A stretch of DNA of 64,000 nt from Aphanomyces cochlioides (taxonomy: Eukaryota; Oomycota; Saprolegniomycetes; Saprolegniales; Verrucalvaceae), in the NCBI GenBank assembly GCA_019828595.1, contig JAHQRK010000022.1, positions 124,001 through 188,000 of the forward strand, given 5' to 3'. The notes beneath the pieces were generated by a model. That model did not search any database. It saw only the letters and a program-made list of their open reading frames with translations, and was not told the origin of the DNA. This document shows positions 1-64,000 of this stretch, piece after piece. How positions within the stretch are numbered: position 1 is the first letter of the stretch; each line of letters opens with the position of its first letter. The position numbers and the translations under genes were made by a program.

Positions 1-416
1 TGACCCTCGATTTCTGTCAATATTCCGATCTCATTCGAATCCCTCCTGTGGATAGTTCTTTCAACCACACATCGTTTGCTTTCTGAGCTACAAGACTCTA
101 GATATTACTGTAGGATGAGTTTTTATGTCATTGCTTTAAAGTATATGTCATAGCATGGGAATCGCCAGAAGAAAGGACCATGACGTGGTTAGCGAAGCAT
201 GGGCAGACGAGTGTATTCCCTGTGATGTGGAAATGAAACGGGATACTTTGTAGTATGGGATGTCAGTTAGTTGACAATGGTGTGTTTGAGTGTGCGTGTT
301 GTTGCATAAGCTGAAGGAGGTAGTGTTCAGGGTGTATGGGAGGTGTTGTCAGGTGTGTGTATGTGTGTGGAAGAGGACGTGCGAGTGTGTGTGCATGGTC
401 CTATGGAAGCATATAC
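1..416 (+). repeat. Tail of a tRNA-Phe array unit (spacer)
   Basis: This is identical as far as I can read to 1125-1540, so it is the last 416 bp of a repeat unit whose start lies outside the window. It ends in a GT-rich stretch and 'aagcatatac' directly before the tRNA gene. I see no convincing gene in it. Confidence 0.9.
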
Positions 417-464
<48 letters not shown>

Positions 465-489
465 ACTGGTTCGATCCCGGTTCGTGGCA
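417..489 (+). tRNA. trnF-GAA: tRNA-Phe (GAA)
   Basis: The sequence folds as a standard cloverleaf. The acceptor stem pairs GCCGCGA with TCGTGGC, the D stem GCTC with GAGC, the anticodon stem TCAGA with TCTGA (loop CTGAAGA, anticodon GAA), and the T stem ACTGG with CCGGT (loop TTCGATC). The discriminator base is A73. There is no intron and CCA is not encoded. The A box (about nt 8-19) is at 424-435, the B box GGTTCGATCCC at 468-478, and a TTTT Pol III stop lies at 493-496. It is the first intact member of the tandem array; all intact copies in the window are identical. Confidence 0.97.
468..478 (+). promoter_or_regulatory. B box (internal Pol III promoter)
   Basis: GGTTCGATCCC is the standard B box form. 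It lies downstream of the retrotransposon insertion point (nt 14/15), so every insertion leaves it on the right-hand, regenerated tRNA copy. Confidence 0.85.
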
Positions 490-492
490 TTG

Positions 493-496
493 TTTT
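493..496 (+). terminator. Pol III T-run
   Basis: TTTT begins 4 nt after the tRNA 3' end. The same run follows every intact tRNA copy in the window. Confidence 0.75.
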
Positions 497-625
497 CACC
501 ACCACGCCTGCTTTTTCATTCACAACATCGCACCCTTCTTTTACACCACGGAGCGCACTTACACGCGCACACACTAACACATTGGACTTGTCCATTTCAT
601 TCACAACTCACACACCAACATAACC

Positions 626-1021
626 ATGGACTGCACCTTTTACACTGCCATTCAAATTGCAAAGACAAAACACAGCATCCACGCACAGAATGCGATGCCA
701 TACATTCCTCCAAAGTCTCACGCCCAAGCTTGTCTCGCTCCTCTCTCAACGATCGAATGAAGCACAACTCATTCTCATGTCTTACTCTCGACAGCACACA
801 CAACCAAAATGGCGTCTAAGCAAGACGTTGATGTTTTCAGCGACAATACACATTACAAGGCGATGGCTTCCTTCAGGACAGCACACACTTAACAATCATA
901 CGCGGAGGAGTTCCATCATGTAGAGGCCATGCATCATATGCTGGACGTCGTATCGTGTTCTCTTCAAAGAGCTATGAATAGAAAGAACGACCCATCCAAT
1001 GCATGTGAAAGTTGCACGTAA
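626..1021 (+). other. Interrupted reading frame in array spacer
   Basis: An ATG at 626 in good context (aaccATGG) opens 44 codons ending in TGA at 758-760. The same frame reopens with a second well-placed ATG at 809 (ccaaaATGGCG), reads 27 codons to TAA at 890-892, then stays open to TAA at 1019-1021. In the 1111-bp units a 13-bp deletion carries the third segment on to a later stop (26766-26987). It could be a decayed gene, a gene with unrecognised introns, or chance. No family is recognised. Confidence 0.25.
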
Positions 1022-1540
1022 TGTGGAGCAAGCATACGTTGTCCACACTGATTCAAGTTCGACGAGGAGAATACTCTATGCTCCAAAAAGTGCTCTTTTG
1101 ACGACTTCTCGAGGCGAGGGACAATGACCCTCGATTTCTGTCAATATTCCGATCTCATTCGAATCCCTCCTGTGGATAGTTCTTTCAACCACACATCGTT
1201 TGCTTTCTGAGCTACAAGACTCTAGATATTACTGTAGGATGAGTTTTTATGTCATTGCTTTAAAGTATATGTCATAGCATGGGAATCGCCAGAAGAAAGG
1301 ACCATGACGTGGTTAGCGAAGCATGGGCAGACGAGTGTATTCCCTGTGATGTGGAAATGAAACGGGATACTTTGTAGTATGGGATGTCAGTTAGTTGACA
1401 ATGGTGTGTTTGAGTGTGCGTGTTGTTGCATAAGCTGAAGGAGGTAGTGTTCAGGGTGTATGGGAGGTGTTGTCAGGTGTGTGTATGTGTGTGGAAGAGG
1501 ACGTGCGAGTGTGTGTGCATGGTCCTATGGAAGCATATAC

Positions 1541-1554
1541 GCCGCGATAGCTCA
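1541..1554 (+). repeat. tRNA-Phe nt 1-14 remnant (target-site duplication, left of A1)
   Basis: gccgcgatagctca is followed at once by the A1 3' end. Its partner is the first 14 nt of the intact tRNA at 9690. Confidence 0.95.
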
Positions 1555-1572
1555 ATGTCAATGGGGAGTCTA

Positions 1573-1596
1573 TTTGTAGTTAATGTAAACTACAAA
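1573..1596 (-). other. Family A 3'-terminal hairpin
   Basis: TTTGTAGTT and AACTACAAA form a perfect 9-bp stem around a 6-nt loop, 18 nt from the element's 3' end. The same hairpin occurs in every A copy (starting at 13094, 27433, 28980, 37125, 44230 and 52376). It lies between two blocks shared with family B (CAATGGGGAG and ACTAATATTGCC). A role as the reverse-transcriptase recognition structure is inferred. Confidence 0.75.
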
Positions 1597-1632
1597 CTAA
1601 TATTGCCCGAAGGCTCATCCCATTTCCAACTG

Positions 1633-2848
1633 CTAGGCTGAATTGGAAATCAATTTGGCTTTTCGTTTTCTTGATTCGCTTCGACGTTGGGACTTCGATT
1701 TCTTCGGTGTTTGTAAGCTAACACGGCGAATATGTCGGATAAAACTGACTCTTGGCATCTGACCCAGGGGGTATACATTTTCATTGTCTTGGATCATACA
1801 TAGACTTCGGTCTATGCAGCGCTTGTATCGCTTGGCGAGGACCCAGCAATGGGATGTTGAATCAGTGACAGAAACAACCAAGAATTCTCCGTCAGGCTCA
1901 TCCAATATCGCTCTACAGATATCACGAATTGGATCACCCACCGATTGCTTGAGCAGTTGACGGGAGAATATGGCGTCGTTGTAGTGGAATCCATGTGTGT
2001 ATGCCAGCTTGAGAAAATCATGCATCTTGGAAGGGGGAATGCCCGCGTCTTGAGGAACTCCATGGGCCTCTTTGAAACCCGAAATGACTTCTTCGCTGAG
2101 CTCAAAATTGGAGACATTCAAATTGGTAGCAACGATTCGGATTGCAGCCGCAAGACAAGATTTGTCACTGTTGTTGCCAATTTCTAGCCACAGAGGATCC
2201 ATCGCTCGAAATTCAGCAAGCGTTTGGGGCGAGACCAGTGTTCGTGAGGAAGTGGGCTCCAGCTTGTCGCCATCGTTGGTACATCGCCACGGCTTCTTGA
2301 CACCCGCTGAGGTCTTTTTCGTCGAACCAGTCTTTGTCGAGTCCATCCGGGCGTTGAAACTTCCAGTTGACTTGGTATTGAATAGTTGAAATTCGATTTC
2401 GCATTGATGCCACTTCGCGGTGGTCATCGATAAACAACACTTCATCGATGTCATCATCGTCGGTTGGAATTCGCAGAGTGCGTGGGCGGTTGGTTGGGGC
2501 ATCAGCCGTTGTCGCATTCGTTTGTGGCCTGGCTGGAACAGAAACATCGTCCAATAGATCCATGAGGGATGGTAGCGGAGATCCATTGTCATTGCCCAAG
2601 GGGTCAAATTCGCGGGTGCTCGAGTTCAAAATGGACATATCAGGAGTAAATTGGTGTTCTTCAGTTGTAACTGGACTTGAAGGACGAGTGTCGGATGATT
2701 GCGTCATAGGTACAGAAATCTCAACTCCATCCACTCCCTCAAGAGTAATCCCTGGAGACATCGAGCTCCCCACACCTCGTGTAGTTATGGGTCTCGACGT
2801 CTGCGCGGGGAGTACGCTATCGGCAGTGAAAATCGTTGAAGCTTCCAT
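1633..2848 (-). pseudogene. ORF3 of A1, chromodomain/cysteine-peptidase-like, frameshifted
   Basis: This is the same gene as ORF3 of A4 (29040-30254). One extra T in the run at 2223-2225 ('gcgtttgggg' where other copies read 'gcgttgggg') breaks the frame between the chromodomain-like segment and the peptidase-like domain. The N-terminal part then ends shortly afterwards at 2213. The first ATG of the intact frame is at 2848. Confidence 0.88.
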
Positions 2849-3061
2849 TGTTGTTGTCTTGGGTAAAATCAAAAGTGAGTCTTGGAGAATTGTTTTGAGA
2901 TTCTCACTGAACTTATTCTCAGTTGCGACACTTGAGTCAGGCACGATTTGATTGGGCAGTGAAATGTTTTGCGCGGATCGTGAGTGATGGTCGCCAGGAT
3001 TCCCAATCAAAAATTCAGCTGGGATACCAAGTCAAGAATACAGCTGGGGCTTGTAATCAAA

Positions 3062-6000
3062 TTACTGGTGTTCAACTCGAAAAGACATGGGATATTTTTC
3101 GAATAGCTCGTTGTATCCAGCTTGAGAGAAAAGGACTGAGACCGCTTCGATGATGTTTCGATAGTCGAAGTCGTCAGGCGAGAGCAAACGAATTGTTCGC
3201 CTGATGGAAGCTGTCCAACTGACAAATATAATCTCGTTCCATAGTAAAATCGGTAGAGGCTTTTTGCCATCGAACTTGGTTGCATTTCTTTGAGTCCATA
3301 AGGAGTACGTGATGGAAGCACAAAGGAGGGACCATAATTTGAATAATGCGTCATGCAGGTGTTTTCCTCGCGTATTGGTCTTGAAGCGACTGATATTCGT
3401 GGTGGTTGCCCAATCAAACTTAACACCATAAGCTCTCCATGCTCGCTCTTGGAACATCCAAACTTGATGTACATGATGACATGTATGGAAGGCATGATGA
3501 AAAGTCTCAACATCCGAGCAATCTTCATAGACACAACAAATAGCGTCAGGGTTTTGGATCTGCATATAGGAAAACCTCGAGTTGACGGGTAACATCTTCA
3601 TGTGCAATCGAAACCATACATCGCCTTGAACAGGTGGAGGTAGATTACACACAGTACGAATGAGACGGATATACTTTGCTATGTCTTTGTCAGTTCTTGT
3701 CGTAGTCTTCATAGGATGTATAGCTTCAGTCTGGGGGGCGTGGTAAGCTAAATGCACCACGTTTTTCTTGGGCCACGACTCGAAAGGTAAATCAGCATCC
3801 TTGATTCTGGCTGTAAACGGATGTTGACAAGTCGGGACATTAGGCAGTGGCGACCCTTGCCGAATGTCAAACGATCGAACAACTTTGTCGAAGATTCGTG
3901 TGAGTTGATTGTAAATGTCGGTTGTGCGGGGCAATGTGGCAAAGTCCATGACTCCGTCCTGGTTTAGACAAACTTGGGCAGCTGGATTGTTCGACGACAT
4001 TCGGTTCACGAACATGGTCTCTGTTGGCCAAGCGCCATGTGGGGTCAGGAAATCCTTCAGGCATCTGAGACCATTTTTGGCCCCGTGGCGGCACCAGAGA
4101 CGCATGTCTTCATCTTTCACGACATTTGCTAACATCTTAGCAGAGCCGAAGTGCATTGCGTCGTAGGCTGTGAGCCATACCGGGAGGTTCAGTACCGTGT
4201 CGAGATTTGGAGACACGCCGATTCGCTTACTCATGTCTGTGGCTGACCAATGTTTCCAAGTATCAAGCCACAGTGGATGGAGCTCGCGAAGCAAAAGCCA
4301 CTTGGAGCTTGCATTTGGGTAGTATGAAAGAAAATCGAATGGGTGACTGTCTCGGAATAACTGATGTATTGTGCGGCTAAATTGTCGCTGTACAAGTTTC
4401 TTCCACACCAGGATTTCACCAGGAGAATCGGCAGACATAAAGAGCTGTAAACGAAGAAGACGTTGTGTTCGCAGCCTCGATGCAATGTGGGGGATTCCCA
4501 GGCCTAAAGGCTTGTCGTACTGCCACCTTCTATGGATTTAGGGACGGTAACTCTCATCGAGCTGGGTCTTGCGGCAAAGTATGAACTTGTTTAACATTTG
4601 TTGCCACGTAACGACCATAGCAGGAGGCACAGGTACAACGGCTGTTACATGCCACAACATAGATAGCAACATCGTGGAGGCAATAAGCTTTCGGCCCTGC
4701 AATGTCCTTGCTCGTTTACCCCATAGTTGAAAGGACGAGATGAATTTGTCGTTGAGTTTTTGAAGTTGGGAGTCAGCCGAAAGTCGATGGCCAAAGAGAA
4801 TACCAAGATATTTCGTACACTGACCAGTTGGTACGATATTGAGCAAACCATCTGCTTCGATGTCTTCTTGATCGAGATGGTCGTTGAGAACCAAGGTCAT
4901 GCACTTGGAACGATTCAGACGGGCCCCTGAAGCCGTGCAAAACTCTTCCACAATTGCCATTTGCTCCACAGCAGATTGCAGCGAGTTTGATAACAACGTC
5001 GAGTCGTCGGCAAAGAATATACTCGTAATAACTGAGTCGTCGTGGGGGAGAGCGATTCCAAGATGTGGGGACGCTCGGAGCATCTCACCAAGAGGTTCTA
5101 GGTATAGGACGAACAGTAGGCATGATAAAGGACAGCCTTGTTTGACGCCTCGGGTAGGTCGGATCTTAGGGCCAAGCTCGCCATTGAAGATGATCTGGAC
5201 CAAAGGTGAGTCGTACAAAAGAGCTACCCACGCAATGAAACCATCACCAGTGTTGACTTCTCTCAGCACATCAAGCATGAATTCTCGATCCACCATGTCG
5301 TACGCTTTCGAAAAGTCAAGGAATGTTGCATAGTAGTCGTGATCTTCGTTGGTGCAAAACGTTTGCAAAGTTTGCACAAGCAGGACGTGGTCATGCAGCC
5401 GTCGTCCTGGGACAAAGCCAGCTTGACTTGGGTGAATGAGATGAGGAGCTACTGTAGCCAGGCGATAAGCGAGGGCACGGGATAGTATCTTCACCTCCAC
5501 TGACATGAGTGCAATAGGTCGGTAGTTTCCAGGATCGCCTCGATCACCAGCTTTGAAGAGCAGAGCCACAGCACTACGCCTTTGTTGAAGGAGTAGTTTA
5601 CCGTGGTGGTGAAGTTGGTAGTTGAAGACCCTGACCAGGATTTCGGAGAAAGCCTCGGGTGCTACTTGGAAGAAGGCCGCTGGCCATCCATCAGGACCAG
5701 GAGACTTGTTTGGACTCATTGTCTTGAGAGCACTACACAGCTCGGCTGCTGTGATAGGTCTGTCTAGCTCCTCGCGTTGCTCATCATTGAGTTTGCGGGA
5801 GATAAACCGTATGACAGCCCTCCGCCTCGCCCGGTTTAGCCGAGGTTGTTCGCCACGAGTGGTAGTCATTATTGCCTTCCAATGGGCAGTGAATCTCTCT
5901 TTGATAGTGGTAGGATCAGACACGGGAATGCCATCGACGTTGACCGTCGTGATAGGAACCTTGAGTCCTTGTGGCCTTCGAAAGAAGTGGCTCGTACCGC

Positions 6001-7180
6001 GTTCGTTGACATTTGCATGAAAATCGAATTGCTGATCCATGCGGTATTGGCGATATTCGATTCTTGCGTTTTCCAGCGCCAACCGAGTAGCATCAACGGC
6101 AGCCTCGTCGAGCAAGCCAGCTTCGTATGATCGTTGTGCAGATATATGTCTCAGTTTTAGGCTTTTGAGCTCGTGTTGCATGGATTGGAGGTGGTGGCGA
6201 TGACATTGTTGTAAACGTCGTTTGATTCGCTTAAGCCACCCATACCAGACGGCTCCCATGTTTGTCGATTCGTCCGCACGCATCTCAGAGAGGAGGTGTG
6301 ATGCCTCTTCTCGTATGGCTTTGATGACGAGCGGGTCTTTGAGTAGCTCTCTCGGCAGCCTCCAGTAGCCACGGGTCGTGGGTGTATGACTTGTAGAGAG
6401 AACGACAGTGTGCTCCAAGTGATCTCCGGCAAAGCTGTTAGTGGCATATTTTGAGCTTTGGTAGGATTGGGCAACTAAATCTTGGTCAATGAACCAGTAG
6501 TCCAGACGATTGCTTCGTCCTGGACCGCTTGCCAGTCTTTCGTGAGGGTGGTGTAGGCGCCACGCGTCGATGACTCCTAGTTGTGACAGCCAGGCAAGAC
6601 ATTCGACTTTTCCAAAGGTGTGATCTTGCCGTGGTTTGGAAGCATCGAGGTGTTCGTTGACAGGAAGGTTAAAATCTCCCCCAACCAGGTGTACACTGTT
6701 AGCTTCAAAAGCGCGAGGGAGACTGTCAAATAAACTAGCCCGATGTTGAGGGGTAACTGGCGCGTAAATGTTGTGGATGTAGACTGGGGTTTCATCCCAG
6801 TACGTTTTGATCACAATATAACGGCCAGGGATATCGTGTTGTGATAAGTGCACCAGGCTTGAGAATCCAGGCATCGATTCGTGAAAGTATGATGCAACGC
6901 CACATCGACGGTTGTTCAAATTGTCCGTGCGGGTTGTTCGTAAGTCGTTGGTAAAAAGTTTGTACTTGCTAACACCCACTTCGTTGTCGAGGTGAGTGTG
7001 GAAAGTGTCAAGATGTTTTGCGTTGTTGAGTTTCGTTTCTTGAAAGAGAACAGCTTGTGTCGGTTTCCGAAGACGCCGTGCAACAAGATGTCCGTTTTCT
7101 TTCAGCCCATTGAGGTTGCTCGTCGTCACTTCAAGTATGGGGAGCTTGACAAAATGACCAGCCGCGACCACTTTAGCCAC
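3062..7180 (-). pseudogene. ORF2 of A1, APE-RT polyprotein with premature stop
   Basis: Full-length ORF2 by comparison with A4, but codon 881 is TAA (4538-4540) where other copies read TCA (Ser). The open part keeps the endonuclease and the RT catalytic block and loses the C-terminal third with the zinc motif. A 3-bp insertion near 5041 adds one Asp just upstream of the FADD motif in the protein. The frame begins without ATG, overlapping the ORF1 stop (7173-7175) in the +1 frame. Confidence 0.92.
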
Positions 7181-9638
7181 GGGAAGCGATCGTTGTGAGA
7201 TCCGCTAGGTCGCCGTGAATTAAAGTAGGTTCGCTTGGGTGAAACATGACTTGATTGTGGAGAGTGATATCCAAATCGTTGCTTTCGTGTAGTTGAAGGA
7301 TTTTTGTCATGATGTGACACATCGATTCTCCGTCGCCAGTGTACATGAATTCCATTCTGTTCCATATGTGGAGGCCAAGGTCGGTGTACATCAGGAGTGA
7401 CATGAGCGTTTCGGAGGATAGACTGCGTTTACCAAGGCGAGAGGGTAACGCTGTCACTGGACTTTTTGTTGAGGCCAAAATTGCCGCATCACTATTGAAA
7501 TATAGTGGAGCATGAACTGCCATCAATACTTCTGCAATGGCCAGCACTTCTTCGACTTCAACTCTGTTGAGGACGATGTCATGATCGGTGATGATTGCCT
7601 CGATGAGTGGGAGGTTGTTGACCATCTTCTGGTCACTGAACACCGAGATCACGTGGTCGTGAGTGATTGGAGTGCCGAATGTTGCCTCGTAGAGCTGACC
7701 AAAAGATTTTGTGCCACCACCAGACGCTCTTAGCCAACGATTAAGCAGTCGAAGACGAACAAAGTATTCGAAGCTGTCACGATTGGAGACAAAAATTTGG
7801 TGCAGTTGCAGTCCAAATTCGATTGGCGCACGTTCTAGATGGATGCAGATCGTGTCAACACGCCCGTCCGTAATCAATTTCAATAAGTTGAAGGAATCGT
7901 GCGCTAACGCTTCCTTAACTTGGGCCGGGATATGTTGTGGTGCGTTTTGAGCCTTGGTGTCAAGGTCGTTGAGCTCGGCAAGTATGGCATCGAGAGACTT
8001 CTCAAACCTTTGGATTGAGCCCTCGTGGGGTTTGATCCCGCTAATGAACTCTTCAGCGGCAACGTGCACCTTGTCACCAGATTTGAGTGTCAGCTTTGGA
8101 ACAATTACTTTGACAGTGGTGTTGCCAACTGTCGTTTCGTGTTCCTCGGGCTCAACATTAGCGCGTTCGTCCAGAGCCGCAAACATGTTCGGGGAGATCC
8201 AAGGACGATCAGGAGCTGGGATTGAGCCAGCGGAGATTGGGGTTTTCTTTCTTTTGCCTGTAGTTTGAACTTCAGTCCATTCCTTGTTGCTGTCTCGGGT
8301 CGTTTTCTGCCGTTTGGCAGTGGATGTCGAGACAGCGGCGTCTCCCCGTGGGCGGTGAGGGGTTGCGTGAAGTCCATGTTGGGTGGCGATTACATCGAGG
8401 TCAAGGCGCGCGAGCTTCTTGTCACGGTAAAACCATCCTTGACCAAACACGCGGAGGCACCGACCCTTGAAAATGAATTCTTCAATTGATCGACCGTCAT
8501 TGTGCATAGATTCGGGTATAGCTGTCCCTTCAAAATACAAGCGATAACGAGAGCTAGCCAAGCCAGTCGTCGAGGAAACTGTGGAGTATGAGCCCCACAA
8601 AAAGCGCGGCTCAAGCTTTGACATGATGCTGAACATGAGACGTTCTTCATCCTGTCCTTGGAGACCAGATGGGATATCGATGAAATATCCATCAAGTATA
8701 TGGGGCTCAGTCATGACAAATCTCTGAGAGCTGCCATCCTTTGCCACTTGGATCTTGAGAGAGACTCCACGCAGCTTTTTAAGAGCATCTTCAGAGGCTA
8801 TGCCCCACTTGAGAAGACGATTGGAGACATCTTTCTCGCACTTGATGACATCGACAAATGCATCGTCCAAATCAAGCGCTTGGTTGTCAAACAATAGAGA
8901 TGTCATTGCCTTGGAGATGTCGATGTATTTGGTGTATTGGCCAGTGGACATTTGTAGCCAGCCAACAACATCTCTGGGGGAATGTTTTTGGATGGGCAAA
9001 GTGTCGTCAAACGTGAGAGATCCTGTCGCGCGTTTTTGCAACAAAGACGCCAGCTCGGCCATAGTTGGTCGATAATGGCCGACGTCACTGTTCCGCTGAG
9101 CCTTGGCAGATTTAGCTCTCTGCTTGGCTTGGAATTCCCACACGCATTCGTTTGGCTTTTTGGTCGAGGTGTTCGACTCGGGTGGTATTGGCACGGAGCG
9201 TGTTGTAGCAGGAGGCGAGGCATCGATTTGAGCTTCAGGCTCCATTTCCACATCAACATTGGTGTCGCGAATCGATTGGTCTTCAGAGCGCGGCTCCAGC
9301 TCAGTGGCTTGAGTAATCGGTGGGGTATGTGGTTGGTTGTTGTTGGAGATATCCTCTATGTCTTCATCAGGCATCGGAGAAACATTATCCTTGTTGACAG
9401 TTTTGTCGCTGGTACGAGCGCTTGGTAATGGCACGCGACCACCGAGTGTAGCAAGACGTATGGGCGGTTGAGCAGCAGGCGGAGTTTTGTCGATGATTGA
9501 GTCAGGTTCATCGTCATCATCATCGTCAACAATCACCTCCATGATACTAGAAGCGTCCGAGGTATTGCGAAAGGGAGAGGCAGAAAAAGCTGAGGGCTTG
9601 TGTGCATGAGCACGGCTGGAAGAGCGGGTAGTCGCCAT
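7173..9638 (-). CDS. ORF1 of A1 (retrotransposon nucleocapsid-like), 821 aa
   Basis: Intact; ATG at 9636-9638, TAA at 7173-7175. Same architecture as ORF1 of A4: acidic/disordered N-terminus, a conserved block at about residues 190-415, and a basic stretch after residue 440. The only nucleic-acid-binding candidate among the A1 products that is still fully open. The 51 nt upstream are the element's 5' leader, which abuts the tRNA. Confidence 0.88.
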   Translation of the reverse strand: MATTRSSSRAHAHKPSAFSASPFRNTSDASSIMEVIVDDDDDDEPDSIIDKTPPAAQPPIRLATLGGRVPLPSARTSDKTVNKDNVSPMPDEDIEDISNNNQPHTPPITQATELEPRSEDQSIRDTNVDVEMEPEAQIDASPPATTRSVPIPPESNTSTKKPNECVWEFQAKQRAKSAKAQRNSDVGHYRPTMAELASLLQKRATGSLTFDDTLPIQKHSPRDVVGWLQMSTGQYTKYIDISKAMTSLLFDNQALDLDDAFVDVIKCEKDVSNRLLKWGIASEDALKKLRGVSLKIQVAKDGSSQRFVMTEPHILDGYFIDIPSGLQGQDEERLMFSIMSKLEPRFLWGSYSTVSSTTGLASSRYRLYFEGTAIPESMHNDGRSIEEFIFKGRCLRVFGQGWFYRDKKLARLDLDVIATQHGLHATPHRPRGDAAVSTSTAKRQKTTRDSNKEWTEVQTTGKRKKTPISAGSIPAPDRPWISPNMFAALDERANVEPEEHETTVGNTTVKVIVPKLTLKSGDKVHVAAEEFISGIKPHEGSIQRFEKSLDAILAELNDLDTKAQNAPQHIPAQVKEALAHDSFNLLKLITDGRVDTICIHLERAPIEFGLQLHQIFVSNRDSFEYFVRLRLLNRWLRASGGGTKSFGQLYEATFGTPITHDHVISVFSDQKMVNNLPLIEAIITDHDIVLNRVEVEEVLAIAEVLMAVHAPLYFNSDAAILASTKSPVTALPSRLGKRSLSSETLMSLLMYTDLGLHIWNRMEFMYTGDGESMCHIMTKILQLHESNDLDITLHNQVMFHPSEPTLIHGDLADLTTIASRG

Positions 9639-9689
9639 GTTGTCAGTTTTGGACAGTGGTACTGCGGGGTAGCTGGCAAATTGGAAACT
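9639..9689 (-). promoter_or_regulatory. Family A 5' leader of A1
   Basis: The outermost ~35 nt are identical in A1, A4, A6 and B2, although A and B proteins are clearly diverged. In sense the element starts AGTTTCCAATTTGCC, resembling the oomycete initiator (TCATTYYNCAWTTT). Promoter function is inferred; the tRNA lies head to head with it. Confidence 0.5.
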
Positions 9690-9737
<48 letters not shown>

Positions 9738-9762
9738 ACTGGTTCGATCCCGGTTCGTGGCA
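9690..9762 (+). tRNA. trnF-GAA: tRNA-Phe (GAA), regenerated beside A1
   Basis: A complete 73-nt gene identical to that at 417. Its first 14 nt are the duplicated target and its 5' flank is now the A1 leader, so expression would rest on the internal boxes. Confidence 0.96.
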
Positions 9763-10813
9763 TTGTTTTCACCACCACGCCTGCTTTTTCATTCACAACA
9801 TCGCACCCTTCTTTTACACCACGGAGCGCACTTACACGCGCACACACTAACACATTGGACTTGTCCATTTCATTCACAACTCACACACCAACATAACCAT
9901 GGACTGCACCTTTTACACTGCCATTCAAATTGCAAAGACAAAACACAGCATCCACGCACAGAATGCGATGCCATACATTCCTCCAAAGTCTCACGCCCAA
10001 GCTTGTCTCGCTCCTCTCTCAACGATCGAATGAAGCACAACTCATTCTCATGTCTTACTCTCGACAGCACACACAACCAAAATGGCGTCTAAGCAAGACG
10101 TTGATGTTTTCAGCGACAATACACATTACAAGGCGATGGCTTCCTTCAGGACAGCACACACTTAACAATCATACGCGGAGGAGTTCCATCATGTAGAGGC
10201 CATGCATCATATGCTGGACGTCGTATCGTGTTCTCTTCAAAGAGCTATGAATAGAAAGAACGACCCATCCAATGCATGTGAAAGTTGCACGTAATGTGGA
10301 GCAAGCATACGTTGTCCACACTGATTCAAGTTCGACGAGGAGAATACTCTATGCTCCAAAAAGTGCTCTTTTGACGACTTCTCGAGGCGAGGGACAATGA
10401 CCCTCGATTTCTGTCAATATTCCGATCTCATTCGAATCCCTCCTGTGGATAGTTCTTTCAACCACACATCGTTTGCTTTCTGAGCTACAAGACTCTAGAT
10501 ATTACTGTAGGATGAGTTTTTATGTCATTGCTTTAAAGTATATGTCATAGCATGGGAATCGCCAGAAGAAAGGACCATGACGTGGTTAGCGAAGCATGGG
10601 CAGACGAGTGTATTCCCTGTGATGTGGAAATGAAACGGGATACTTTGTAGTATGGGATGTCAGTTAGTTGACAATGGTGTGTTTGAGTGTGCGTGTTGTT
10701 GCATAAGCTGAAGGAGGTAGTGTTCAGGGTGTATGGGAGGTGTTGTCAGGTGTGTGTATGTGTGTGGAAGAGGACGTGCGAGTGTGTGTGCATGGTCCTA
10801 TGGAAGCATATAC
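9763..10813 (+). repeat. tRNA-Phe array spacer (1124-bp type)
   Basis: Near-identical to 490-1540, including the extra 13 bp. No other gene recognised. Confidence 0.93.
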
Positions 10814-10861
<48 letters not shown>

Positions 10862-10886
10862 ACTGGTTCGATCCCGGTTCGTGGCA
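10814..10886 (+). tRNA. trnF-GAA: tRNA-Phe (GAA)
   Basis: Identical to the gene at 417 and exactly 1124 bp from the previous copy. Native upstream sequence (catatac) is present. Confidence 0.97.
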
Positions 10887-11937
10887 TTGTTTTCACCACC
10901 ACGCCTGCTTTTTCATTCACAACATCGCACCCTTCTTTTACACCACGGAGCGCACTTACACGCGCACACACTAACACATTGGACTTGTCCATTTCATTCA
11001 CAACTCACACACCAACATAACCATGGACTGCACCTTTTACACTGCCATTCAAATTGCAAAGACAAAACACAGCATCCACGCACAGAATGCGATGCCATAC
11101 ATTCCTCCAAAGTCTCACGCCCAAGCTTGTCTCGCTCCTCTCTCAACGATCGAATGAAGCACAACTCATTCTCATGTCTTACTCTCGACAGCACACACAA
11201 CCAAAATGGCGTCTAAGCAAGACGTTGATGTTTTCAGCGACAATACACATTACAAGGCGATGGCTTCCTTCAGGACAGCACACACTTAACAATCATACGC
11301 GGAGGAGTTCCATCATGTAGAGGCCATGCATCATATGCTGGACGTCGTATCGTGTTCTCTTCAAAGAGCTATGAATAGAAAGAACGACCCATCCAATGCA
11401 TGTGAAAGTTGCACGTAATGTGGAGCAAGCATACGTTGTCCACACTGATTCAAGTTCGACGAGGAGAATACTCTATGCTCCAAAAAGTGCTCTTTTGACG
11501 ACTTCTCGAGGCGAGGGACAATGACCCTCGATTTCTGTCAATATTCCGATCTCATTCGAATCCCTCCTGTGGATAGTTCTTTCAACCACACATCGTTTGC
11601 TTTCTCAGCTACAAGACTCTAGATATTACTGTAGGATGAGTTTTTATGTCATTGCTTTAAAGTATATGTCATAGCATGGGAATCGCCAGAAGAAAGGACC
11701 ATGACGTGGTTAGCGAAGCATGGGCAGACGAGTGTATTCCCTGTGATGTGGAAATGAAACGGGATACTTTGTAGTATGGGATGTCAGTTAGTTGACAATG
11801 GTGTGTTTGAGTGTGCGTGTTGTTGCATAAGCTGAAGGAGGTAGTGTTCAGGGTGTATGGGAGGTGTTGTCAGGTGTGTGTATGTGTGTGGAAGAGGACG
11901 TGCGAGTGTGTGTGCATGGTCCTATGGAAGCATATAC
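10887..11937 (+). repeat. tRNA-Phe array spacer (1124-bp type)
   Basis: Same spacer, with one substitution seen at 11606 (C where other units have G), which marks the low divergence between units. Confidence 0.93.
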
Positions 11938-11985
<48 letters not shown>

Positions 11986-12010
11986 ACTGGTTCGATCCCG
12001 GTTCGTGGCA
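11938..12010 (+). tRNA. trnF-GAA: tRNA-Phe (GAA)
   Basis: Identical to the gene at 417, 1124 bp from the previous copy, with native flanks. Confidence 0.97.
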
Positions 12011-13061
12011 TTGTTTTCACCACCACGCCTGCTTTTTCATTCACAACATCGCACCCTTCTTTTACACCACGGAGCGCACTTACACGCGCACACACTAACA
12101 CATTGGACTTGTCCATTTCATTCACAACTCACACACCAACATAACCATGGACTGCACCTTTTACACTGCCATTCAAATTGCAAAGACAAAACACAGCATC
12201 CACGCACAGAATGCGATGCCATACATTCCTCCAAAGTCTCACGCCCAAGCTTGTCTCGCTCCTCTCTCAACGATCGAATGAAGCACAACTCATTCTCATG
12301 TCTTACTCTCGACAGCACACACAACCAAAATGGCGTCTAAGCAAGACGTTGATGTTTTCAGCGACAATACACATTACAAGGCGATGGCTTCCTTCAGGAC
12401 AGCACACACTTAACAATCATACGCGGAGGAGTTCCATCATGTAGAGGCCATGCATCATATGCTGGACGTCGTATCGTGTTCTCTTCAAAGAGCTATGAAT
12501 AGAAAGAACGACCCATCCAATGCATGTGAAAGTTGCACGTAATGTGGAGCAAGCATACGTTGTCCACACTGATTCAAGTTCGACGAGGAGAATACTCTAT
12601 GCTCCAAAAAGTGCTCTTTTGACGACTTCTCGAGGCGAGGGACAATGACCCTCGATTTCTGTCAATATTCCGATCTCATTCGAATCCCTCCTGTGGATAG
12701 TTCTTTCAACCACACATCGTTTGCTTTCTGAGCTACAAGACTCTAGATATTACTGTAGGATGAGTTTTTATGTCATTGCTTTAAAGTATATGTCATAGCA
12801 TGGGAATCGCCAGAAGAAAGGACCATGACGTGGTTAGCGAAGCATGGGCAGACGAGTGTATTCCCTGTGATGTGGAAATGAAACGGGATACTTTGTAGTA
12901 TGGGATGTCAGTTAGTTGACAATGGTGTGTTTGAGTGTGCGTGTTGTTGCATAAGCTGAAGGAGGTAGTGTTCAGGGTGTATGGGAGGTGTTGTCAGGTG
13001 TGTGTATGTGTGTGGAAGAGGACGTGCGAGTGTGTGTGCATGGTCCTATGGAAGCATATAC
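12011..13061 (+). repeat. tRNA-Phe array spacer (1124-bp type)
   Basis: The last unit of the left-hand block before the A2/C stack. It carries the 13-bp insertion like the other left-hand units. Confidence 0.93.
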
Positions 13062-13075
13062 GCCGCGATAGCTCA
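13062..13075 (+). repeat. tRNA-Phe nt 1-14 remnant (left of A2)
   Basis: gccgcgatagctca, 1124 bp after the tRNA at 11938, joined to the A2 3' end. Confidence 0.95.
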
Positions 13076-13153
13076 ATGTCAATGGGGAGTCTATTTGTAG
13101 TTAATGTAAACTACAAACTAATATTGCCCGAAGGCTCATCCCATTTCCAACTG

Positions 13154-14368
13154 CTAGGCTGAATTGGAAATCAATTTGGCTTTTCGTTTTCTTGATTCGC
13201 TTCGACGTTGGGACTTCGATTTCTTCGGTGTTTGTAAGCTAACACGGCGAATATGTCGGATAAAACTGACTCTTGGCATCTGACCCAGGGGGTATACATT
13301 TTCATTGTCTTGGATCATACATAGACTTCGGTCTATGCAGCGCTTGTATCGCTTGGCGAGGACCCAGCAATGGGATGTTGAATCAGTGACAGAAACAACC
13401 AAGAATTCTCCGTCAGGCTCATCCAATATCGCTCTACAGATATCACGAATTGGATCACCCACCGATTGCTTGAGCAGTTGACGGGAGAATATGGCGTCGT
13501 TGTAGTGGAATCCATGTGTGTATGCCAGCTTGAGAAAATCATGCATCTTGGAAGGGGGAATGCCCGCGTCTTGAGGAACTCCATGGGCCTCTTTGAAACC
13601 CGAAATGACTTCTTCGCTGAGCTCAAAATTGGAGACATTCAAATTGGTAGCAACGATTCGGATTGCAGCCGCAAGACAAGATTTGTCACTGTTGTTGCCA
13701 ATTTCTAGCCACAGAGGATCCATCGCTCGAAATTCAGCAAGCGTTGGGGCGAGACCAGTGTTCGTGAGGAAGTGGGCTCCAGCTTGTCGCCATCGTTGGT
13801 ACATCGCCACGGCTTCTTGACACCCGCTGAGGTCTTTTTCGTCGAACCAGTCTTTGTCGAGTCCATCCGGGCGTTGAAACTTCCAGTTGACTTGGTATTG
13901 AATAGTTGAAATTCGATTTCGCATTGATGCCACTTCGCGGTGGTCATCGATAAACAACACTTCATCGATGTCATCATCGTCGGTTGGAATTCGCAGAGTG
14001 CGTGGGCGGTTGGTTGGGGCATCAGCCGTTGTCGCATTCGTTTGTGGCCTGGCTGGAACAGAAACATCGTCCAATAGATCCATGAGGGATGGTAGCGGAG
14101 ATCCATTGTCATTGCCCAAGGGGTCAAATTCGCGGGTGCTCGAGTTCAAAATGGACATATCAGGAGTAAATTGGTGTTCTTCAGTTGTAACTGGACTTGA
14201 AGGACGAGTGTCGGATGATTGCGTCATAGGTACAGAAATCTCAACTCCATCCACTCCCTCAAGAGTAATCCCTGGAGACATCGAGCTCCCCACACCTCGT
14301 GTAGTTATGGGTCTCGACGTCTGCGCGGGGAGTACGCTATCGGCAGTGAAAATCGTTGAAGCTTCCAT
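13154..14368 (-). CDS. ORF3 of A2, chromodomain/cysteine-peptidase-like, 404 aa
   Basis: Intact, starting at the first ATG in the frame (14366-14368). The candidate active-site Cys, His and Asp/Asn and the chromodomain-like segment are as in ORF3 of A4. The sequence just upstream differs from other copies by a 20-nt A run, so the frame upstream of this ATG is unlikely to be coding. Confidence 0.85.
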   Translation of the reverse strand: MEASTIFTADSVLPAQTSRPITTRGVGSSMSPGITLEGVDGVEISVPMTQSSDTRPSSPVTTEEHQFTPDMSILNSSTREFDPLGNDNGSPLPSLMDLLDDVSVPARPQTNATTADAPTNRPRTLRIPTDDDDIDEVLFIDDHREVASMRNRISTIQYQVNWKFQRPDGLDKDWFDEKDLSGCQEAVAMYQRWRQAGAHFLTNTGLAPTLAEFRAMDPLWLEIGNNSDKSCLAAAIRIVATNLNVSNFELSEEVISGFKEAHGVPQDAGIPPSKMHDFLKLAYTHGFHYNDAIFSRQLLKQSVGDPIRDICRAILDEPDGEFLVVSVTDSTSHCWVLAKRYKRCIDRSLCMIQDNENVYPLGQMPRVSFIRHIRRVSLQTPKKSKSQRRSESRKRKAKLISNSA

Positions 14369-14524
14369 TGTTGTTGTCTTGGGTAAAATCAAAAGTGAGT
14401 CTTGGAGAATTGTTTTGAGATTCTCACTGAACTTATTCTCAGTTGCGACACTTGAGTCAGGCACGATTTGATTGGGCAGTGAAATGTTTTGCGCGGATCG
14501 TGAGTGATGGTCGCCAGGATTCCC

Positions 14525-14544
14525 AAAAAAAAAAAAAAAAAAAA
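14525..14544 (+). repeat. A20 tract between ORF2 and ORF3 of A2
   Basis: Twenty A on the + strand (T on the element strand) replace the 'aatcaaaaa' found in A1, A4, A5 and A6. A7 has a 17-nt run at the same place. Confidence 0.95.
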
Positions 14545-14592
14545 TTCAGCTGGGATACCAAGTCAAGAATACAGCTGGGGCTTGTAATCAAA

Positions 14593-17500
14593 TTACTGGT
14601 GTTCAACTCGAAAAGACATGGGATATTTTTCGAATAGCTCGTTGTATCCAGCTTGAGAGAAAAGGACTGAGACCGCTTCGATGATGTTTCGATAGTCGAA
14701 GTCGTCAGGCGAGAGCAAACGAATTGTTCGCCTGATGGAAGCTGTCCAACTGACAAATATAATCTCGTTCCATAGTAAAATCGGTAGAGGCCTTTTGCCA
14801 TCGAACTTGGTTGCATTTCTTTGAGTCCATAAGGAGTACGTGATGGAAGCACAAAGGAGGGACCATAATTTGAATAATGCGTCATGCAGGTGTTTTCCTC
14901 GCGTATTGGTCTTGAAGCGACTGATATTCGTGGTGGTTGCCCAATCAAACTTAACACCATAAGCTCTCCATGCTCGCTCTTGGAACATCCAAACTTGATG
15001 TACATGATGACATGTATGGAAGGCATGATGAAAAGTCTCAACATCCGAGCAATCTTCATAGACACAACAAATAGCGTCAGGGTTTTGGATCTGCATATAG
15101 GAAAACCTCGAGTTGACGGGTAACATCTTCATGTGCAATCGAAACCATACATCGCCTTGAACAGGTGGAGGTAGATTACACACAGTACGAATGAGACGGA
15201 TATACTTTGCTATGTCTTTGTCAGTTCTTGTCGTAGTCTTCATAGGATGTATAGCTTCAGTCTGGGGGCGTGGTAAGCTAAATGCACCACGTTTTTCTTG
15301 GGCCACGACTCGAAAGGTAAATCAGCATCCTTGATTCTGGCTGTAAACGGATGTTGACAAGTCGGGACATTAGGCAGTGGCGACCCTTGCCGAATGTCAA
15401 ACGATCGAACAACTTTGTCGAAGATTCGTGTGAGTTGATTGTAAATGTCGGTTGTGCGGGGCAATGTGGCAAAGTCCATGACTCCGTCCTGGTTTAGACA
15501 AACTTGGGCAGCTGGATTGTTCGACGACATTCGGTTCACGAACATGGTCTCTGTTGGCCAAGCGCCATGTGGGGTCAGGAAATCCTTCAGGCATCTGAGA
15601 CCATTTTTGGCCCCGTGGCGGCACCAGAGACGCATGTCTTCATCTTTCACGACATTTGCTAACATCTTAGCAGAGCCGAAGTGCATTGCGTCGTAGGCTG
15701 TGAGCCATACCGGGAGGTTCAGTACCGTGTCGAGATTTGGAGGCACGCCGATTCGCTTACTCATGTCTGTGGCTGACCAATGTTTCCAAGTATCAAGCCA
15801 CAGTGGATGGAGCTCGCGAAGCAAAAGCCACTTGGAGCTTGCATTTGGGTAGTATGAAAGAAAATCGAATGGGTGACTGTCTCGGAATAACTGATGTATT
15901 GTGCGGCTAAATTGTCGCTGTACAAGTTTCTTCCACACCAGGATTTCACCAGGAGAATCGGCAGACATAAAGAGCTGTAAACGAAGAAGGCGTTGTGTTC
16001 GCAGCCTCGATGCAATGTGGGGGATTCCCAAGCCTAAAGGCTTGTCGTACTGCCACCTTCTATGGATTGAGGGACGGTAACTCTCATCGAGCTGGGTCTT
16101 GCGGCAAAGTATGAACTTGTTTAACATTTGTTGCCACGTAACGACCATAGCAGGAGGCACAGGTACAACGGCTGTTACATGCCACAACATAGATAGCAAC
16201 ATCGTGGAGGCAATAAGCTTTCGGCCCTGCAATGTCCTTGCTCGTTTACCCCATAGTTGAAAGGACGAGATGAATTTGTCGTTGAGTTTTTGAAGTTGGG
16301 AGTCAGCCGAAAGTCGATGGCCAAAGAGAATACCAAGATATTTCGTACACTGACCAGTTGGTACGATATTGAGCAAACCATCTGCTTCGATGTCTTCTTG
16401 ATCGAGATGGTCGTTGAGAACCAAGGTCATGCACTTGGAACGATTCAGACGGGCCCCTGAAGCCGTGCAAAACTCTTCCACAATTGCCATTTGCTCCACA
16501 GCAGATTGCAGCGAGTTTGATAACAACGTCGAGTCGTCGGCAAAGAATATACTCGTAATAACTGAGTCGTGGGGGAGAGCGATTCCAAGATGTGGGGACG
16601 CTCGGAGCATCTCACCAAGAGGTTCTAGGTATAGGACGAACAGTAGGCATGATAAAGGACAGCCTTGTTTGACGCCTCGGGTAGGTCGGATCTTAGGGCC
16701 AAGCTCGCCATTGAAGATGATCTGGACCAAAGGTGAGTCGTACAAAAGAGCTACCCACGCAATGAAACCATCACCAGTGTTGACTTCTCTCAGCACATCA
16801 AGCATGAATTCTCGATCCACCATGTCGTACGCTTTCGAAAAGTCAAGGAATGTTGCATAGTAGTCGTGATCTTCGTTGGTGCAAAACGTTTGCAAAGTTT
16901 GCACAAGCAGGACGTGGTCATGCAGCCGTCGTCCTGGGACAAAGCCAGCTTGACTTGGGTGAATGAGATGAGGAGCTACTGTAGCCAGGCGATAAGCGAG
17001 GGCACGGGATAGTATCTTCACCTCCACTGACATGAGTGCAATAGGTCGGTAGTTTCCAGGATCGCCTCGATCACCAGCTTTGAAGAGCAGAGCCACAGCA
17101 CTACGCCTTTGTTGAAGGAGTAGTTTACCGTGGTGGTGAAGTTGGTAGTTGAAGACCCTGACCAGGATTTCGGAGAAAGCCTCGGGTGCTACTTGGAAGA
17201 AGGCCGCTGGCCATCCATCAGGACCAGGAGACTTGTTTGGACTCATTGTCTTGAGAGCACTACACAGCTCGGCTGCTGTGATAGGTCTGTCTAGCTCCTC
17301 GCGTTGCTCATCATTGAGTTTGCGGGAGATAAACCGTATGACAGCCCTCCGCCTCGCCCGGTTTAGCCGAGGTTGTTCGCCACGAGTGGTAGTCATTATT
17401 GCCTTCCAATGGGCAGTGAATCTCTCTTTGATAGTGGTAGGATCAGACACGGGAATGCCATCGACGTTGACCGTCGTGATAGGAACCTTGAGTCCTTGTG

Positions 17501-17594
17501 GCCTTCGAAAGAAGTGGCTCGTACCGCGTTCGTTGATATTTGCATGAAAATCGAATTGCTGATCCATGCGGTATTGGCGATATTCGATTCTTGC
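14593..17594 (-). pseudogene. ORF2 of A2, truncated and frameshifted
   Basis: Begins at about residue 372 of ORF2, so the whole endonuclease is missing. The RT block (NYRPIAL, FLDFSKAYD, FFADD) is intact. One G is missing from the run at 15264-15268 (five, where other copies have six), which shifts the frame and removes the C-terminal ~230 residues with the zinc motif. Confidence 0.93.
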
Positions 17595-17608
17595 GCCGCG
17601 ATAGCTCA
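17595..17608 (+). repeat. tRNA-Phe nt 1-14 remnant (between A2 and C)
   Basis: It serves both as the right-hand duplication of A2 and the left-hand duplication of C. C therefore entered the tRNA that A2 had regenerated. Confidence 0.93.
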
Positions 17609-17618
17609 GTGTACAATC

Positions 17619-17680
17619 GCGTATATTAAATTTAATTATACGCTAAATAATAATGACCGTCATTAATCACTCTTGAGTGA
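17619..17680 (-). other. Hairpin cluster at the family C 3' end
   Basis: Three inverted repeats in a row. 17619-17643 is near-palindromic (gcgtata...tatacgc); 17652-17664 is aatgac-c-gtcatt; 17667-17680 is tcactc-tt-gagtga. They lie within 75 nt of the insertion junction, where families A and B have a single hairpin. Confidence 0.7.
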
Positions 17681-17699
17681 ATAATATTGGTACTTGTGA

Positions 17700-17795
17700 G
17701 ATTTGAACGCAGGCAGATTTACCTCTTGAAATTTGATTTTTGTTGTAGATTTGAACGCAGGCAGATTTACCTCTTGAAATTTGATTTTTGTTGTA
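17700..17795 (-). repeat. 48-bp tandem duplication, family C
   Basis: Two exact 48-bp units (17700-17747 and 17748-17795), each beginning gatttgaacgcaggcag. Confidence 0.95.
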
Positions 17796-18289
17796 TCAGT
17801 TGATACAGGTAAAAGTTGGCATCTTGACACGTCGCATGTGCTGTCGATCGTGGTCTTCATGTCGTGTAACAACATGGATGGTCTTGGGTGATGTGGACAT
17901 GGGACAGACTTGTCTTGTCTTCGACGTCAGATGGGTGCGGAGTAATCTTGGACTGGCTTCAGAACGTCCACATGTTGTCTTTGACTAATCTTGTACGGGG
18001 CCATGGGCACCAGATGATGTGTGAACTAATCTTCCACTGGATTTTTCTTGTCGCAGCGTGACATCGTCGTTGATTGTTGGCTTGTCACCGTCGATTGTGC
18101 AGTCGTCATGGGTGCCTTGATGTCGCATGTTGTTGAGTCGACGATCGTATCTTGGTCTTTGTATGGTCTTGGTTGAGAAGTTTCACTGGATTTTTTCTTG
18201 TCGGACTTGAAAATTTTGAGTGGCTGAGAACTTCCTTGGGGATTTGAAGTTTGGTTTGGAGTCATTTTTCGATTTCCTCGCTGCCGTGA

Positions 18290-18546
18290 TGCTGTCCCTC
18301 TGTTGTCGTGCCGTGGCTGCCGTTGTTGTCCGTGTCTGCTGTGGCCTTGCTGTGGCTGTGCTGTCTTCGTTGCCGCTTGCTGTGTCGTGTCTGCGTGCTG
18401 TGCTGTGTCTGCGTCCTGCTGCGTTTGTCGTCGTTCCCGCTGCGAGCTGTCGCCGTTGTCGCTGTGGTGCCGTGATGCTTCTGTCGTTGCTGCTGCTGCT
18501 GTGTTGTCGTGCCCTTGCCGCTGCTTTGTCGTCGTGCCGCTGCCGG
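18290..18546 (-). other. T-depleted tract in family C sense strand
   Basis: The + strand has no A from 18290 to 18444 (155 nt) and only two more (18445, 18475) before 18547. In the element RNA this is a nearly U-free stretch. It explains the open frames here, since stop codons need U. Confidence 0.9.
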
Positions 18547-19565
18547 ATGTTGCCGCGATTGTTGTCCGTGGGTGCGAAACGCGTTGGGTGCGCTGCGACA
18601 CGCGTTGGTTGAAGAAGGCGACTGGCTCAAGGAAGGCGTTCAAGCAAGGCGTTCAAGACCCAAGAGCGGCTGGAGCGAAACGTGAGGAGTCAAATCTCCG
18701 TTCCTTCGATGGTGTCGGGACGCAGGGCCTCACAAGTCTTTCGACTCGCGTTTTGATTCGGCTTGCTCTTGGTGAAGACGGCGTCCAAGGCGTTCAAGGA
18801 AGAAAGCGCGAAGACTTTGACAGCCTTGGCTTGTTGAGACGGACCGTTCCGCGAAGGTGCATTGTTGGCTGACCCCCTTCATGCACTGACGCGGGGCGAA
18901 GGACCTGGTCAGTCCGTGTCCGTGGATATGAGTCGAGTGCTTTGGGTTTGTCTCTTGGTTGTCCCTTTTGTGGCACTTGTGCCTTTGATGTGGCCTTTGG
19001 CCTTTCGATCTGGGTGTCCCTTTTTCCTGATTTCCTAAACTCCTTTGATGGAGCCCCCGGGGGTAGCGTCCAAGTGAAGACTTCTTCGAAAAAGGCGGTT
19101 GGGCTCTTGTTGCTTTGATGACTTGTTTGCGTAGGTTGGCGAGCGATCGAGTGATTTTTTTTTGCGTTGCGTTTGTTGGCCATGGCGGCGAATTTTGGCG
19201 TTGCGTTTGTTGGCACTGTTGGCGTTGAAGAAAAGCGTGAAGAAACGTGGAAGTCAGCCCACGAGCGCAGCTACGGGCGGTTTTTTGCTTGACTTTGCCG
19301 CCGTTGGCACTTGGATTTCGCGAAGGTCGCTTGAAATCTCCAAGTCGCCGCAAAAAAGCTCGCTGATTTTATGCGAAGCGCTGCCCAAAACTTTAATTCC
19401 GTAATTCACACTTGAATTGCCGATGTTTCTTGTTTTTTGTAGTTGACTTTCAAACTTGGCCGCATTTGACTTCAAAATTTGGAGTCACTTTCAAGTAAGT
19501 TGTCAAAAAGTCATACATGTTTCTAACTTGTCTTGTAGATGACTTGTCCAGGACAGTACTCAACA

Positions 19566-22500
19566 TCAAGTCAACTTGAAGATGGCTGGATGTTTGTCCA
19601 AGAATCTCCGGTACGAACTGCGTTGGCTCAGCAAACCAAGAGTCGCCATGGTTTGTTGAGAGGTTGCTGGGTCTTGATTCATTCGAAGCCATCGGCGAAC
19701 ATTGGACGCCCAAAATGTCAAGGCAACATCGTTCAACCCAGGCAAGTAAGGTGGCTTGGTTGTATCAAATTTAACTTTGTTGCGATGTGTCCATAGGAGA
19801 TGAAGAATGCTGCAAACCAGCATAAACCAAAGACGATGGAGAACGTTTCGATATCGTTGCCACCGCTGAGCGACTTGGAAGGCATCGATGTTGGTAATCC
19901 AGTCCCAGGTAAAGCGAACGCCAAATATACTCCATGCCTCACGATGCTGTAGCCACACACGACAAGTAACTGGGCAGTCCAAGAACAAGTGCTGGCGGGT
20001 TTCACGCGCAAAGCAGTTGGGATAACCACATCGGAGTGCACTCGGGTCAGTGGCCTCTTTGTACTTGAACTTATCACCCACTGGGATCATATCGTAGAGA
20101 ATTCTTGTCCAAAGGTCTGCTTGGACCGGCGTCACAAGACTTGAAAAGGGCTTTACGAAGGTTGAAAGGTAATTGGCGACTTTGGTATGATTCTCACGTG
20201 TGTTGGAACGCAAGGGATGAGGTCGCGTCAACATGGGAGCGTGAAAACTCACTCGCTTGATTACTTTGGTTGTCCATGAGTTGAATGGTACGTCGGTGTC
20301 TCCTTGTCGACCTGAAATCACCATTTGAGGCGTAAGGTCGTTATCAACCGGTGCGTCGAGCTGCTTGTTGGCCTGAGTCCAAACATTCGTTGCAATTAGT
20401 GTCACCAACTTGTAGAAGTATCTGAAGGACGTCGGCACGGGTAATTCCTCGACAAAATGGTCCAAATGATCCTCCATTGACTCGCGAAACTCTTCGTAGG
20501 TTGGCCACGTTCTTGCTGGCGTCAAGAAGTCTTCCAAGCAATGTACGCCCCTCCAAGCAAGGTGTCTGTACCAGTCGCGATGGTTTCGAAGCGTGACTGC
20601 AAGCGATGACATCCCATCTCGACCCGGGACTTGGAAAAGCGGGTGCGACGACAGCCACAATGGCATTTGCGTCATCTGATTCAACGTAGGTTCATGTGGC
20701 GTCTTGTTTGTGAGCGGAATTTGACTCCAATGCTTCCAAATATCATTCCAAAGAGGTGAGATCAAGTCCCGCTGCACAAGCTTATTGTTTGCGCTAGGAT
20801 TGTACAGCATGAAGTCCCAAGTTGTTGCCCGCGAGTATGGGTACATACAGCGCTTCAATCGATCTGCTGGTAAGAGTGCCCACAATTCAGGATTGTCCTG
20901 ATTGGTTTGGACTAGAAGTTGAAGACGTGTGATGCGTTGCTTTCGAATCACCGAAGCGATATGCGGCACTTTGAAGCCTGTCTTTGAGTCATGAAGCAAG
21001 CCACTTGGGGCCAAGGCCAGATACTTGTCTTGGGCATGTGTGCGCCGACTCAAGACAAACTTGTTCACCATCGACTGCCATTTTTGCACGGTATGGTTTG
21101 GAATTGGAAGAACCATGGTGTAATGCCAAAGTTGTGATAGGATCATTGTGCTCACAAGCAATCGTCTGCCTTTGAGGGTTCTTGCTCGACACGCCCACGT
21201 GGTAAATGACTTGTAGAACTTGTCGGTGATGGCATTGATTTGAAGCATAGGGTCCAACTTGTGTCCCAACTCGATCCCAAGGTACTTGATTGGCCTTCCA
21301 CTTGGTACCATGGTCAATCTTGGGTGTTCAAAAACTGATTGAGTATTGTCTAGGGTCAAGACCTTGCTTTTGTTGCGATTGAGCTTGGCGCCGGAATGCC
21401 GACAGAATTCATCGACGAGCTCCAGTTGCGCTTCCAAGTCTCCAACCGAGCTTGAGATGAGCGTGGTATCGTCCGCGAAGAGAAGAACCGATGCGATCCC
21501 CGAGTCCGAGAAAGCGTAGCCGTATTCGGGGTGGTTGCGAAGCATTTGAGCGAGTGGTTCGATCGTCAATACAAAGAGCATCGACGACAATGGATCGCCT
21601 TGCTTGACACCTCGAGACGGGTAGAATGGATCGGTAAGTCTGCCATTGATGTTCAAGCTGACTTGGGTTTGGTTGTAGAGTAACTTAACCCAGTCAATGA
21701 ACTGATCTCCGACATTGAACTTCTTGAGAACGGCAAACATGAATTCATGATTCACACGATCATAGGCCTTTTCAAAGTCCAAGAACATTGCATAGGCTTC
21801 TTGGTTGAAGGTCGTGCAGTGGTGTTGAAGATCTTGAAGGAAGATAACATGGTCATGGATGCGTCTGCCCTTGACAAAGCCATTTTGCCCAGGTTGAATG
21901 ATCGCTGGTAGGACTTGAGACATTCTGTACGCTAAAGCGCGTGATAGGACTTTGACTTCGACCGGAATCAAGGCTATGGGTCTGTAGTTCGCAGGGTTGC
22001 GGCGGTCACCACCTTTGAACAGCAATGATATCGCCGACCATCTCTGCGATTCTAACATGATGCCTTGCTGGAGCTGATGATTGAAGACTATCGACAAAAT
22101 TTCGCCAAACAAGGTAGGATGCAATTGATAGAATCCAGCTGAGAACCCGTCAATTCCAGGCGACTTGTGAGGATTCATCGTCTTGATGGATTGCGCCAGT
22201 TCTTCAGTCGTTAATGGGGCGTCCAACATGTCCGAGTCGTCTTGGGGTAGGTGTCTTTCGAGCACAGTTAAGAATTGGTCTTTGGCATGTTGACTTGTAG
22301 GTTGAAAGTCGCCTTCGCTCATCACTGCAGACCAATGACGAGTGAATGCAGCGTGGATTTCTTCGGGTATGGCAGTGACATTCCCATGTTCATCATAACA
22401 ATCAACGATAGGAATGGAGAACTGCCTTGCCCGGGGTTTTCGAAAGAAGTGACTTGTCGGAGCTTCATTTTTGGTTGCGTGGAAGTCGAAACTCAAGTCT

Positions 22501-23594
22501 GCTTGGTGTTGTTTCAAGTCTCGCGTCTTCGTCTCATACTGTGCCTTTGCAGTATTGAGAGCTGCTTCGGTGAGTCGTCCTCGATGATGCTTTAACTGAG
22601 CTTGTAACCATAGGATTTTTGCTTCCTGGAGTGCATTCCTTTGACTTGTGATTATCCGAGCATGGTACTTTTGAAGAAAGCGCTTGGTGCGGCGTTGCCA
22701 TTGCGTCCACAAGACTCCTGGGCGGTCCGAAACTTTCAAGCGCTCGAGGAGGTCTCTTGCCTCAGACACGATTGCTTCTCGGACTTCTTGGATCGTCAGA
22801 AGTTCTTTTGGCAGCTTCCAATAGCTTTTAACCCGCGTTGTTTGCACCGGTTGGAGCTCCACTTTATGCCACATGTGATCCGTGTTTGCTGTAGGTTCAA
22901 AGTATTCGCCAGTGGAATACATTCGGCACAAGGCGGAGTTCAGGAAGATGTAATCAAGACGATTGAGCCGCTTGGGTGAAGAGTAAACACACTTTGTAGG
23001 GTTGAAATATCTCCAAGCGTCAACGACATCAAGCTCTTGAAGCCAAGCGAAGCAAGACTGCCTGTTGACTTGGTGGTTCGAGTTGGTGGAGCCTCTGGAA
23101 TCCAATGTTCGATCCATTGGAAGGTTGAAGTCTCCCATGACGACGTGTTTGGATCCCATGGGAAAGTTTCGTGGCAAAGCCTCGAAGAAAGCGTCGCGCT
23201 CGCTGTCGACAACAGGTGCGTAAACATTGTGGTAGTAGATGGGGTCTTCTCCCCACATTGAACTGACAACCATGTAGCGATCTTCGACGTCGTATTGGCG
23301 TTCGTGTTGAAGTGAGTCGAAGCCAGGAATCGTATGATGGAAGACCATGGCGACGCCACCGGATCTGTATTGCTCAAGTTCTTCTCCATGCAGCCGATGG
23401 TCGTTGGCAGCGATAAAGTAGTTCTTGTGGCCAAGCGCATGATCAAGGTGAAACTTGAACGTGGAGAACATCTTCTCACTGGCAAATTTTGTTTCTTGTA
23501 GGGCAATAATCTCGTGCCTTGAGATCATCGAGTTGACGAGTTGGTTTCCGTTGTCTCTCGCCAGTCCGTTGATGTTGGCGGTGACGATAGACAA
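19566..23594 (-). CDS. ORF2 of family C: AP endonuclease-reverse transcriptase, ~1342 aa
   Basis: N-terminal AP-endonuclease-like domain: TANING 6-11, QET 33-35, GDFN 154-157, RLDY 212-215 and TDH 238-240. The RT domain has KSPGIDGF near 477, NYRPIAL 536-542, motif A FLDFEKAYD 604-612, motif B RGVKQGDPLS near 661 and catalytic FADD 706-709. A C-terminal Cys/His cluster (C-x4-C...H...C) matches the zf-RVT type. There is no RNase H. The listed start is TTG. The frame is open upstream across the ORF1 stop with no ATG, so initiation by frameshift or reinitiation is inferred. Expected role is nicking tRNA-Phe and priming reverse transcription. Confidence 0.93.
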   Translation of the reverse strand: MSIVTANINGLARDNGNQLVNSMISRHEIIALQETKFASEKMFSTFKFHLDHALGHKNYFIAANDHRLHGEELEQYRSGGVAMVFHHTIPGFDSLQHERQYDVEDRYMVVSSMWGEDPIYYHNVYAPVVDSERDAFFEALPRNFPMGSKHVVMGDFNLPMDRTLDSRGSTNSNHQVNRQSCFAWLQELDVVDAWRYFNPTKCVYSSPKRLNRLDYIFLNSALCRMYSTGEYFEPTANTDHMWHKVELQPVQTTRVKSYWKLPKELLTIQEVREAIVSEARDLLERLKVSDRPGVLWTQWQRRTKRFLQKYHARIITSQRNALQEAKILWLQAQLKHHRGRLTEAALNTAKAQYETKTRDLKQHQADLSFDFHATKNEAPTSHFFRKPRARQFSIPIVDCYDEHGNVTAIPEEIHAAFTRHWSAVMSEGDFQPTSQHAKDQFLTVLERHLPQDDSDMLDAPLTTEELAQSIKTMNPHKSPGIDGFSAGFYQLHPTLFGEILSIVFNHQLQQGIMLESQRWSAISLLFKGGDRRNPANYRPIALIPVEVKVLSRALAYRMSQVLPAIIQPGQNGFVKGRRIHDHVIFLQDLQHHCTTFNQEAYAMFLDFEKAYDRVNHEFMFAVLKKFNVGDQFIDWVKLLYNQTQVSLNINGRLTDPFYPSRGVKQGDPLSSMLFVLTIEPLAQMLRNHPEYGYAFSDSGIASVLLFADDTTLISSSVGDLEAQLELVDEFCRHSGAKLNRNKSKVLTLDNTQSVFEHPRLTMVPSGRPIKYLGIELGHKLDPMLQINAITDKFYKSFTTWACRARTLKGRRLLVSTMILSQLWHYTMVLPIPNHTVQKWQSMVNKFVLSRRTHAQDKYLALAPSGLLHDSKTGFKVPHIASVIRKQRITRLQLLVQTNQDNPELWALLPADRLKRCMYPYSRATTWDFMLYNPSANNKLVQRDLISPLWNDIWKHWSQIPLTNKTPHEPTLNQMTQMPLWLSSHPLFQVPGRDGMSSLAVTLRNHRDWYRHLAWRGVHCLEDFLTPARTWPTYEEFRESMEDHLDHFVEELPVPTSFRYFYKLVTLIATNVWTQANKQLDAPVDNDLTPQMVISGRQGDTDVPFNSWTTKVIKRVSFHAPMLTRPHPLRSNTRENHTKVANYLSTFVKPFSSLVTPVQADLWTRILYDMIPVGDKFKYKEATDPSALRCGYPNCFARETRQHLFLDCPVTCRVWLQHREAWSIFGVRFTWDWITNIDAFQVAQRWQRYRNVLHRLWFMLVCSILHLLWTHRNKVKFDTTKPPYLPGLNDVALTFWASNVRRWLRMNQDPATSQQTMATLGLLSQRSSYRRFLDKHPAIFKLT

Positions 23595-23694
23595 GTTGGT
23601 AAGTTTTGAGTTGGGAAACGTGGCTGATGGATGTTGTAGAGGGGGTTGATGGTTGGGATGTGTTGCGGTTGCTTGGACTGAGGCCGCGGAGACC

Positions 23695-26229
23695 TTAGTA
23701 CAACAAGTTGTTCCTGCGCTGCAGGCGGGTATTGTCGTTACCGACGAACGCTGTTAACGAGTTGTCTGTAGGCTGGTAGGCATCGATACTGAGTTGCCAG
23801 ATCCGCGACGACATCTCCGACTTGCAGACGCGATTGAGCTCTTCAGCGAAGTATTGCCCAAACGGCGACTTGAGCAAGGCCCACAACGTATTGGGAGCCA
23901 ACATGCGGCCATGCTTTGTTGGCAGCCATGCTACCGGTTGGCGTGTGAGGTATAAAATCCACTCGTCGTTTCTGAATACTAATGGCGCTTGAACAGCGAG
24001 CCACAATTCGAACGCGGCGAGTGCATCTTCCACTTGTTCCGTTGAGAAGGCAGGGTGTTTTGGCGCAGCTTCGAAGAACTCTCCGACGCTCGATATTGCT
24101 TCGAGTCTGGTCCACTTGGGGTGTTCTTGGAAGGCAAATTTGAAGCCATTGGTGAACGAATCAACCACTGGTAGCTGTGTCGCCGACATCCATCGTTGCC
24201 AAGCGTGCATACGGACGACCTTGAGGTAATCACTGTACGCATGCGTGGCTAACTTGGTCAGGACTACGTTCATGTTTTGGGTGTGTGAGTGCACCACCTT
24301 CCAGAGGCCGTCGACGTTGCATCGACGGATGTAGTCGACCACATCGAGCTCCGTCCCGGAGATATCGGCTGTGTTGACTTGGTTGTGGTGTTGAAAAGCG
24401 GCCCCTTCCTCGACACTGGTACGGAGCACCTGGACTAGCTCGTCCATTGTGAGGTTGTCAGGATGCCATCGAAGCTTGTTTTCGACAACTTGTTGTTTCT
24501 TGACGAAGGCGTCGCGAGTGGTGACTACACCTTCGGGGATCTTCGTGATCGTGGGTAAGTACACTCGAGTTGGAGTTTCATGCTGAGAGTCCACTGGCAT
24601 AGTGGTAATCTCAATCGTTGCGAGGACATCAAAGAAGTTGTCGGAGGCCCACAAGACTGCCGATGACGACGCTTGCTCAGCGACAACTCTCTTCTTTGAG
24701 CGCGGTACAACAAATCCGTCTTCATCAGTTGACTGAATCGTGGCACGTTTAGCTGATTTTGGATCAACCTCCATGTCACCACTCAACGGCGGAGCATCAA
24801 CCGGGGCAATTGTTTCGGGTTCGGGAGGTGTTATTTCCATATCTTTTGACTCTTCAATTTCACGTTGGGTTGTAGGTTCGTCGGGCTTTTGTTCTTGGTC
24901 CGTTTTTGCTCGTTTGGCTTGTTGGGCTCCTTGGTCTTCGTCATTTTGTTCTTGTTGTGGTTCGGGCGCTTGCTTCCCTTGGCTTTGCATCACCGCAGCA
25001 GCGTGATCCAATTCCAAGCAATGAGGCGAAACGCCAGTGGTGCGAGCAGCGGAGCGTTCAAAGTTCTTGACGAACACGTTGTAGGCCACGCCGTCAAGTT
25101 TCAGCTGATCGGCGGGGTGTCCATTGACTACAAGTTGTTTGGGGACTTCTGCTTCCAAGAAGTAGACGCGCCACACATTGGATTGACAGGAGACATTGGG
25201 TATGTATTGTCGATATGCTTGAAAGATCGGCTTCATCTTCAGACGACGTAGCAAACGAAAGAGCTTCCCCGAGTCGAAGTTGAAGCGGATGCCAACAATG
25301 TCCATGAAGAAGAACTTGTCCATGGGGTCGGTCGAGTCTTTCGTTGATCCACTGATTTTGGCAGTAGGCGCTGGAATGGTAAAAGTCTTACCAAAGATCG
25401 AGATGGGTTTGCCAACGAGCTGGTCCTTCACGACTTTCGAGGTAATGGACACAACGATGTCACCGGTGCGTGTTTTGTTGAGCTGAACGAAATCCAATAG
25501 GAGATCCGCCCAGTCGGCGTCTTGGTTCTCTTTGAAGAGCGCATCGATGATCTTCTCGTTGGAGTACTGCTTGTCTGCAAAGGCTCCACCAGTTTCGATC
25601 CACATCGTCGTGGTGGCCCTCTTGGTCTTGACCGGCGTTGCCTTGGAGATGGCTTCAAGCAAGTCTTCCTCGCTTGCGTCTTCTTGGCTTGCAAGTTCGA
25701 TGAGCTTGTCGAGGTACTCGGTCTTGGGACGAGTGACAACTGTCTTGACTTTTTTTGGAGGTGTATTTCCTTGGCCGCTCTTGAGGAGATCGGCGTAGGA
25801 CATTTTCTTGGGTTGTTGTTGCGGCGTTATCTCGCGTAGGGGAGTGTCAAGTGGGTCGGAGAGATCAATGAGAACTCGACGGGATGCGGGATCGCCGGCT
25901 TGGTCGGTTGGAGGGCTATCCTGGGGCTTGGTGGTATCTTCGACGCGCTCGTACAAACCATCTTGGCGATCGACGGAAACTTTCGAATTAGTCTTGCTTG
26001 ACATATCTTCGTGTTCTTCGGGAGGAGAAGGATCGGCGGCATTCGCGGCGTCGGCGTCGACTGGGCCAAGTGCAACATCCTCATCCTCACCAGGATGGAG
26101 CGATTGCAACGGCGGGTCGACAGCGCTTTCGAAACTTTCCTTGGGAGAGAGGTTCTCAGCAGGAGGCAGGACAACTTGCTTGGCGGATTCGAGATCGGTG
26201 GCGGGAACGGAAGCGGCGGCGGACGACAT
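23695..26229 (-). CDS. ORF1 of family C (nucleocapsid-like), 844 aa
   Basis: ATG at 26227-26229 in good context (caccATGtc). Residues 1-145 are acidic and low-complexity, followed by SYADLLKSG at 144-152, a motif common in gag-like ORF1 proteins. A block at about 205-395 (GDIVVSI, VWRVYFLEAEVP, FVKNFERS) aligns by eye with the conserved core of ORF1 in A and B. A Q/E-rich linker and a basic stretch with PRSKKR follow. No CCHC knuckle was seen. RNA binding or RNP assembly is inferred from position and family. Confidence 0.82.
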   Translation of the reverse strand: MSSAAASVPATDLESAKQVVLPPAENLSPKESFESAVDPPLQSLHPGEDEDVALGPVDADAANAADPSPPEEHEDMSSKTNSKVSVDRQDGLYERVEDTTKPQDSPPTDQAGDPASRRVLIDLSDPLDTPLREITPQQQPKKMSYADLLKSGQGNTPPKKVKTVVTRPKTEYLDKLIELASQEDASEEDLLEAISKATPVKTKRATTTMWIETGGAFADKQYSNEKIIDALFKENQDADWADLLLDFVQLNKTRTGDIVVSITSKVVKDQLVGKPISIFGKTFTIPAPTAKISGSTKDSTDPMDKFFFMDIVGIRFNFDSGKLFRLLRRLKMKPIFQAYRQYIPNVSCQSNVWRVYFLEAEVPKQLVVNGHPADQLKLDGVAYNVFVKNFERSAARTTGVSPHCLELDHAAAVMQSQGKQAPEPQQEQNDEDQGAQQAKRAKTDQEQKPDEPTTQREIEESKDMEITPPEPETIAPVDAPPLSGDMEVDPKSAKRATIQSTDEDGFVVPRSKKRVVAEQASSSAVLWASDNFFDVLATIEITTMPVDSQHETPTRVYLPTITKIPEGVVTTRDAFVKKQQVVENKLRWHPDNLTMDELVQVLRTSVEEGAAFQHHNQVNTADISGTELDVVDYIRRCNVDGLWKVVHSHTQNMNVVLTKLATHAYSDYLKVVRMHAWQRWMSATQLPVVDSFTNGFKFAFQEHPKWTRLEAISSVGEFFEAAPKHPAFSTEQVEDALAAFELWLAVQAPLVFRNDEWILYLTRQPVAWLPTKHGRMLAPNTLWALLKSPFGQYFAEELNRVCKSEMSSRIWQLSIDAYQPTDNSLTAFVGNDNTRLQRRNNLLY

Positions 26230-26289
26230 GGTGCGCGGGGTACCTTACTTTGGCAGTTGACTTGAGTGGTTGACGGCAAAAGTAAAAGT
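26230..26289 (-). promoter_or_regulatory. Family C 5' leader
   Basis: 60 nt between the tRNA and the ORF1 ATG. In sense it starts ACTTTTACTTTTGCC, loosely like the A/B start AGTTTCCAATTTGCC, and contains TACCCCGC, also present in A and B. Promoter function is inferred. Confidence 0.4.
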
Positions 26290-26337
<48 letters not shown>

Positions 26338-26362
26338 ACTGGTTCGATCCCGGTTCGTGGCA
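26290..26362 (+). tRNA. trnF-GAA: tRNA-Phe (GAA), regenerated beside C
   Basis: A complete gene identical to the others. It closes the A2-C stack. Confidence 0.96.
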
Positions 26363-27400
26363 TTGTTTTCACCACCACGCCTGCTTTTTCATTCACAACA
26401 TCGCACCCTTCTTTTACACCACGGAGCGCACTTACACGCGCACACACTAACACATTGGACTTGTCCATTTCATTCACAACTCACACACCAACATAACCAT
26501 GGACTGCACCTTTTACACTGCCATTCAAATTGCAAAGACAAAACACAGCATCCACGCACAGAATGCGATGCCATACATTCCTCCAAAGTCTCACGCCCAA
26601 GCTTGTCTCGCTCCTCTCTCAACGATCGAATGAAGCACAACTCATTCTCATGTCTTACTCTCGACAGCACACACAACCAAAATGGCGTCTAAGCAAGACG
26701 TTGATGTTTTCAGCGACAATACACATTACAAGGCGATGGCTTCCTTCAGGACAGCACACACTTAACAATCATACGCGGAGGAGTTCCATCATGTAGAGGC
26801 CATGCATCATATGCTGGACGTCGTATCGTGTTCTCTTCAAAGAGCTATGAATAGAAAGAACGATGTGAAAGTTGCACGTAATGTGGAGCAAGCATACGTT
26901 GTCCACACTGATTCAAGTTCGACGAGGAGAATACTCTATGCTCCAAAAAGTGCTCTTTTGACGACTTCTCGAGGCGAGGGACAATGACCCTCGATTTCTG
27001 TCAATATTCCGATCTCATTCGAATCCCTCCTGTGGATAGTTCTTTCAACCACACATCGTTTGCTTTCTGAGCTACAAGACTCTAGATATTACTGTAGGAT
27101 GAGTTTTTATGTCATTGCTTTAAAGTATATGTCATAGCATGGGAATCGCCAGAAGAAAGGACCATGACGTGGTTAGCGAAGCATGGGCAGACGAGTGTAT
27201 TCCCTGTGATGTGGAAATGAAACGGGATACTTTGTAGTATGGGATGTCAGTTAGTTGACAATGGTGTGTTTGAGTGTGCGTGTTGTTGCATAAGCTGAAG
27301 GAGGTAGTGTTCAGGGTGTATGGGAGGTGTTGTCAGGTGTGTGTATGTGTGTGGAAGAGGACGTGCGAGTGTGTGTGCATGGTCCTATGGAAGCATATAC
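26363..27400 (+). repeat. tRNA-Phe array spacer, 1111-bp unit type
   Basis: Same spacer as on the left but lacking the 13 bp cccatccaatgca (reads aacgatgtgaaag near 26860). All units to the right of C have this form. Confidence 0.93.
26766..26987 (+). other. Spacer open frame, 1111-bp variant
   Basis: The segment after the conserved TAA (26763-26765). With the 13-bp deletion it stays open for 73 codons to TGA at 26985-26987. The ATG at 26802 would give 61 aa. It is not recognised and may be chance. Confidence 0.2.
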
Positions 27401-27414
27401 GCCGCGATAGCTCA
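27401..27414 (+). repeat. tRNA-Phe nt 1-14 remnant (left of the chimera)
   Basis: gccgcgatagctca, 1111 bp after the tRNA at 26290. Confidence 0.95.
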
Positions 27415-27492
27415 ATGTCAATGGGGAGTCTATTTGTAGTTAATGTAAACTACAAACTAATATTGCCCGAAGGCTCATCCCATTTCCAACTG

Positions 27493-28357
27493 CTAGGCTG
27501 AATTGGAAATCAATTTGGCTTTTCGTTTTCTTGATTCGCTTCGACGTTGGGACTTCGATTTCTTCGGTGTTTGTAAGCTAACACGGCGAATATGTCGGAT
27601 AAAACTGACTCTTGGCATCTGACCCAGGGGGTATACATTTTCATTGTCTTGGATCATACATAGACTTCGGTCTATGCAGCGCTTGTATCGCTTGGCGAGG
27701 ACCCAGCAATGGGATGTTGAATCAGTGACAGAAACAACCAAGAATTCTCCGTCAGGCTCATCCAATATCGCTCTACAGATATCACGAATTGGATCACCCA
27801 CCGATTGCTTGAGCAGTTGACGGGAGAATATGGCGTCGTTGTAGTGGAATCCATGTGTGTATGCCAGCTTGAGAAAATCATGCATCTTGGAAGGGGGAAT
27901 GCCCGCGTCTTGAGGAACTCCATGGGCCTCTTTGAAACCCGAAATGACTTCTTCGCTGAGCTCAAAATTGGAGACATTCAAATTGGTAGCAACGATTCGG
28001 ATTGCAGCCGCAAGACAAGATTTGTCACTGTTGTTGCCAATTTCTAGCCACAGAGGATCCATCGCTCGAAATTCAGCAAGCGTTGGGGCGAGACCAGTGT
28101 TCGTGAGGAAGTGGGCTCCAGCTTGTCGCCATCGTTGGTACATCGCCACGGCTTCTTGACACCCGCTGAGGTCTTTTTCGTCGAACCAGTCTTTGTCGAG
28201 TCCATCCGGGCGTTGAAACTTCCAGTTGACTTGGTATTGAATAGTTGAAATTCGATTTCGCATTGATGCCACTTCGCGGTGGTCATCGATAAACAACACT
28301 TCATCGATGTCATCATCGTCGGTTGGAATTCGCAGAGTGCGTGGGCGGTTGGTTGGG
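27493..28357 (-). pseudogene. ORF3 3' fragment in the chimera
   Basis: Codes for the C-terminal ~288 residues of ORF3, which include both the chromodomain-like and peptidase-like segments. The native start and the Ser/Thr-rich N-terminus are lost at the B junction. Confidence 0.85.
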
Positions 28358-28361
28358 CTTG

Positions 28362-28947
28362 TTAATTTGGGGCTGAAGGTTGGAGCGCGAGCAAAGTCGG
28401 GTACTTGGCTACCAGTGGGCGATAGACAGGTTGTCTATGCAAAGTATTGATTGCTGAAATTGCTTCCACTCGTTGAGGGCTGTCAACTTCTTGGAGGCGA
28501 AGCCATCTGCGGATCGATGCATGCCATCGGATGAAGCTGACTTCTTGCCAAATTTCTGGCGGAGGCGGCTCCTTCGATTCGAAGTTGGCGGCGTTGTGCG
28601 TTGTCCAAATATAGTGAAGGTTGGAAGCACACAGAAGAGCCCAGAGCACAAACAGTATGTCTTGAAGCTGGCTACCGCGTTCGTTGACTTGAAAGCGGTC
28701 GATGTTGGTGATGGCAGTCCAATCGAAATTGACACCGAAGCATCGCCAAGCGGTCGCGTGAAAACGCCAAAGGGGATACACGCGAGAGCAGGTGTGGAAG
28801 GCGTGGTGTTGGTTCTCCGGTGCGTCGCAATTGGTATAGATACAGCAAATTACGTCTGGCTGCTGAGGTTGCAAGTAGAACAAGCGCGAGTTGACAGGCA
28901 GCATGTTGAACAACAGTCGAAACCAAACGTCGCCATGGAGGGGAGGT
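28362..28947 (-). pseudogene. Family B ORF2 3' fragment in the chimera
   Basis: The last ~195 codons of B ORF2, with TAA at 28362-28364. It keeps the C-x4-C...HH...C zinc cluster (here with Ile in place of Val beside the Cys pair). It has no RT domain and no start. Confidence 0.88.
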
Positions 28948-28961
28948 GCCGCGATAGCTCA
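28948..28961 (+). repeat. tRNA-Phe nt 1-14 remnant (chimera/A4 boundary)
   Basis: gccgcgatagctca preceded by one extra T at the chimera 5' end. Confidence 0.94.
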
Positions 28962-29039
28962 ATGTCAATGGGGAGTCTATTTGTAGTTAATGTAAACTAC
29001 AAACTAATATTGCCCGAAGGCTCATCCCATTTCCAACTG

Positions 29040-30254
29040 CTAGGCTGAATTGGAAATCAATTTGGCTTTTCGTTTTCTTGATTCGCTTCGACGTTGGGAC
29101 TTCGATTTCTTCGGTGTTTGTAAGCTAACACGGCGAATATGTCGGATAAAACTGACTCTTGGCATCTGACCCAGGGGGTATACATTTTCATTGTCTTGGA
29201 TCATACATAGACTTCGGTCTATGCAGCGCTTGTATCGCTTGGCGAGGACCCAGCAATGGGATGTTGAATCAGTGACAGAAACAACCAAGAATTCTCCGTC
29301 AGGCTCATCCAATATCGCTCTACAGATATCACGAATTGGATCACCCACCGATTGCTTGAGCAGTTGACGGGAGAATATGGCGTCGTTGTAGTGGAATCCA
29401 TGTGTGTATGCCAGCTTGAGAAAATCATGCATCTTGGAAGGGGGAATGCCCGCGTCTTGAGGAACTCCATGGGCCTCTTTGAAACCCGAAATGACTTCTT
29501 CGCTGAGCTCAAAATTGGAGACATTCAAATTGGTAGCAACGATTCGGATTGCAGCCGCAAGACAAGATTTGTCACTGTTGTTGCCAATTTCTAGCCACAG
29601 AGGATCCATCGCTCGAAATTCAGCAAGCGTTGGGGCGAGACCAGTGTTCGTGAGGAAGTGGGCTCCAGCTTGTCGCCATCGTTGGTACATCGCCACGGCT
29701 TCTTGACACCCGCTGAGGTCTTTTTCGTCGAACCAGTCTTTGTCGAGTCCATCCGGGCGTTGAAACTTCCAGTTGACTTGGTATTGAATAGTTGAAATTC
29801 GATTTCGCATTGATGCCACTTCGCGGTGGTCATCGATAAACAACACTTCATCGATGTCATCATCGTCGGTTGGAATTCGCAGAGTGCGTGGGCGGTTGGT
29901 TGGGGCATCAGCCGTTGTCGCATTCGTTTGTGGCCTGGCTGGAACAGAAACATCGTCCAATAGATCCATGAGGGATGGTAGCGGAGATCCATTGTCATTG
30001 CCCAAGGGGTCAAATTCGCGGGTGCTCGAGTTCAAAATGGACATATCAGGAGTAAATTGGTGTTCTTCAGTTGTAACTGGACTTGAAGGACGAGTGTCGG
30101 ATGATTGCGTCATAGGTACAGAAATCTCAACTCCATCCACTCCCTCAAGAGTAATCCCTGGAGACATCGAGCTCCCCACACCTCGTGTAGTTATGGGTCT
30201 CGACGTCTGCGCGGGGAGTACGCTATCGGCAGTGAAAATCGTTGAAGCTTCCAT
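29040..30254 (-). CDS. ORF3: chromodomain-like plus papain-type cysteine-peptidase-like protein, 404 aa
   Basis: Start chosen at the first ATG (30252-30254); the open frame upstream begins only with TTG/GTG and its sequence varies between copies. The Ser/Thr/Asp-rich N-terminus is followed at about residues 137-195 by a chromodomain-like pattern: VLFIDDHR, then YQVNWKF, DKDWFDEKDL and CQEAVAMYQRW. C-terminal to it are DKSCLAAAI (candidate catalytic Cys ~231), TSHCWVL (His ~333) and IQDN (Asp/Asn ~354-355), the Cys-His-Asp/Asn order of papain-fold peptidases (OTU, C39 or Josephin type unresolved). It ends in a Lys/Arg-rich tail. Chromatin targeting and proteolysis or deubiquitination are inferences; neither B nor C has this ORF. 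Confidence 0.8.
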   Translation of the reverse strand: MEASTIFTADSVLPAQTSRPITTRGVGSSMSPGITLEGVDGVEISVPMTQSSDTRPSSPVTTEEHQFTPDMSILNSSTREFDPLGNDNGSPLPSLMDLLDDVSVPARPQTNATTADAPTNRPRTLRIPTDDDDIDEVLFIDDHREVASMRNRISTIQYQVNWKFQRPDGLDKDWFDEKDLSGCQEAVAMYQRWRQAGAHFLTNTGLAPTLAEFRAMDPLWLEIGNNSDKSCLAAAIRIVATNLNVSNFELSEEVISGFKEAHGVPQDAGIPPSKMHDFLKLAYTHGFHYNDAIFSRQLLKQSVGDPIRDICRAILDEPDGEFLVVSVTDSTSHCWVLAKRYKRCIDRSLCMIQDNENVYPLGQMPRVSFIRHIRRVSLQTPKKSKSQRRSESRKRKAKLISNSA

Positions 30255-30467
30255 TGTTGTTGTCTTGGGTAAAATCAAAAGTGAGTCTTGGAGAATTGTT
30301 TTGAGATTCTCACTGAACTTATTCTCAGTTGCGACACTTGAGTCAGGCACGATTTGATTGGGCAGTGAAATGTTTTGCGCGGATCGTGAGTGATGGTCGC
30401 CAGGATTCCCAATCAAAAATTCAGCTGGGATACCAAGTCAAGAATACAGCTGGGGCTTGTAATCAAA

Positions 30468-33400
30468 TTACTGGTGTTCAACTCGAAAAGACATGGGATA
30501 TTTTTCGAATAGCTCGTTGTATCCAGCTTGAGAGAAAAGGACTGAGACCGCTTCGATGATGTTTCGATAGTCGAAGTCGTCAGGCGAGAGCAAACGAATT
30601 GTTCGCCTGATGGAAGCTGTCCAACTGACAAATATAATCTCGTTCCATAGTAAAATCGGTAGAGGCCTTTTGCCATCGAACTTGGTTGCATTTCTTTGAG
30701 TCCATAAGGAGTACGTGATGGAAGCACAAAGGAGGGACCATAATTTGAATAATGCGTCATGCAGGTGTTTTCCTCGCGTATTGGTCTTGAAGCGACTGAT
30801 ATTCGTGGTGGTTGCCCAATCAAACTTAACACCATAAGCTCTCCATGCTCGCTCTTGGAACATCCAAACTTGATGTACATGATGACATGTATGGAAGGCA
30901 TGATGAAAAGTCTCAACATCCGAGCAATCTTCATAGACACAACAAATAGCGTCAGGGTTTTGGATCTGCATATAGGAAAACCTCGAGTTGACGGGTAACA
31001 TCTTCATGTGCAATCGAAACCATACATCGCCTTGAACAGGTGGAGGTAGATTACACACAGTACGAATGAGACGGATATACTTTGCTATGTCTTTGTCAGT
31101 TCTTGTCGTAGTCTTCATAGGATGTATAGCTTCAGTCTGGGGGGCGTGGTAAGCTAAATGCACCACGTTTTTCTTGGGCCACGACTCGAAAGGTAAATCA
31201 GCATCCTTGATTCTGGCTGTAAACGGATGTTGACAAGTCGGGACATTAGGCAGTGGCGACCCTTGCCGAATGTCAAACGATCGAACAACTTTGTCGAAGA
31301 TTCGTGTGAGTTGATTGTAAATGTCGGTTGTGCGGGGCAATGTGGCAAAGTCCATGACTCCGTCCTGGTTTAGACAAACTTGGGCAGCTGGATTGTTCGA
31401 CGACATTCGGTTCACGAACATGGTCTCTGTTGGCCAAGCGCCATGTGGGGTCAGGAAATCCTTCAGGCATCTGAGACCATTTTTGGCCCCGTGGCGGCAC
31501 CAGAGACGCATGTCTTCATCTTTCACGACATTTGCTAACATCTTAGCAGAGCCGAAGTGCATTGCGTCGTAGGCTGTGAGCCATACCGGGAGGTTCAGTA
31601 CCGTGTCGAGATTTGGAGGCACGCCGATTCGCTTACTCATGTCTGTGGCTGACCAATGTTTCCAAGTATCAAGCCACAGTGGATGGAGCTCGCGAAGCAA
31701 AAGCCACTTGGAGCTTGCATTTGGGTAGTATGAAAAAAAATCGAATGGGTGACTGTCTCGGAATAACTGATGTATTGTGCGGCTAAATTGTCGCTGTACA
31801 AGTTTCTTCCACACCAGGATTTCACCAGGAGAATCGGCAGACATAAAGAGCTGTAAACGAAGAAGGCGTTGTGTTCGCAGCCTCGATGCAATGTGGGGGA
31901 TTCCCAAGCCTAAAGGCTTGTCGTACTGCCACCTTCTATGGATTGAGGGACGGTAACTCTCATCGAGCTGGGTCTTGCGGCAAAGTATGAACTTGTTTAA
32001 CATTTGTTGCCACGTAACGACCATAGCAGGAGGCACAGGTACAACGGCTGTTACATGCCACAACATAGATAGCAACATCGTGGAGGCAATAAGCTTTCGG
32101 CCCTGCAATGTCCTTGCTCGTTTACCCCATAGTTGAAAGGACGAGATGAATTTGTCGTTGAGTTTTTGAAGTTGGGAGTCAGCCGAAAGTCGATGGCCAA
32201 AGAGAATACCAAGATATTTCGTACACTGACCAGTTGGTACGATATTGAGCAAACCATCTGCTTCGATGTCTTCTTGATCGAGATGGTCGTTGAGAACCAA
32301 GGTCATGCACTTGGAACGATTCAGACGGGCCCCTGAAGCCGTGCAAAACTCTTCCACAATTGCCATTTGCTCCACAGCAGATTGCAGCGAGTTTGATAAC
32401 AACGTCGAGTCGTCGGCAAAGAATATACTCGTAATAACTGAGTCGTGGGGGAGAGCGATTCCAAGATGTGGGGACGCTCGGAGCATCTCACCAAGAGGTT
32501 CTAGGTATAGGACGAACAGTAGGCATGATAAAGGACAGCCTTGTTTGACGCCTCGGGTAGGTCGGATCTTAGGGCCAAGCTCGCCATTGAAGATGATCTG
32601 GACCAAAGGTGAGTCGTACAAAAGAGCTACCCACGCAATGAAACCATCACCAGTGTTGACTTCTCTCAGCACATCAAGCATGAATTCTCGATCCACCATG
32701 TCGTACGCTTTCGAAAAGTCAAGGAATGTTGCATAGTAGTCGTGATCTTCGTTGGTGCAAAACGTTTGCAAAGTTTGCACAAGCAGGACGTGGTCATGCA
32801 GCCGTCGTCCTGGGACAAAGCCAGCTTGACTTGGGTGAATGAGATGAGGAGCTACTGTAGCCAGGCGATAAGCGAGGGCACGGGATAGTATCTTCACCTC
32901 CACTGACATGAGTGCAATAGGTCGGTAGTTTCCAGGATCGCCTCGATCACCAGCTTTGAAGAGCAGAGCCACAGCACTACGCCTTTGTTGAAGGAGTAGT
33001 TTACCGTGGTGGTGAAGTTGGTAGTTGAAGACCCTGACCAGGATTTCGGAGAAAGCCTCGGGTGCTACTTGGAAGAAGGCCGCTGGCCATCCATCAGGAC
33101 CAGGAGACTTGTTTGGACTCATTGTCTTGAGAGCACTACACAGCTCGGCTGCTGTGATAGGTCTGTCTAGCTCCTCGCGTTGCTCATCATTGAGTTTGCG
33201 GGAGATAAACCGTATGACAGCCCTCCGCCTCGCCCGGTTTAGCCGAGGTTGTTCGCCACGAGTGGTAGTCATTATTGCCTTCCAATGGGCAGTGAATCTC
33301 TCTTTGATAGTGGTAGGATCAGACACGGGAATGCCATCGACGTTGACCGTCGTGATAGGAACCTTGAGTCCTTGTGGCCTTCGAAAGAAGTGGCTCGTAC

Positions 33401-34583
33401 CGCGTTCGTTGACATTTGCATGAAAATCGAATTGCTGATCCATGCGGTATTGGCGATATTCGATTCTTGCGTTTTCCAGCGCCAACCGAGTAGCATCAAC
33501 GGCAGCCTCGTCGAGCAAGCCAGCTTCGTATGATCGTTGTGCAGATATATGTCTCAGTTTTAGGCTTTTGAGCTCGTGTTGCATGGATTGGAGGTGGTGG
33601 CGATGACATTGTTGTAAACGTCGTTTGATTCGCTTAAGCCACCCATACCAGACGGCTCCCATGTTTGTCGATTCGTCCGCACGCATCTCAGAGAGGAGGT
33701 GTGATGCCTCTTCTCGTATGGCTTTGATGACGAGCGGGTCTTTGAGTAGCTCTCTCGGCAGCCTCCAGTAGCCACGGGTCGTGGGTGTATGACTTGTAGA
33801 GAGAACGACAGTGTGCTCCAAGTGATCTCCGGCAAAGCTGTTAGTGGCATATTTTGAGCTTTGGTAGGATTGGGCAACTAAATCTTGGTCAATGAACCAG
33901 TAGTCCAGACGATTGCTTCGTCCTGGACCGCTTGCCAGTCTTTCGTGAGGGTGGTGTAGGCGCCACGCGTCGATGACTCCTAGTTGTGACAGCCAGGCAA
34001 GACATTCGACTTTTCCAAAGGTGTGATCTTGCCGTGGTTTGGAAGCATCGAGGTGTTCGTTGACAGGAAGGTTAAAATCTCCCCCAACCAGGTGTACGCT
34101 GTTAGCTTCAAAAGCGCGAGGGAGACTGTCAAAGAAACTAGCCCGATGTTGAGGGGTAACTGGCGCGTAAATGTTGTGGATGTAGACTGGGGTTTCATCC
34201 CAGTACGTTTTGATCACAATATAACGGCCAGGGATATCGTGTTGTGATAAGTGCACCAGGCTTGAGAATCCAGGCATCGATTCGTGAAAGTATGATGCAA
34301 CGCCACATCGACGGTTGTTCAAATTGTCCGTGCGGGTTGTTCGTAAGTCGTTGGTAAAAAGTTTGTACTTGCTAACACCCACTTCGTTGTCGAGGTGAGT
34401 GTGGAAAGTGTCAAGATGTTTTGCGTTGTTGAGTTTCGTTTCTTGAAAGAGAACAGCTTGTGTCGGTTTCCGAAGACGCCGTGCAACAAGATGTCCGTTT
34501 TCTTTCAGCCCATTGAGGTTGCTCGTCGTCACTTCAAGTATGGGGAGCTTGACAAAATGACCAGCCGCGACCACTTTAGCCAC
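30468..34583 (-). CDS. ORF2: AP endonuclease-reverse transcriptase, 1371 aa
   Basis: AP-endonuclease-like domain at 1-260: SNLNG 21-25, QET 47-49, GGDFN 167-171, RLDY 225-228 and GDH 252-254. The RT domain lies at about 480-830: NKSPGPDGWP 491-500, GNYRPIAL 551-558, motif A FLDFSKAYD 620-628, motif B RGVKQGCPLS 677-686 and FFADD 721-725. The C-terminal zf-RVT-like cluster has Cys 1214/1215, Cys 1220, His 1227/1228 and Cys 1233. No RNase H domain was seen. Expected to nick the tRNA strand after nt 14 and extend from the 3' OH. The first codon is GTG, 8 nt overlapping ORF1 in the +1 frame. The next Met is deep inside the endonuclease, so non-AUG initiation or recoding is implied. Confidence 0.95.
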   Translation of the reverse strand: MAKVVAAGHFVKLPILEVTTSNLNGLKENGHLVARRLRKPTQAVLFQETKLNNAKHLDTFHTHLDNEVGVSKYKLFTNDLRTTRTDNLNNRRCGVASYFHESMPGFSSLVHLSQHDIPGRYIVIKTYWDETPVYIHNIYAPVTPQHRASFFDSLPRAFEANSVHLVGGDFNLPVNEHLDASKPRQDHTFGKVECLAWLSQLGVIDAWRLHHPHERLASGPGRSNRLDYWFIDQDLVAQSYQSSKYATNSFAGDHLEHTVVLSTSHTPTTRGYWRLPRELLKDPLVIKAIREEASHLLSEMRADESTNMGAVWYGWLKRIKRRLQQCHRHHLQSMQHELKSLKLRHISAQRSYEAGLLDEAAVDATRLALENARIEYRQYRMDQQFDFHANVNERGTSHFFRRPQGLKVPITTVNVDGIPVSDPTTIKERFTAHWKAIMTTTRGEQPRLNRARRRAVIRFISRKLNDEQREELDRPITAAELCSALKTMSPNKSPGPDGWPAAFFQVAPEAFSEILVRVFNYQLHHHGKLLLQQRRSAVALLFKAGDRGDPGNYRPIALMSVEVKILSRALAYRLATVAPHLIHPSQAGFVPGRRLHDHVLLVQTLQTFCTNEDHDYYATFLDFSKAYDMVDREFMLDVLREVNTGDGFIAWVALLYDSPLVQIIFNGELGPKIRPTRGVKQGCPLSCLLFVLYLEPLGEMLRASPHLGIALPHDSVITSIFFADDSTLLSNSLQSAVEQMAIVEEFCTASGARLNRSKCMTLVLNDHLDQEDIEADGLLNIVPTGQCTKYLGILFGHRLSADSQLQKLNDKFISSFQLWGKRARTLQGRKLIASTMLLSMLWHVTAVVPVPPAMVVTWQQMLNKFILCRKTQLDESYRPSIHRRWQYDKPLGLGIPHIASRLRTQRLLRLQLFMSADSPGEILVWKKLVQRQFSRTIHQLFRDSHPFDFFSYYPNASSKWLLLRELHPLWLDTWKHWSATDMSKRIGVPPNLDTVLNLPVWLTAYDAMHFGSAKMLANVVKDEDMRLWCRHGAKNGLRCLKDFLTPHGAWPTETMFVNRMSSNNPAAQVCLNQDGVMDFATLPRTTDIYNQLTRIFDKVVRSFDIRQGSPLPNVPTCQHPFTARIKDADLPFESWPKKNVVHLAYHAPQTEAIHPMKTTTRTDKDIAKYIRLIRTVCNLPPPVQGDVWFRLHMKMLPVNSRFSYMQIQNPDAICCVYEDCSDVETFHHAFHTCHHVHQVWMFQERAWRAYGVKFDWATTTNISRFKTNTRGKHLHDALFKLWSLLCASITYSLWTQRNATKFDGKRPLPILLWNEIIFVSWTASIRRTIRLLSPDDFDYRNIIEAVSVLFSQAGYNELFEKYPMSFRVEHQ

Positions 34584-37041
34584 GGGAAGCGATCGTTGTG
34601 AGATCCGCTAGGTCGCCGTGAATTAAAGTAGGTTCGCTTGGGTGAAACATGACTTGATTGTGGAGAGTGATATCCAAATCGTTGCTTTCGTGTAGTTGAA
34701 GGATTTTTGTCATGATGTGACACATCGATTCTCCGTCGCCAGTGTACATGAATTCCATTCTGTTCCATATGTGGAGGCCAAGGTCGGTGTACATCAGGAG
34801 TGACATGAGCGTTTCGGAGGATAGACTGCGTTTACCAAGGCGAGAGGGTAACGCTGTCACTGGACTTTTTGTTGAGGCCAAAATTGCCGCATCGCTATTG
34901 AAATATAGTGGAGCATGAACTGCCATCAATACTTCTGCAATGGCCAGCACTTCTTCGACTTCAACTCTGTTGAGGACGATGTCATCATCGGTGATGATTG
35001 CCTCGATGAGTGGGAGGTTGTTGACCATCTTCTGGTCACTGAACACCGAGATCACGTGGTCGTGAGTGATTGGAGTGCCGAATGTTGCCTCGTAGAGCTG
35101 ACCAAAAGATTTTGTGCCACCACCAGACGCTCTTAGCCAACGATTAAGCAGTCGAAGACGAACAAAGTATTCGAAGCTGTCACGATTGGAGACAAAAATT
35201 TGGTGCAGTTGCAGTCCAAATTCGATTGGCGCACGTTCTAGATGGATGCAGATCGTGTCAACACGCCCGTCCGTAATCAATTTCAATAAGTTGAAGGAAT
35301 CGTGCGCTAACGCTTCCTTAACTTGGGCCGGGATATGTTGTGGTGCGTTTTGAGCCTTGGTGTCAAGGTCGTTGAGCTCGGCAAGTATGGCATCGAGAGA
35401 CTTCTCAAACCTTTGGATTGAGCCCTCGTGGGGTTTGATCCCGCTAATGAACTCTTCAGCGGCAACGTGCACCTTGTCACCAGATTTGAGTGTCAGCTTT
35501 GGAACAAATACTTTGACAGTGGTGTTGCCAACTGTCGTTTCGTGTTCCTCGGGCTCAACATTAGCGCGTTCGTCCAGAGCCGCAAACATGTTCGGGGAGA
35601 TCCAAGGACGATCAGGAGCTGGGATTGAGCCAGCGGAGATTGGGGTTTTCTTTCTTTTGCCTGTAGTTTGAACTTCAGTCCATTCCTTGTTGCTGTCTCG
35701 GGTCGTTTTCTGCCGTTTGGCAGTGGATGTCGAGACAGCGGCGTCTCCCCGTGGGCGGTGAGGGGTTGCGTGAAGTCCATGTTGGGTGGCGATTACATCG
35801 AGGTCAAGGCGCGCGAGCTTCTTGTCACGGTAAAACCATCCTTGACCAAACACGCGGAGGCACCGACCCTTGAAAATGAATTCTTCAATTGATCGACCGT
35901 CATTGTGCATAGATTCGGGTATAGCTGTCCCTTCAAAATACAAGCGATAACGAGAGCTAGCCAAGCCAGTCGTCGAGGAAACTGTGGAGTATGAGCCCCA
36001 CAAAAAGCGCGGCTCAAGCTTTGACATGATGCTGAACATGAGACGTTCTTCATCCTGTCCTTGGAGACCAGATGGGATATCGATGAAATATCCATCAAGT
36101 ATATGGGGCTCAGTCATGACAAATCTCTGAGAGCTGCCATCCTTTGCCACTTGGATCTTGAGAGAGACTCCACGCAGCTTTTTAAGAGCATCTTCAGAGG
36201 CTATGCCCCACTTGAGAAGACGATTGGAGACATCTTTCTCGCACTTGATGACATCGACAAATGCATCGTCCAAATCAAGCGCTTGGTTGTCAAACAATAG
36301 AGATGTCATTGCCTTGGAGATGTCGATGTATTTGGTGTATTGGCCAGTGGACATTTGTAGCCAGCCAACAACATCTCTGGGGGAATGTTTTTGGATGGGC
36401 AAAGTGTCGTCAAACGTGAGAGATCCTGTCGCGCGTTTTTGCAACAAGGACGCCAGCTCGGCCATAGTTGGTCGATAATGGCCGACGTCACTGTTCCGCT
36501 GAGCCTTGGCAGATTTAGCTCTCTGCTTGGCTTGGAATTCCCACACGCATTCGTTTGGCTTTTTGGTCGAGGTGTTCGACTCGGGTGGTATTGGCACGGA
36601 GCGTGTTGTAGCAGGAGGCGAGGCATCGATTTGAGCTTCAGGCTCCATTTCCACATCAACATTGGTGTCGCAAATCGATTGGTCTTCAGAGCGCGGCTCC
36701 AGCTCAGTGGCTTGAGTAATCGGTGGGGTATGTGGTTGGTTGTTGTTGGAGATATCCTCTATGTCTTCATCAGGCATCGGAGAAACATTATCCTTGTTGA
36801 CAGTTTTGTCGCTGGTACGAGCGCTTGGTAATGGCACGCGACCACCGAGTGTAGCAAGACGTATGGGCGGTTGAGCAGCAGGCGGAGTTTTGTCGATGAT
36901 TGAGTCAGGTTCATCGTCATCATCATCGTCAACAATCACCTCCATGATACTAGAAGCGTCCGAGGTATTGCGAAAGGGAGAGGCAGAAAAAGCTGAGGGC
37001 TTGTGTGCATGAGCACGGCTGGAAGAGCGGGTAGTCGCCAT
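34576..37041 (-). CDS. ORF1 (retrotransposon nucleocapsid-like), 821 aa
   Basis: ATG at 37039-37041; the open frame extends further into the neighbouring tRNA remnant but the same ATG is used in A1 and A6. It has an acidic run of Asp at 38-43, a disordered region to ~165, and a conserved core at about 190-415 (GWLQM, LLKWGIAS, RYRLYFEG, FKGRCLRVFGQGW) shared with B and recognisable in C. Basic clusters KRQK and GKRKK at ~442-465 are NLS-like, and SPNMFAALDE at ~482-491 resembles a gag/ORF1 motif. No zinc knuckle was seen. RNA binding and RNP formation are inferred. Confidence 0.85.
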   Translation of the reverse strand: MATTRSSSRAHAHKPSAFSASPFRNTSDASSIMEVIVDDDDDDEPDSIIDKTPPAAQPPIRLATLGGRVPLPSARTSDKTVNKDNVSPMPDEDIEDISNNNQPHTPPITQATELEPRSEDQSICDTNVDVEMEPEAQIDASPPATTRSVPIPPESNTSTKKPNECVWEFQAKQRAKSAKAQRNSDVGHYRPTMAELASLLQKRATGSLTFDDTLPIQKHSPRDVVGWLQMSTGQYTKYIDISKAMTSLLFDNQALDLDDAFVDVIKCEKDVSNRLLKWGIASEDALKKLRGVSLKIQVAKDGSSQRFVMTEPHILDGYFIDIPSGLQGQDEERLMFSIMSKLEPRFLWGSYSTVSSTTGLASSRYRLYFEGTAIPESMHNDGRSIEEFIFKGRCLRVFGQGWFYRDKKLARLDLDVIATQHGLHATPHRPRGDAAVSTSTAKRQKTTRDSNKEWTEVQTTGKRKKTPISAGSIPAPDRPWISPNMFAALDERANVEPEEHETTVGNTTVKVFVPKLTLKSGDKVHVAAEEFISGIKPHEGSIQRFEKSLDAILAELNDLDTKAQNAPQHIPAQVKEALAHDSFNLLKLITDGRVDTICIHLERAPIEFGLQLHQIFVSNRDSFEYFVRLRLLNRWLRASGGGTKSFGQLYEATFGTPITHDHVISVFSDQKMVNNLPLIEAIITDDDIVLNRVEVEEVLAIAEVLMAVHAPLYFNSDAAILASTKSPVTALPSRLGKRSLSSETLMSLLMYTDLGLHIWNRMEFMYTGDGESMCHIMTKILQLHESNDLDITLHNQVMFHPSEPTLIHGDLADLTTIASRG

Positions 37042-37092
37042 GTTGTCAGTTTTGGACAGTGGTACTGCGGGGTAGCTGGCAAATTGGAAACT
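37042..37092 (-). promoter_or_regulatory. Family A 5' leader of A4
   Basis: Same 51 nt as in A1. It abuts the next tRNA remnant, so each element starts from a constant upstream sequence (antisense tRNA nt 14-1). Confidence 0.5.
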
Positions 37093-37106
37093 GCCGCGAT
37101 AGCTCA
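37093..37106 (+). repeat. tRNA-Phe nt 1-14 remnant (A4/A5 boundary)
   Basis: gccgcgatagctca, joined on the right to the A5 3' end. Confidence 0.95.
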
Positions 37107-37184
37107 ATGTCAATGGGGAGTCTATTTGTAGTTAATGTAAACTACAAACTAATATTGCCCGAAGGCTCATCCCATTTCCAACTG

Positions 37185-38399
37185 CTAGGCTGAATTGGAA
37201 ATCAATTTGGCTTTTCGTTTTCTTGATTCGCTGCGACGTTGGGACTTCGATTTCTTCGGTGTTTGTAAGCTAACACGGCGAATATGTCGGATAAAACTGA
37301 CTCTTGGCATCTGACCCAGGGGGTATACATTTTCATTGTCTTGGATCATACATAGACTTCGGTCTATGCAGCGCTTGTATCGCTTGGCGAGGACCCAGCA
37401 ATGGGATGTTGAATCAGTGACAGAAACAACCAAGAATTCTCCGTCAGGCTCATCCAATATCGCTCTACAGATATCACGAATTGGATCACCCACCGATTGC
37501 TTGAGCAGTTGACGGGAGAATATGGCGTCGTTGTAGTGGAATCCATGTGTGTATGCCAGCTTGAGAAAATCATGCATCTTGGAAGGGGGAATGCCCGCGT
37601 CTTGAGGAACTCCATGGGCCTCTTTGAAACCCGAAATGACTTCTTCGCTGAGCTCAAAATTGGAGACATTCAAATTGGTAGCAACGATTCGGATTGCAGC
37701 CGCAAGACAAGATTTGTCACTGTTGTTGCCAATTTCTAGCCACAGAGGATCCATCGCTCGAAATTCAGCAAGCGTTGGGGCGAGACCAGTGTTCGTGAGG
37801 AAGTGGGCTCCAGCTTGTCGCCATCGTTGGTACATCGCCACGGCTTCTTGACACCCGCTGAGGTCTTTTTCGTCGAACCAGTCTTTGTCGAGTCCATCCG
37901 GGCGTTGAAACTTCCAGTTGACTTGGTATTGAATAGTTGAAATTCGATTTCGCATTGATGCCACTTCGCGGTGGTCATCGATAAACAACACTTCATCGAT
38001 GTCATCATCGTCGGTTGGAATTCGCAGAGTGCGTGGGCGGTTGGTTGGGGCATCAGCCGTTGTCGCATTCGTTTGTGGCCTGGCTGGAACAGAAACATCG
38101 TCCAATAGATCCATGAGGGATGGTAGCGGAGATCCATTGTCATTGCCCAAGGGGTCAAATTCGCGGGTGCTCGAGTTCAAAATGGACATATCAGGAGTAA
38201 ATTGGTGTTCTTCAGTTGTAACTGGACTTGAAGGACGAGTGTCGGATGATTGCGTCATAGGTACAGAAATCTCAACTCCATCCACTCCCTCAAGAGTAAT
38301 CCCTGGAGACATCGAGCTCCCCACACCTCGTGTAGTTATGGGTCTCGACGTCTGCGCGGGGAGTACGCTATCGGCAGTGAAAATCGTTGAAGCTTCCAT
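37185..38399 (-). CDS. ORF3 of A5, chromodomain/cysteine-peptidase-like, 404 aa
   Basis: Intact; ATG at 38397-38399. The protein sequence matches ORF3 of A4 at all positions I compared. A nucleotide difference near 37233 (ctgcgacg where A4 has cttcgacg) is silent. The truncated parent lacks a 5' leader, so expression is doubtful. Confidence 0.82.
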   Translation of the reverse strand: MEASTIFTADSVLPAQTSRPITTRGVGSSMSPGITLEGVDGVEISVPMTQSSDTRPSSPVTTEEHQFTPDMSILNSSTREFDPLGNDNGSPLPSLMDLLDDVSVPARPQTNATTADAPTNRPRTLRIPTDDDDIDEVLFIDDHREVASMRNRISTIQYQVNWKFQRPDGLDKDWFDEKDLSGCQEAVAMYQRWRQAGAHFLTNTGLAPTLAEFRAMDPLWLEIGNNSDKSCLAAAIRIVATNLNVSNFELSEEVISGFKEAHGVPQDAGIPPSKMHDFLKLAYTHGFHYNDAIFSRQLLKQSVGDPIRDICRAILDEPDGEFLVVSVTDSTSHCWVLAKRYKRCIDRSLCMIQDNENVYPLGQMPRVSFIRHIRRVSLQTPKKSKSQRRSESRKRKAKLISNSA

Positions 38400-38612
38400 T
38401 GTTGTTGTCTTGGGTAAAATCAAAAGTGAGTCTTGGAGAATTGTTTTGAGATTCTCACTGAACTTATTCTCAGTTGCGACACTTGAGTCAGGCACGATTT
38501 GATTGGGCAGTGAAATGTTTTGCGCGGATCGTGAGTGATGGTCGCCAGGATTCCCAATCAAAAATTCAGCTGGGATACCAAGTCAAGAATACAGCTGGGG
38601 CTTGTAATCAAA

Positions 38613-41600
38613 TTACTGGTGTTCAACTCGAAAAGACATGGGATATTTTTCGAATAGCTCGTTGTATCCAGCTTGAGAGAAAAGGACTGAGACCGCTTCG
38701 ATGATGTTTCGATAGTCGAAGTCGTCAGGCGAGAGCAAACGAATTGTTCGCCTGATGGAAGCTGTCCAACTGACAAATATAATCTCGTTCCATAGTAAAA
38801 TCGGTAGAGGCCTTTTGCCATCGAACTTGGTTGCATTTCTTTGAGTCCATAAGGAGTACGTGATGGAAGCACAAAGGAGGGACCATAATTTGAATAATGC
38901 GTCATGCAGGTGTTTTCCTCGCGTATTGGTCTTGAAGCGACTGATATTCGTGGTGGTTGCCCAATCAAACTTAACACCATAAGCTCTCCATGCTCGCTCT
39001 TGGAACATCCAAACTTGATGTACATGATGACATGTATGGAAGGCATGATGAAAAGTCTCAACATCCGAGCAATCTTCATAGACACAACAAATAGCGTCAG
39101 GGTTTTGGATCTGCATATAGGAAAACCTCGAGTTGACGGGTAACATCTTCATGTGCAATCGAAACCATACATCGCCTTGAACAGGTGGAGGTAGATTACA
39201 CACAGTACGAATGAGACGGATATACTTTGCTATGTCTTTGTCAGTTCTTGTCGTAGTCTTCATAGGATGTATAGCTTCAGTCTGGGGGGCGTGGTAAGCT
39301 AAATGCACCACGTTTTTCTTGGGCCACGACTCGAAAGGTAAATCAGCATCCTTGATTCTGGCTGTAAACGGATGTTGACAAGTCGGGACATTAGGCAGTG
39401 GCGACCCTTGCCGAATGTCAAACGATCGAACAACTTTGTCGAAGATTCGTGTGAGTTGATTGTAAATGTCGGTTGTGCGGGGCAATGTGGCAAAGTCCAT
39501 GACTCCGTCCTGGTTTAGACAAACTTGGGCAGCTGGATTGTTCGACGACATTCGGTTCACGAACATGGTCTCTGTTGGCCAAGCGCCATGTGGGGTCAGG
39601 AAATCCTTCAGGCATCTGAGACCATTTTTGGCCCCGTGGCGGCACCAGAGACGCATGTCTTCATCTTTCACGACATTTGCTAACATCTTAGCAGAGCCGA
39701 AGTGCATTGCGTCGTAGGCTGTGAGCCATACCGGGAGGTTCAGTACCGTGTCGAGATTTGGAGGCACGCCGATTCGCTTACTCATGTCTGTGGCTGACCA
39801 ATGTTTCCAAGTATCAAGCCACAGTGGATGGAGCTCGCGAAGCAAAAGCCACTTGGAGCTTGCATTTGGGTAGTATGAAAGAAAATCGAATGGGTGACTG
39901 TCTCGGAATAACTGATGTATTGTGCGGCTAAATTGTCGCTGTACAAGTTTCTTCCACACCAGGATTTCACCAGGAGAATCGGCAGACATAAAGAGCTGTA
40001 AACGAAGAAGGCGTTGTGTTCGCAGCCTCGATGCAATGTGGGGGATTCCCAGGCCTAAAGGCTTGTCGTACTGCCACCTTCTATGGATTGAGGGACGGTA
40101 ACTCTCATCGAGCTGGGTCTTGCGGCAAAGTATGAACTTGTTTAACATTTGTTGCCACGTAACGACCATAGCAGGAGGCACAGGTACAACGGCTGTTACA
40201 TGCCACAACATAGATAGCAACATCGTGGAGGCAATAAGCTTTCGGCCCTGCAATGTCCTTGCTCGTTTACCCCATAGTTGAAAGGACGAGATGAATTTGT
40301 CGTTGAGTTTTTGAAGTTGGGAGTCAGCCGAAAGTCGATGGCCAAAGAGAATACCAAGATATTTCGTACACTGACCAGTTGGTACGATATTGAGCAAACC
40401 ATCTGCTTCGATGTCTTCTTGATCGAGATGGTCGTTGAGAACCAAGGTCATGCACTTGGAACGATTCAGACGGGCCCCTGAAGCCGTGCAAAACTCTTCC
40501 ACAATTGCCATTTGCTCCACAGCAGATTGCAGCGAGTTTGATAACAACGTCGAGTCGTCGGCAAAGAATATACTCGTAATAACTGAGTCGTGGGGGAGAG
40601 CGATTCCAAGATGTGGGGACGCTCGGAGCATCTCACCAAGAGGTTCTAGGTATAGGACGAACAGTAGGCATGATAAAGGACAGCCTTGTTTGACGCCTCG
40701 GGTAGGTCGGATCTTAGGGCCAAGCTCGCCATTGAAGATGATCTGGACCAAAGGTGAGTCGTACAAAAGAGCTACCCACGCAATGAAACCATCACCAGTG
40801 TTGACTTCTCTCAGCACATCAAGCATAAATTCTCGATCCACCATGTCGTACGCTTTCGAAAAGTCAAGGAATGTTGCATAGTAGTCGTGATCTTCGTTGG
40901 TGCAAAACGTTTGCAAAGTTTGCACAAGCAGGACGTGGTCATGCAGCCGTCGTCCTGGGACAAAGCCAGCTTGACTTGGGTGAATGAGATGAGGAGCTAC
41001 TGTAGCCAGGCGATAAGCGAGGGCACGGGATAGTATCTTCACCTCCACTGACATGAGTGCAATAGGTCGGTAGTTTCCAGGATCGCCTCGATCACCAGCT
41101 TTGAAGAGCAGAGCCACAGCACTACGCCTTTGTTGAAGGAGTAGTTTACCGTGGTGGTGAAGTTGGTAGTTGAAGACCCTGACCAGGATTTCGGAGAAAG
41201 CCTCGGGTGCTACTTGGAAGAAGGCCGCTGGCCATCCATCAGGACCAGGAGACTTGTTTGGACTCATTGTCTTGAGAGCACTACACAGCTCGGCTGCTGT
41301 GATAGGTCTGTCTAGCTCCTCGCGTTGCTCATCATTGAGTTTGCGGGAGATAAACCGTATGACAGCCCTCCGCCTCGCCCGGTTTAGCCGAGGTTGTTCG
41401 CCACGAGTGGTAGTCATTATTGCCTTCCAATGGGCAGTGAATCTCTCTTTGATAGTGGTAGGATCAGACACGGGAATGCCATCGACGTTGACCGTCGTGA
41501 TAGGAACCTTGAGTCCTTGTGGCCTTCGAAAGAAGTGGCTCGTACCGCGTTCGTTGATATTTGCATGAAAATCGAATTGCTGATCCATGCGGTATTGGCG

Positions 41601-41975
41601 ATATTCGATTCTTGCGTTTTCCAGCGCCAACCGAGTAGCATCAACGGCAGCCTCGTCGAGCAAGCCAGCTTCGTATGATCGTTGTGCAGATATATGTCTC
41701 AGTTTTAGGCTTTTGAGCTCGTGTTGCATGGATTGGAGGTGGTGGCGATGACATTGTTGTAAACGTCGTTTGATTCGCTTAAGCCACCCATACCAGACGG
41801 CTCCCATGTTTGTCGATTCGTCCGCACGCATCTCAGAGAGGAGGTGTGATGCCTCTTCTCGTATGGCTTTGATGACGAGCGGGTCTTTGAGTAGCTCTCT
41901 CGGCAGCCTCCAGTAGCCACGGGTCGTGGGTGTATGACTTGTAGAGAGAACGACAGTGTGCTCCAAGTGATCTCT
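38613..41975 (-). pseudogene. ORF2 of A5, 5'-truncated
   Basis: Open from the truncation point to TAA. It retains the full RT domain and zinc cluster but lost the endonuclease, so it cannot retrotranspose by itself. It carries Ile in HANINERG (Val in A4) and Arg in DGKRPLP. Confidence 0.93.
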
Positions 41976-42023
<48 letters not shown>

Positions 42024-42048
42024 ACTGGTTCGATCCCGGTTCGTGGCA
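41976..42048 (+). tRNA. trnF-GAA: tRNA-Phe (GAA), regenerated beside A5
   Basis: Complete gene that closes the chimera-A4-A5 stack; identical to the other copies. Confidence 0.96.
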
Positions 42049-43086
42049 TTGTTTTCACCACCACGCCTGCTTTTTCATTCACAACATCGCACCCTTCTTT
42101 TACACCACGGAGCGCACTTACACGCGCACACACTAACACATTGGACTTGTCCATTTCATTCACAACTCACACACCAACATAACCATGGACTGCACCTTTT
42201 ACACTGCCATTCAAATTGCAAAGACAAAACACAGCATCCACGCACAGAATGCGATGCCATACATTCCTCCAAAGTCTCACGCCCAAGCTTGTCTCGCTCC
42301 TCTCTCAACGATCGAATGAAGCACAACTCATTCTCATGTCTTACTCTCGACAGCACACACAACCAAAATGGCGTCTAAGCAAGACGTTGATGTTTTCAGC
42401 GACAATACACATTACAAGGCGATGGCTTCCTTCAGGACAGCACACACTTAACAATCATACGCGGAGGAGTTCCATCATGTAGAGGCCATGCATCATATGC
42501 TGGACGTCGTATCGTGTTCTCTTCAAAGAGCTATGAATAGAAAGAACGATGTGAAAGTTGCACGTAATGTGGAGCAAGCATACGTTGTCCACACTGATTC
42601 AAGTTCGACGAGGAGAATACTCTATGCTCCAAAAAGTGCTCTTTTGACGACTTCTCGAGGCGAGGGACAATGACCCTCGATTTCTGTCAATATTCCGATC
42701 TCATTCGAATCCCTCCTGTGGATAGTTCTTTCAACCACACATCGTTTGCTTTCTGAGCTACAAGACTCTAGATATTACTGTAGGATGAGTTTTTATGTCA
42801 TTGCTTTAAAGTATATGTCATAGCATGGGAATCGCCAGAAGAAAGGACCATGACGTGGTTAGCGAAGCATGGGCAGACGAGTGTATTCCCTGTGATGTGG
42901 AAATGAAACGGGATACTTTGTAGTATGGGATGTCAGTTAGTTGACAATGGTGTGTTTGAGTGTGCGTGTTGTTGCATAAGCTGAAGGAGGTAGTGTTCAG
43001 GGTGTATGGGAGGTGTTGTCAGGTGTGTGTATGTGTGTGGAAGAGGACGTGCGAGTGTGTGTGCATGGTCCTATGGAAGCATATAC
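42049..43086 (+). repeat. tRNA-Phe array spacer (1111-bp type)
   Basis: Lacks the 13-bp segment. Otherwise the same spacer as 26363-27400. Confidence 0.93.
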
Positions 43087-43134
<48 letters not shown>

Positions 43135-43159
43135 ACTGGTTCGATCCCGGTTCGTGGCA
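43087..43159 (+). tRNA. trnF-GAA: tRNA-Phe (GAA)
   Basis: Native copy with catatac upstream, 1111 bp from the previous gene. Confidence 0.97.
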
Positions 43160-44197
43160 TTGTTTTCACCACCACGCCTGCTTTTTCATTCACAACATCG
43201 CACCCTTCTTTTACACCACGGAGCGCACTTACACGCGCACACACTAACACATTGGACTTGTCCATTTCATTCACAACTCACACACCAACATAACCATGGA
43301 CTGCACCTTTTACACTGCCATTCAAATTGCAAAGACAAAACACAGCATCCACGCACAGAATGCGATGCCATACATTCCTCCAAAGTCTCACGCCCAAGCT
43401 TGTCTCGCTCCTCTCTCAACGATCGAATGAAGCACAACTCATTCTCATGTCTTACTCTCGACAGCACACACAACCAAAATGGCGTCTAAGCAAGACGTTG
43501 ATGTTTTCAGCGACAATACACATTACAAGGCGATGGCTTCCTTCAGGACAGCACACACTTAACAATCATACGCGGAGGAGTTCCATCATGTAGAGGCCAT
43601 GCATCATATGCTGGACGTCGTATCGTGTTCTCTTCAAAGAGCTATGAATAGAAAGAACGATGTGAAAGTTGCACGTAATGTGGAGCAAGCATACGTTGTC
43701 CACACTGATTCAAGTTCGACGAGGAGAATACTCTATGCTCCAAAAAGTGCTCTTTTGACGACTTCTCGAGGCGAGGGACAATGACCCTCGATTTCTGTCA
43801 ATATTCCGATCTCATTCGAATCCCTCCTGTGGATAGTTCTTTCAACCACACATCGTTTGCTTTCTGAGCTACAAGACTCTAGATATTACTGTAGGATGAG
43901 TTTTTATGTCATTGCTTTAAAGTATATGTCATAGCATGGGAATCGCCAGAAGAAAGGACCATGACGTGGTTAGCGAAGCATGGGCAGACGAGTGTATTCC
44001 CTGTGATGTGGAAATGAAACGGGATACTTTGTAGTATGGGATGTCAGTTAGTTGACAATGGTGTGTTTGAGTGTGCGTGTTGTTGCATAAGCTGAAGGAG
44101 GTAGTGTTCAGGGTGTATGGGAGGTGTTGTCAGGTGTGTGTATGTGTGTGGAAGAGGACGTGCGAGTGTGTGTGCATGGTCCTATGGAAGCATATAC
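43160..44197 (+). repeat. tRNA-Phe array spacer (1111-bp type)
   Basis: Same as the preceding unit. Leads into the four-element stack. Confidence 0.93.
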
Positions 44198-44211
44198 GCC
44201 GCGATAGCTCA
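44198..44211 (+). repeat. tRNA-Phe nt 1-14 remnant (left of A6)
   Basis: gccgcgatagctca, 1111 bp after the tRNA at 43087. Confidence 0.95.
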
Positions 44212-44289
44212 ATGTCAATGGGGAGTCTATTTGTAGTTAATGTAAACTACAAACTAATATTGCCCGAAGGCTCATCCCATTTCCAACTG

Positions 44290-45504
44290 CTAGGCTGAAT
44301 TGGAAATCAATTTGGCTTTTCGTTTTCTTGATTCGCTTCGACGTTGGGACTTCGATTTCTTCGGTGTTTGTAAGCTAACACGGCGAATATGTCGGATAAA
44401 ACTGACTCTTGGCATCTGACCCAGGGGGTATACATTTTCATTGTCTTGGATCATACATAGACTTCGGTCTATGCAGCGCTTGTATCGCTTGGCGAGGACC
44501 CAGCAATGGGATGTTGAATCAGTGACAGAAACAACCAAGAATTCTCCGTCAGGCTCATCCAATATCGCTCTACAGATATCACGAATTGGATCACCCACCG
44601 ATTGCTTGAGCAGTTGACGGGAGAATATGGCGTCGTTGTAGTGGAATCCATGTGTGTATGCCAGCTTGAGAAAATCATGCATCTTGGAAGGGGGAATGCC
44701 CGCGTCTTGAGGAACTCCATGGGCCTCTTTGAAACCCGAAATGACTTCTTCGCTGAGCTCAAAATTGGAGACATTCAAATTGGTAGCAACGATTCGGATT
44801 GCAGCCGCAAGACAAGATTTGTCACTGTTGTTGCCAATTTCTAGCCACAGAGGATCCATCGCTCGAAATTCAGCAAGCGTTGGGGCGAGACCAGTGTTCG
44901 TGAGGAAGTGGGCTCCAGCTTGTCGCCATCGTTGGTACATCGCCACGGCTTCTTGACACCCGCTGAGGTCTTTTTCGTCGAACCAGTCTTTGTCGAGTCC
45001 ATCCGGGCGTTGAAACTTCCAGTTGACTTGGTATTGAATAGTTGAAATTCGATTTCGCATTGATGCCACTTCGCGGTGGTCATCGATAAACAACACTTCA
45101 TCGATGTCATCATCGTCGGTTGGAATTCGCAGAGTGCGTGGGCGGTTGGTTGGGGCATCAGCCGTTGTCGCATTCGTTTGTGGCCTGGCTGGAACAGAAA
45201 CATCGTCCAATAGATCCATGAGGGATGGTAGCGGAGATCCATTGTCATTGCCCAAGGGGTCAAATTCGCGGGTGCTCGAGTTCAAAATGGACATATCAGG
45301 AGTAAATTGGTGTTCTTCAGTTGTAACTGGACTTGAAGGACGAGTGTCGGATGATTGCGTCATAGGTACAGAAATCTCAACTCCATCCACTCCCTCAAGA
45401 GTAATCCCTGGAGACATCGAGCTCCCCACACCTCGTGTAGTTATGGGTCTCGACGTCTGCGCGGGGAGTACGCTATCGGCAGTGAAAATCGTTGAAGCTT
45501 CCAT
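44290..45504 (-). CDS. ORF3 of A6, chromodomain/cysteine-peptidase-like, 404 aa
   Basis: Intact; ATG at 45502-45504. The residues named for ORF3 of A4 are all present. The ORF2-ORF3 gap upstream has the short 'aatcaaaaa' form. Confidence 0.83.
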   Translation of the reverse strand: MEASTIFTADSVLPAQTSRPITTRGVGSSMSPGITLEGVDGVEISVPMTQSSDTRPSSPVTTEEHQFTPDMSILNSSTREFDPLGNDNGSPLPSLMDLLDDVSVPARPQTNATTADAPTNRPRTLRIPTDDDDIDEVLFIDDHREVASMRNRISTIQYQVNWKFQRPDGLDKDWFDEKDLSGCQEAVAMYQRWRQAGAHFLTNTGLAPTLAEFRAMDPLWLEIGNNSDKSCLAAAIRIVATNLNVSNFELSEEVISGFKEAHGVPQDAGIPPSKMHDFLKLAYTHGFHYNDAIFSRQLLKQSVGDPIRDICRAILDEPDGEFLVVSVTDSTSHCWVLAKRYKRCIDRSLCMIQDNENVYPLGQMPRVSFIRHIRRVSLQTPKKSKSQRRSESRKRKAKLISNSA

Positions 45505-45717
45505 TGTTGTTGTCTTGGGTAAAATCAAAAGTGAGTCTTGGAGAATTGTTTTGAGATTCTCACTGAACTTATTCTCAGTTGCGACACTTGAGTCAGGCAC
45601 GATTTGATTGGGCAGTGAAATGTTTTGCGCGGATCGTGAGTGATGGTCGCCAGGATTCCCAATCAAAAATTCAGCTGGGATACCAAGTCAAGAATACAGC
45701 TGGGGCTTGTAATCAAA

Positions 45718-48700
45718 TTACTGGTGTTCAACTCGAAAAGACATGGGATATTTGTCGAATAGCTCGTTGTATCCAGCTTGAGAGAAAAGGACTGAGACCG
45801 CTTCGATGATGTTTCGATAGTCGAAGTCGTCAGGCGAGAGCAAACGAATTGTTCGCCTGATGGAAGCTGTCCAACTGACAAATATAATCTCGTTCCATAG
45901 TAAAATCGGTAGAGGCTTTTTGCCATCGAACTTGGTTGCATTTCTTTGAGTCCATAAGGAGTACGTGATGGAAGCACAAAGGAGGGACCATAATTTGAAT
46001 AATGCGTCATGCAGGTGTTTTCCTCGCGTATTGGTCTTGAAGCGACTGATATTCGTGGTGGTTGCCCAATCAAACTTAACACCATAAGCACTCCATGCTC
46101 GCTCTTGGAACATCCAAACTTGATGTACATGATGACATGTATGGAAGGCATGATGAAAAGTCTCAACATCCGAGCAATCTTCGTAGACACAACAAATAGC
46201 GTCAGGGTTTTGGATCTGCATATAGGAAAACCTCGAGTTGACGGGTAACATCTTCATGTGCAATCGAAACCATACATCGCCTTGAACAGGTGGAGGTAGA
46301 TTACACACAGTACGAATGAGACGGATATACTTTGCTATGTCTTTGTCAGTTCTTGTCGTAGTCTTCATAGGATGTATAGCTTCAGTCTGGGGGGCGTGGT
46401 AAGCTAAATGCACCACGTTTTTCTTGGGCCACGACTCGAAAGGTAAATCAGCATCCTTGATTCTGGCTGTAAACGGATGTTGACAAGTCGGGACATTAGG
46501 CAGTGGCGACCCTTGCCGAATGTCAAACGATCGAACAACTTTGTCGAAGATTCGTGTGAGTTGATTGTAAATGTCGGTTGTGCGGGGCAATGTGGCAAAG
46601 TCCATGACTCCGTCCTGGTTTAGACAAACTTGGGCAGCTGGATTGTTCGACGACATTCGGTTCACGAACATGGTCTCTGTTGGCCAAGCACCATGTGGGG
46701 TCAGGAAATCCTTCAGGCATCTGAGACCATTTTTGGCCCCGTGGCGGCACCAGAGACGCATGTCTTCATCTTTCACGACATTTGCTAACATCTTAGCAGA
46801 GCCGAAGTGCATTGCGTCGTAGGCTGTGAGCCATACCGGGAGGTTCAGTACCGTGTCGAGATTTGGAGGCACGCCGATTCGCTTACTCATGTCTGTGGCT
46901 GACCAATGTTTCCAAGTATCAAGCCACAGTGGATGGAGCTCGCGAAGCAAAAGCCACTTGGAGCTTGCATTTGGGTAGTATGAAAGAAAATCGAATGGGT
47001 GACTGTCTCGGAATAACTGATGTATTGTGCGGCTAAATTGTCGCTGTACAAGTTTCTTCCACACCAGGATTTCACCAGGAGAATCGGCAGACATAAAGAG
47101 CTGTAAACGAAGAAGGCGTTGTGTTCGCAGCCTCGATGCAATGTGGGGGATTCCCAAGCCTAAAGGCTTGTCGTACTGCCACCTTCTATGGATTGAGGGA
47201 CGGTAACTCTCATCGAGCTGGGTCTTGCGGCAAAGTATGAACTTGTTTAACATTTGTTGCCACGTAACGACCATAGCAGGAGGCACAGGTACAACGGCTG
47301 TTACATGCCACAACATAGATAGCAACATCGTGGAGGCAATAAGCTTTCGGCCCTGCAATGTCCTTGCTCGTTTACCCCATAGTTGAAAGGACGAGATGAA
47401 TTTGTCGTTGAGTTTTTGAAGTTGGGAGTCAGCCGAAAGTCGATGGCCAAAGAGAATACCAAGATATTTCGTACACTGACCAGTTGGTACGATATTGAGC
47501 AAACCATCTGCTTCGATGTCTTCTTGATCGAGATGGTCGTTGAGAACCAAGGTCATGCACTTGGAACGATTCAGACGGGCCCCTGAAGCCGTGCAAAACT
47601 CTTCCACAATTGCCATTTGCTCCACAGCAGATTGCAGCGAGTTTGATAACAACGTCGAGTCGTCGGCAAAGAATATACTCGTAATAACTGAGTCGTGGGG
47701 GAGAGCGATTCCAAGATGTGGGGACGCTCGGAGCATCTCACCAAGAGGTTCTAGGTATAGGACGAACAGTAGGCATGATAAAGGACAGCCTTGTTTGACG
47801 CCTCGGGTAGGTCGGATCTTAGGGCCAAGCTCGCCATTGAAGATGATCTGGACCAAAGGTGAGTCGTACAAAAGAGCTACCCACGCAATGAAACCATCAC
47901 CAGTGTTGACTTCTCTCAGCACATCAAGCATGAATTCTCGATCCACCATGTCGTACGCTTTCGAAAAGTCAAGGAATGTTGCATAGTAGTCGTGATCTTC
48001 GTTGGTGCAAAACGTTTGCAAAGTTTGCACAAGCAGGACGTGGTCATGCAGCCGTCGTCCTGGGACAAAGCCAGCTTGACTTGGGTGAATGAGATGAGGA
48101 GCTACTGTAGCCAGGCGATAAGCGAGGGCACGGGATAGTATCTTCACCTCCACTGACATGAGTGCAATAGGTCGGTAGTTTCCAGGATCGCCTCGATCAC
48201 CAGCTTTGAAGAGCAGAGCCACAGCACTACGCCTTTGTTGAAGGAGTAGTTTACCGTGGTGGTGAAGTTGGTAGTTGAAGACCCTGACCAGGATTTCGGA
48301 GAAAGCCTCGGGTGCTACTTGGAAGAAGGCCGCTGGCCATCCATCAGGACCAGGAGACTTGTTTGGACTCATTGTCTTGAGAGCACTACACAGCTCGGCT
48401 GCTGTGATAGGTCTGTCTAGCTCCTCGCGTTGCTCATCATTGAGTTTGCGGGAGATAAACCGTATGACAGCCCTCCGCCTCGCCCGGTTTAGCCGAGGTT
48501 GTTCGCCACGAGTGGTAGTCATTATTGCCTTCCAATGGGCAGTGAATCTCTCTTTGATAGTGGTAGGATCAGACACGGGAATGCCATCGACGTTGACCGT
48601 CGTGATAGGAACCTTGAGTCCTTGTGGCCTTCGAAAGAAGTGGCTCGTACCGCGTTCGTTGATATTTGCATGAAAATCGAATTGCTGATCCATGCGGTAT

Positions 48701-49833
48701 TGGCGATATTCGATTCTTGCGTTTTCCAGCGCCAACCGAGTAGCATCAACGGCAGCCTCGTCGAGCAAGCCAGCTTCGTATGATCGTTGTGCAGATATAT
48801 GTCTCAGTTTTAGGCTTTTGAGCTCGTGTTGCATGGATTGGAGGTGGTGGCGATGACATTGTTGTAAACGTCGTTTGATTCGCTTAAGCCACCCATACCA
48901 GACGGCTCCCATGTTTGTCGATTCGTCCGCACGCATCTCAGAGAGGAGGTGTGATGCCTCTTCTCGTATGGCTTTGATGACGAGCGGGTCTTTGAGTAGC
49001 TCTCTCGGCAGCCTCCAGTAGCCACGGGTCGTGGGTGTATGACTTGTAGAGAGAACGACAGTGTGCTCCAAGTGATCTCCGGCAAAGCTGTTAGTGGCAT
49101 ATTTTGAGCTTTGGTAGGATTGGGCAACTAAATCTTGGTCAATGAACCAGTAGTCCAGACGATTGCTTCGTCCTGGACCGCTTGCCAGTCTTTCGTGAGG
49201 GTGGTGTAGGCGCCACGCGTCGATGACTCCTAGTTGTGACAGCCAGGCAAGACATTCGACTTTTCCAAAGGTGTGATCTTGCCGTGGTTTGGAAGCATCG
49301 AGGTGTTCGTTGACAGGAAGGTTAAAATCTCCCCCAACCAGGTGTACACTGTTAGCTTCAAAAGCGCGAGGGAGACTGTCAAAGAAACTAGCCCGATGTT
49401 GAGGGGTAACTGGCGCGTAAATGTTGTGGATGTAGACTGGGGTTTCATCCCAGTACGTTTTGATCACAATATAACGGCCAGGGATATCGTGTTGTGATAA
49501 GTGCACCAGGCTTGAGAATCCAGGCATCGATTCGTGAAAGTATGATGCAACGCCACATCGACGGTTGTTCAAATTGTCCGTGCGGGTTGTTCGTAAGTCG
49601 TTGGTAAAAAGTTTGTACTTGCTAACACCCACTTCGTTGTCGAGGTGAGTGTGGAAAGTGTCAAGATGTTTTGCGTTGTTGAGTTTCGTTTCTTGAAAGA
49701 GAACAGCTTGTGTCGGTTTCCGAAGACGCCGTGCAACAAGATGTCCGTTTTCTTTCAGCCCATTGAGGTTGCTCGTCGTCACTTCAAGTATGGGGAGCTT
49801 GACAAAATGACCAGCCGCGACCACTTTAGCCAC
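45718..49833 (-). CDS. ORF2 of A6: AP endonuclease-reverse transcriptase, 1371 aa
   Basis: Full length with all endonuclease, RT and zinc motifs listed for A4. Differences include Ile in HANINERG, Lys in DGKKPLP and Ser in RAWSAYGV. The last is shared only with its neighbour A7. GTG start in the +1 frame across the ORF1 stop, as in A4. Confidence 0.94.
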   Translation of the reverse strand: MAKVVAAGHFVKLPILEVTTSNLNGLKENGHLVARRLRKPTQAVLFQETKLNNAKHLDTFHTHLDNEVGVSKYKLFTNDLRTTRTDNLNNRRCGVASYFHESMPGFSSLVHLSQHDIPGRYIVIKTYWDETPVYIHNIYAPVTPQHRASFFDSLPRAFEANSVHLVGGDFNLPVNEHLDASKPRQDHTFGKVECLAWLSQLGVIDAWRLHHPHERLASGPGRSNRLDYWFIDQDLVAQSYQSSKYATNSFAGDHLEHTVVLSTSHTPTTRGYWRLPRELLKDPLVIKAIREEASHLLSEMRADESTNMGAVWYGWLKRIKRRLQQCHRHHLQSMQHELKSLKLRHISAQRSYEAGLLDEAAVDATRLALENARIEYRQYRMDQQFDFHANINERGTSHFFRRPQGLKVPITTVNVDGIPVSDPTTIKERFTAHWKAIMTTTRGEQPRLNRARRRAVIRFISRKLNDEQREELDRPITAAELCSALKTMSPNKSPGPDGWPAAFFQVAPEAFSEILVRVFNYQLHHHGKLLLQQRRSAVALLFKAGDRGDPGNYRPIALMSVEVKILSRALAYRLATVAPHLIHPSQAGFVPGRRLHDHVLLVQTLQTFCTNEDHDYYATFLDFSKAYDMVDREFMLDVLREVNTGDGFIAWVALLYDSPLVQIIFNGELGPKIRPTRGVKQGCPLSCLLFVLYLEPLGEMLRASPHLGIALPHDSVITSIFFADDSTLLSNSLQSAVEQMAIVEEFCTASGARLNRSKCMTLVLNDHLDQEDIEADGLLNIVPTGQCTKYLGILFGHRLSADSQLQKLNDKFISSFQLWGKRARTLQGRKLIASTMLLSMLWHVTAVVPVPPAMVVTWQQMLNKFILCRKTQLDESYRPSIHRRWQYDKPLGLGIPHIASRLRTQRLLRLQLFMSADSPGEILVWKKLVQRQFSRTIHQLFRDSHPFDFLSYYPNASSKWLLLRELHPLWLDTWKHWSATDMSKRIGVPPNLDTVLNLPVWLTAYDAMHFGSAKMLANVVKDEDMRLWCRHGAKNGLRCLKDFLTPHGAWPTETMFVNRMSSNNPAAQVCLNQDGVMDFATLPRTTDIYNQLTRIFDKVVRSFDIRQGSPLPNVPTCQHPFTARIKDADLPFESWPKKNVVHLAYHAPQTEAIHPMKTTTRTDKDIAKYIRLIRTVCNLPPPVQGDVWFRLHMKMLPVNSRFSYMQIQNPDAICCVYEDCSDVETFHHAFHTCHHVHQVWMFQERAWSAYGVKFDWATTTNISRFKTNTRGKHLHDALFKLWSLLCASITYSLWTQRNATKFDGKKPLPILLWNEIIFVSWTASIRRTIRLLSPDDFDYRNIIEAVSVLFSQAGYNELFDKYPMSFRVEHQ

Positions 49834-52291
49834 GGGAAGCGATCGTTGTGAGATCCGCTAGGTCGCCGTGAATTAAAGTAGGTTCGCTTGGGTGAAACAT
49901 GACTTGATTGTGGAGAGTGATATCCAAATCGTTGCTTTCGTGTAGTTGAAGGATTTTTGTCATGATGTGACACATCGATTCTCCGTCGCCAGTGTACATG
50001 AATTCCATTCTGTTCCATATGTGGAGGCCAAGGTCGGTGTACATCAGGAGTGACATGAGCGTTTCGGAGGATAGACTGCGTTTACCAAGGCGAGAGGGTA
50101 ACGCTGTCACTGGACTTTTTGTTGAGGCCAAAATTGCCGCATCGCTATTGAAATATAGTGGAGCATGAACTGCCATCAATACTTCTGCAATGGCCAGCAC
50201 TTCTTCGACTTCAACTCTGTTGAGGACGATGTCATCATCGGTGATGATTGCCTCGATGAGTGGGAGGTTGTTGACCATCTTCTGGTCACTGAACACCGAG
50301 ATCACGTGGCCGTGAGTGATTGGAGTGCCGAATGTTGCCTCGTAGAGCTGACCAAAAGATTTTGTGCCACCACCAGACGCTCTTAGCCAACGATTAAGCA
50401 GTCGAAGACGAACAAAGTATTCGAAGCTGTCACGATTGGAGACAAAAATTTGGTGCAGTTGCAGTCCAAATTCGATTGGCGCACGTTCTAGATGGATGCA
50501 GATCGTGTCAACACGCCCGTCCGTAATCAATTTCAATAAGTTGAAGGAATCGTGCGCTAACGCTTCCTTAACTTGGGCCGGGATATGTTGTGGTGCGTTT
50601 TGAGCCTTGGTGTCAAGGTCGTTGAGCTCGGCAAGTATGGCATCGAGAGACTTCTCAAACCTTTGGATTGAGCCCTCGTGGGGTTTGATCCCGCTAATGA
50701 ACTCTTCAGCGGCAACGTGCACCTTGTCACCAGATTTGAGTGTCAGCTTTGGAACAATTACTTTGACAGTGGTGTTGCCAACTGTCGTTTCGTGTTCCTC
50801 GGGCTCAACATTAGCGCGTTCGTCCAGAGCCGCAAACATGTTCGGGGAGATCCAAGGACGATCAGGAGCTGGGATTGAGCCAGCGGAGATTGGGGTTTTC
50901 TTTCTTTTGCCTGTAGTTTGAACTTCAGTCCATTCCTTGTTGCTGTCTCGGGTCGTTTTCTGCCGTTTGGCAGTGGATGTCGAGACAGCGGCGTCTCCCC
51001 GTGGGCGGTGAGGGGTTGCGTGAAGTCCATGTTGGGTGGCGATTACATCGAGGTCAAGGCGCGCGAGCTTCTTGTCACGGTAAAACCATCCTTGACCAAA
51101 CACGCGGAGGCACCGACCCTTGAAAATGAATTCTTCAATTGATCGACCGTCATTGTGCATAGATTCGGGTATAGCTGTCCCTTCAAAATACAAGCGATAA
51201 CGAGAGCTAGCCAAGCCAGTCGTCGAGGAAACTGTGGAGTATGAGCCCCACAAAAAGCGCGGCTCAAGCTTTGACATGATGCTGAACATGAGACGTTCTT
51301 CATCCTGTCCTTGGAGACCAGATGGGATATCGATGAAATATCCATCAAGTATATGGGGCTCAGTCATGACAAATCTCTGAGAGCTGCCATCCTTTGCCAC
51401 TTGGATCTTGAGAGAGACTCCACGCAGCTTTTTAAGAGCATCTTCAGAGGCTATGCCCCACTTGAGAAGACGATTGGAGACATCTTTCTCGCACTTGATG
51501 ACATCGACAAATGCATCGTCCAAATCAAGCGCTTGGTTGTCAAACAATAGAGATGTCATTGCCTTGGAGATGTCGATGTATTTGGTGTATTGGCCAGTGG
51601 ACATTTGTAGCCAGCCAACAACATCTCTGGGGGAATGTTTTTGGATGGGCAAAGTGTCGTCAAACGTGAGAGATCCTGTCGCGCGTTTTTGCAACAAGGA
51701 CGCCAGCTCGGCCATAGTTGGTCGATAATGGCCGACGTCACTGTTCCGCTGAGCCTTGGCAGATTTAGCTCTCTGCTTGGCTTGGAATTCCCACACGCAT
51801 TCGTTTGGCTTTTTGGTCGAGGTGTTCGACTCGGGTGGTATTGGCACGGAGCGTGTTGTAGCAGGAGGCGAGGCATCGATTTGAGCTTCAGGCTCCATTT
51901 CCACATCAACATTGGTGTCGCGAATCGATTGGTCTTCAGAGCGCGGCTCCAGCTCAGTGGCTTGAGTAATCGGTGGGGTATGTGGTTGGTTGTTGTTGGA
52001 GATATCCTCTATGTCTTCATCAGGCATCGGAGAAACATTATCCTTGTTGACAGTTTTGTCGCTGGTACGAGCGCTTGGTAATGGCACGCGACCACCGAGT
52101 GTAGCAAGACGTATGGGCGGTTGAGCAGCAGGCGGAGTTTTGTCGATGATTGAGTCAGGTTCATCGTCATCATCATCGTCAACAATCACCTCCATGATAC
52201 TAGAAGCGTCCGAGGTATTGCGAAAGGGAGAGGCAGAAAAAGCTGAGGGCTTGTGTGCATGAGCACGGCTGGAAGAGCGGGTAGTCGCCAT
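49826..52291 (-). CDS. ORF1 of A6 (nucleocapsid-like), 821 aa
   Basis: Intact; ATG at 52289-52291. Differs from A4 by a few residues, e.g. Gly in THGHVISV where A4 has Asp, and Arg in QSIRDT where A4 has Cys. Conserved core and basic clusters are unchanged. Confidence 0.87.
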   Translation of the reverse strand: MATTRSSSRAHAHKPSAFSASPFRNTSDASSIMEVIVDDDDDDEPDSIIDKTPPAAQPPIRLATLGGRVPLPSARTSDKTVNKDNVSPMPDEDIEDISNNNQPHTPPITQATELEPRSEDQSIRDTNVDVEMEPEAQIDASPPATTRSVPIPPESNTSTKKPNECVWEFQAKQRAKSAKAQRNSDVGHYRPTMAELASLLQKRATGSLTFDDTLPIQKHSPRDVVGWLQMSTGQYTKYIDISKAMTSLLFDNQALDLDDAFVDVIKCEKDVSNRLLKWGIASEDALKKLRGVSLKIQVAKDGSSQRFVMTEPHILDGYFIDIPSGLQGQDEERLMFSIMSKLEPRFLWGSYSTVSSTTGLASSRYRLYFEGTAIPESMHNDGRSIEEFIFKGRCLRVFGQGWFYRDKKLARLDLDVIATQHGLHATPHRPRGDAAVSTSTAKRQKTTRDSNKEWTEVQTTGKRKKTPISAGSIPAPDRPWISPNMFAALDERANVEPEEHETTVGNTTVKVIVPKLTLKSGDKVHVAAEEFISGIKPHEGSIQRFEKSLDAILAELNDLDTKAQNAPQHIPAQVKEALAHDSFNLLKLITDGRVDTICIHLERAPIEFGLQLHQIFVSNRDSFEYFVRLRLLNRWLRASGGGTKSFGQLYEATFGTPITHGHVISVFSDQKMVNNLPLIEAIITDDDIVLNRVEVEEVLAIAEVLMAVHAPLYFNSDAAILASTKSPVTALPSRLGKRSLSSETLMSLLMYTDLGLHIWNRMEFMYTGDGESMCHIMTKILQLHESNDLDITLHNQVMFHPSEPTLIHGDLADLTTIASRG

Positions 52292-52343
52292 GTTGTCAGT
52301 TTTGGACAGTGGTACTGCGGGGTAGCTGGCAAATTGGAAACTC
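52292..52343 (-). promoter_or_regulatory. Family A 5' leader of A6
   Basis: Same leader as A1 and A4 plus one extra base at the junction, consistent with a non-templated addition at second-strand joining. Confidence 0.5.
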
Positions 52344-52357
52344 GCCGCGATAGCTCA
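52344..52357 (+). repeat. tRNA-Phe nt 1-14 remnant (A6/A7 boundary)
   Basis: gccgcgatagctca between the A6 leader and the A7 3' end. Confidence 0.95.
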
Positions 52358-52435
52358 ATGTCAATGGGGAGTCTATTTGTAGTTAATGTAAACTACAAAC
52401 TAATATTGCCCGAAGGCTCATCCCATTTCCAACTG

Positions 52436-53650
52436 CTAGGCTGAATTGGAAATCAATTTGGCTTTTCGTTTTCTTGATTCGCTTCGACGTTGGGACTTCG
52501 ATTTCTTCGGTGTTTGTAAGCTAACACGGCGAATATGTCGGATAAAACTGACTCTTGGCATCTGACCCAGGGGGTATACATTTTCATTGTCTTGGATCAT
52601 ACATAGACTTCGGTCTATGCAGCGCTTGTATCGCTTGGCGAGGACCCAGCAATGGGATGTTGAATCAGTGACAGAAACAACCAAGAATTCTCCGTCAGGC
52701 TCATCCAATATCGCTCTACAGATATCACGAATTGGATCACCCACCGATTGCTTGAGCAGTTGACGGGAGAATATGGCGTCGTTGTAGTGGAATCCATGTG
52801 TGTATGCCAGCTTGAGAAAATCATGCATCTTGGAAGGGGGAATGCCCGCGTCTTGAGGAACTCCATGGGCCTCTTTGAAACCCGAAATGACTTCTTCGCT
52901 GAGCTCAAAATTGGAGACATTCAAATTGGTAGCAACGATTCGGATTGCAGCCGCAAGACAAGATTTGTCACTGTTGTTGCCAATTTCTAGCCACAGAGGA
53001 TCCATCGCTCGAAATTCAGCAAGCGTTGGGGCGAGACCAGTGTTCGTGAGGAAGTGGGCTCCAGCTTGTCGCCATCGTTGGTACATCGCCACGGCTTCTT
53101 GACACCCGCTGAGGTCTTTTTCGTCGAACCAGTCTTTGTCGAGTCCATCCGGGCGTTGAAACTTCCAGTTGACTTGGTATTGAATAGTTGAAATTCGATT
53201 TCGCATTGATGCCACTTCGCGGTGGTCATCGATAAACAACACTTCATCGATGTCATCATCGTCGGTTGGAATTCGCAGAGTGCGTGGGCGGTTGGTTGGG
53301 GCATCAGCCGTTGTCGCATTCGTTTGTGGCCTGGCTGGAACAGAAACATCGTCCAATAGATCCATGAGGGATGGTAGCGGAGATCCATTGTCATTGCCCA
53401 AGGGGTCAAATTCGCGGGTGCTCGAGTTCAAAATGGACATATCAGGAGTAAATTGGTGTTCTTCAGTTGTAACTGGACTTGAAGGACGAGTGTCGGATGA
53501 TTGCGTCATAGGTACAGAAATCTCAACTCCATCCACTCCCTCAAGAGTAATCCCTGGAGACATCGAGCTCCCCACACCTCGTGTAGTTATGGGTCTCGAC
53601 GTCTGCGCGGGGAGTACGCTATCGGCAGTGAAAATCGTTGAAGCTTCCAT
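52436..53650 (-). CDS. ORF3 of A7, chromodomain/cysteine-peptidase-like, 404 aa
   Basis: Intact frame from ATG 53648-53650. The variable A run lies upstream of this ATG and does not touch the coding part. Confidence 0.82.
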   Translation of the reverse strand: MEASTIFTADSVLPAQTSRPITTRGVGSSMSPGITLEGVDGVEISVPMTQSSDTRPSSPVTTEEHQFTPDMSILNSSTREFDPLGNDNGSPLPSLMDLLDDVSVPARPQTNATTADAPTNRPRTLRIPTDDDDIDEVLFIDDHREVASMRNRISTIQYQVNWKFQRPDGLDKDWFDEKDLSGCQEAVAMYQRWRQAGAHFLTNTGLAPTLAEFRAMDPLWLEIGNNSDKSCLAAAIRIVATNLNVSNFELSEEVISGFKEAHGVPQDAGIPPSKMHDFLKLAYTHGFHYNDAIFSRQLLKQSVGDPIRDICRAILDEPDGEFLVVSVTDSTSHCWVLAKRYKRCIDRSLCMIQDNENVYPLGQMPRVSFIRHIRRVSLQTPKKSKSQRRSESRKRKAKLISNSA

Positions 53651-53810
53651 TGTTGTTGTCTTGGGTAAAATCAAAAGTGAGTCTTGGAGAATTGTTTTGA
53701 GATTCTCACTGAACTTATTCTCAGTTGCGACACTTGAGTCAGGCACGATTTGATTGGGCAGTGAAATGTTTTGCGCGGATCGTGAGTGATGGTCGCCAGG
53801 ATTCCCAATC

Positions 53811-53827
53811 AAAAAAAAAAAAAAAAA
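53811..53827 (+). repeat. A17 tract between ORF2 and ORF3 of A7
   Basis: Expansion of the short A run at the same place as the A20 tract in A2. Here the preceding 'aatc' is retained. Confidence 0.95.
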
Positions 53828-53875
53828 TTCAGCTGGGATACCAAGTCAAGAATACAGCTGGGGCTTGTAATCAAA

Positions 53876-55106
53876 TTACTGGTGTTCAACTCGAAAAGAC
53901 ATGGGATATTTTTCGAATAGCTCGTTGTATCCAGCTTGAGAGAAAAGGACTGAGACCGCTTCGATGATGTTTCGATAGTCGAAGTCGTCAGGCGAGAGCA
54001 AACGAATTGTTCGCCTGATGGAAGCTGTCCAACTGACAAATATAATCTCGTTCCATAGTAAAATCGGTAGAGGCCTTTTGCCATCGAACTTGGTTGCATT
54101 TCTTTGAGTCCATAAGGAGTACGTGATGGAAGCACAAAGGAGGGACCATAATTTGAATAATGCGTCATGCAGGTGTTTTCCTCGCGTATTGGTCTTGAAG
54201 CGACTGATATTCGTGGTGGTTGCCCAATCAAACTTAACACCATAAGCACTCCATGCTCGCTCTTGGAACATCCAAACTTGATGTACATGATGACATGTAT
54301 GGAAGGCATGATGAAAAGTCTCAACATCCGAGCAATCTTCGTAGACACAACAAATAGCGTCAGGGTTTTGGATCTGCATATAGGAAAACCTCGAGTTGAC
54401 GGGTAACATCTTCATGTGCAATCGAAACCATACATCGCCTTGAACAGGTGGAGGTAGATTACACACAGTACGAATGAGACGGATATACTTTGCTATGTCT
54501 TTGTCAGTTCTTGTCGTAGTCTTCATAGGATGTATAGCTTCAGTCTGGGGGGCGTGGTAAGCTAAATGCACCACGTTTTTCTTGGGCCACGACTCGAAAG
54601 GTAAATCAGCATCCTTGATTCTGGCTGTAAACGGATGTTGACAAGTCGGGACATTAGGCAGTGGCGACCCTTGCCGAATGTCAAACGATCGAACAACTTT
54701 GTCGAAGATTCGTGTGAGTTGATTGTAAATGTCGGTTGTGCGGGGCAATGTGGCAAAGTCCATGACTCCGTCCTGGTTTAGACAAACTTGGGCAGCTGGA
54801 TTGTTCGACGACATTCGGTTCACGAACATGGTCTCTGTTGGCCAAGCGCCATGTGGGGTCAGGAAATCCTTCAGGCATCTGAGACCATTTTTGGCCCCGT
54901 GGCGGCACCAGAGACGCATGTCTTCATCTTTCACGACATTTGCTAACATCTTAGCAGAGCCGAAGTGCATTGCGTCGTAGGCTGTGAGCCATACCGGGAG
55001 GTTCAGTACCGTGTCGAGATTTGGAGGCACGCCGATTCGCTTACTCATGTCTGTGGCTGACCAATGTTTCCAAGTATCAAGCCACAGTGGATGGAGCTCG
55101 CGAAGC
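53876..55106 (-). pseudogene. ORF2 of A7, C-terminal fragment
   Basis: Starts at about residue 962, downstream of the RT domain. It keeps only the C-terminal region with the zinc cluster. Shares Ser in RAWSAYGV with A6. Confidence 0.92.
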
Positions 55107-55120
55107 GCCGCGATAGCTCA
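55107..55120 (+). repeat. tRNA-Phe nt 1-14 remnant (A7/B1 boundary)
   Basis: gccgcgatagctca followed by the family B 3' end (ctgcaatgggg). Confidence 0.95.
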
Positions 55121-55138
55121 CTGCAATGGGGAGGTATA

Positions 55139-55163
55139 TTAATAGACTTTAAATATCTACTAA
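55139..55163 (-). other. Family B 3'-terminal hairpin
   Basis: TTAATAGA and TCTACTAA pair at seven of eight positions around the loop ctttaaata. It lies at the same place as the family A hairpin but has unrelated sequence. In B2 (56661-56685) the only change falls in the loop (ctttcaata). Confidence 0.6.
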
Positions 55164-55276
55164 TACTAATATTGCCTACTAACGGCTCATCCCACTTCCA
55201 AATGCTTCAGCAGATTTTCTACCTTGGGCTTTGGAGTACAGCGATTTTTGACTTTTGAATAAATACTTGGGGCTTG

Positions 55277-56628
55277 TTAATTTGGGGTTGAAGGTTGGAG
55301 CGCGAGCAAAGTCGGGTACTTGGCTACCAGTGGGCGATAGACAGGTTGTCTATGCAAAGTATTGATTGCTGAAATTGCTTCCACTCGTTGAGGGCTGTCA
55401 ACTTCTTGGAGGCGAAGCCATCTGCGGATCGATGCATGCCATCGGATGAAGCTGACTTCTTGCCAAATTTCTGGCGGAGGCGGCTCCTTCGATTCGAACT
55501 TGGCGGCGTTGTGCGTTGTCCAAATATAGTGAAGGTTGGAAGCACACAGAAGAGCCCAGAGCACAAACAGTATGTCTTGAAGCTGGCTACCGCGTTCGTT
55601 GACTTGAAAGCGGTCGATGTTGGTGATGGCAGTCCAATCGAAATTGACACCGAAGCATCGCCAAGCGGTCGCGTGAAAACGCCAAAGGGGATACACGCGA
55701 GAGCAGGTGTGGAAGGCGTGGTGTTGGTTCTCCGGTGCGTCGCAATTGGTATAGACACAGCAAATTACGTCTGGCTGCTGAGGTTGCAAGTAGAACAAGC
55801 GCGAGTTGACAGGCAGCATGTTGAACAACAGTCGAAACCAAACGTCGCCATGGAGGGGAGGCGGCCAACGGCATGTTTTGCGGATGAGTCGCACGTAGGT
55901 CGCAATATCTTGTTGCTCGACGCGGGACGATGTCGCCACTGGGTGCGGTTTTCCATCCGAAGGGGCGTGATGCGCCAAACGTGATACGAGTCGCTTGGGC
56001 CAACGCTCGAAGGATAGCAATTGATCTTTGAAAAGTGCCTTGAAAGGGTGACTTGTTGTATCGATATCGGTCAAAGCAGTTCCAGTTCGAACGCCAGACG
56101 TGCGGAGGACTTGGTCGAATATCTTGGTGAGGTGGCTATAAACTTGACCAGCACGTTCGGGTGCTGCAAATCCCATCGCGCCGTTCGCTTGTAACGTCAC
56201 TTGTGCCGCACGGTTGTTGGATGACAGTCGATCAATAAACGCAGCTCTTGTAGGCCATGTCCCTTGCCGTGTCAAGAAGTCTTTGAGGCAGTGGAAACCG
56301 TTTTGAGACGCATGTCTACACCATCGACGACACAGAGCAGTCTTCACGACATTTGATGTAGCACCCGCAGGACCAACTTGCAGAGCGGGGTAGGATGTCA
56401 GCCACACGGGGAGGTTCAAAAGTTCTTCGAGGCTTGGTGGCGAAGCGGTTCGCTTGGCCATAGGTGTGGCGGCCCATTGATGCCAAATGTCGTGCCAAAG
56501 AGGATGCAGCTCCCACAAAAACAACCACTTGGAGCTGTGGTTGGGGAAGTACGTGAGAAAGTCGAACGGGTGGGTGTCGCGATACAGCTTGTTCATGACA
56601 CGGGAAAATTGTCGCTTGACAAGCAACC
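55277..56628 (-). pseudogene. ORF2 of B1, C-terminal fragment
   Basis: Starts at about residue 935 of B ORF2. The zinc cluster is intact here (TNC where B2 has a stop), which makes B1 the reference for the complete B C-terminus. No RT catalytic motif remains. Confidence 0.92.
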
Positions 56629-56642
56629 GCCGCGATAGCTCA
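56629..56642 (+). repeat. tRNA-Phe nt 1-14 remnant (B1/B2 boundary)
   Basis: gccgcgatagctca followed by the B2 3' end. Confidence 0.95.
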
Positions 56643-56799
56643 CTGCAATGGGGAGGTATATTAATAGACTTTCAATATCTACTAATACTAATATTGCCTA
56701 CTAACGGCTCATCCCACTTCCAAATGCTTCAGCATATTTTCTACTTTGGGCTTTGGAGTACAGCGATTTTTGACTTGTTGAATAAATACTTGGGGCTTG

Positions 56800-59700
56800 T
56801 TAATTTGGGGCTGAAGGTTGGAGCGCGAGCAAAGTCGGGTACTTGGCTACCAGTGGGCGATAGACAGGTTGTCTATGCAAAGTATTGATTGCTGAAATTG
56901 CTTCCACTCGTTGAGGGCTGTCAACTTCTTGGAGGCGAAGCCATCTGCGGATCGATGCATGCCATCGGATGAAGCTGACTTCTTGCCAAATTTCTGGCGG
57001 AGGCGGCTCCTTCGATTCGAACTTGGCGGCGTTGTGCGTTGTCCAAATATAGTGAAGGTTGGAAGCACACAGAAGAGCCCAGAGCACAAACAGTATGTCT
57101 TGAAGCTGGCTACCGCGTTCGTTGACTTGAAAGCGGTCGATGTTGGTGATGGCAGTCCAATCGAAATTGACACCGAAGCATCGCCAAGCGGTCGCGTGAA
57201 AACGCCAAAGGGGATACACGCGAGAGCAGGTGTGGAAGGCGTGGTGTTGGTTCTCCGGTGCGTCTCAATTGGTATAGACACAGCAAATTACGTCTGGCTG
57301 CTGAGGTTGCAAGTAGAACAAGCGCGAGTTGACAGGCAGCATGTTGAACAACAGTCGAAACCAAACGTCGCCATGGAGGGGAGGCGGCCAACGGCATGTT
57401 TTGCGGATGAGTCGCACGTAGGTCGCAATATCTTGTTGCTCGACGCGGGACGATGTCGCCACTGGGTGCGGTTTTCCATCCGAAGGGGCGTGATGCGCCA
57501 AACGTGATACGAGTCGCTTGGGCCAACGCTCGAAGGATAGCAATTGATCTTTGAAAAGTGCCTTGAAAGGGTGACTTGTTGTATCGATATCGGTCAAAGC
57601 AGTTCCAGTTCGAACGCCAGACGTGCGGAGGACTTGGTCGAATATCTTGGTGAGGTGGCTATAAACTTGACCAGCACGTTCGGGTGCTGCAAATCCCATC
57701 GCGCCGTTCGCTTGTAACGTCACTTGTGCCGCACGGTTGTTGGATGACAGTCGATCAATAAACGCAGCTCTTGTAGGCCATGTCCCTTGCCGTGTCAAGA
57801 AGTCTTTGAGGCAGTGGAAACCGTTTTGAGACGCATGTCTACACCATCGACGACACAGAGCAGTCTTCACGACATTTGATGTAGCACCCGCAGGACCAAC
57901 TTGCAGAGCGGGGTAGGATGTCAGCCACACGGGGAGGTTCAAAAGTTCTTCGAGGCTTGGTGGCGAAGCGGTTCGCTTGGCCATAGGTGTGGCGGCCCAT
58001 TGATGCCAAATGTCGTGCCAAAGAGGATGCAGCTCCCACAAAAACAACCACTTGGAGCTGTGGTTGGGGAAGTACGTGAGAAAGTCGAACGGGTGGGTGT
58101 CGCGATACAGCTTGTTCATGACACGGGAAAATTGTCTCTTGACAAGCAACTTCCATGGGGCAAATGTGTTGGGTGAATTGGGCTGCATCAAGAGTTGGAG
58201 CCGCAGCAGTCGCTGAGTCCGAAGCTTCGAAGCCACATGCGGAATACCGAGGCCGAGTTTTTGATCGAACTGCCACTTGCGGCAAATAGTTGAGCGATGA
58301 TGGTCGGTGATTTGCGTCTTCCGACCAAGGATGTACTTGTTGACCATTCTTTGCCAAACGGCAACCATCGTTGGAGGCACATACACTGCAGCCGTGACAT
58401 GCCATAACAACGACAACAACATGGTCGATACGATGAGTTTGCGGCCTTGGATGGTTCGCGCACGACTTCCCCACGTTTGAAACGCAGCCAGAAACTTGTC
58501 GTTCAGTTGCTGGACTTGAAAATCGCGCGGCAGTCGGTGGCCAAAGAGAATACCAAGGTATTTCACTGGCTTCTCGCTCGGCAAGACGTTCAAGAGGCCA
58601 CCATCGTCGATGTCTTCGATATCGAGATTGTTGTTGAGCGCCAAAGTCATGCACTTGGCAACGTTGAGACGAGCTCCAGACACAGAGCAAAAGTCTTCGA
58701 CAATTGCCATTTGCTCGACCGCCGCTTGGAGGGATGACGAGAGTAGAGTCGTGTCGTCGGCAAAGTAGATGCTCGTCAGTGAGTCTCCATTTGGAAGGGG
58801 AATACCAAAATCAGGAGATCCGCGTAGCATTTCGCCGAGTGGCTCGAGGTAAAGTACGAAGAGCATGCACGATAGGGGGCAACCTTGCTTGACTCCGCGG
58901 GTAGGCCGTATGGTAGGGCCAAGACCGTCGTTGAAAATGATCTGGACCAGAGGCGTATTGTAAAGCAACTGAACCCAAGACACAAATGTGGGACCGATGT
59001 TCATCTCCTTGAGTACGTCGAAGAGAAAGCCTTGGTCAACCATATCGTATGCCTTGGAAAAGTCGAGAAACGTCGCGTAGTAGTCGTGGTCTTCATTGGT
59101 ACAGAAAGTCTGCAATGCTTGTACCAGCATCACGTGGTCGTGCAAGCGACGGCCAGGGACAAAACCAGCTTGGCTTGGGTGAGCGAGGTATGGGGCAACT
59201 TGTGCAAGACGGTAGGCCAGCGCCCGCGATAGAATCTTGACTTCAACCGACATGAGAGTAATCGGCCGATAGTTGCCAGGGTCGCCTCTGTCTCCAGCCT
59301 TGAACAAGAGCGCCACTGCACTTCGGCGTTGTTGGAGCAGGAGGTGACCGTGATGGGTGAGTTGGTAGTTGAACACCTTGAGCAGGATTTGGGCGAATAC
59401 GTCCGGGGAGACTTGAAAGAAAGCTGCAGGCCAGCCGTCTGAACCAGGAGACTTGTTCGGGTTCATAGACTTGAGCGCGCCACACAGGTCTTCCGCCGTG
59501 AGAGGACTTTCCAGAGCGTCGCGCTGTTCTTGAGTGAGACGTCGAGTAATGGCTCGAATGATAGCTCGGCGACGGGCCCGATTCAACGGTGGTTGGTCTC
59601 TTGGAGTGACCATGATGTTTTTCCAATGAGACGTAAAACCAGCCTTGACTTCAGACGGGTCAGTCGACGTTGCACCGTTGATTGTCACGGACGAGAGCGG

Positions 59701-60954
59701 CACTTTGATCCCCTTGGGTCGACGAAAAAAGTGACTGGTACCTCGCTCGTTGACGTTGGCGTGAAAGTCGAATTGCTGATCCAGGTTGAACTGTCGGTAC
59801 TCGCTGCGGGCAGTGTCAAGGGCTTGACGGGCGGTATTAACAATGGATGTCTCAACGAGTCCCATGTCGAATGCTCGGCGGGAAGTAAGCCACTTCATCT
59901 TGAGGCTGTTGAGTGTGTACTTCATCGAGTCAATGTACTGGCGATGACTGACTTGGAGACGCTTCTTCATTCTCTTCAACCAGCCGTACCACTTTGCGCC
60001 AAAGTTTTGAGTGTCGTCTGCGCGCATCTCGTCCAAAAGTTGATTGGCTTCGGCCTTGATCGCTGCGACTACTTGAGGGTTCTTTAAGAGCTCACGGGGG
60101 AGGCGCCAGTAACTTCGGTCGGGAGCTCGCTGCTCGCAGGAGAGGACCACTTTGTGTTCCATGTGGTCGCCTGCAAAGCTGCTTGGGGAATAGCTTGAAC
60201 GTGCGTACGTTTGAGCGACGATATCTTGGTCCACAAACAGGTAGTCGAGGCGGTTGCTTCGACCAGGGCCGCTGTAAACGCGCTCGTTGGGGTGGTGCAT
60301 CCTCCACGCATCGATAACACCAAGTGCTGAAAGCCAGGCAATGCATTCCGCCTTACCAGCGTTGTGGTCTTGGCGAGGTCGAGTCGCGTCCAGATGCTCC
60401 TCCAGGGGTAAGTTGAAATCGCCTCCGACAAAGTGAATGCTGTCGTCTTCAAAGTCGCGAGGCAGATCGTCGAAAAACGGTGCTCGAGAGTGAGCGATAA
60501 CCGGGGCATAGACGTTGTGAAAGTACACAGGAACGCCGTCCCACTGAGTTCGAACAACCATGTATCTTCCAGGTCGGTCATGGGTGGTCAAGTGTTGCAG
60601 GTCGAGGAATCCAGGCATGGATCCATGGAAATACGATGCCACACCGCAGCGCCGATTGTTGAGTGAGTCGACGCGATCAGTGCGGAGATCGTTGGTGAAG
60701 AGCTTGTATTTGCCAACGCCTACTTCGTTGTTGAGGTGGAGTTGGAAGGTTTCGAGATGTTTGATGTTATTGATTTTGGTTTCTTGAAAGAAAACGGCTT
60801 GGGTCGGAATTTGGAGTCGCCGCGCCACAAGATGTCCGTTGTCTTTCAGCCCATTGAGGTTGGCAGTGGTCAGTTCGAGTATGGGGAACTTGGTGAAGAG
60901 ACCGGCCGCGACCACCTTAGCCACGGAACGCGACAGACGTTGCGTTCGCAACAT
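56800..60954 (-). pseudogene. ORF2 of B2: AP endonuclease-reverse transcriptase with a late nonsense codon
   Basis: Open from ATG (60952-60954) for 1229 codons, then TGA at 57265-57267 where B1 reads TGC. The hit residue is the second Cys of the C-terminal zinc cluster (YTNC). The remaining ~154 codons continue in frame to TAA at 56800. Endonuclease (QETK, GGDFN, RLDY, GDH) and RT motifs (NYRPITL, FLDFSKAYD, RGVKQGCPLS, YFADD) are intact. Unlike A and C, an ATG lies upstream, overlapping ORF1 by 38 nt in the +1 frame. Readthrough cannot be excluded, but loss of function is the simpler reading. Confidence 0.9.
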
Positions 60955-63916
60955 CTCCCAGCATGAGTGTCTGAGTGTCGGGTTGGAACATCACTTGGTT
61001 GTCGAAGGTGGGGTCCAGGGAGCCAGCCTCATGGAATTCCAGGATCGTGGTCAAGACGTATCGCGACTTCTCGTCTTCGCCGGCATACAACGTTTCCATG
61101 ATATTCCAAATCAAGAGGCCGAAGCTCGTGTCAAGCAATATGGCAGATAGCGATACGCCCGACAAACAGCGGGAGCCCAAATGAGAAGCCAGTGCAGTGA
61201 CCGGGTACTTGGTAGAGGCCACGATCGCAGCATCACTGTTGTAGTACGTTGGAGCATGAATGGCCAAGAGAACTTCTGCCACAGCCAACACTTCTTCCAG
61301 GTCGCCGCGGTGGAGGGAAATCTCGTCGCCGTCAATGGTAGTATCGATGAAGTCGATGTTCTTGAATAGCTCGATGTTGCTGAAGATGGCTTGAACGTGC
61401 TCGCGGGTCATACGCACACCCCACGTCAATGAGTACAGCTGGGAGAACGGTTTGTCTCCACCCCAAGTCGCTCGAAGCCACCGATGGAGGAGGCGTTGTC
61501 TCACAAAGTACTCAAAGCATGCACGGTCTTCATCAAAAAGTCGGTGCAGTTGCAAGCCAAATTCAATCGGGGAACGCTCGAGATGGCTACACAGCATGTC
61601 GACGCGGCCGTCGTTGATGAGTCGGGCAAGGTTGAACGAGCTGTTGGTCACTGCATCTTCGACTTGGGTTGAGAGATGCAATGGAACTTTGGCTGTCTTG
61701 GTGTCGAGGTCTTGTAGTTCGGCGAGAATTTCGTCAAGAGACATTTCTATGCGCTTGGGAACGCCATCTTGGATCTTGGTGCCGCCGACAAATTGACCGG
61801 ACGTAGGGAGGTGGGGAGGGTCATCCGAGACGTCCAGCTTGGGTACAATCGTTGAGATCTTGTAATCGCCAAACTGAGCAACGTGTTCCTCGGGGTTGAC
61901 ACACACACGTTCGTCGAGGGCTTCAAACATGTTGGGCGAAATCCAAGAGCGGCCATGCTCGGGGGAATCCACTTGCTGTTGCGTCTTCTTGCGCTTGCCT
62001 CTCGACGCCTTGACGCCAGTCCACTGCGGAGGGTTGGCTTGCGCAGTTTTCCGACGTTTTGGCGCCTTGGGAGTCGAAGAAGGCGGGTTGGTTGGGCTGG
62101 GAGCTGGCTTGTTCAATCCATATTGGCGGGACGTTGCATCAAGGTCCAAACGAACCAAGTTCTTGTCACGAAAATACCACCCTTGACCGTACACGCGGAG
62201 ACAACGGCCCTTGAAAAGAATTTCTTCGACGAGACGGCCGTCGCGCTGTATGGTCGTTGGTACGGAGGTTCCTTCAAAGTAAAGGCGGTACCGAGAGCTC
62301 GCCATACCGCTTGAAGAGGAAACGTTGGGGTAGGAGCCCCACAGGAAGCGTGGCTCCAACTTGGTCATGACGTCGAAGATCAGGCGCTCTTCGTCTTGAT
62401 CTTGAAGGCCTTGAGGGATGTCCATGAAAAATCCGCCGAGGACGTGCGGAACGTTCATCGTGAAGTGTTGGGACGAGCCATCTCGAGCGACTTGAATCTT
62501 AAACGCGATGCCTCGCAGCTTCGTCATCGCTTCGTGAGAGGCAACACCCCACTTGAGCATGCGGTTCGGGATGTCCTTCTCGCATCTCACAATGTCAGCA
62601 ATCGCAGTGTCGAGGCCGAGGGCTTGGTTGTCGAAAAGGATCGATGCCATGGCAGCTGAAACATCGATGGTCTTCGTGTGTGCACCCGTGGGCATCTGCA
62701 ACCAGCCGACGATGCCGCGCGCCGAGTGCTTCTGGATCGGGAGGGTGTCTTCAAACGTGAGGGTTCCAGCAGCACGCTTGCGAAGGAGGGGTTCGAGTTC
62801 CTCCATCGTGGGCTGATAAGGAGCAACGTCCTTGGTCTTGATGGCCTTGGCAGACTGAGACCGCTGTTGCGCTTGGAAGGCCCATACGTCGTTGGGGGCC
62901 TGGCGGTTGTTGGGTTGGCCACGGCCAGGTGTCTGGGCTCCGCCAGATTGAGAAATGTTTTCCAAATGCGATCCGGGTGAAGCCTGAGACGATGGCTGGC
63001 GGACTGAGTGAGAGTCCGAGTCGTGCGTCAGACCAACACTCAAGCGTGCGTCAGAGGCTTGGTCTTGTCCGGACCCTGTCCCATGGTGGACAGAGTCACA
63101 CGTTTGACCTTCACTCGCGTTGGACTTCGAGAAGCTTCCATGGGTGACTTGGTCTTGAGTATTCCCATGACCAACACTGGCCACAGGGTTGTTCGCGATT
63201 GTTCCAGATCTTGCCCGATGATTCTTCGAGAAGAGACCATCACTCATGGAGCGACTAGTCTCGATGGGATCTTGACCTGTCGCCAGAGTGGACTTGTCGC
63301 TCGGGGGATTCTTCGAGAAGGGACCTTCACTCAGGGATGGACTGTTCTCGAATCTTCCTTGACATGTCGTCATGTTGACGTCGGTGCTTGAGCGAGTCTT
63401 CGAGAAGCCACTATCACTCGTCGAGAGAACATTCTCGAAAGGAACAGAACCCAACGGAGTCTTGCCAGGCAAGCCACCATCACTCACGATGGACGTGGTT
63501 GATGGAGATTCTTCGGGCAAGGTCGTTGACGTCATGAGCACATCTTCCGAGGTTGGAACGCCGTCTTGCCAGGCTTCGTCGCAAGTGTCAGAGGTCGTTG
63601 GATCATTCGCGGGATCGCAAGCCTTCGTCGAGCGAGTCACAGGCAAGGGTTCAAAACGGCGCGGTTTCGAAGGGGTTGCACGTTGACGTGGAAACGGAAC
63701 GCGCGTTGGAGTAGGGAGCGGATTCGTAGACGCGTCATGATGCGAAGCGTTGGAAGCATCGTCGACGTCCTCTTCCAACGACGACGCCATGTCGGTATCG
63801 CTTGGGGATGGGTCAGCAACGACGATGACGTCCATATCGCTGGGGCTGGACGCCGAGGGAGAGAACGCGGAGGAGCAAGATGGGGCACGAGGGTTGGTCG
63901 AGCGGGTAGCAACCAT
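60917..63916 (-). CDS. ORF1 of family B (nucleocapsid-like), 999 aa
   Basis: Start chosen at ATG 63914-63916 (MVATRS, matching MATTRS in family A); the longer open frame begins only at a TTG. The N-terminal ~350 residues are Ser/Asp/Thr-rich and contain 29-residue imperfect repeats, which account for the extra length over family A. The conserved core (GWLQM, MLKWGVAS, KIQVARDGSSQ, RYRLYFEG, FKGRCLRVYGQGW) is close to that of A. Basic KRRK and GKRKK clusters follow, then SPNMFEALDE. RNA binding is inferred. Confidence 0.86.
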   Translation of the reverse strand: MVATRSTNPRAPSCSSAFSPSASSPSDMDVIVVADPSPSDTDMASSLEEDVDDASNASHHDASTNPLPTPTRVPFPRQRATPSKPRRFEPLPVTRSTKACDPANDPTTSDTCDEAWQDGVPTSEDVLMTSTTLPEESPSTTSIVSDGGLPGKTPLGSVPFENVLSTSDSGFSKTRSSTDVNMTTCQGRFENSPSLSEGPFSKNPPSDKSTLATGQDPIETSRSMSDGLFSKNHRARSGTIANNPVASVGHGNTQDQVTHGSFSKSNASEGQTCDSVHHGTGSGQDQASDARLSVGLTHDSDSHSVRQPSSQASPGSHLENISQSGGAQTPGRGQPNNRQAPNDVWAFQAQQRSQSAKAIKTKDVAPYQPTMEELEPLLRKRAAGTLTFEDTLPIQKHSARGIVGWLQMPTGAHTKTIDVSAAMASILFDNQALGLDTAIADIVRCEKDIPNRMLKWGVASHEAMTKLRGIAFKIQVARDGSSQHFTMNVPHVLGGFFMDIPQGLQDQDEERLIFDVMTKLEPRFLWGSYPNVSSSSGMASSRYRLYFEGTSVPTTIQRDGRLVEEILFKGRCLRVYGQGWYFRDKNLVRLDLDATSRQYGLNKPAPSPTNPPSSTPKAPKRRKTAQANPPQWTGVKASRGKRKKTQQQVDSPEHGRSWISPNMFEALDERVCVNPEEHVAQFGDYKISTIVPKLDVSDDPPHLPTSGQFVGGTKIQDGVPKRIEMSLDEILAELQDLDTKTAKVPLHLSTQVEDAVTNSSFNLARLINDGRVDMLCSHLERSPIEFGLQLHRLFDEDRACFEYFVRQRLLHRWLRATWGGDKPFSQLYSLTWGVRMTREHVQAIFSNIELFKNIDFIDTTIDGDEISLHRGDLEEVLAVAEVLLAIHAPTYYNSDAAIVASTKYPVTALASHLGSRCLSGVSLSAILLDTSFGLLIWNIMETLYAGEDEKSRYVLTTILEFHEAGSLDPTFDNQVMFQPDTQTLMLGDVANATSVAFRG
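63224..63525 (-). repeat. 29-residue repeats within B ORF1
   Basis: Units begin at about residues 131, 160, 189 and 218. Three carry F/I-E-N/T-S-x(6)-G-x-FSK (e.g. ENVLSTSDSGFSK, ENSPSLSEGPFSK, ETSRSMSDGLFSK). A further FSK follows at ~262. They correspond to an 87-bp period in DNA. Confidence 0.75.
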
Positions 63917-63968
63917 ATTGTCAGATAGCGTAGAGTGGTACTGCGGGGTAGCTGGCAAATTGGAAACT
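63917..63968 (-). promoter_or_regulatory. Family B 5' leader
   Basis: The outermost 35 nt match the family A leader exactly, while the inner 17 nt differ. Such conservation in a short leader argues for function, probably promoter or RNP packaging (inferred). Confidence 0.5.

Positions 63969-64000
<32 letters not shown>
63969..64000 (+). tRNA. trnF-GAA: tRNA-Phe (GAA), partial at window edge
   Basis: The first 32 nt match the array tRNA through the insertion site and into the anticodon stem, so this is a continuing tRNA, not a 14-nt remnant. The rest lies outside the window. Confidence 0.9.

Follow-up and report, generated by a model that had tools for sequence, protein, structure and literature searches.

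Three families of LINEs in the water mould Aphanomyces cochlioides, an oomycete, were found joined to tRNA genes directly after nucleotide A14, with nt 1–14 of the gene repeated at their far end. We consider it very likely that these L1-like AP-endonuclease elements, named A, B and C, have the Pol III A box of tRNA genes as their target and use target-primed reverse transcription to move.

Ten insertions stacked in four tRNA-Phe genes

The window, that is, the whole stretch of DNA analysed, comprises 64,000 nt of contig JAHQRK010000022.1 (assembly GCA_019828595.1). It holds 18 exact occurrences of GCCGCGATAGCTCA, which is nt 1–14 of tRNA-Phe, all on the plus strand; in the shuffled window, matches with up to two mismatches averaged 0.21 (maximum 2). 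Eight of these 14-mers run on into tRNA-Phe, seven of them called by ARAGORN and the eighth (63969) leaving the window at its end, while the other ten each open an insert (Table 1). The C15 array occupies the first 274 kb of the contig. Of the 83 14-mers listed there, 39 do not continue as tRNA, and these precede 20 of the 44 tRNA-Phe genes.

The initial annotation had described ten site-specific non-LTR retrotransposons between nt 14 and 15 of tRNA-Phe, antisense to the tRNA, with nt 1–14 repeated and the right-hand gene whole. All of this was borne out: the ten inserts begin right behind GCCGCGATAGCTCA, and all 24 ORFs of at least 250 aa lie on the minus strand. The far ends of all ten repeat the 14-mer as claimed, except that one extra base precedes it at 52344. 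The claim that each insertion rebuilds the gene held only in part. The right-hand gene is whole, but the ten insertions sit in four tRNA genes as stacks of one, two, three and four, so that four complete genes are left, not ten; only the last element of each stack (4/10) leads into a complete tRNA. The rebuilt unit at 9690 is identical to the uninterrupted unit at 417 over 1,124 bp, and those at 26290 and 41976 are identical to the uninterrupted unit at 43087 over 1,111 bp. Five of the elements are full length, four are 5′-truncated and one is an A/C chimera.

Table 1. tRNA-Phe genes, elements and family A ORFs in the window
Feature	Position	Strand	14-mer at	Remarks
tRNA-Phe(GAA)	417..489	+	417	Uninterrupted; ARAGORN
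Family A element	1555..9689	-	1541	Full length; ORF2 interrupted by one in-frame stop; 14-bp duplication 1541-1554 and 9690-9703
tRNA-Phe	9690..9762	+	9690	Rebuilt behind one element
tRNA-Phe	10814..10886	+	10814	Uninterrupted
tRNA-Phe	11938..12010	+	11938	Uninterrupted
Family A element	13076..17594	-	13062	5′-truncated
Family B element	17609..26289	-	17595	Full length, 8,681 bp; ORF1 23695-26229, ORF2 stop to stop 19566-23753 (AP endonuclease, RT)
tRNA-Phe	26290..26362	+	26290	Rebuilt behind two stacked elements
A/C chimera	27415..28947	-	27401	957 nt of the family A 3′ end fused with 592 nt of family C
Family A element	28962..37092	-	28948	Full length, 8,131 bp
Family A ORF3	29040..30254	-		404 aa; no Pfam match
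Family A ORF2	30468..34607	-		1,379 aa between stops; RT (E 1e-32); AP endonuclease and zinc-finger matches weak
Family A ORF1	34576..37041	-		821 aa; no Pfam match
Family A element	37107..41975	-	37093	5′-truncated
tRNA-Phe	41976..42048	+	41976	Rebuilt behind three stacked elements
tRNA-Phe	43087..43159	+	43087	Uninterrupted
Family A element	44212..52343	-	44198	Full length; one extra base ahead of next 14-mer
Family A element	52358..55106	-	52344	5′-truncated
Family C element	55121..56628	-	55107	5′-truncated
Family C element	56643..63968	-	56629	Full length, 7,326 bp; ORF1 60917-63916, ORF2 57265-60990, shorter than relatives'
tRNA-Phe	63969..64000	+	63969	Behind four stacked elements; cut by window end; A box goes on at C15:187976-187993

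Proteins and ends of the elements

Profile matches and alignment place families A, B and C among the L1-like LINEs that carry an AP-type endonuclease. A Pfam profile search found the RT domain in all three; the AP endonuclease match had an E-value of 2e-13 in B and fell below the Pfam cut-off in A (0.0035) and C (0.018). The same search of the element ORFs gave no endonuclease domain other than the AP type at E 0.1. The ORF2 of family B aligns to human L1 ORF2p (PDB 8uw3 and others) with an E-value of 3e-54. The hallmarks of such LINEs seen here are an RT of the non-LTR type with an N-terminal AP endonuclease in one ORF, the 14-bp target-site duplication and the truncation of four of the ten window copies. 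Human L1 is alike in its endonuclease–RT architecture, but its target is short and degenerate and it carries a poly(A) tail. The 3′ RNA ends of the elements found here carry no poly(A); compared with shuffles, they fold with z-scores of −2.4 (A), −3.3 (C) and, weakly, −1.6 (B).

The ORF2 of family A gave 34 scored matches in the genome, and relatives from other species were compared as proteins. Three pattern matches were obtained for relatives in viral contigs, none of which was confirmed. The ORF3 of family A has three database relatives, two of them from A. cochlioides itself. Cys292, His394 and Asp415 keep an invariant order in the four-row alignment, an order which, read by eye, would fit a papain-like cysteine protease. 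The two AlphaFold models were of poor quality, with mean pLDDT values of 36 and 50.

Probable targeting of the A box across tRNA isotypes

The initial annotation had taken tRNA-Phe as the target, which proved too narrow. Near-identical family A copies share one joint, A14|G15, in genes for Lys, Asn, Met, Ala, Ile, Tyr and Phe; family B copies are additionally found in Cys and Thr genes; at the right-hand joints ARAGORN called Lys, Asn, Met, Ala, Ile, Phe, Cys, Trp and Thr genes. One Met and one Tyr copy differ by no substitution in 7,137 aligned bases, and a Phe and a Met copy by two, in a comparison that left out L005, L014 and L025 (opposite orientation) and L019 (other sequence at one end). 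Since the same family lies at the same nucleotide of many isotypes, specificity for tRNA-Phe was rejected and the target is taken to be the A box.

Copies at unrelated sites, which the initial annotation had held to speak against such targeting, did not turn up as a feature of families A and C: genome-wide, 424 of their 427 3′ ends lie directly behind GCTCA. Family B agreed for the greater part (67/77), with ten exceptions: two behind GTAGCGCA, four behind TAGCTTA (one of which, read on both sides, has a perfect 14-bp duplication), one behind a Lys A box and a short repeat of the element end, and three that are not tRNA-like. On the 5′ side, the 100 places listed out of 112 had none (61), one (22), two (9), three (6) or four (2) extra bases, and in the A/C and window cases the tRNA restarts at nt 1 after 0–6 extra bases.

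Among family A copies outside the window, chosen through ORF2, the 3′ joint lies behind GCTCA in a tRNA start in 26/26, and where the 5′ end was located the right tRNA start equals the left one in 25/25. This agreement bears on whether the left 14-mer might be a tRNA fragment (nt 1–14) that primed reverse transcription, its product being joined ahead of a tRNA gene with no duplication at all. The left stub does end exactly where a 14-nt 5′ tRNA fragment would, and LTR elements are known to use tRNA fragments as primers. However, rare local tRNA variants (ACTCCTAT; TATTGCTCA) are also present on both sides of the same element (L072/L078, L044/L064), a result that priming from the tRNA pool would not produce. 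We have therefore largely rejected fragment priming, and regard it as hardly credible.

Of the five family B copies outside the window that were read on both sides, one (L117/L146) was discordant and speaks against duplication: its left-hand tRNA start is Cys, whereas the gene to its right is Trp. Its left stub thus matches a tRNA other than that on the right side, as fragment priming would give.

Against assembly joins, the second possible refutation named in the initial annotation, the junction recurs on many contigs. Since numerous copies sit in tandem arrays, however, the counts exceed the number of independent events. Conceivably, a small number of insertions was copied many times over through unequal crossing-over and gene conversion in the tRNA arrays, or through assembly joins, in which case the specificity would be an artefact of copying. 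Array units are indeed nearly identical, the Tyr joints on C13, C30, C42 and C77 are mostly without an extra base, as copies of one event would be, and oomycete tRNA arrays are described as hard to assemble in the available part of PMC9584435. Yet the joints involve different isotypes and contigs, three families, different truncation points and extra bases, and a chimera, which requires many separate insertions at the same nucleotide. Copying within arrays, although it multiplies some copies, was rejected as insufficient by itself, and we judge an artefact of this kind highly improbable.

A fixed stagger could restore gene, promoter and target

If target-primed reverse transcription is used, the first nick would cut the tRNA-sense strand within the A box, and the second would coincide with the tRNA 5′ boundary. 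The ORF2 protein would nick between A14 and G15, and the tail-less, structured RNA 3′ end would be primed on A14. The other strand would then be cut 14 nt away, its position being set by distance and not by sequence, because acceptor-stem sequences differ. The distance from the tRNA start to nt 14 is the same 14 nt in every gene, and the duplicated stretch therefore equals exactly what the left side lost. The gene, its internal promoter and the target are thereby all restored, so that the same site can be hit again; up to four elements are stacked per gene.

The A box is also the TFIIIC site. The elements might therefore choose their site via Pol III factors (TFIIIC/TFIIIB), the endonuclease adding only a local preference, as in Dictyostelium TRE5-A, whose ORF1 protein binds TFIIIB and whose targeting needs the B box, according to the available text of PMC5911963. 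Insertions of A, B and C in the tRNA-like heads of a SINE, which carry both A and B boxes (L101, L106), would fit such recruitment. On the other hand, TRE elements are described there as landing at varying distances outside the gene, whereas the joint found here is invariant. The three off-target B joints have little in common beyond CA before G, and in several right-hand tRNA-Ala genes another insertion has removed the 3′ half, which may also count against such recruitment. We consider factor-led targeting possible but rather doubtful. Recognition of the site mainly as DNA sequence by ORF2 is probable, and Pol III factors may help in its choice.

A second site, in the anticodon arm, is used in the sense orientation by a related LINE and a SINE.

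Comparison with known tRNA-associated elements

The dictyostelid TRE5/TRE3 and NLTR-A/NLTR-B are likewise L1-type AP-endonuclease LINEs linked to many tRNA genes; TRE5 sits upstream of these in antisense orientation, and NLTR-A lies 2–6 bp upstream of the mature tRNA, which is how the right-hand joint of an A-box insertion appears. As far as the available text of PMC5911963 and PMC5006619 goes, however, their reported insertions lie outside the gene and are spread over several to many bp (TRE5, 40–54 bp upstream), whereas the insertions reported here fall between nt 14 and 15. Those descriptions give no duplication of tRNA nt 1–14, and the phrase 'target site duplication' does not occur in the main text of PMC5006619 in so far as it was available.

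NeSL-1_TV, LIN15_SM and LIN25_SM are non-LTR retrotransposons specific for one tRNA gene each (Pro, Arg and Glu). In the available part of PMC4640811 they belong to the NeSL-related group with a restriction-like endonuclease, whereas A, B and C have an AP-type endonuclease upstream of the RT and occupy at least nine isotypes. The Tx1- and R1-clade LINEs (Keno, Mutsu, Dewa, R1) combine an AP endonuclease with one precise site in or beside a multicopy RNA gene; their targets are different, being rDNA, U2, 5S or a tRNA-Leu spacer in the excerpts of PMC4640811 and PMC3706591, and A, B and C were compared with these clades by description only.

Dada DNA transposons have two kinds of site within tRNA genes, one at the A box (nt 8–13, TAGCTC) and one around the anticodon (PMC3706591, PMC8869645, as excerpted), the same two regions as the LINEs described here. 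They differ in having a DDE transposase and 6-bp duplications, in place of the RT and 14-bp duplication observed here; they do not rebuild the gene by duplicating nt 1–14, and each family uses few isotypes.

We are inclined to think that the Pol III internal promoter has come to serve one LINE lineage as a landing pad that is renewed with every insertion. In nearly every tRNA gene with GCTCA, families A, B and C would recognise the A box as DNA, and a fixed 14-nt stagger would regenerate gene and target, permitting stacking without loss of tRNA genes. The related LINE and the SINE would have settled on the anticodon arm, the A-box elements would also hit the SINE head, and LINEs and Dada transposons would have converged on the same two places of the tRNA.

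The tRNA-seeking retrotransposons that we found described, in the portions of the literature available, either rely on Pol III factors to insert close to tRNA genes or are assigned one isotype each. In A. cochlioides, AP-endonuclease LINEs sit at one nucleotide within a promoter common to many tRNA genes, the gene being restored by a fixed stagger. How an AP endonuclease gains sequence specificity, and whether distance sets the second cut, are thereby opened to direct test. An endonuclease for the A-box core, together with priming by an RNA 3′ end that has no poly(A) tail, would be of interest for harmless insertion of genes at multicopy sites.

Families A and C begin with AGTTTCCAATTTGCC, and the oomycete FPR motif (CAWTTTNYY or MWTTTNC in the available part of PMC3599244) is matched within it; B has CTTTTGC. 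This match is weak evidence for the idea of a promoter at the element 5′ end. The upstream region of the rebuilt tRNA genes is now an element 5′ end, and the stacks give the order of insertion, which allows relative dating of family activity.

Antisense LINEs in a tRNA-Phe array

The window, C15:124001-188000 in a genome assembly of 76.2 Mb and 94 contigs, belongs to an array in which a tRNA-Phe(GAA) gene is repeated in tandem, each unit measuring 1,124 or 1,111 bp. Large tRNA arrays are known from oomycetes, as stated in the available text of PMC9584435. We observed 18 exact copies of GCCGCGATAGCTCA (tRNA-Phe nt 1-14), all on the forward strand; eight run on as tRNA, while ten begin an insert that is antisense to the tRNA (10/10), as the initial annotation had claimed. 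Five of these inserts are full length, four are 5'-truncated and one, at 27401, is an A-to-C chimera whose junction is of the kind left by template switching. They are distributed over four tRNA genes in stacks of one to four, and only the right-hand gene of each stack is complete. Therefore, the youngest element of a stack should be the right-hand one. In the whole array on contig C15, among the 14-mers listed, 39 insertion joints precede 20 of 44 genes.

The insertion target is the A box

Family A ORF2 has at least 34 scored matches in the genome, and we read the junctions of 26 that lie outside the C15 array, including one of the two in the Phe array of contig C34. The 3' joint was directly behind GCTCA of a tRNA start in 26/26. 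The 5' joint was located in all but one (L065), and the tRNA start on the right matched that on the left in 25/25, which bears out the proposal that the 14-bp duplication rebuilds the gene. At family A joints, ARAGORN named Lys-CTT, Asn-GTT, Met-CAT, Ala-CGC and Ile-AAT, in addition to Phe in the window, and at further A/C joints Lys-TTT and a truncated Ala-AGC; by eye, we recognized Tyr, which contains an intron, as well as one unnamed gene, GCCCCTAT... Family B was observed in Phe in the window and, at 5' joints, in Asn, Cys, Thr, Ala and Trp, the last only at a mismatched copy on C23. Hence tRNA-Phe as the target was too narrow a description, since Lys, Asn, Met, Ala, Ile, Tyr and other genes have the same joint, and we concluded that the target is the A box.

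The copies did not cluster by target isotype. Between copies in a Met and a Tyr gene there was no substitution over 7,137 aligned bases (one is longer by 3 bases), and between copies in a Phe and a Met gene there were two. Genome-wide, GCTCA directly precedes the A/C 3' end at 424 of 427 places and the B 3' end at 67 of 77, and 735 A boxes of the form TRGCTCAGNYGGNAGAGC are uninterrupted.

Three A/C 3' ends thus lack GCTCA. The ten such B ends follow TAGCTTA (four), GTAGCGCA (two), a Lys A box with a short element-end repeat (one) or sequence that is not tRNA-like (three); at one of the TAGCTTA sites, on C1, the 14-mer ACTTCTGTAGCTTA flanks the B element on both sides. The tRNA starts matched in four of the five B copies outside the window that were read on both sides, and the Cys/Trp exception probably arose from recombination between copies.

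Model of insertion

Because the element RNA runs antisense to the tRNA, target-primed reverse transcription would place the first nick between A14 and G15 of the tRNA-sense strand and the second cut on the opposite strand, at the tRNA 5' boundary. As acceptor-stem sequences vary among isotypes, placement of the second cut by the 14-nt distance best explains this position. The 14-bp repeat is a local duplication, since the rare variants ACTCCTAT and TATTGCTCA each flank the same element on both sides (L072/L078, L044/L064). The site is more likely recognized as DNA, given that the joint is invariant and that three off-target B joints share little beyond CA before G; Pol III factors could also take part in the site choice.

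Using a pattern that permitted 0-4 extra bases, we found the A/C 5' end running into a tRNA start with a complete D arm at 112 places. Among the 100 of these that were listed, 61 had no extra base, 22 had one, nine two, six three and two four. We also checked, without this bound, the first 50 of the 181 places carrying the 15-base 5' end: 24 led to a complete tRNA; at 19, 9-12 bases and GCTCA were followed by another element; and one led to tRNA-Asn behind 6 extra bases. The remaining six do not appear to represent element ends, and the four of them that were read have other flanks. The extra bases often repeat the first tRNA bases (GCTC/GCTCCT, TCC/TCCTCT, G runs/GGGG), which looks like slippage; others do not. 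The 15-mer GGCAAATTGGAAACT also occurs in pairs 5-6 kb apart in the same orientation on C7 and C8, with other flanks where read, perhaps as the ends of an LTR element.

Properties of the three families

Full-length elements measure 8,131 (A), 8,681 (B) and 7,326 bp (C), and A and C are 71-73% identical across two stretches of about 800-900 bp each. In Pfam searches, ORF1 of A, B and C gave no match, and ORF2 of all three contained a reverse transcriptase (RT). For the AP endonuclease, the match was strong in family B, with E 2e-13, and did not reach the cut-off in A or C. Families A and B also gave weak matches to zinc fingers. ORF2 of B is alignable to human L1 ORF2p (E 3e-54). In the RT tree, which excluded seven of the 46 candidate rows (RT stretch missing or length unsuitable), the families fell within a group of 22 of the 39 rows (support 99/94) that includes rows labelled Aphanomyces astaci, Thraustotheca and Globisporangium. 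Family B subfamilies with 85% and 67% protein identity exist in the same genome, some members sharing contigs with tRNA-associated copies.

ORF1 and ORF2 overlap by 32 (A), 59 (B) and 74 nt (C), in the +1 frame in all three. The first ATG of ORF2 is ahead of the endonuclease match in C; in A and B it lies downstream of the start of the match, so that ORF2 of these two families may be translated by continuation from ORF1. Family A has a third ORF, in which Cys, His and Asp stand, by eye, in papain-like protease order; no long ORF counterpart was seen in full-length B or C elements from the window. The families lack a poly(A) tail, and the last 120 nt of A and of C folded better than shuffles, those of B only weakly so.

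In the accessible text on dictyostelid TRE and NLTR elements, insertion is described as outside tRNA genes (PMC5911963, PMC5006619), whereas A, B and C lie inside the gene. The tRNA-specific NeSL-1_TV, LIN15_SM and LIN25_SM are placed, in the part of PMC4640811 available, in the restriction-like-endonuclease group, whereas the endonuclease here is AP-type (below the cut-off in A and C). Our searches of the open-access literature turned up no account of an AP-endonuclease LINE that inserts within the A box across many tRNA genes.

A second site in the anticodon arm

Six tRNA-Ala genes that we read (C24, C27, C22) are broken off behind the anticodon stem, GCATGCGGG. One continues into a SINE (~350 bp, sense orientation) whose head is tRNA-like; behind it come CCGCTTAGCATGCGGG a second time and the rest of tRNA-Ala, so that the anticodon arm is duplicated (16 bp). 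Three continue into a LINE 5' end (ORF1 was present in the two read further), and one into a 5'-truncated LINE copy. In the latter, the AP endonuclease shows 29-31% identity to its A, B and C counterparts (E 3e-29 to 3e-33) and is related to them. Dada DNA transposons, in the available text of PMC3706591 and PMC8869645, resemble the LINEs described here in their choice of sites within tRNA genes, namely nt 8-13 in the A box and the anticodon arm.

Positions of features in the A. cochlioides genome
Feature	Loci	Position	Orientation	Remark
SINE in tRNA-Ala	L143+L154	C24:155800-157700	sense	16-17-bp duplication
SINE in another tRNA-like gene	L152+L155	C1:4332400-4334200	sense	16-17-bp duplication
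Further LINE behind cut tRNA-Ala	L148/L159	C22		5' end or truncated start
Further LINE behind cut tRNA-Ala	L125/L160, L149/L157	C24		5' end or truncated start
tRNA-Ala cut behind anticodon stem	L127/L158	C27:556900-558745		then unknown sequence
A and B elements in A box of SINE head	L101; L106	C15:1146108-1146296; C15:1207700-1207890
B copies read on both sides		C45:2151103; C23:3333783; C78:13528; C1:4336654		tRNA starts match
B copy read on both sides, mismatched	L117/L146	C23:3401112 (C23:3399050-3407990)		Cys start left, Trp gene right
Family A third ORF		window 29040-30254	-	404 aa
GGCAAATTGGAAACT pair		C7:1339436 + 1344574	same
GGCAAATTGGAAACT pair		C8:433612 + 439360	same

A search pattern for the SINE 3' end, blind to flanks having T at the 20th base, matched at 91 places. 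Seventy-six of these, all on C15 and in tandem units, stand before a single sequence, CCTTGACGTGGAGAAGGTCC, which is Val-like by eye, and several of the other 15 adjoin different anticodon-arm-like sequences. The target of the LINEs extends beyond true tRNA genes, since A and B elements also occupy the A box of the SINE head on C15.
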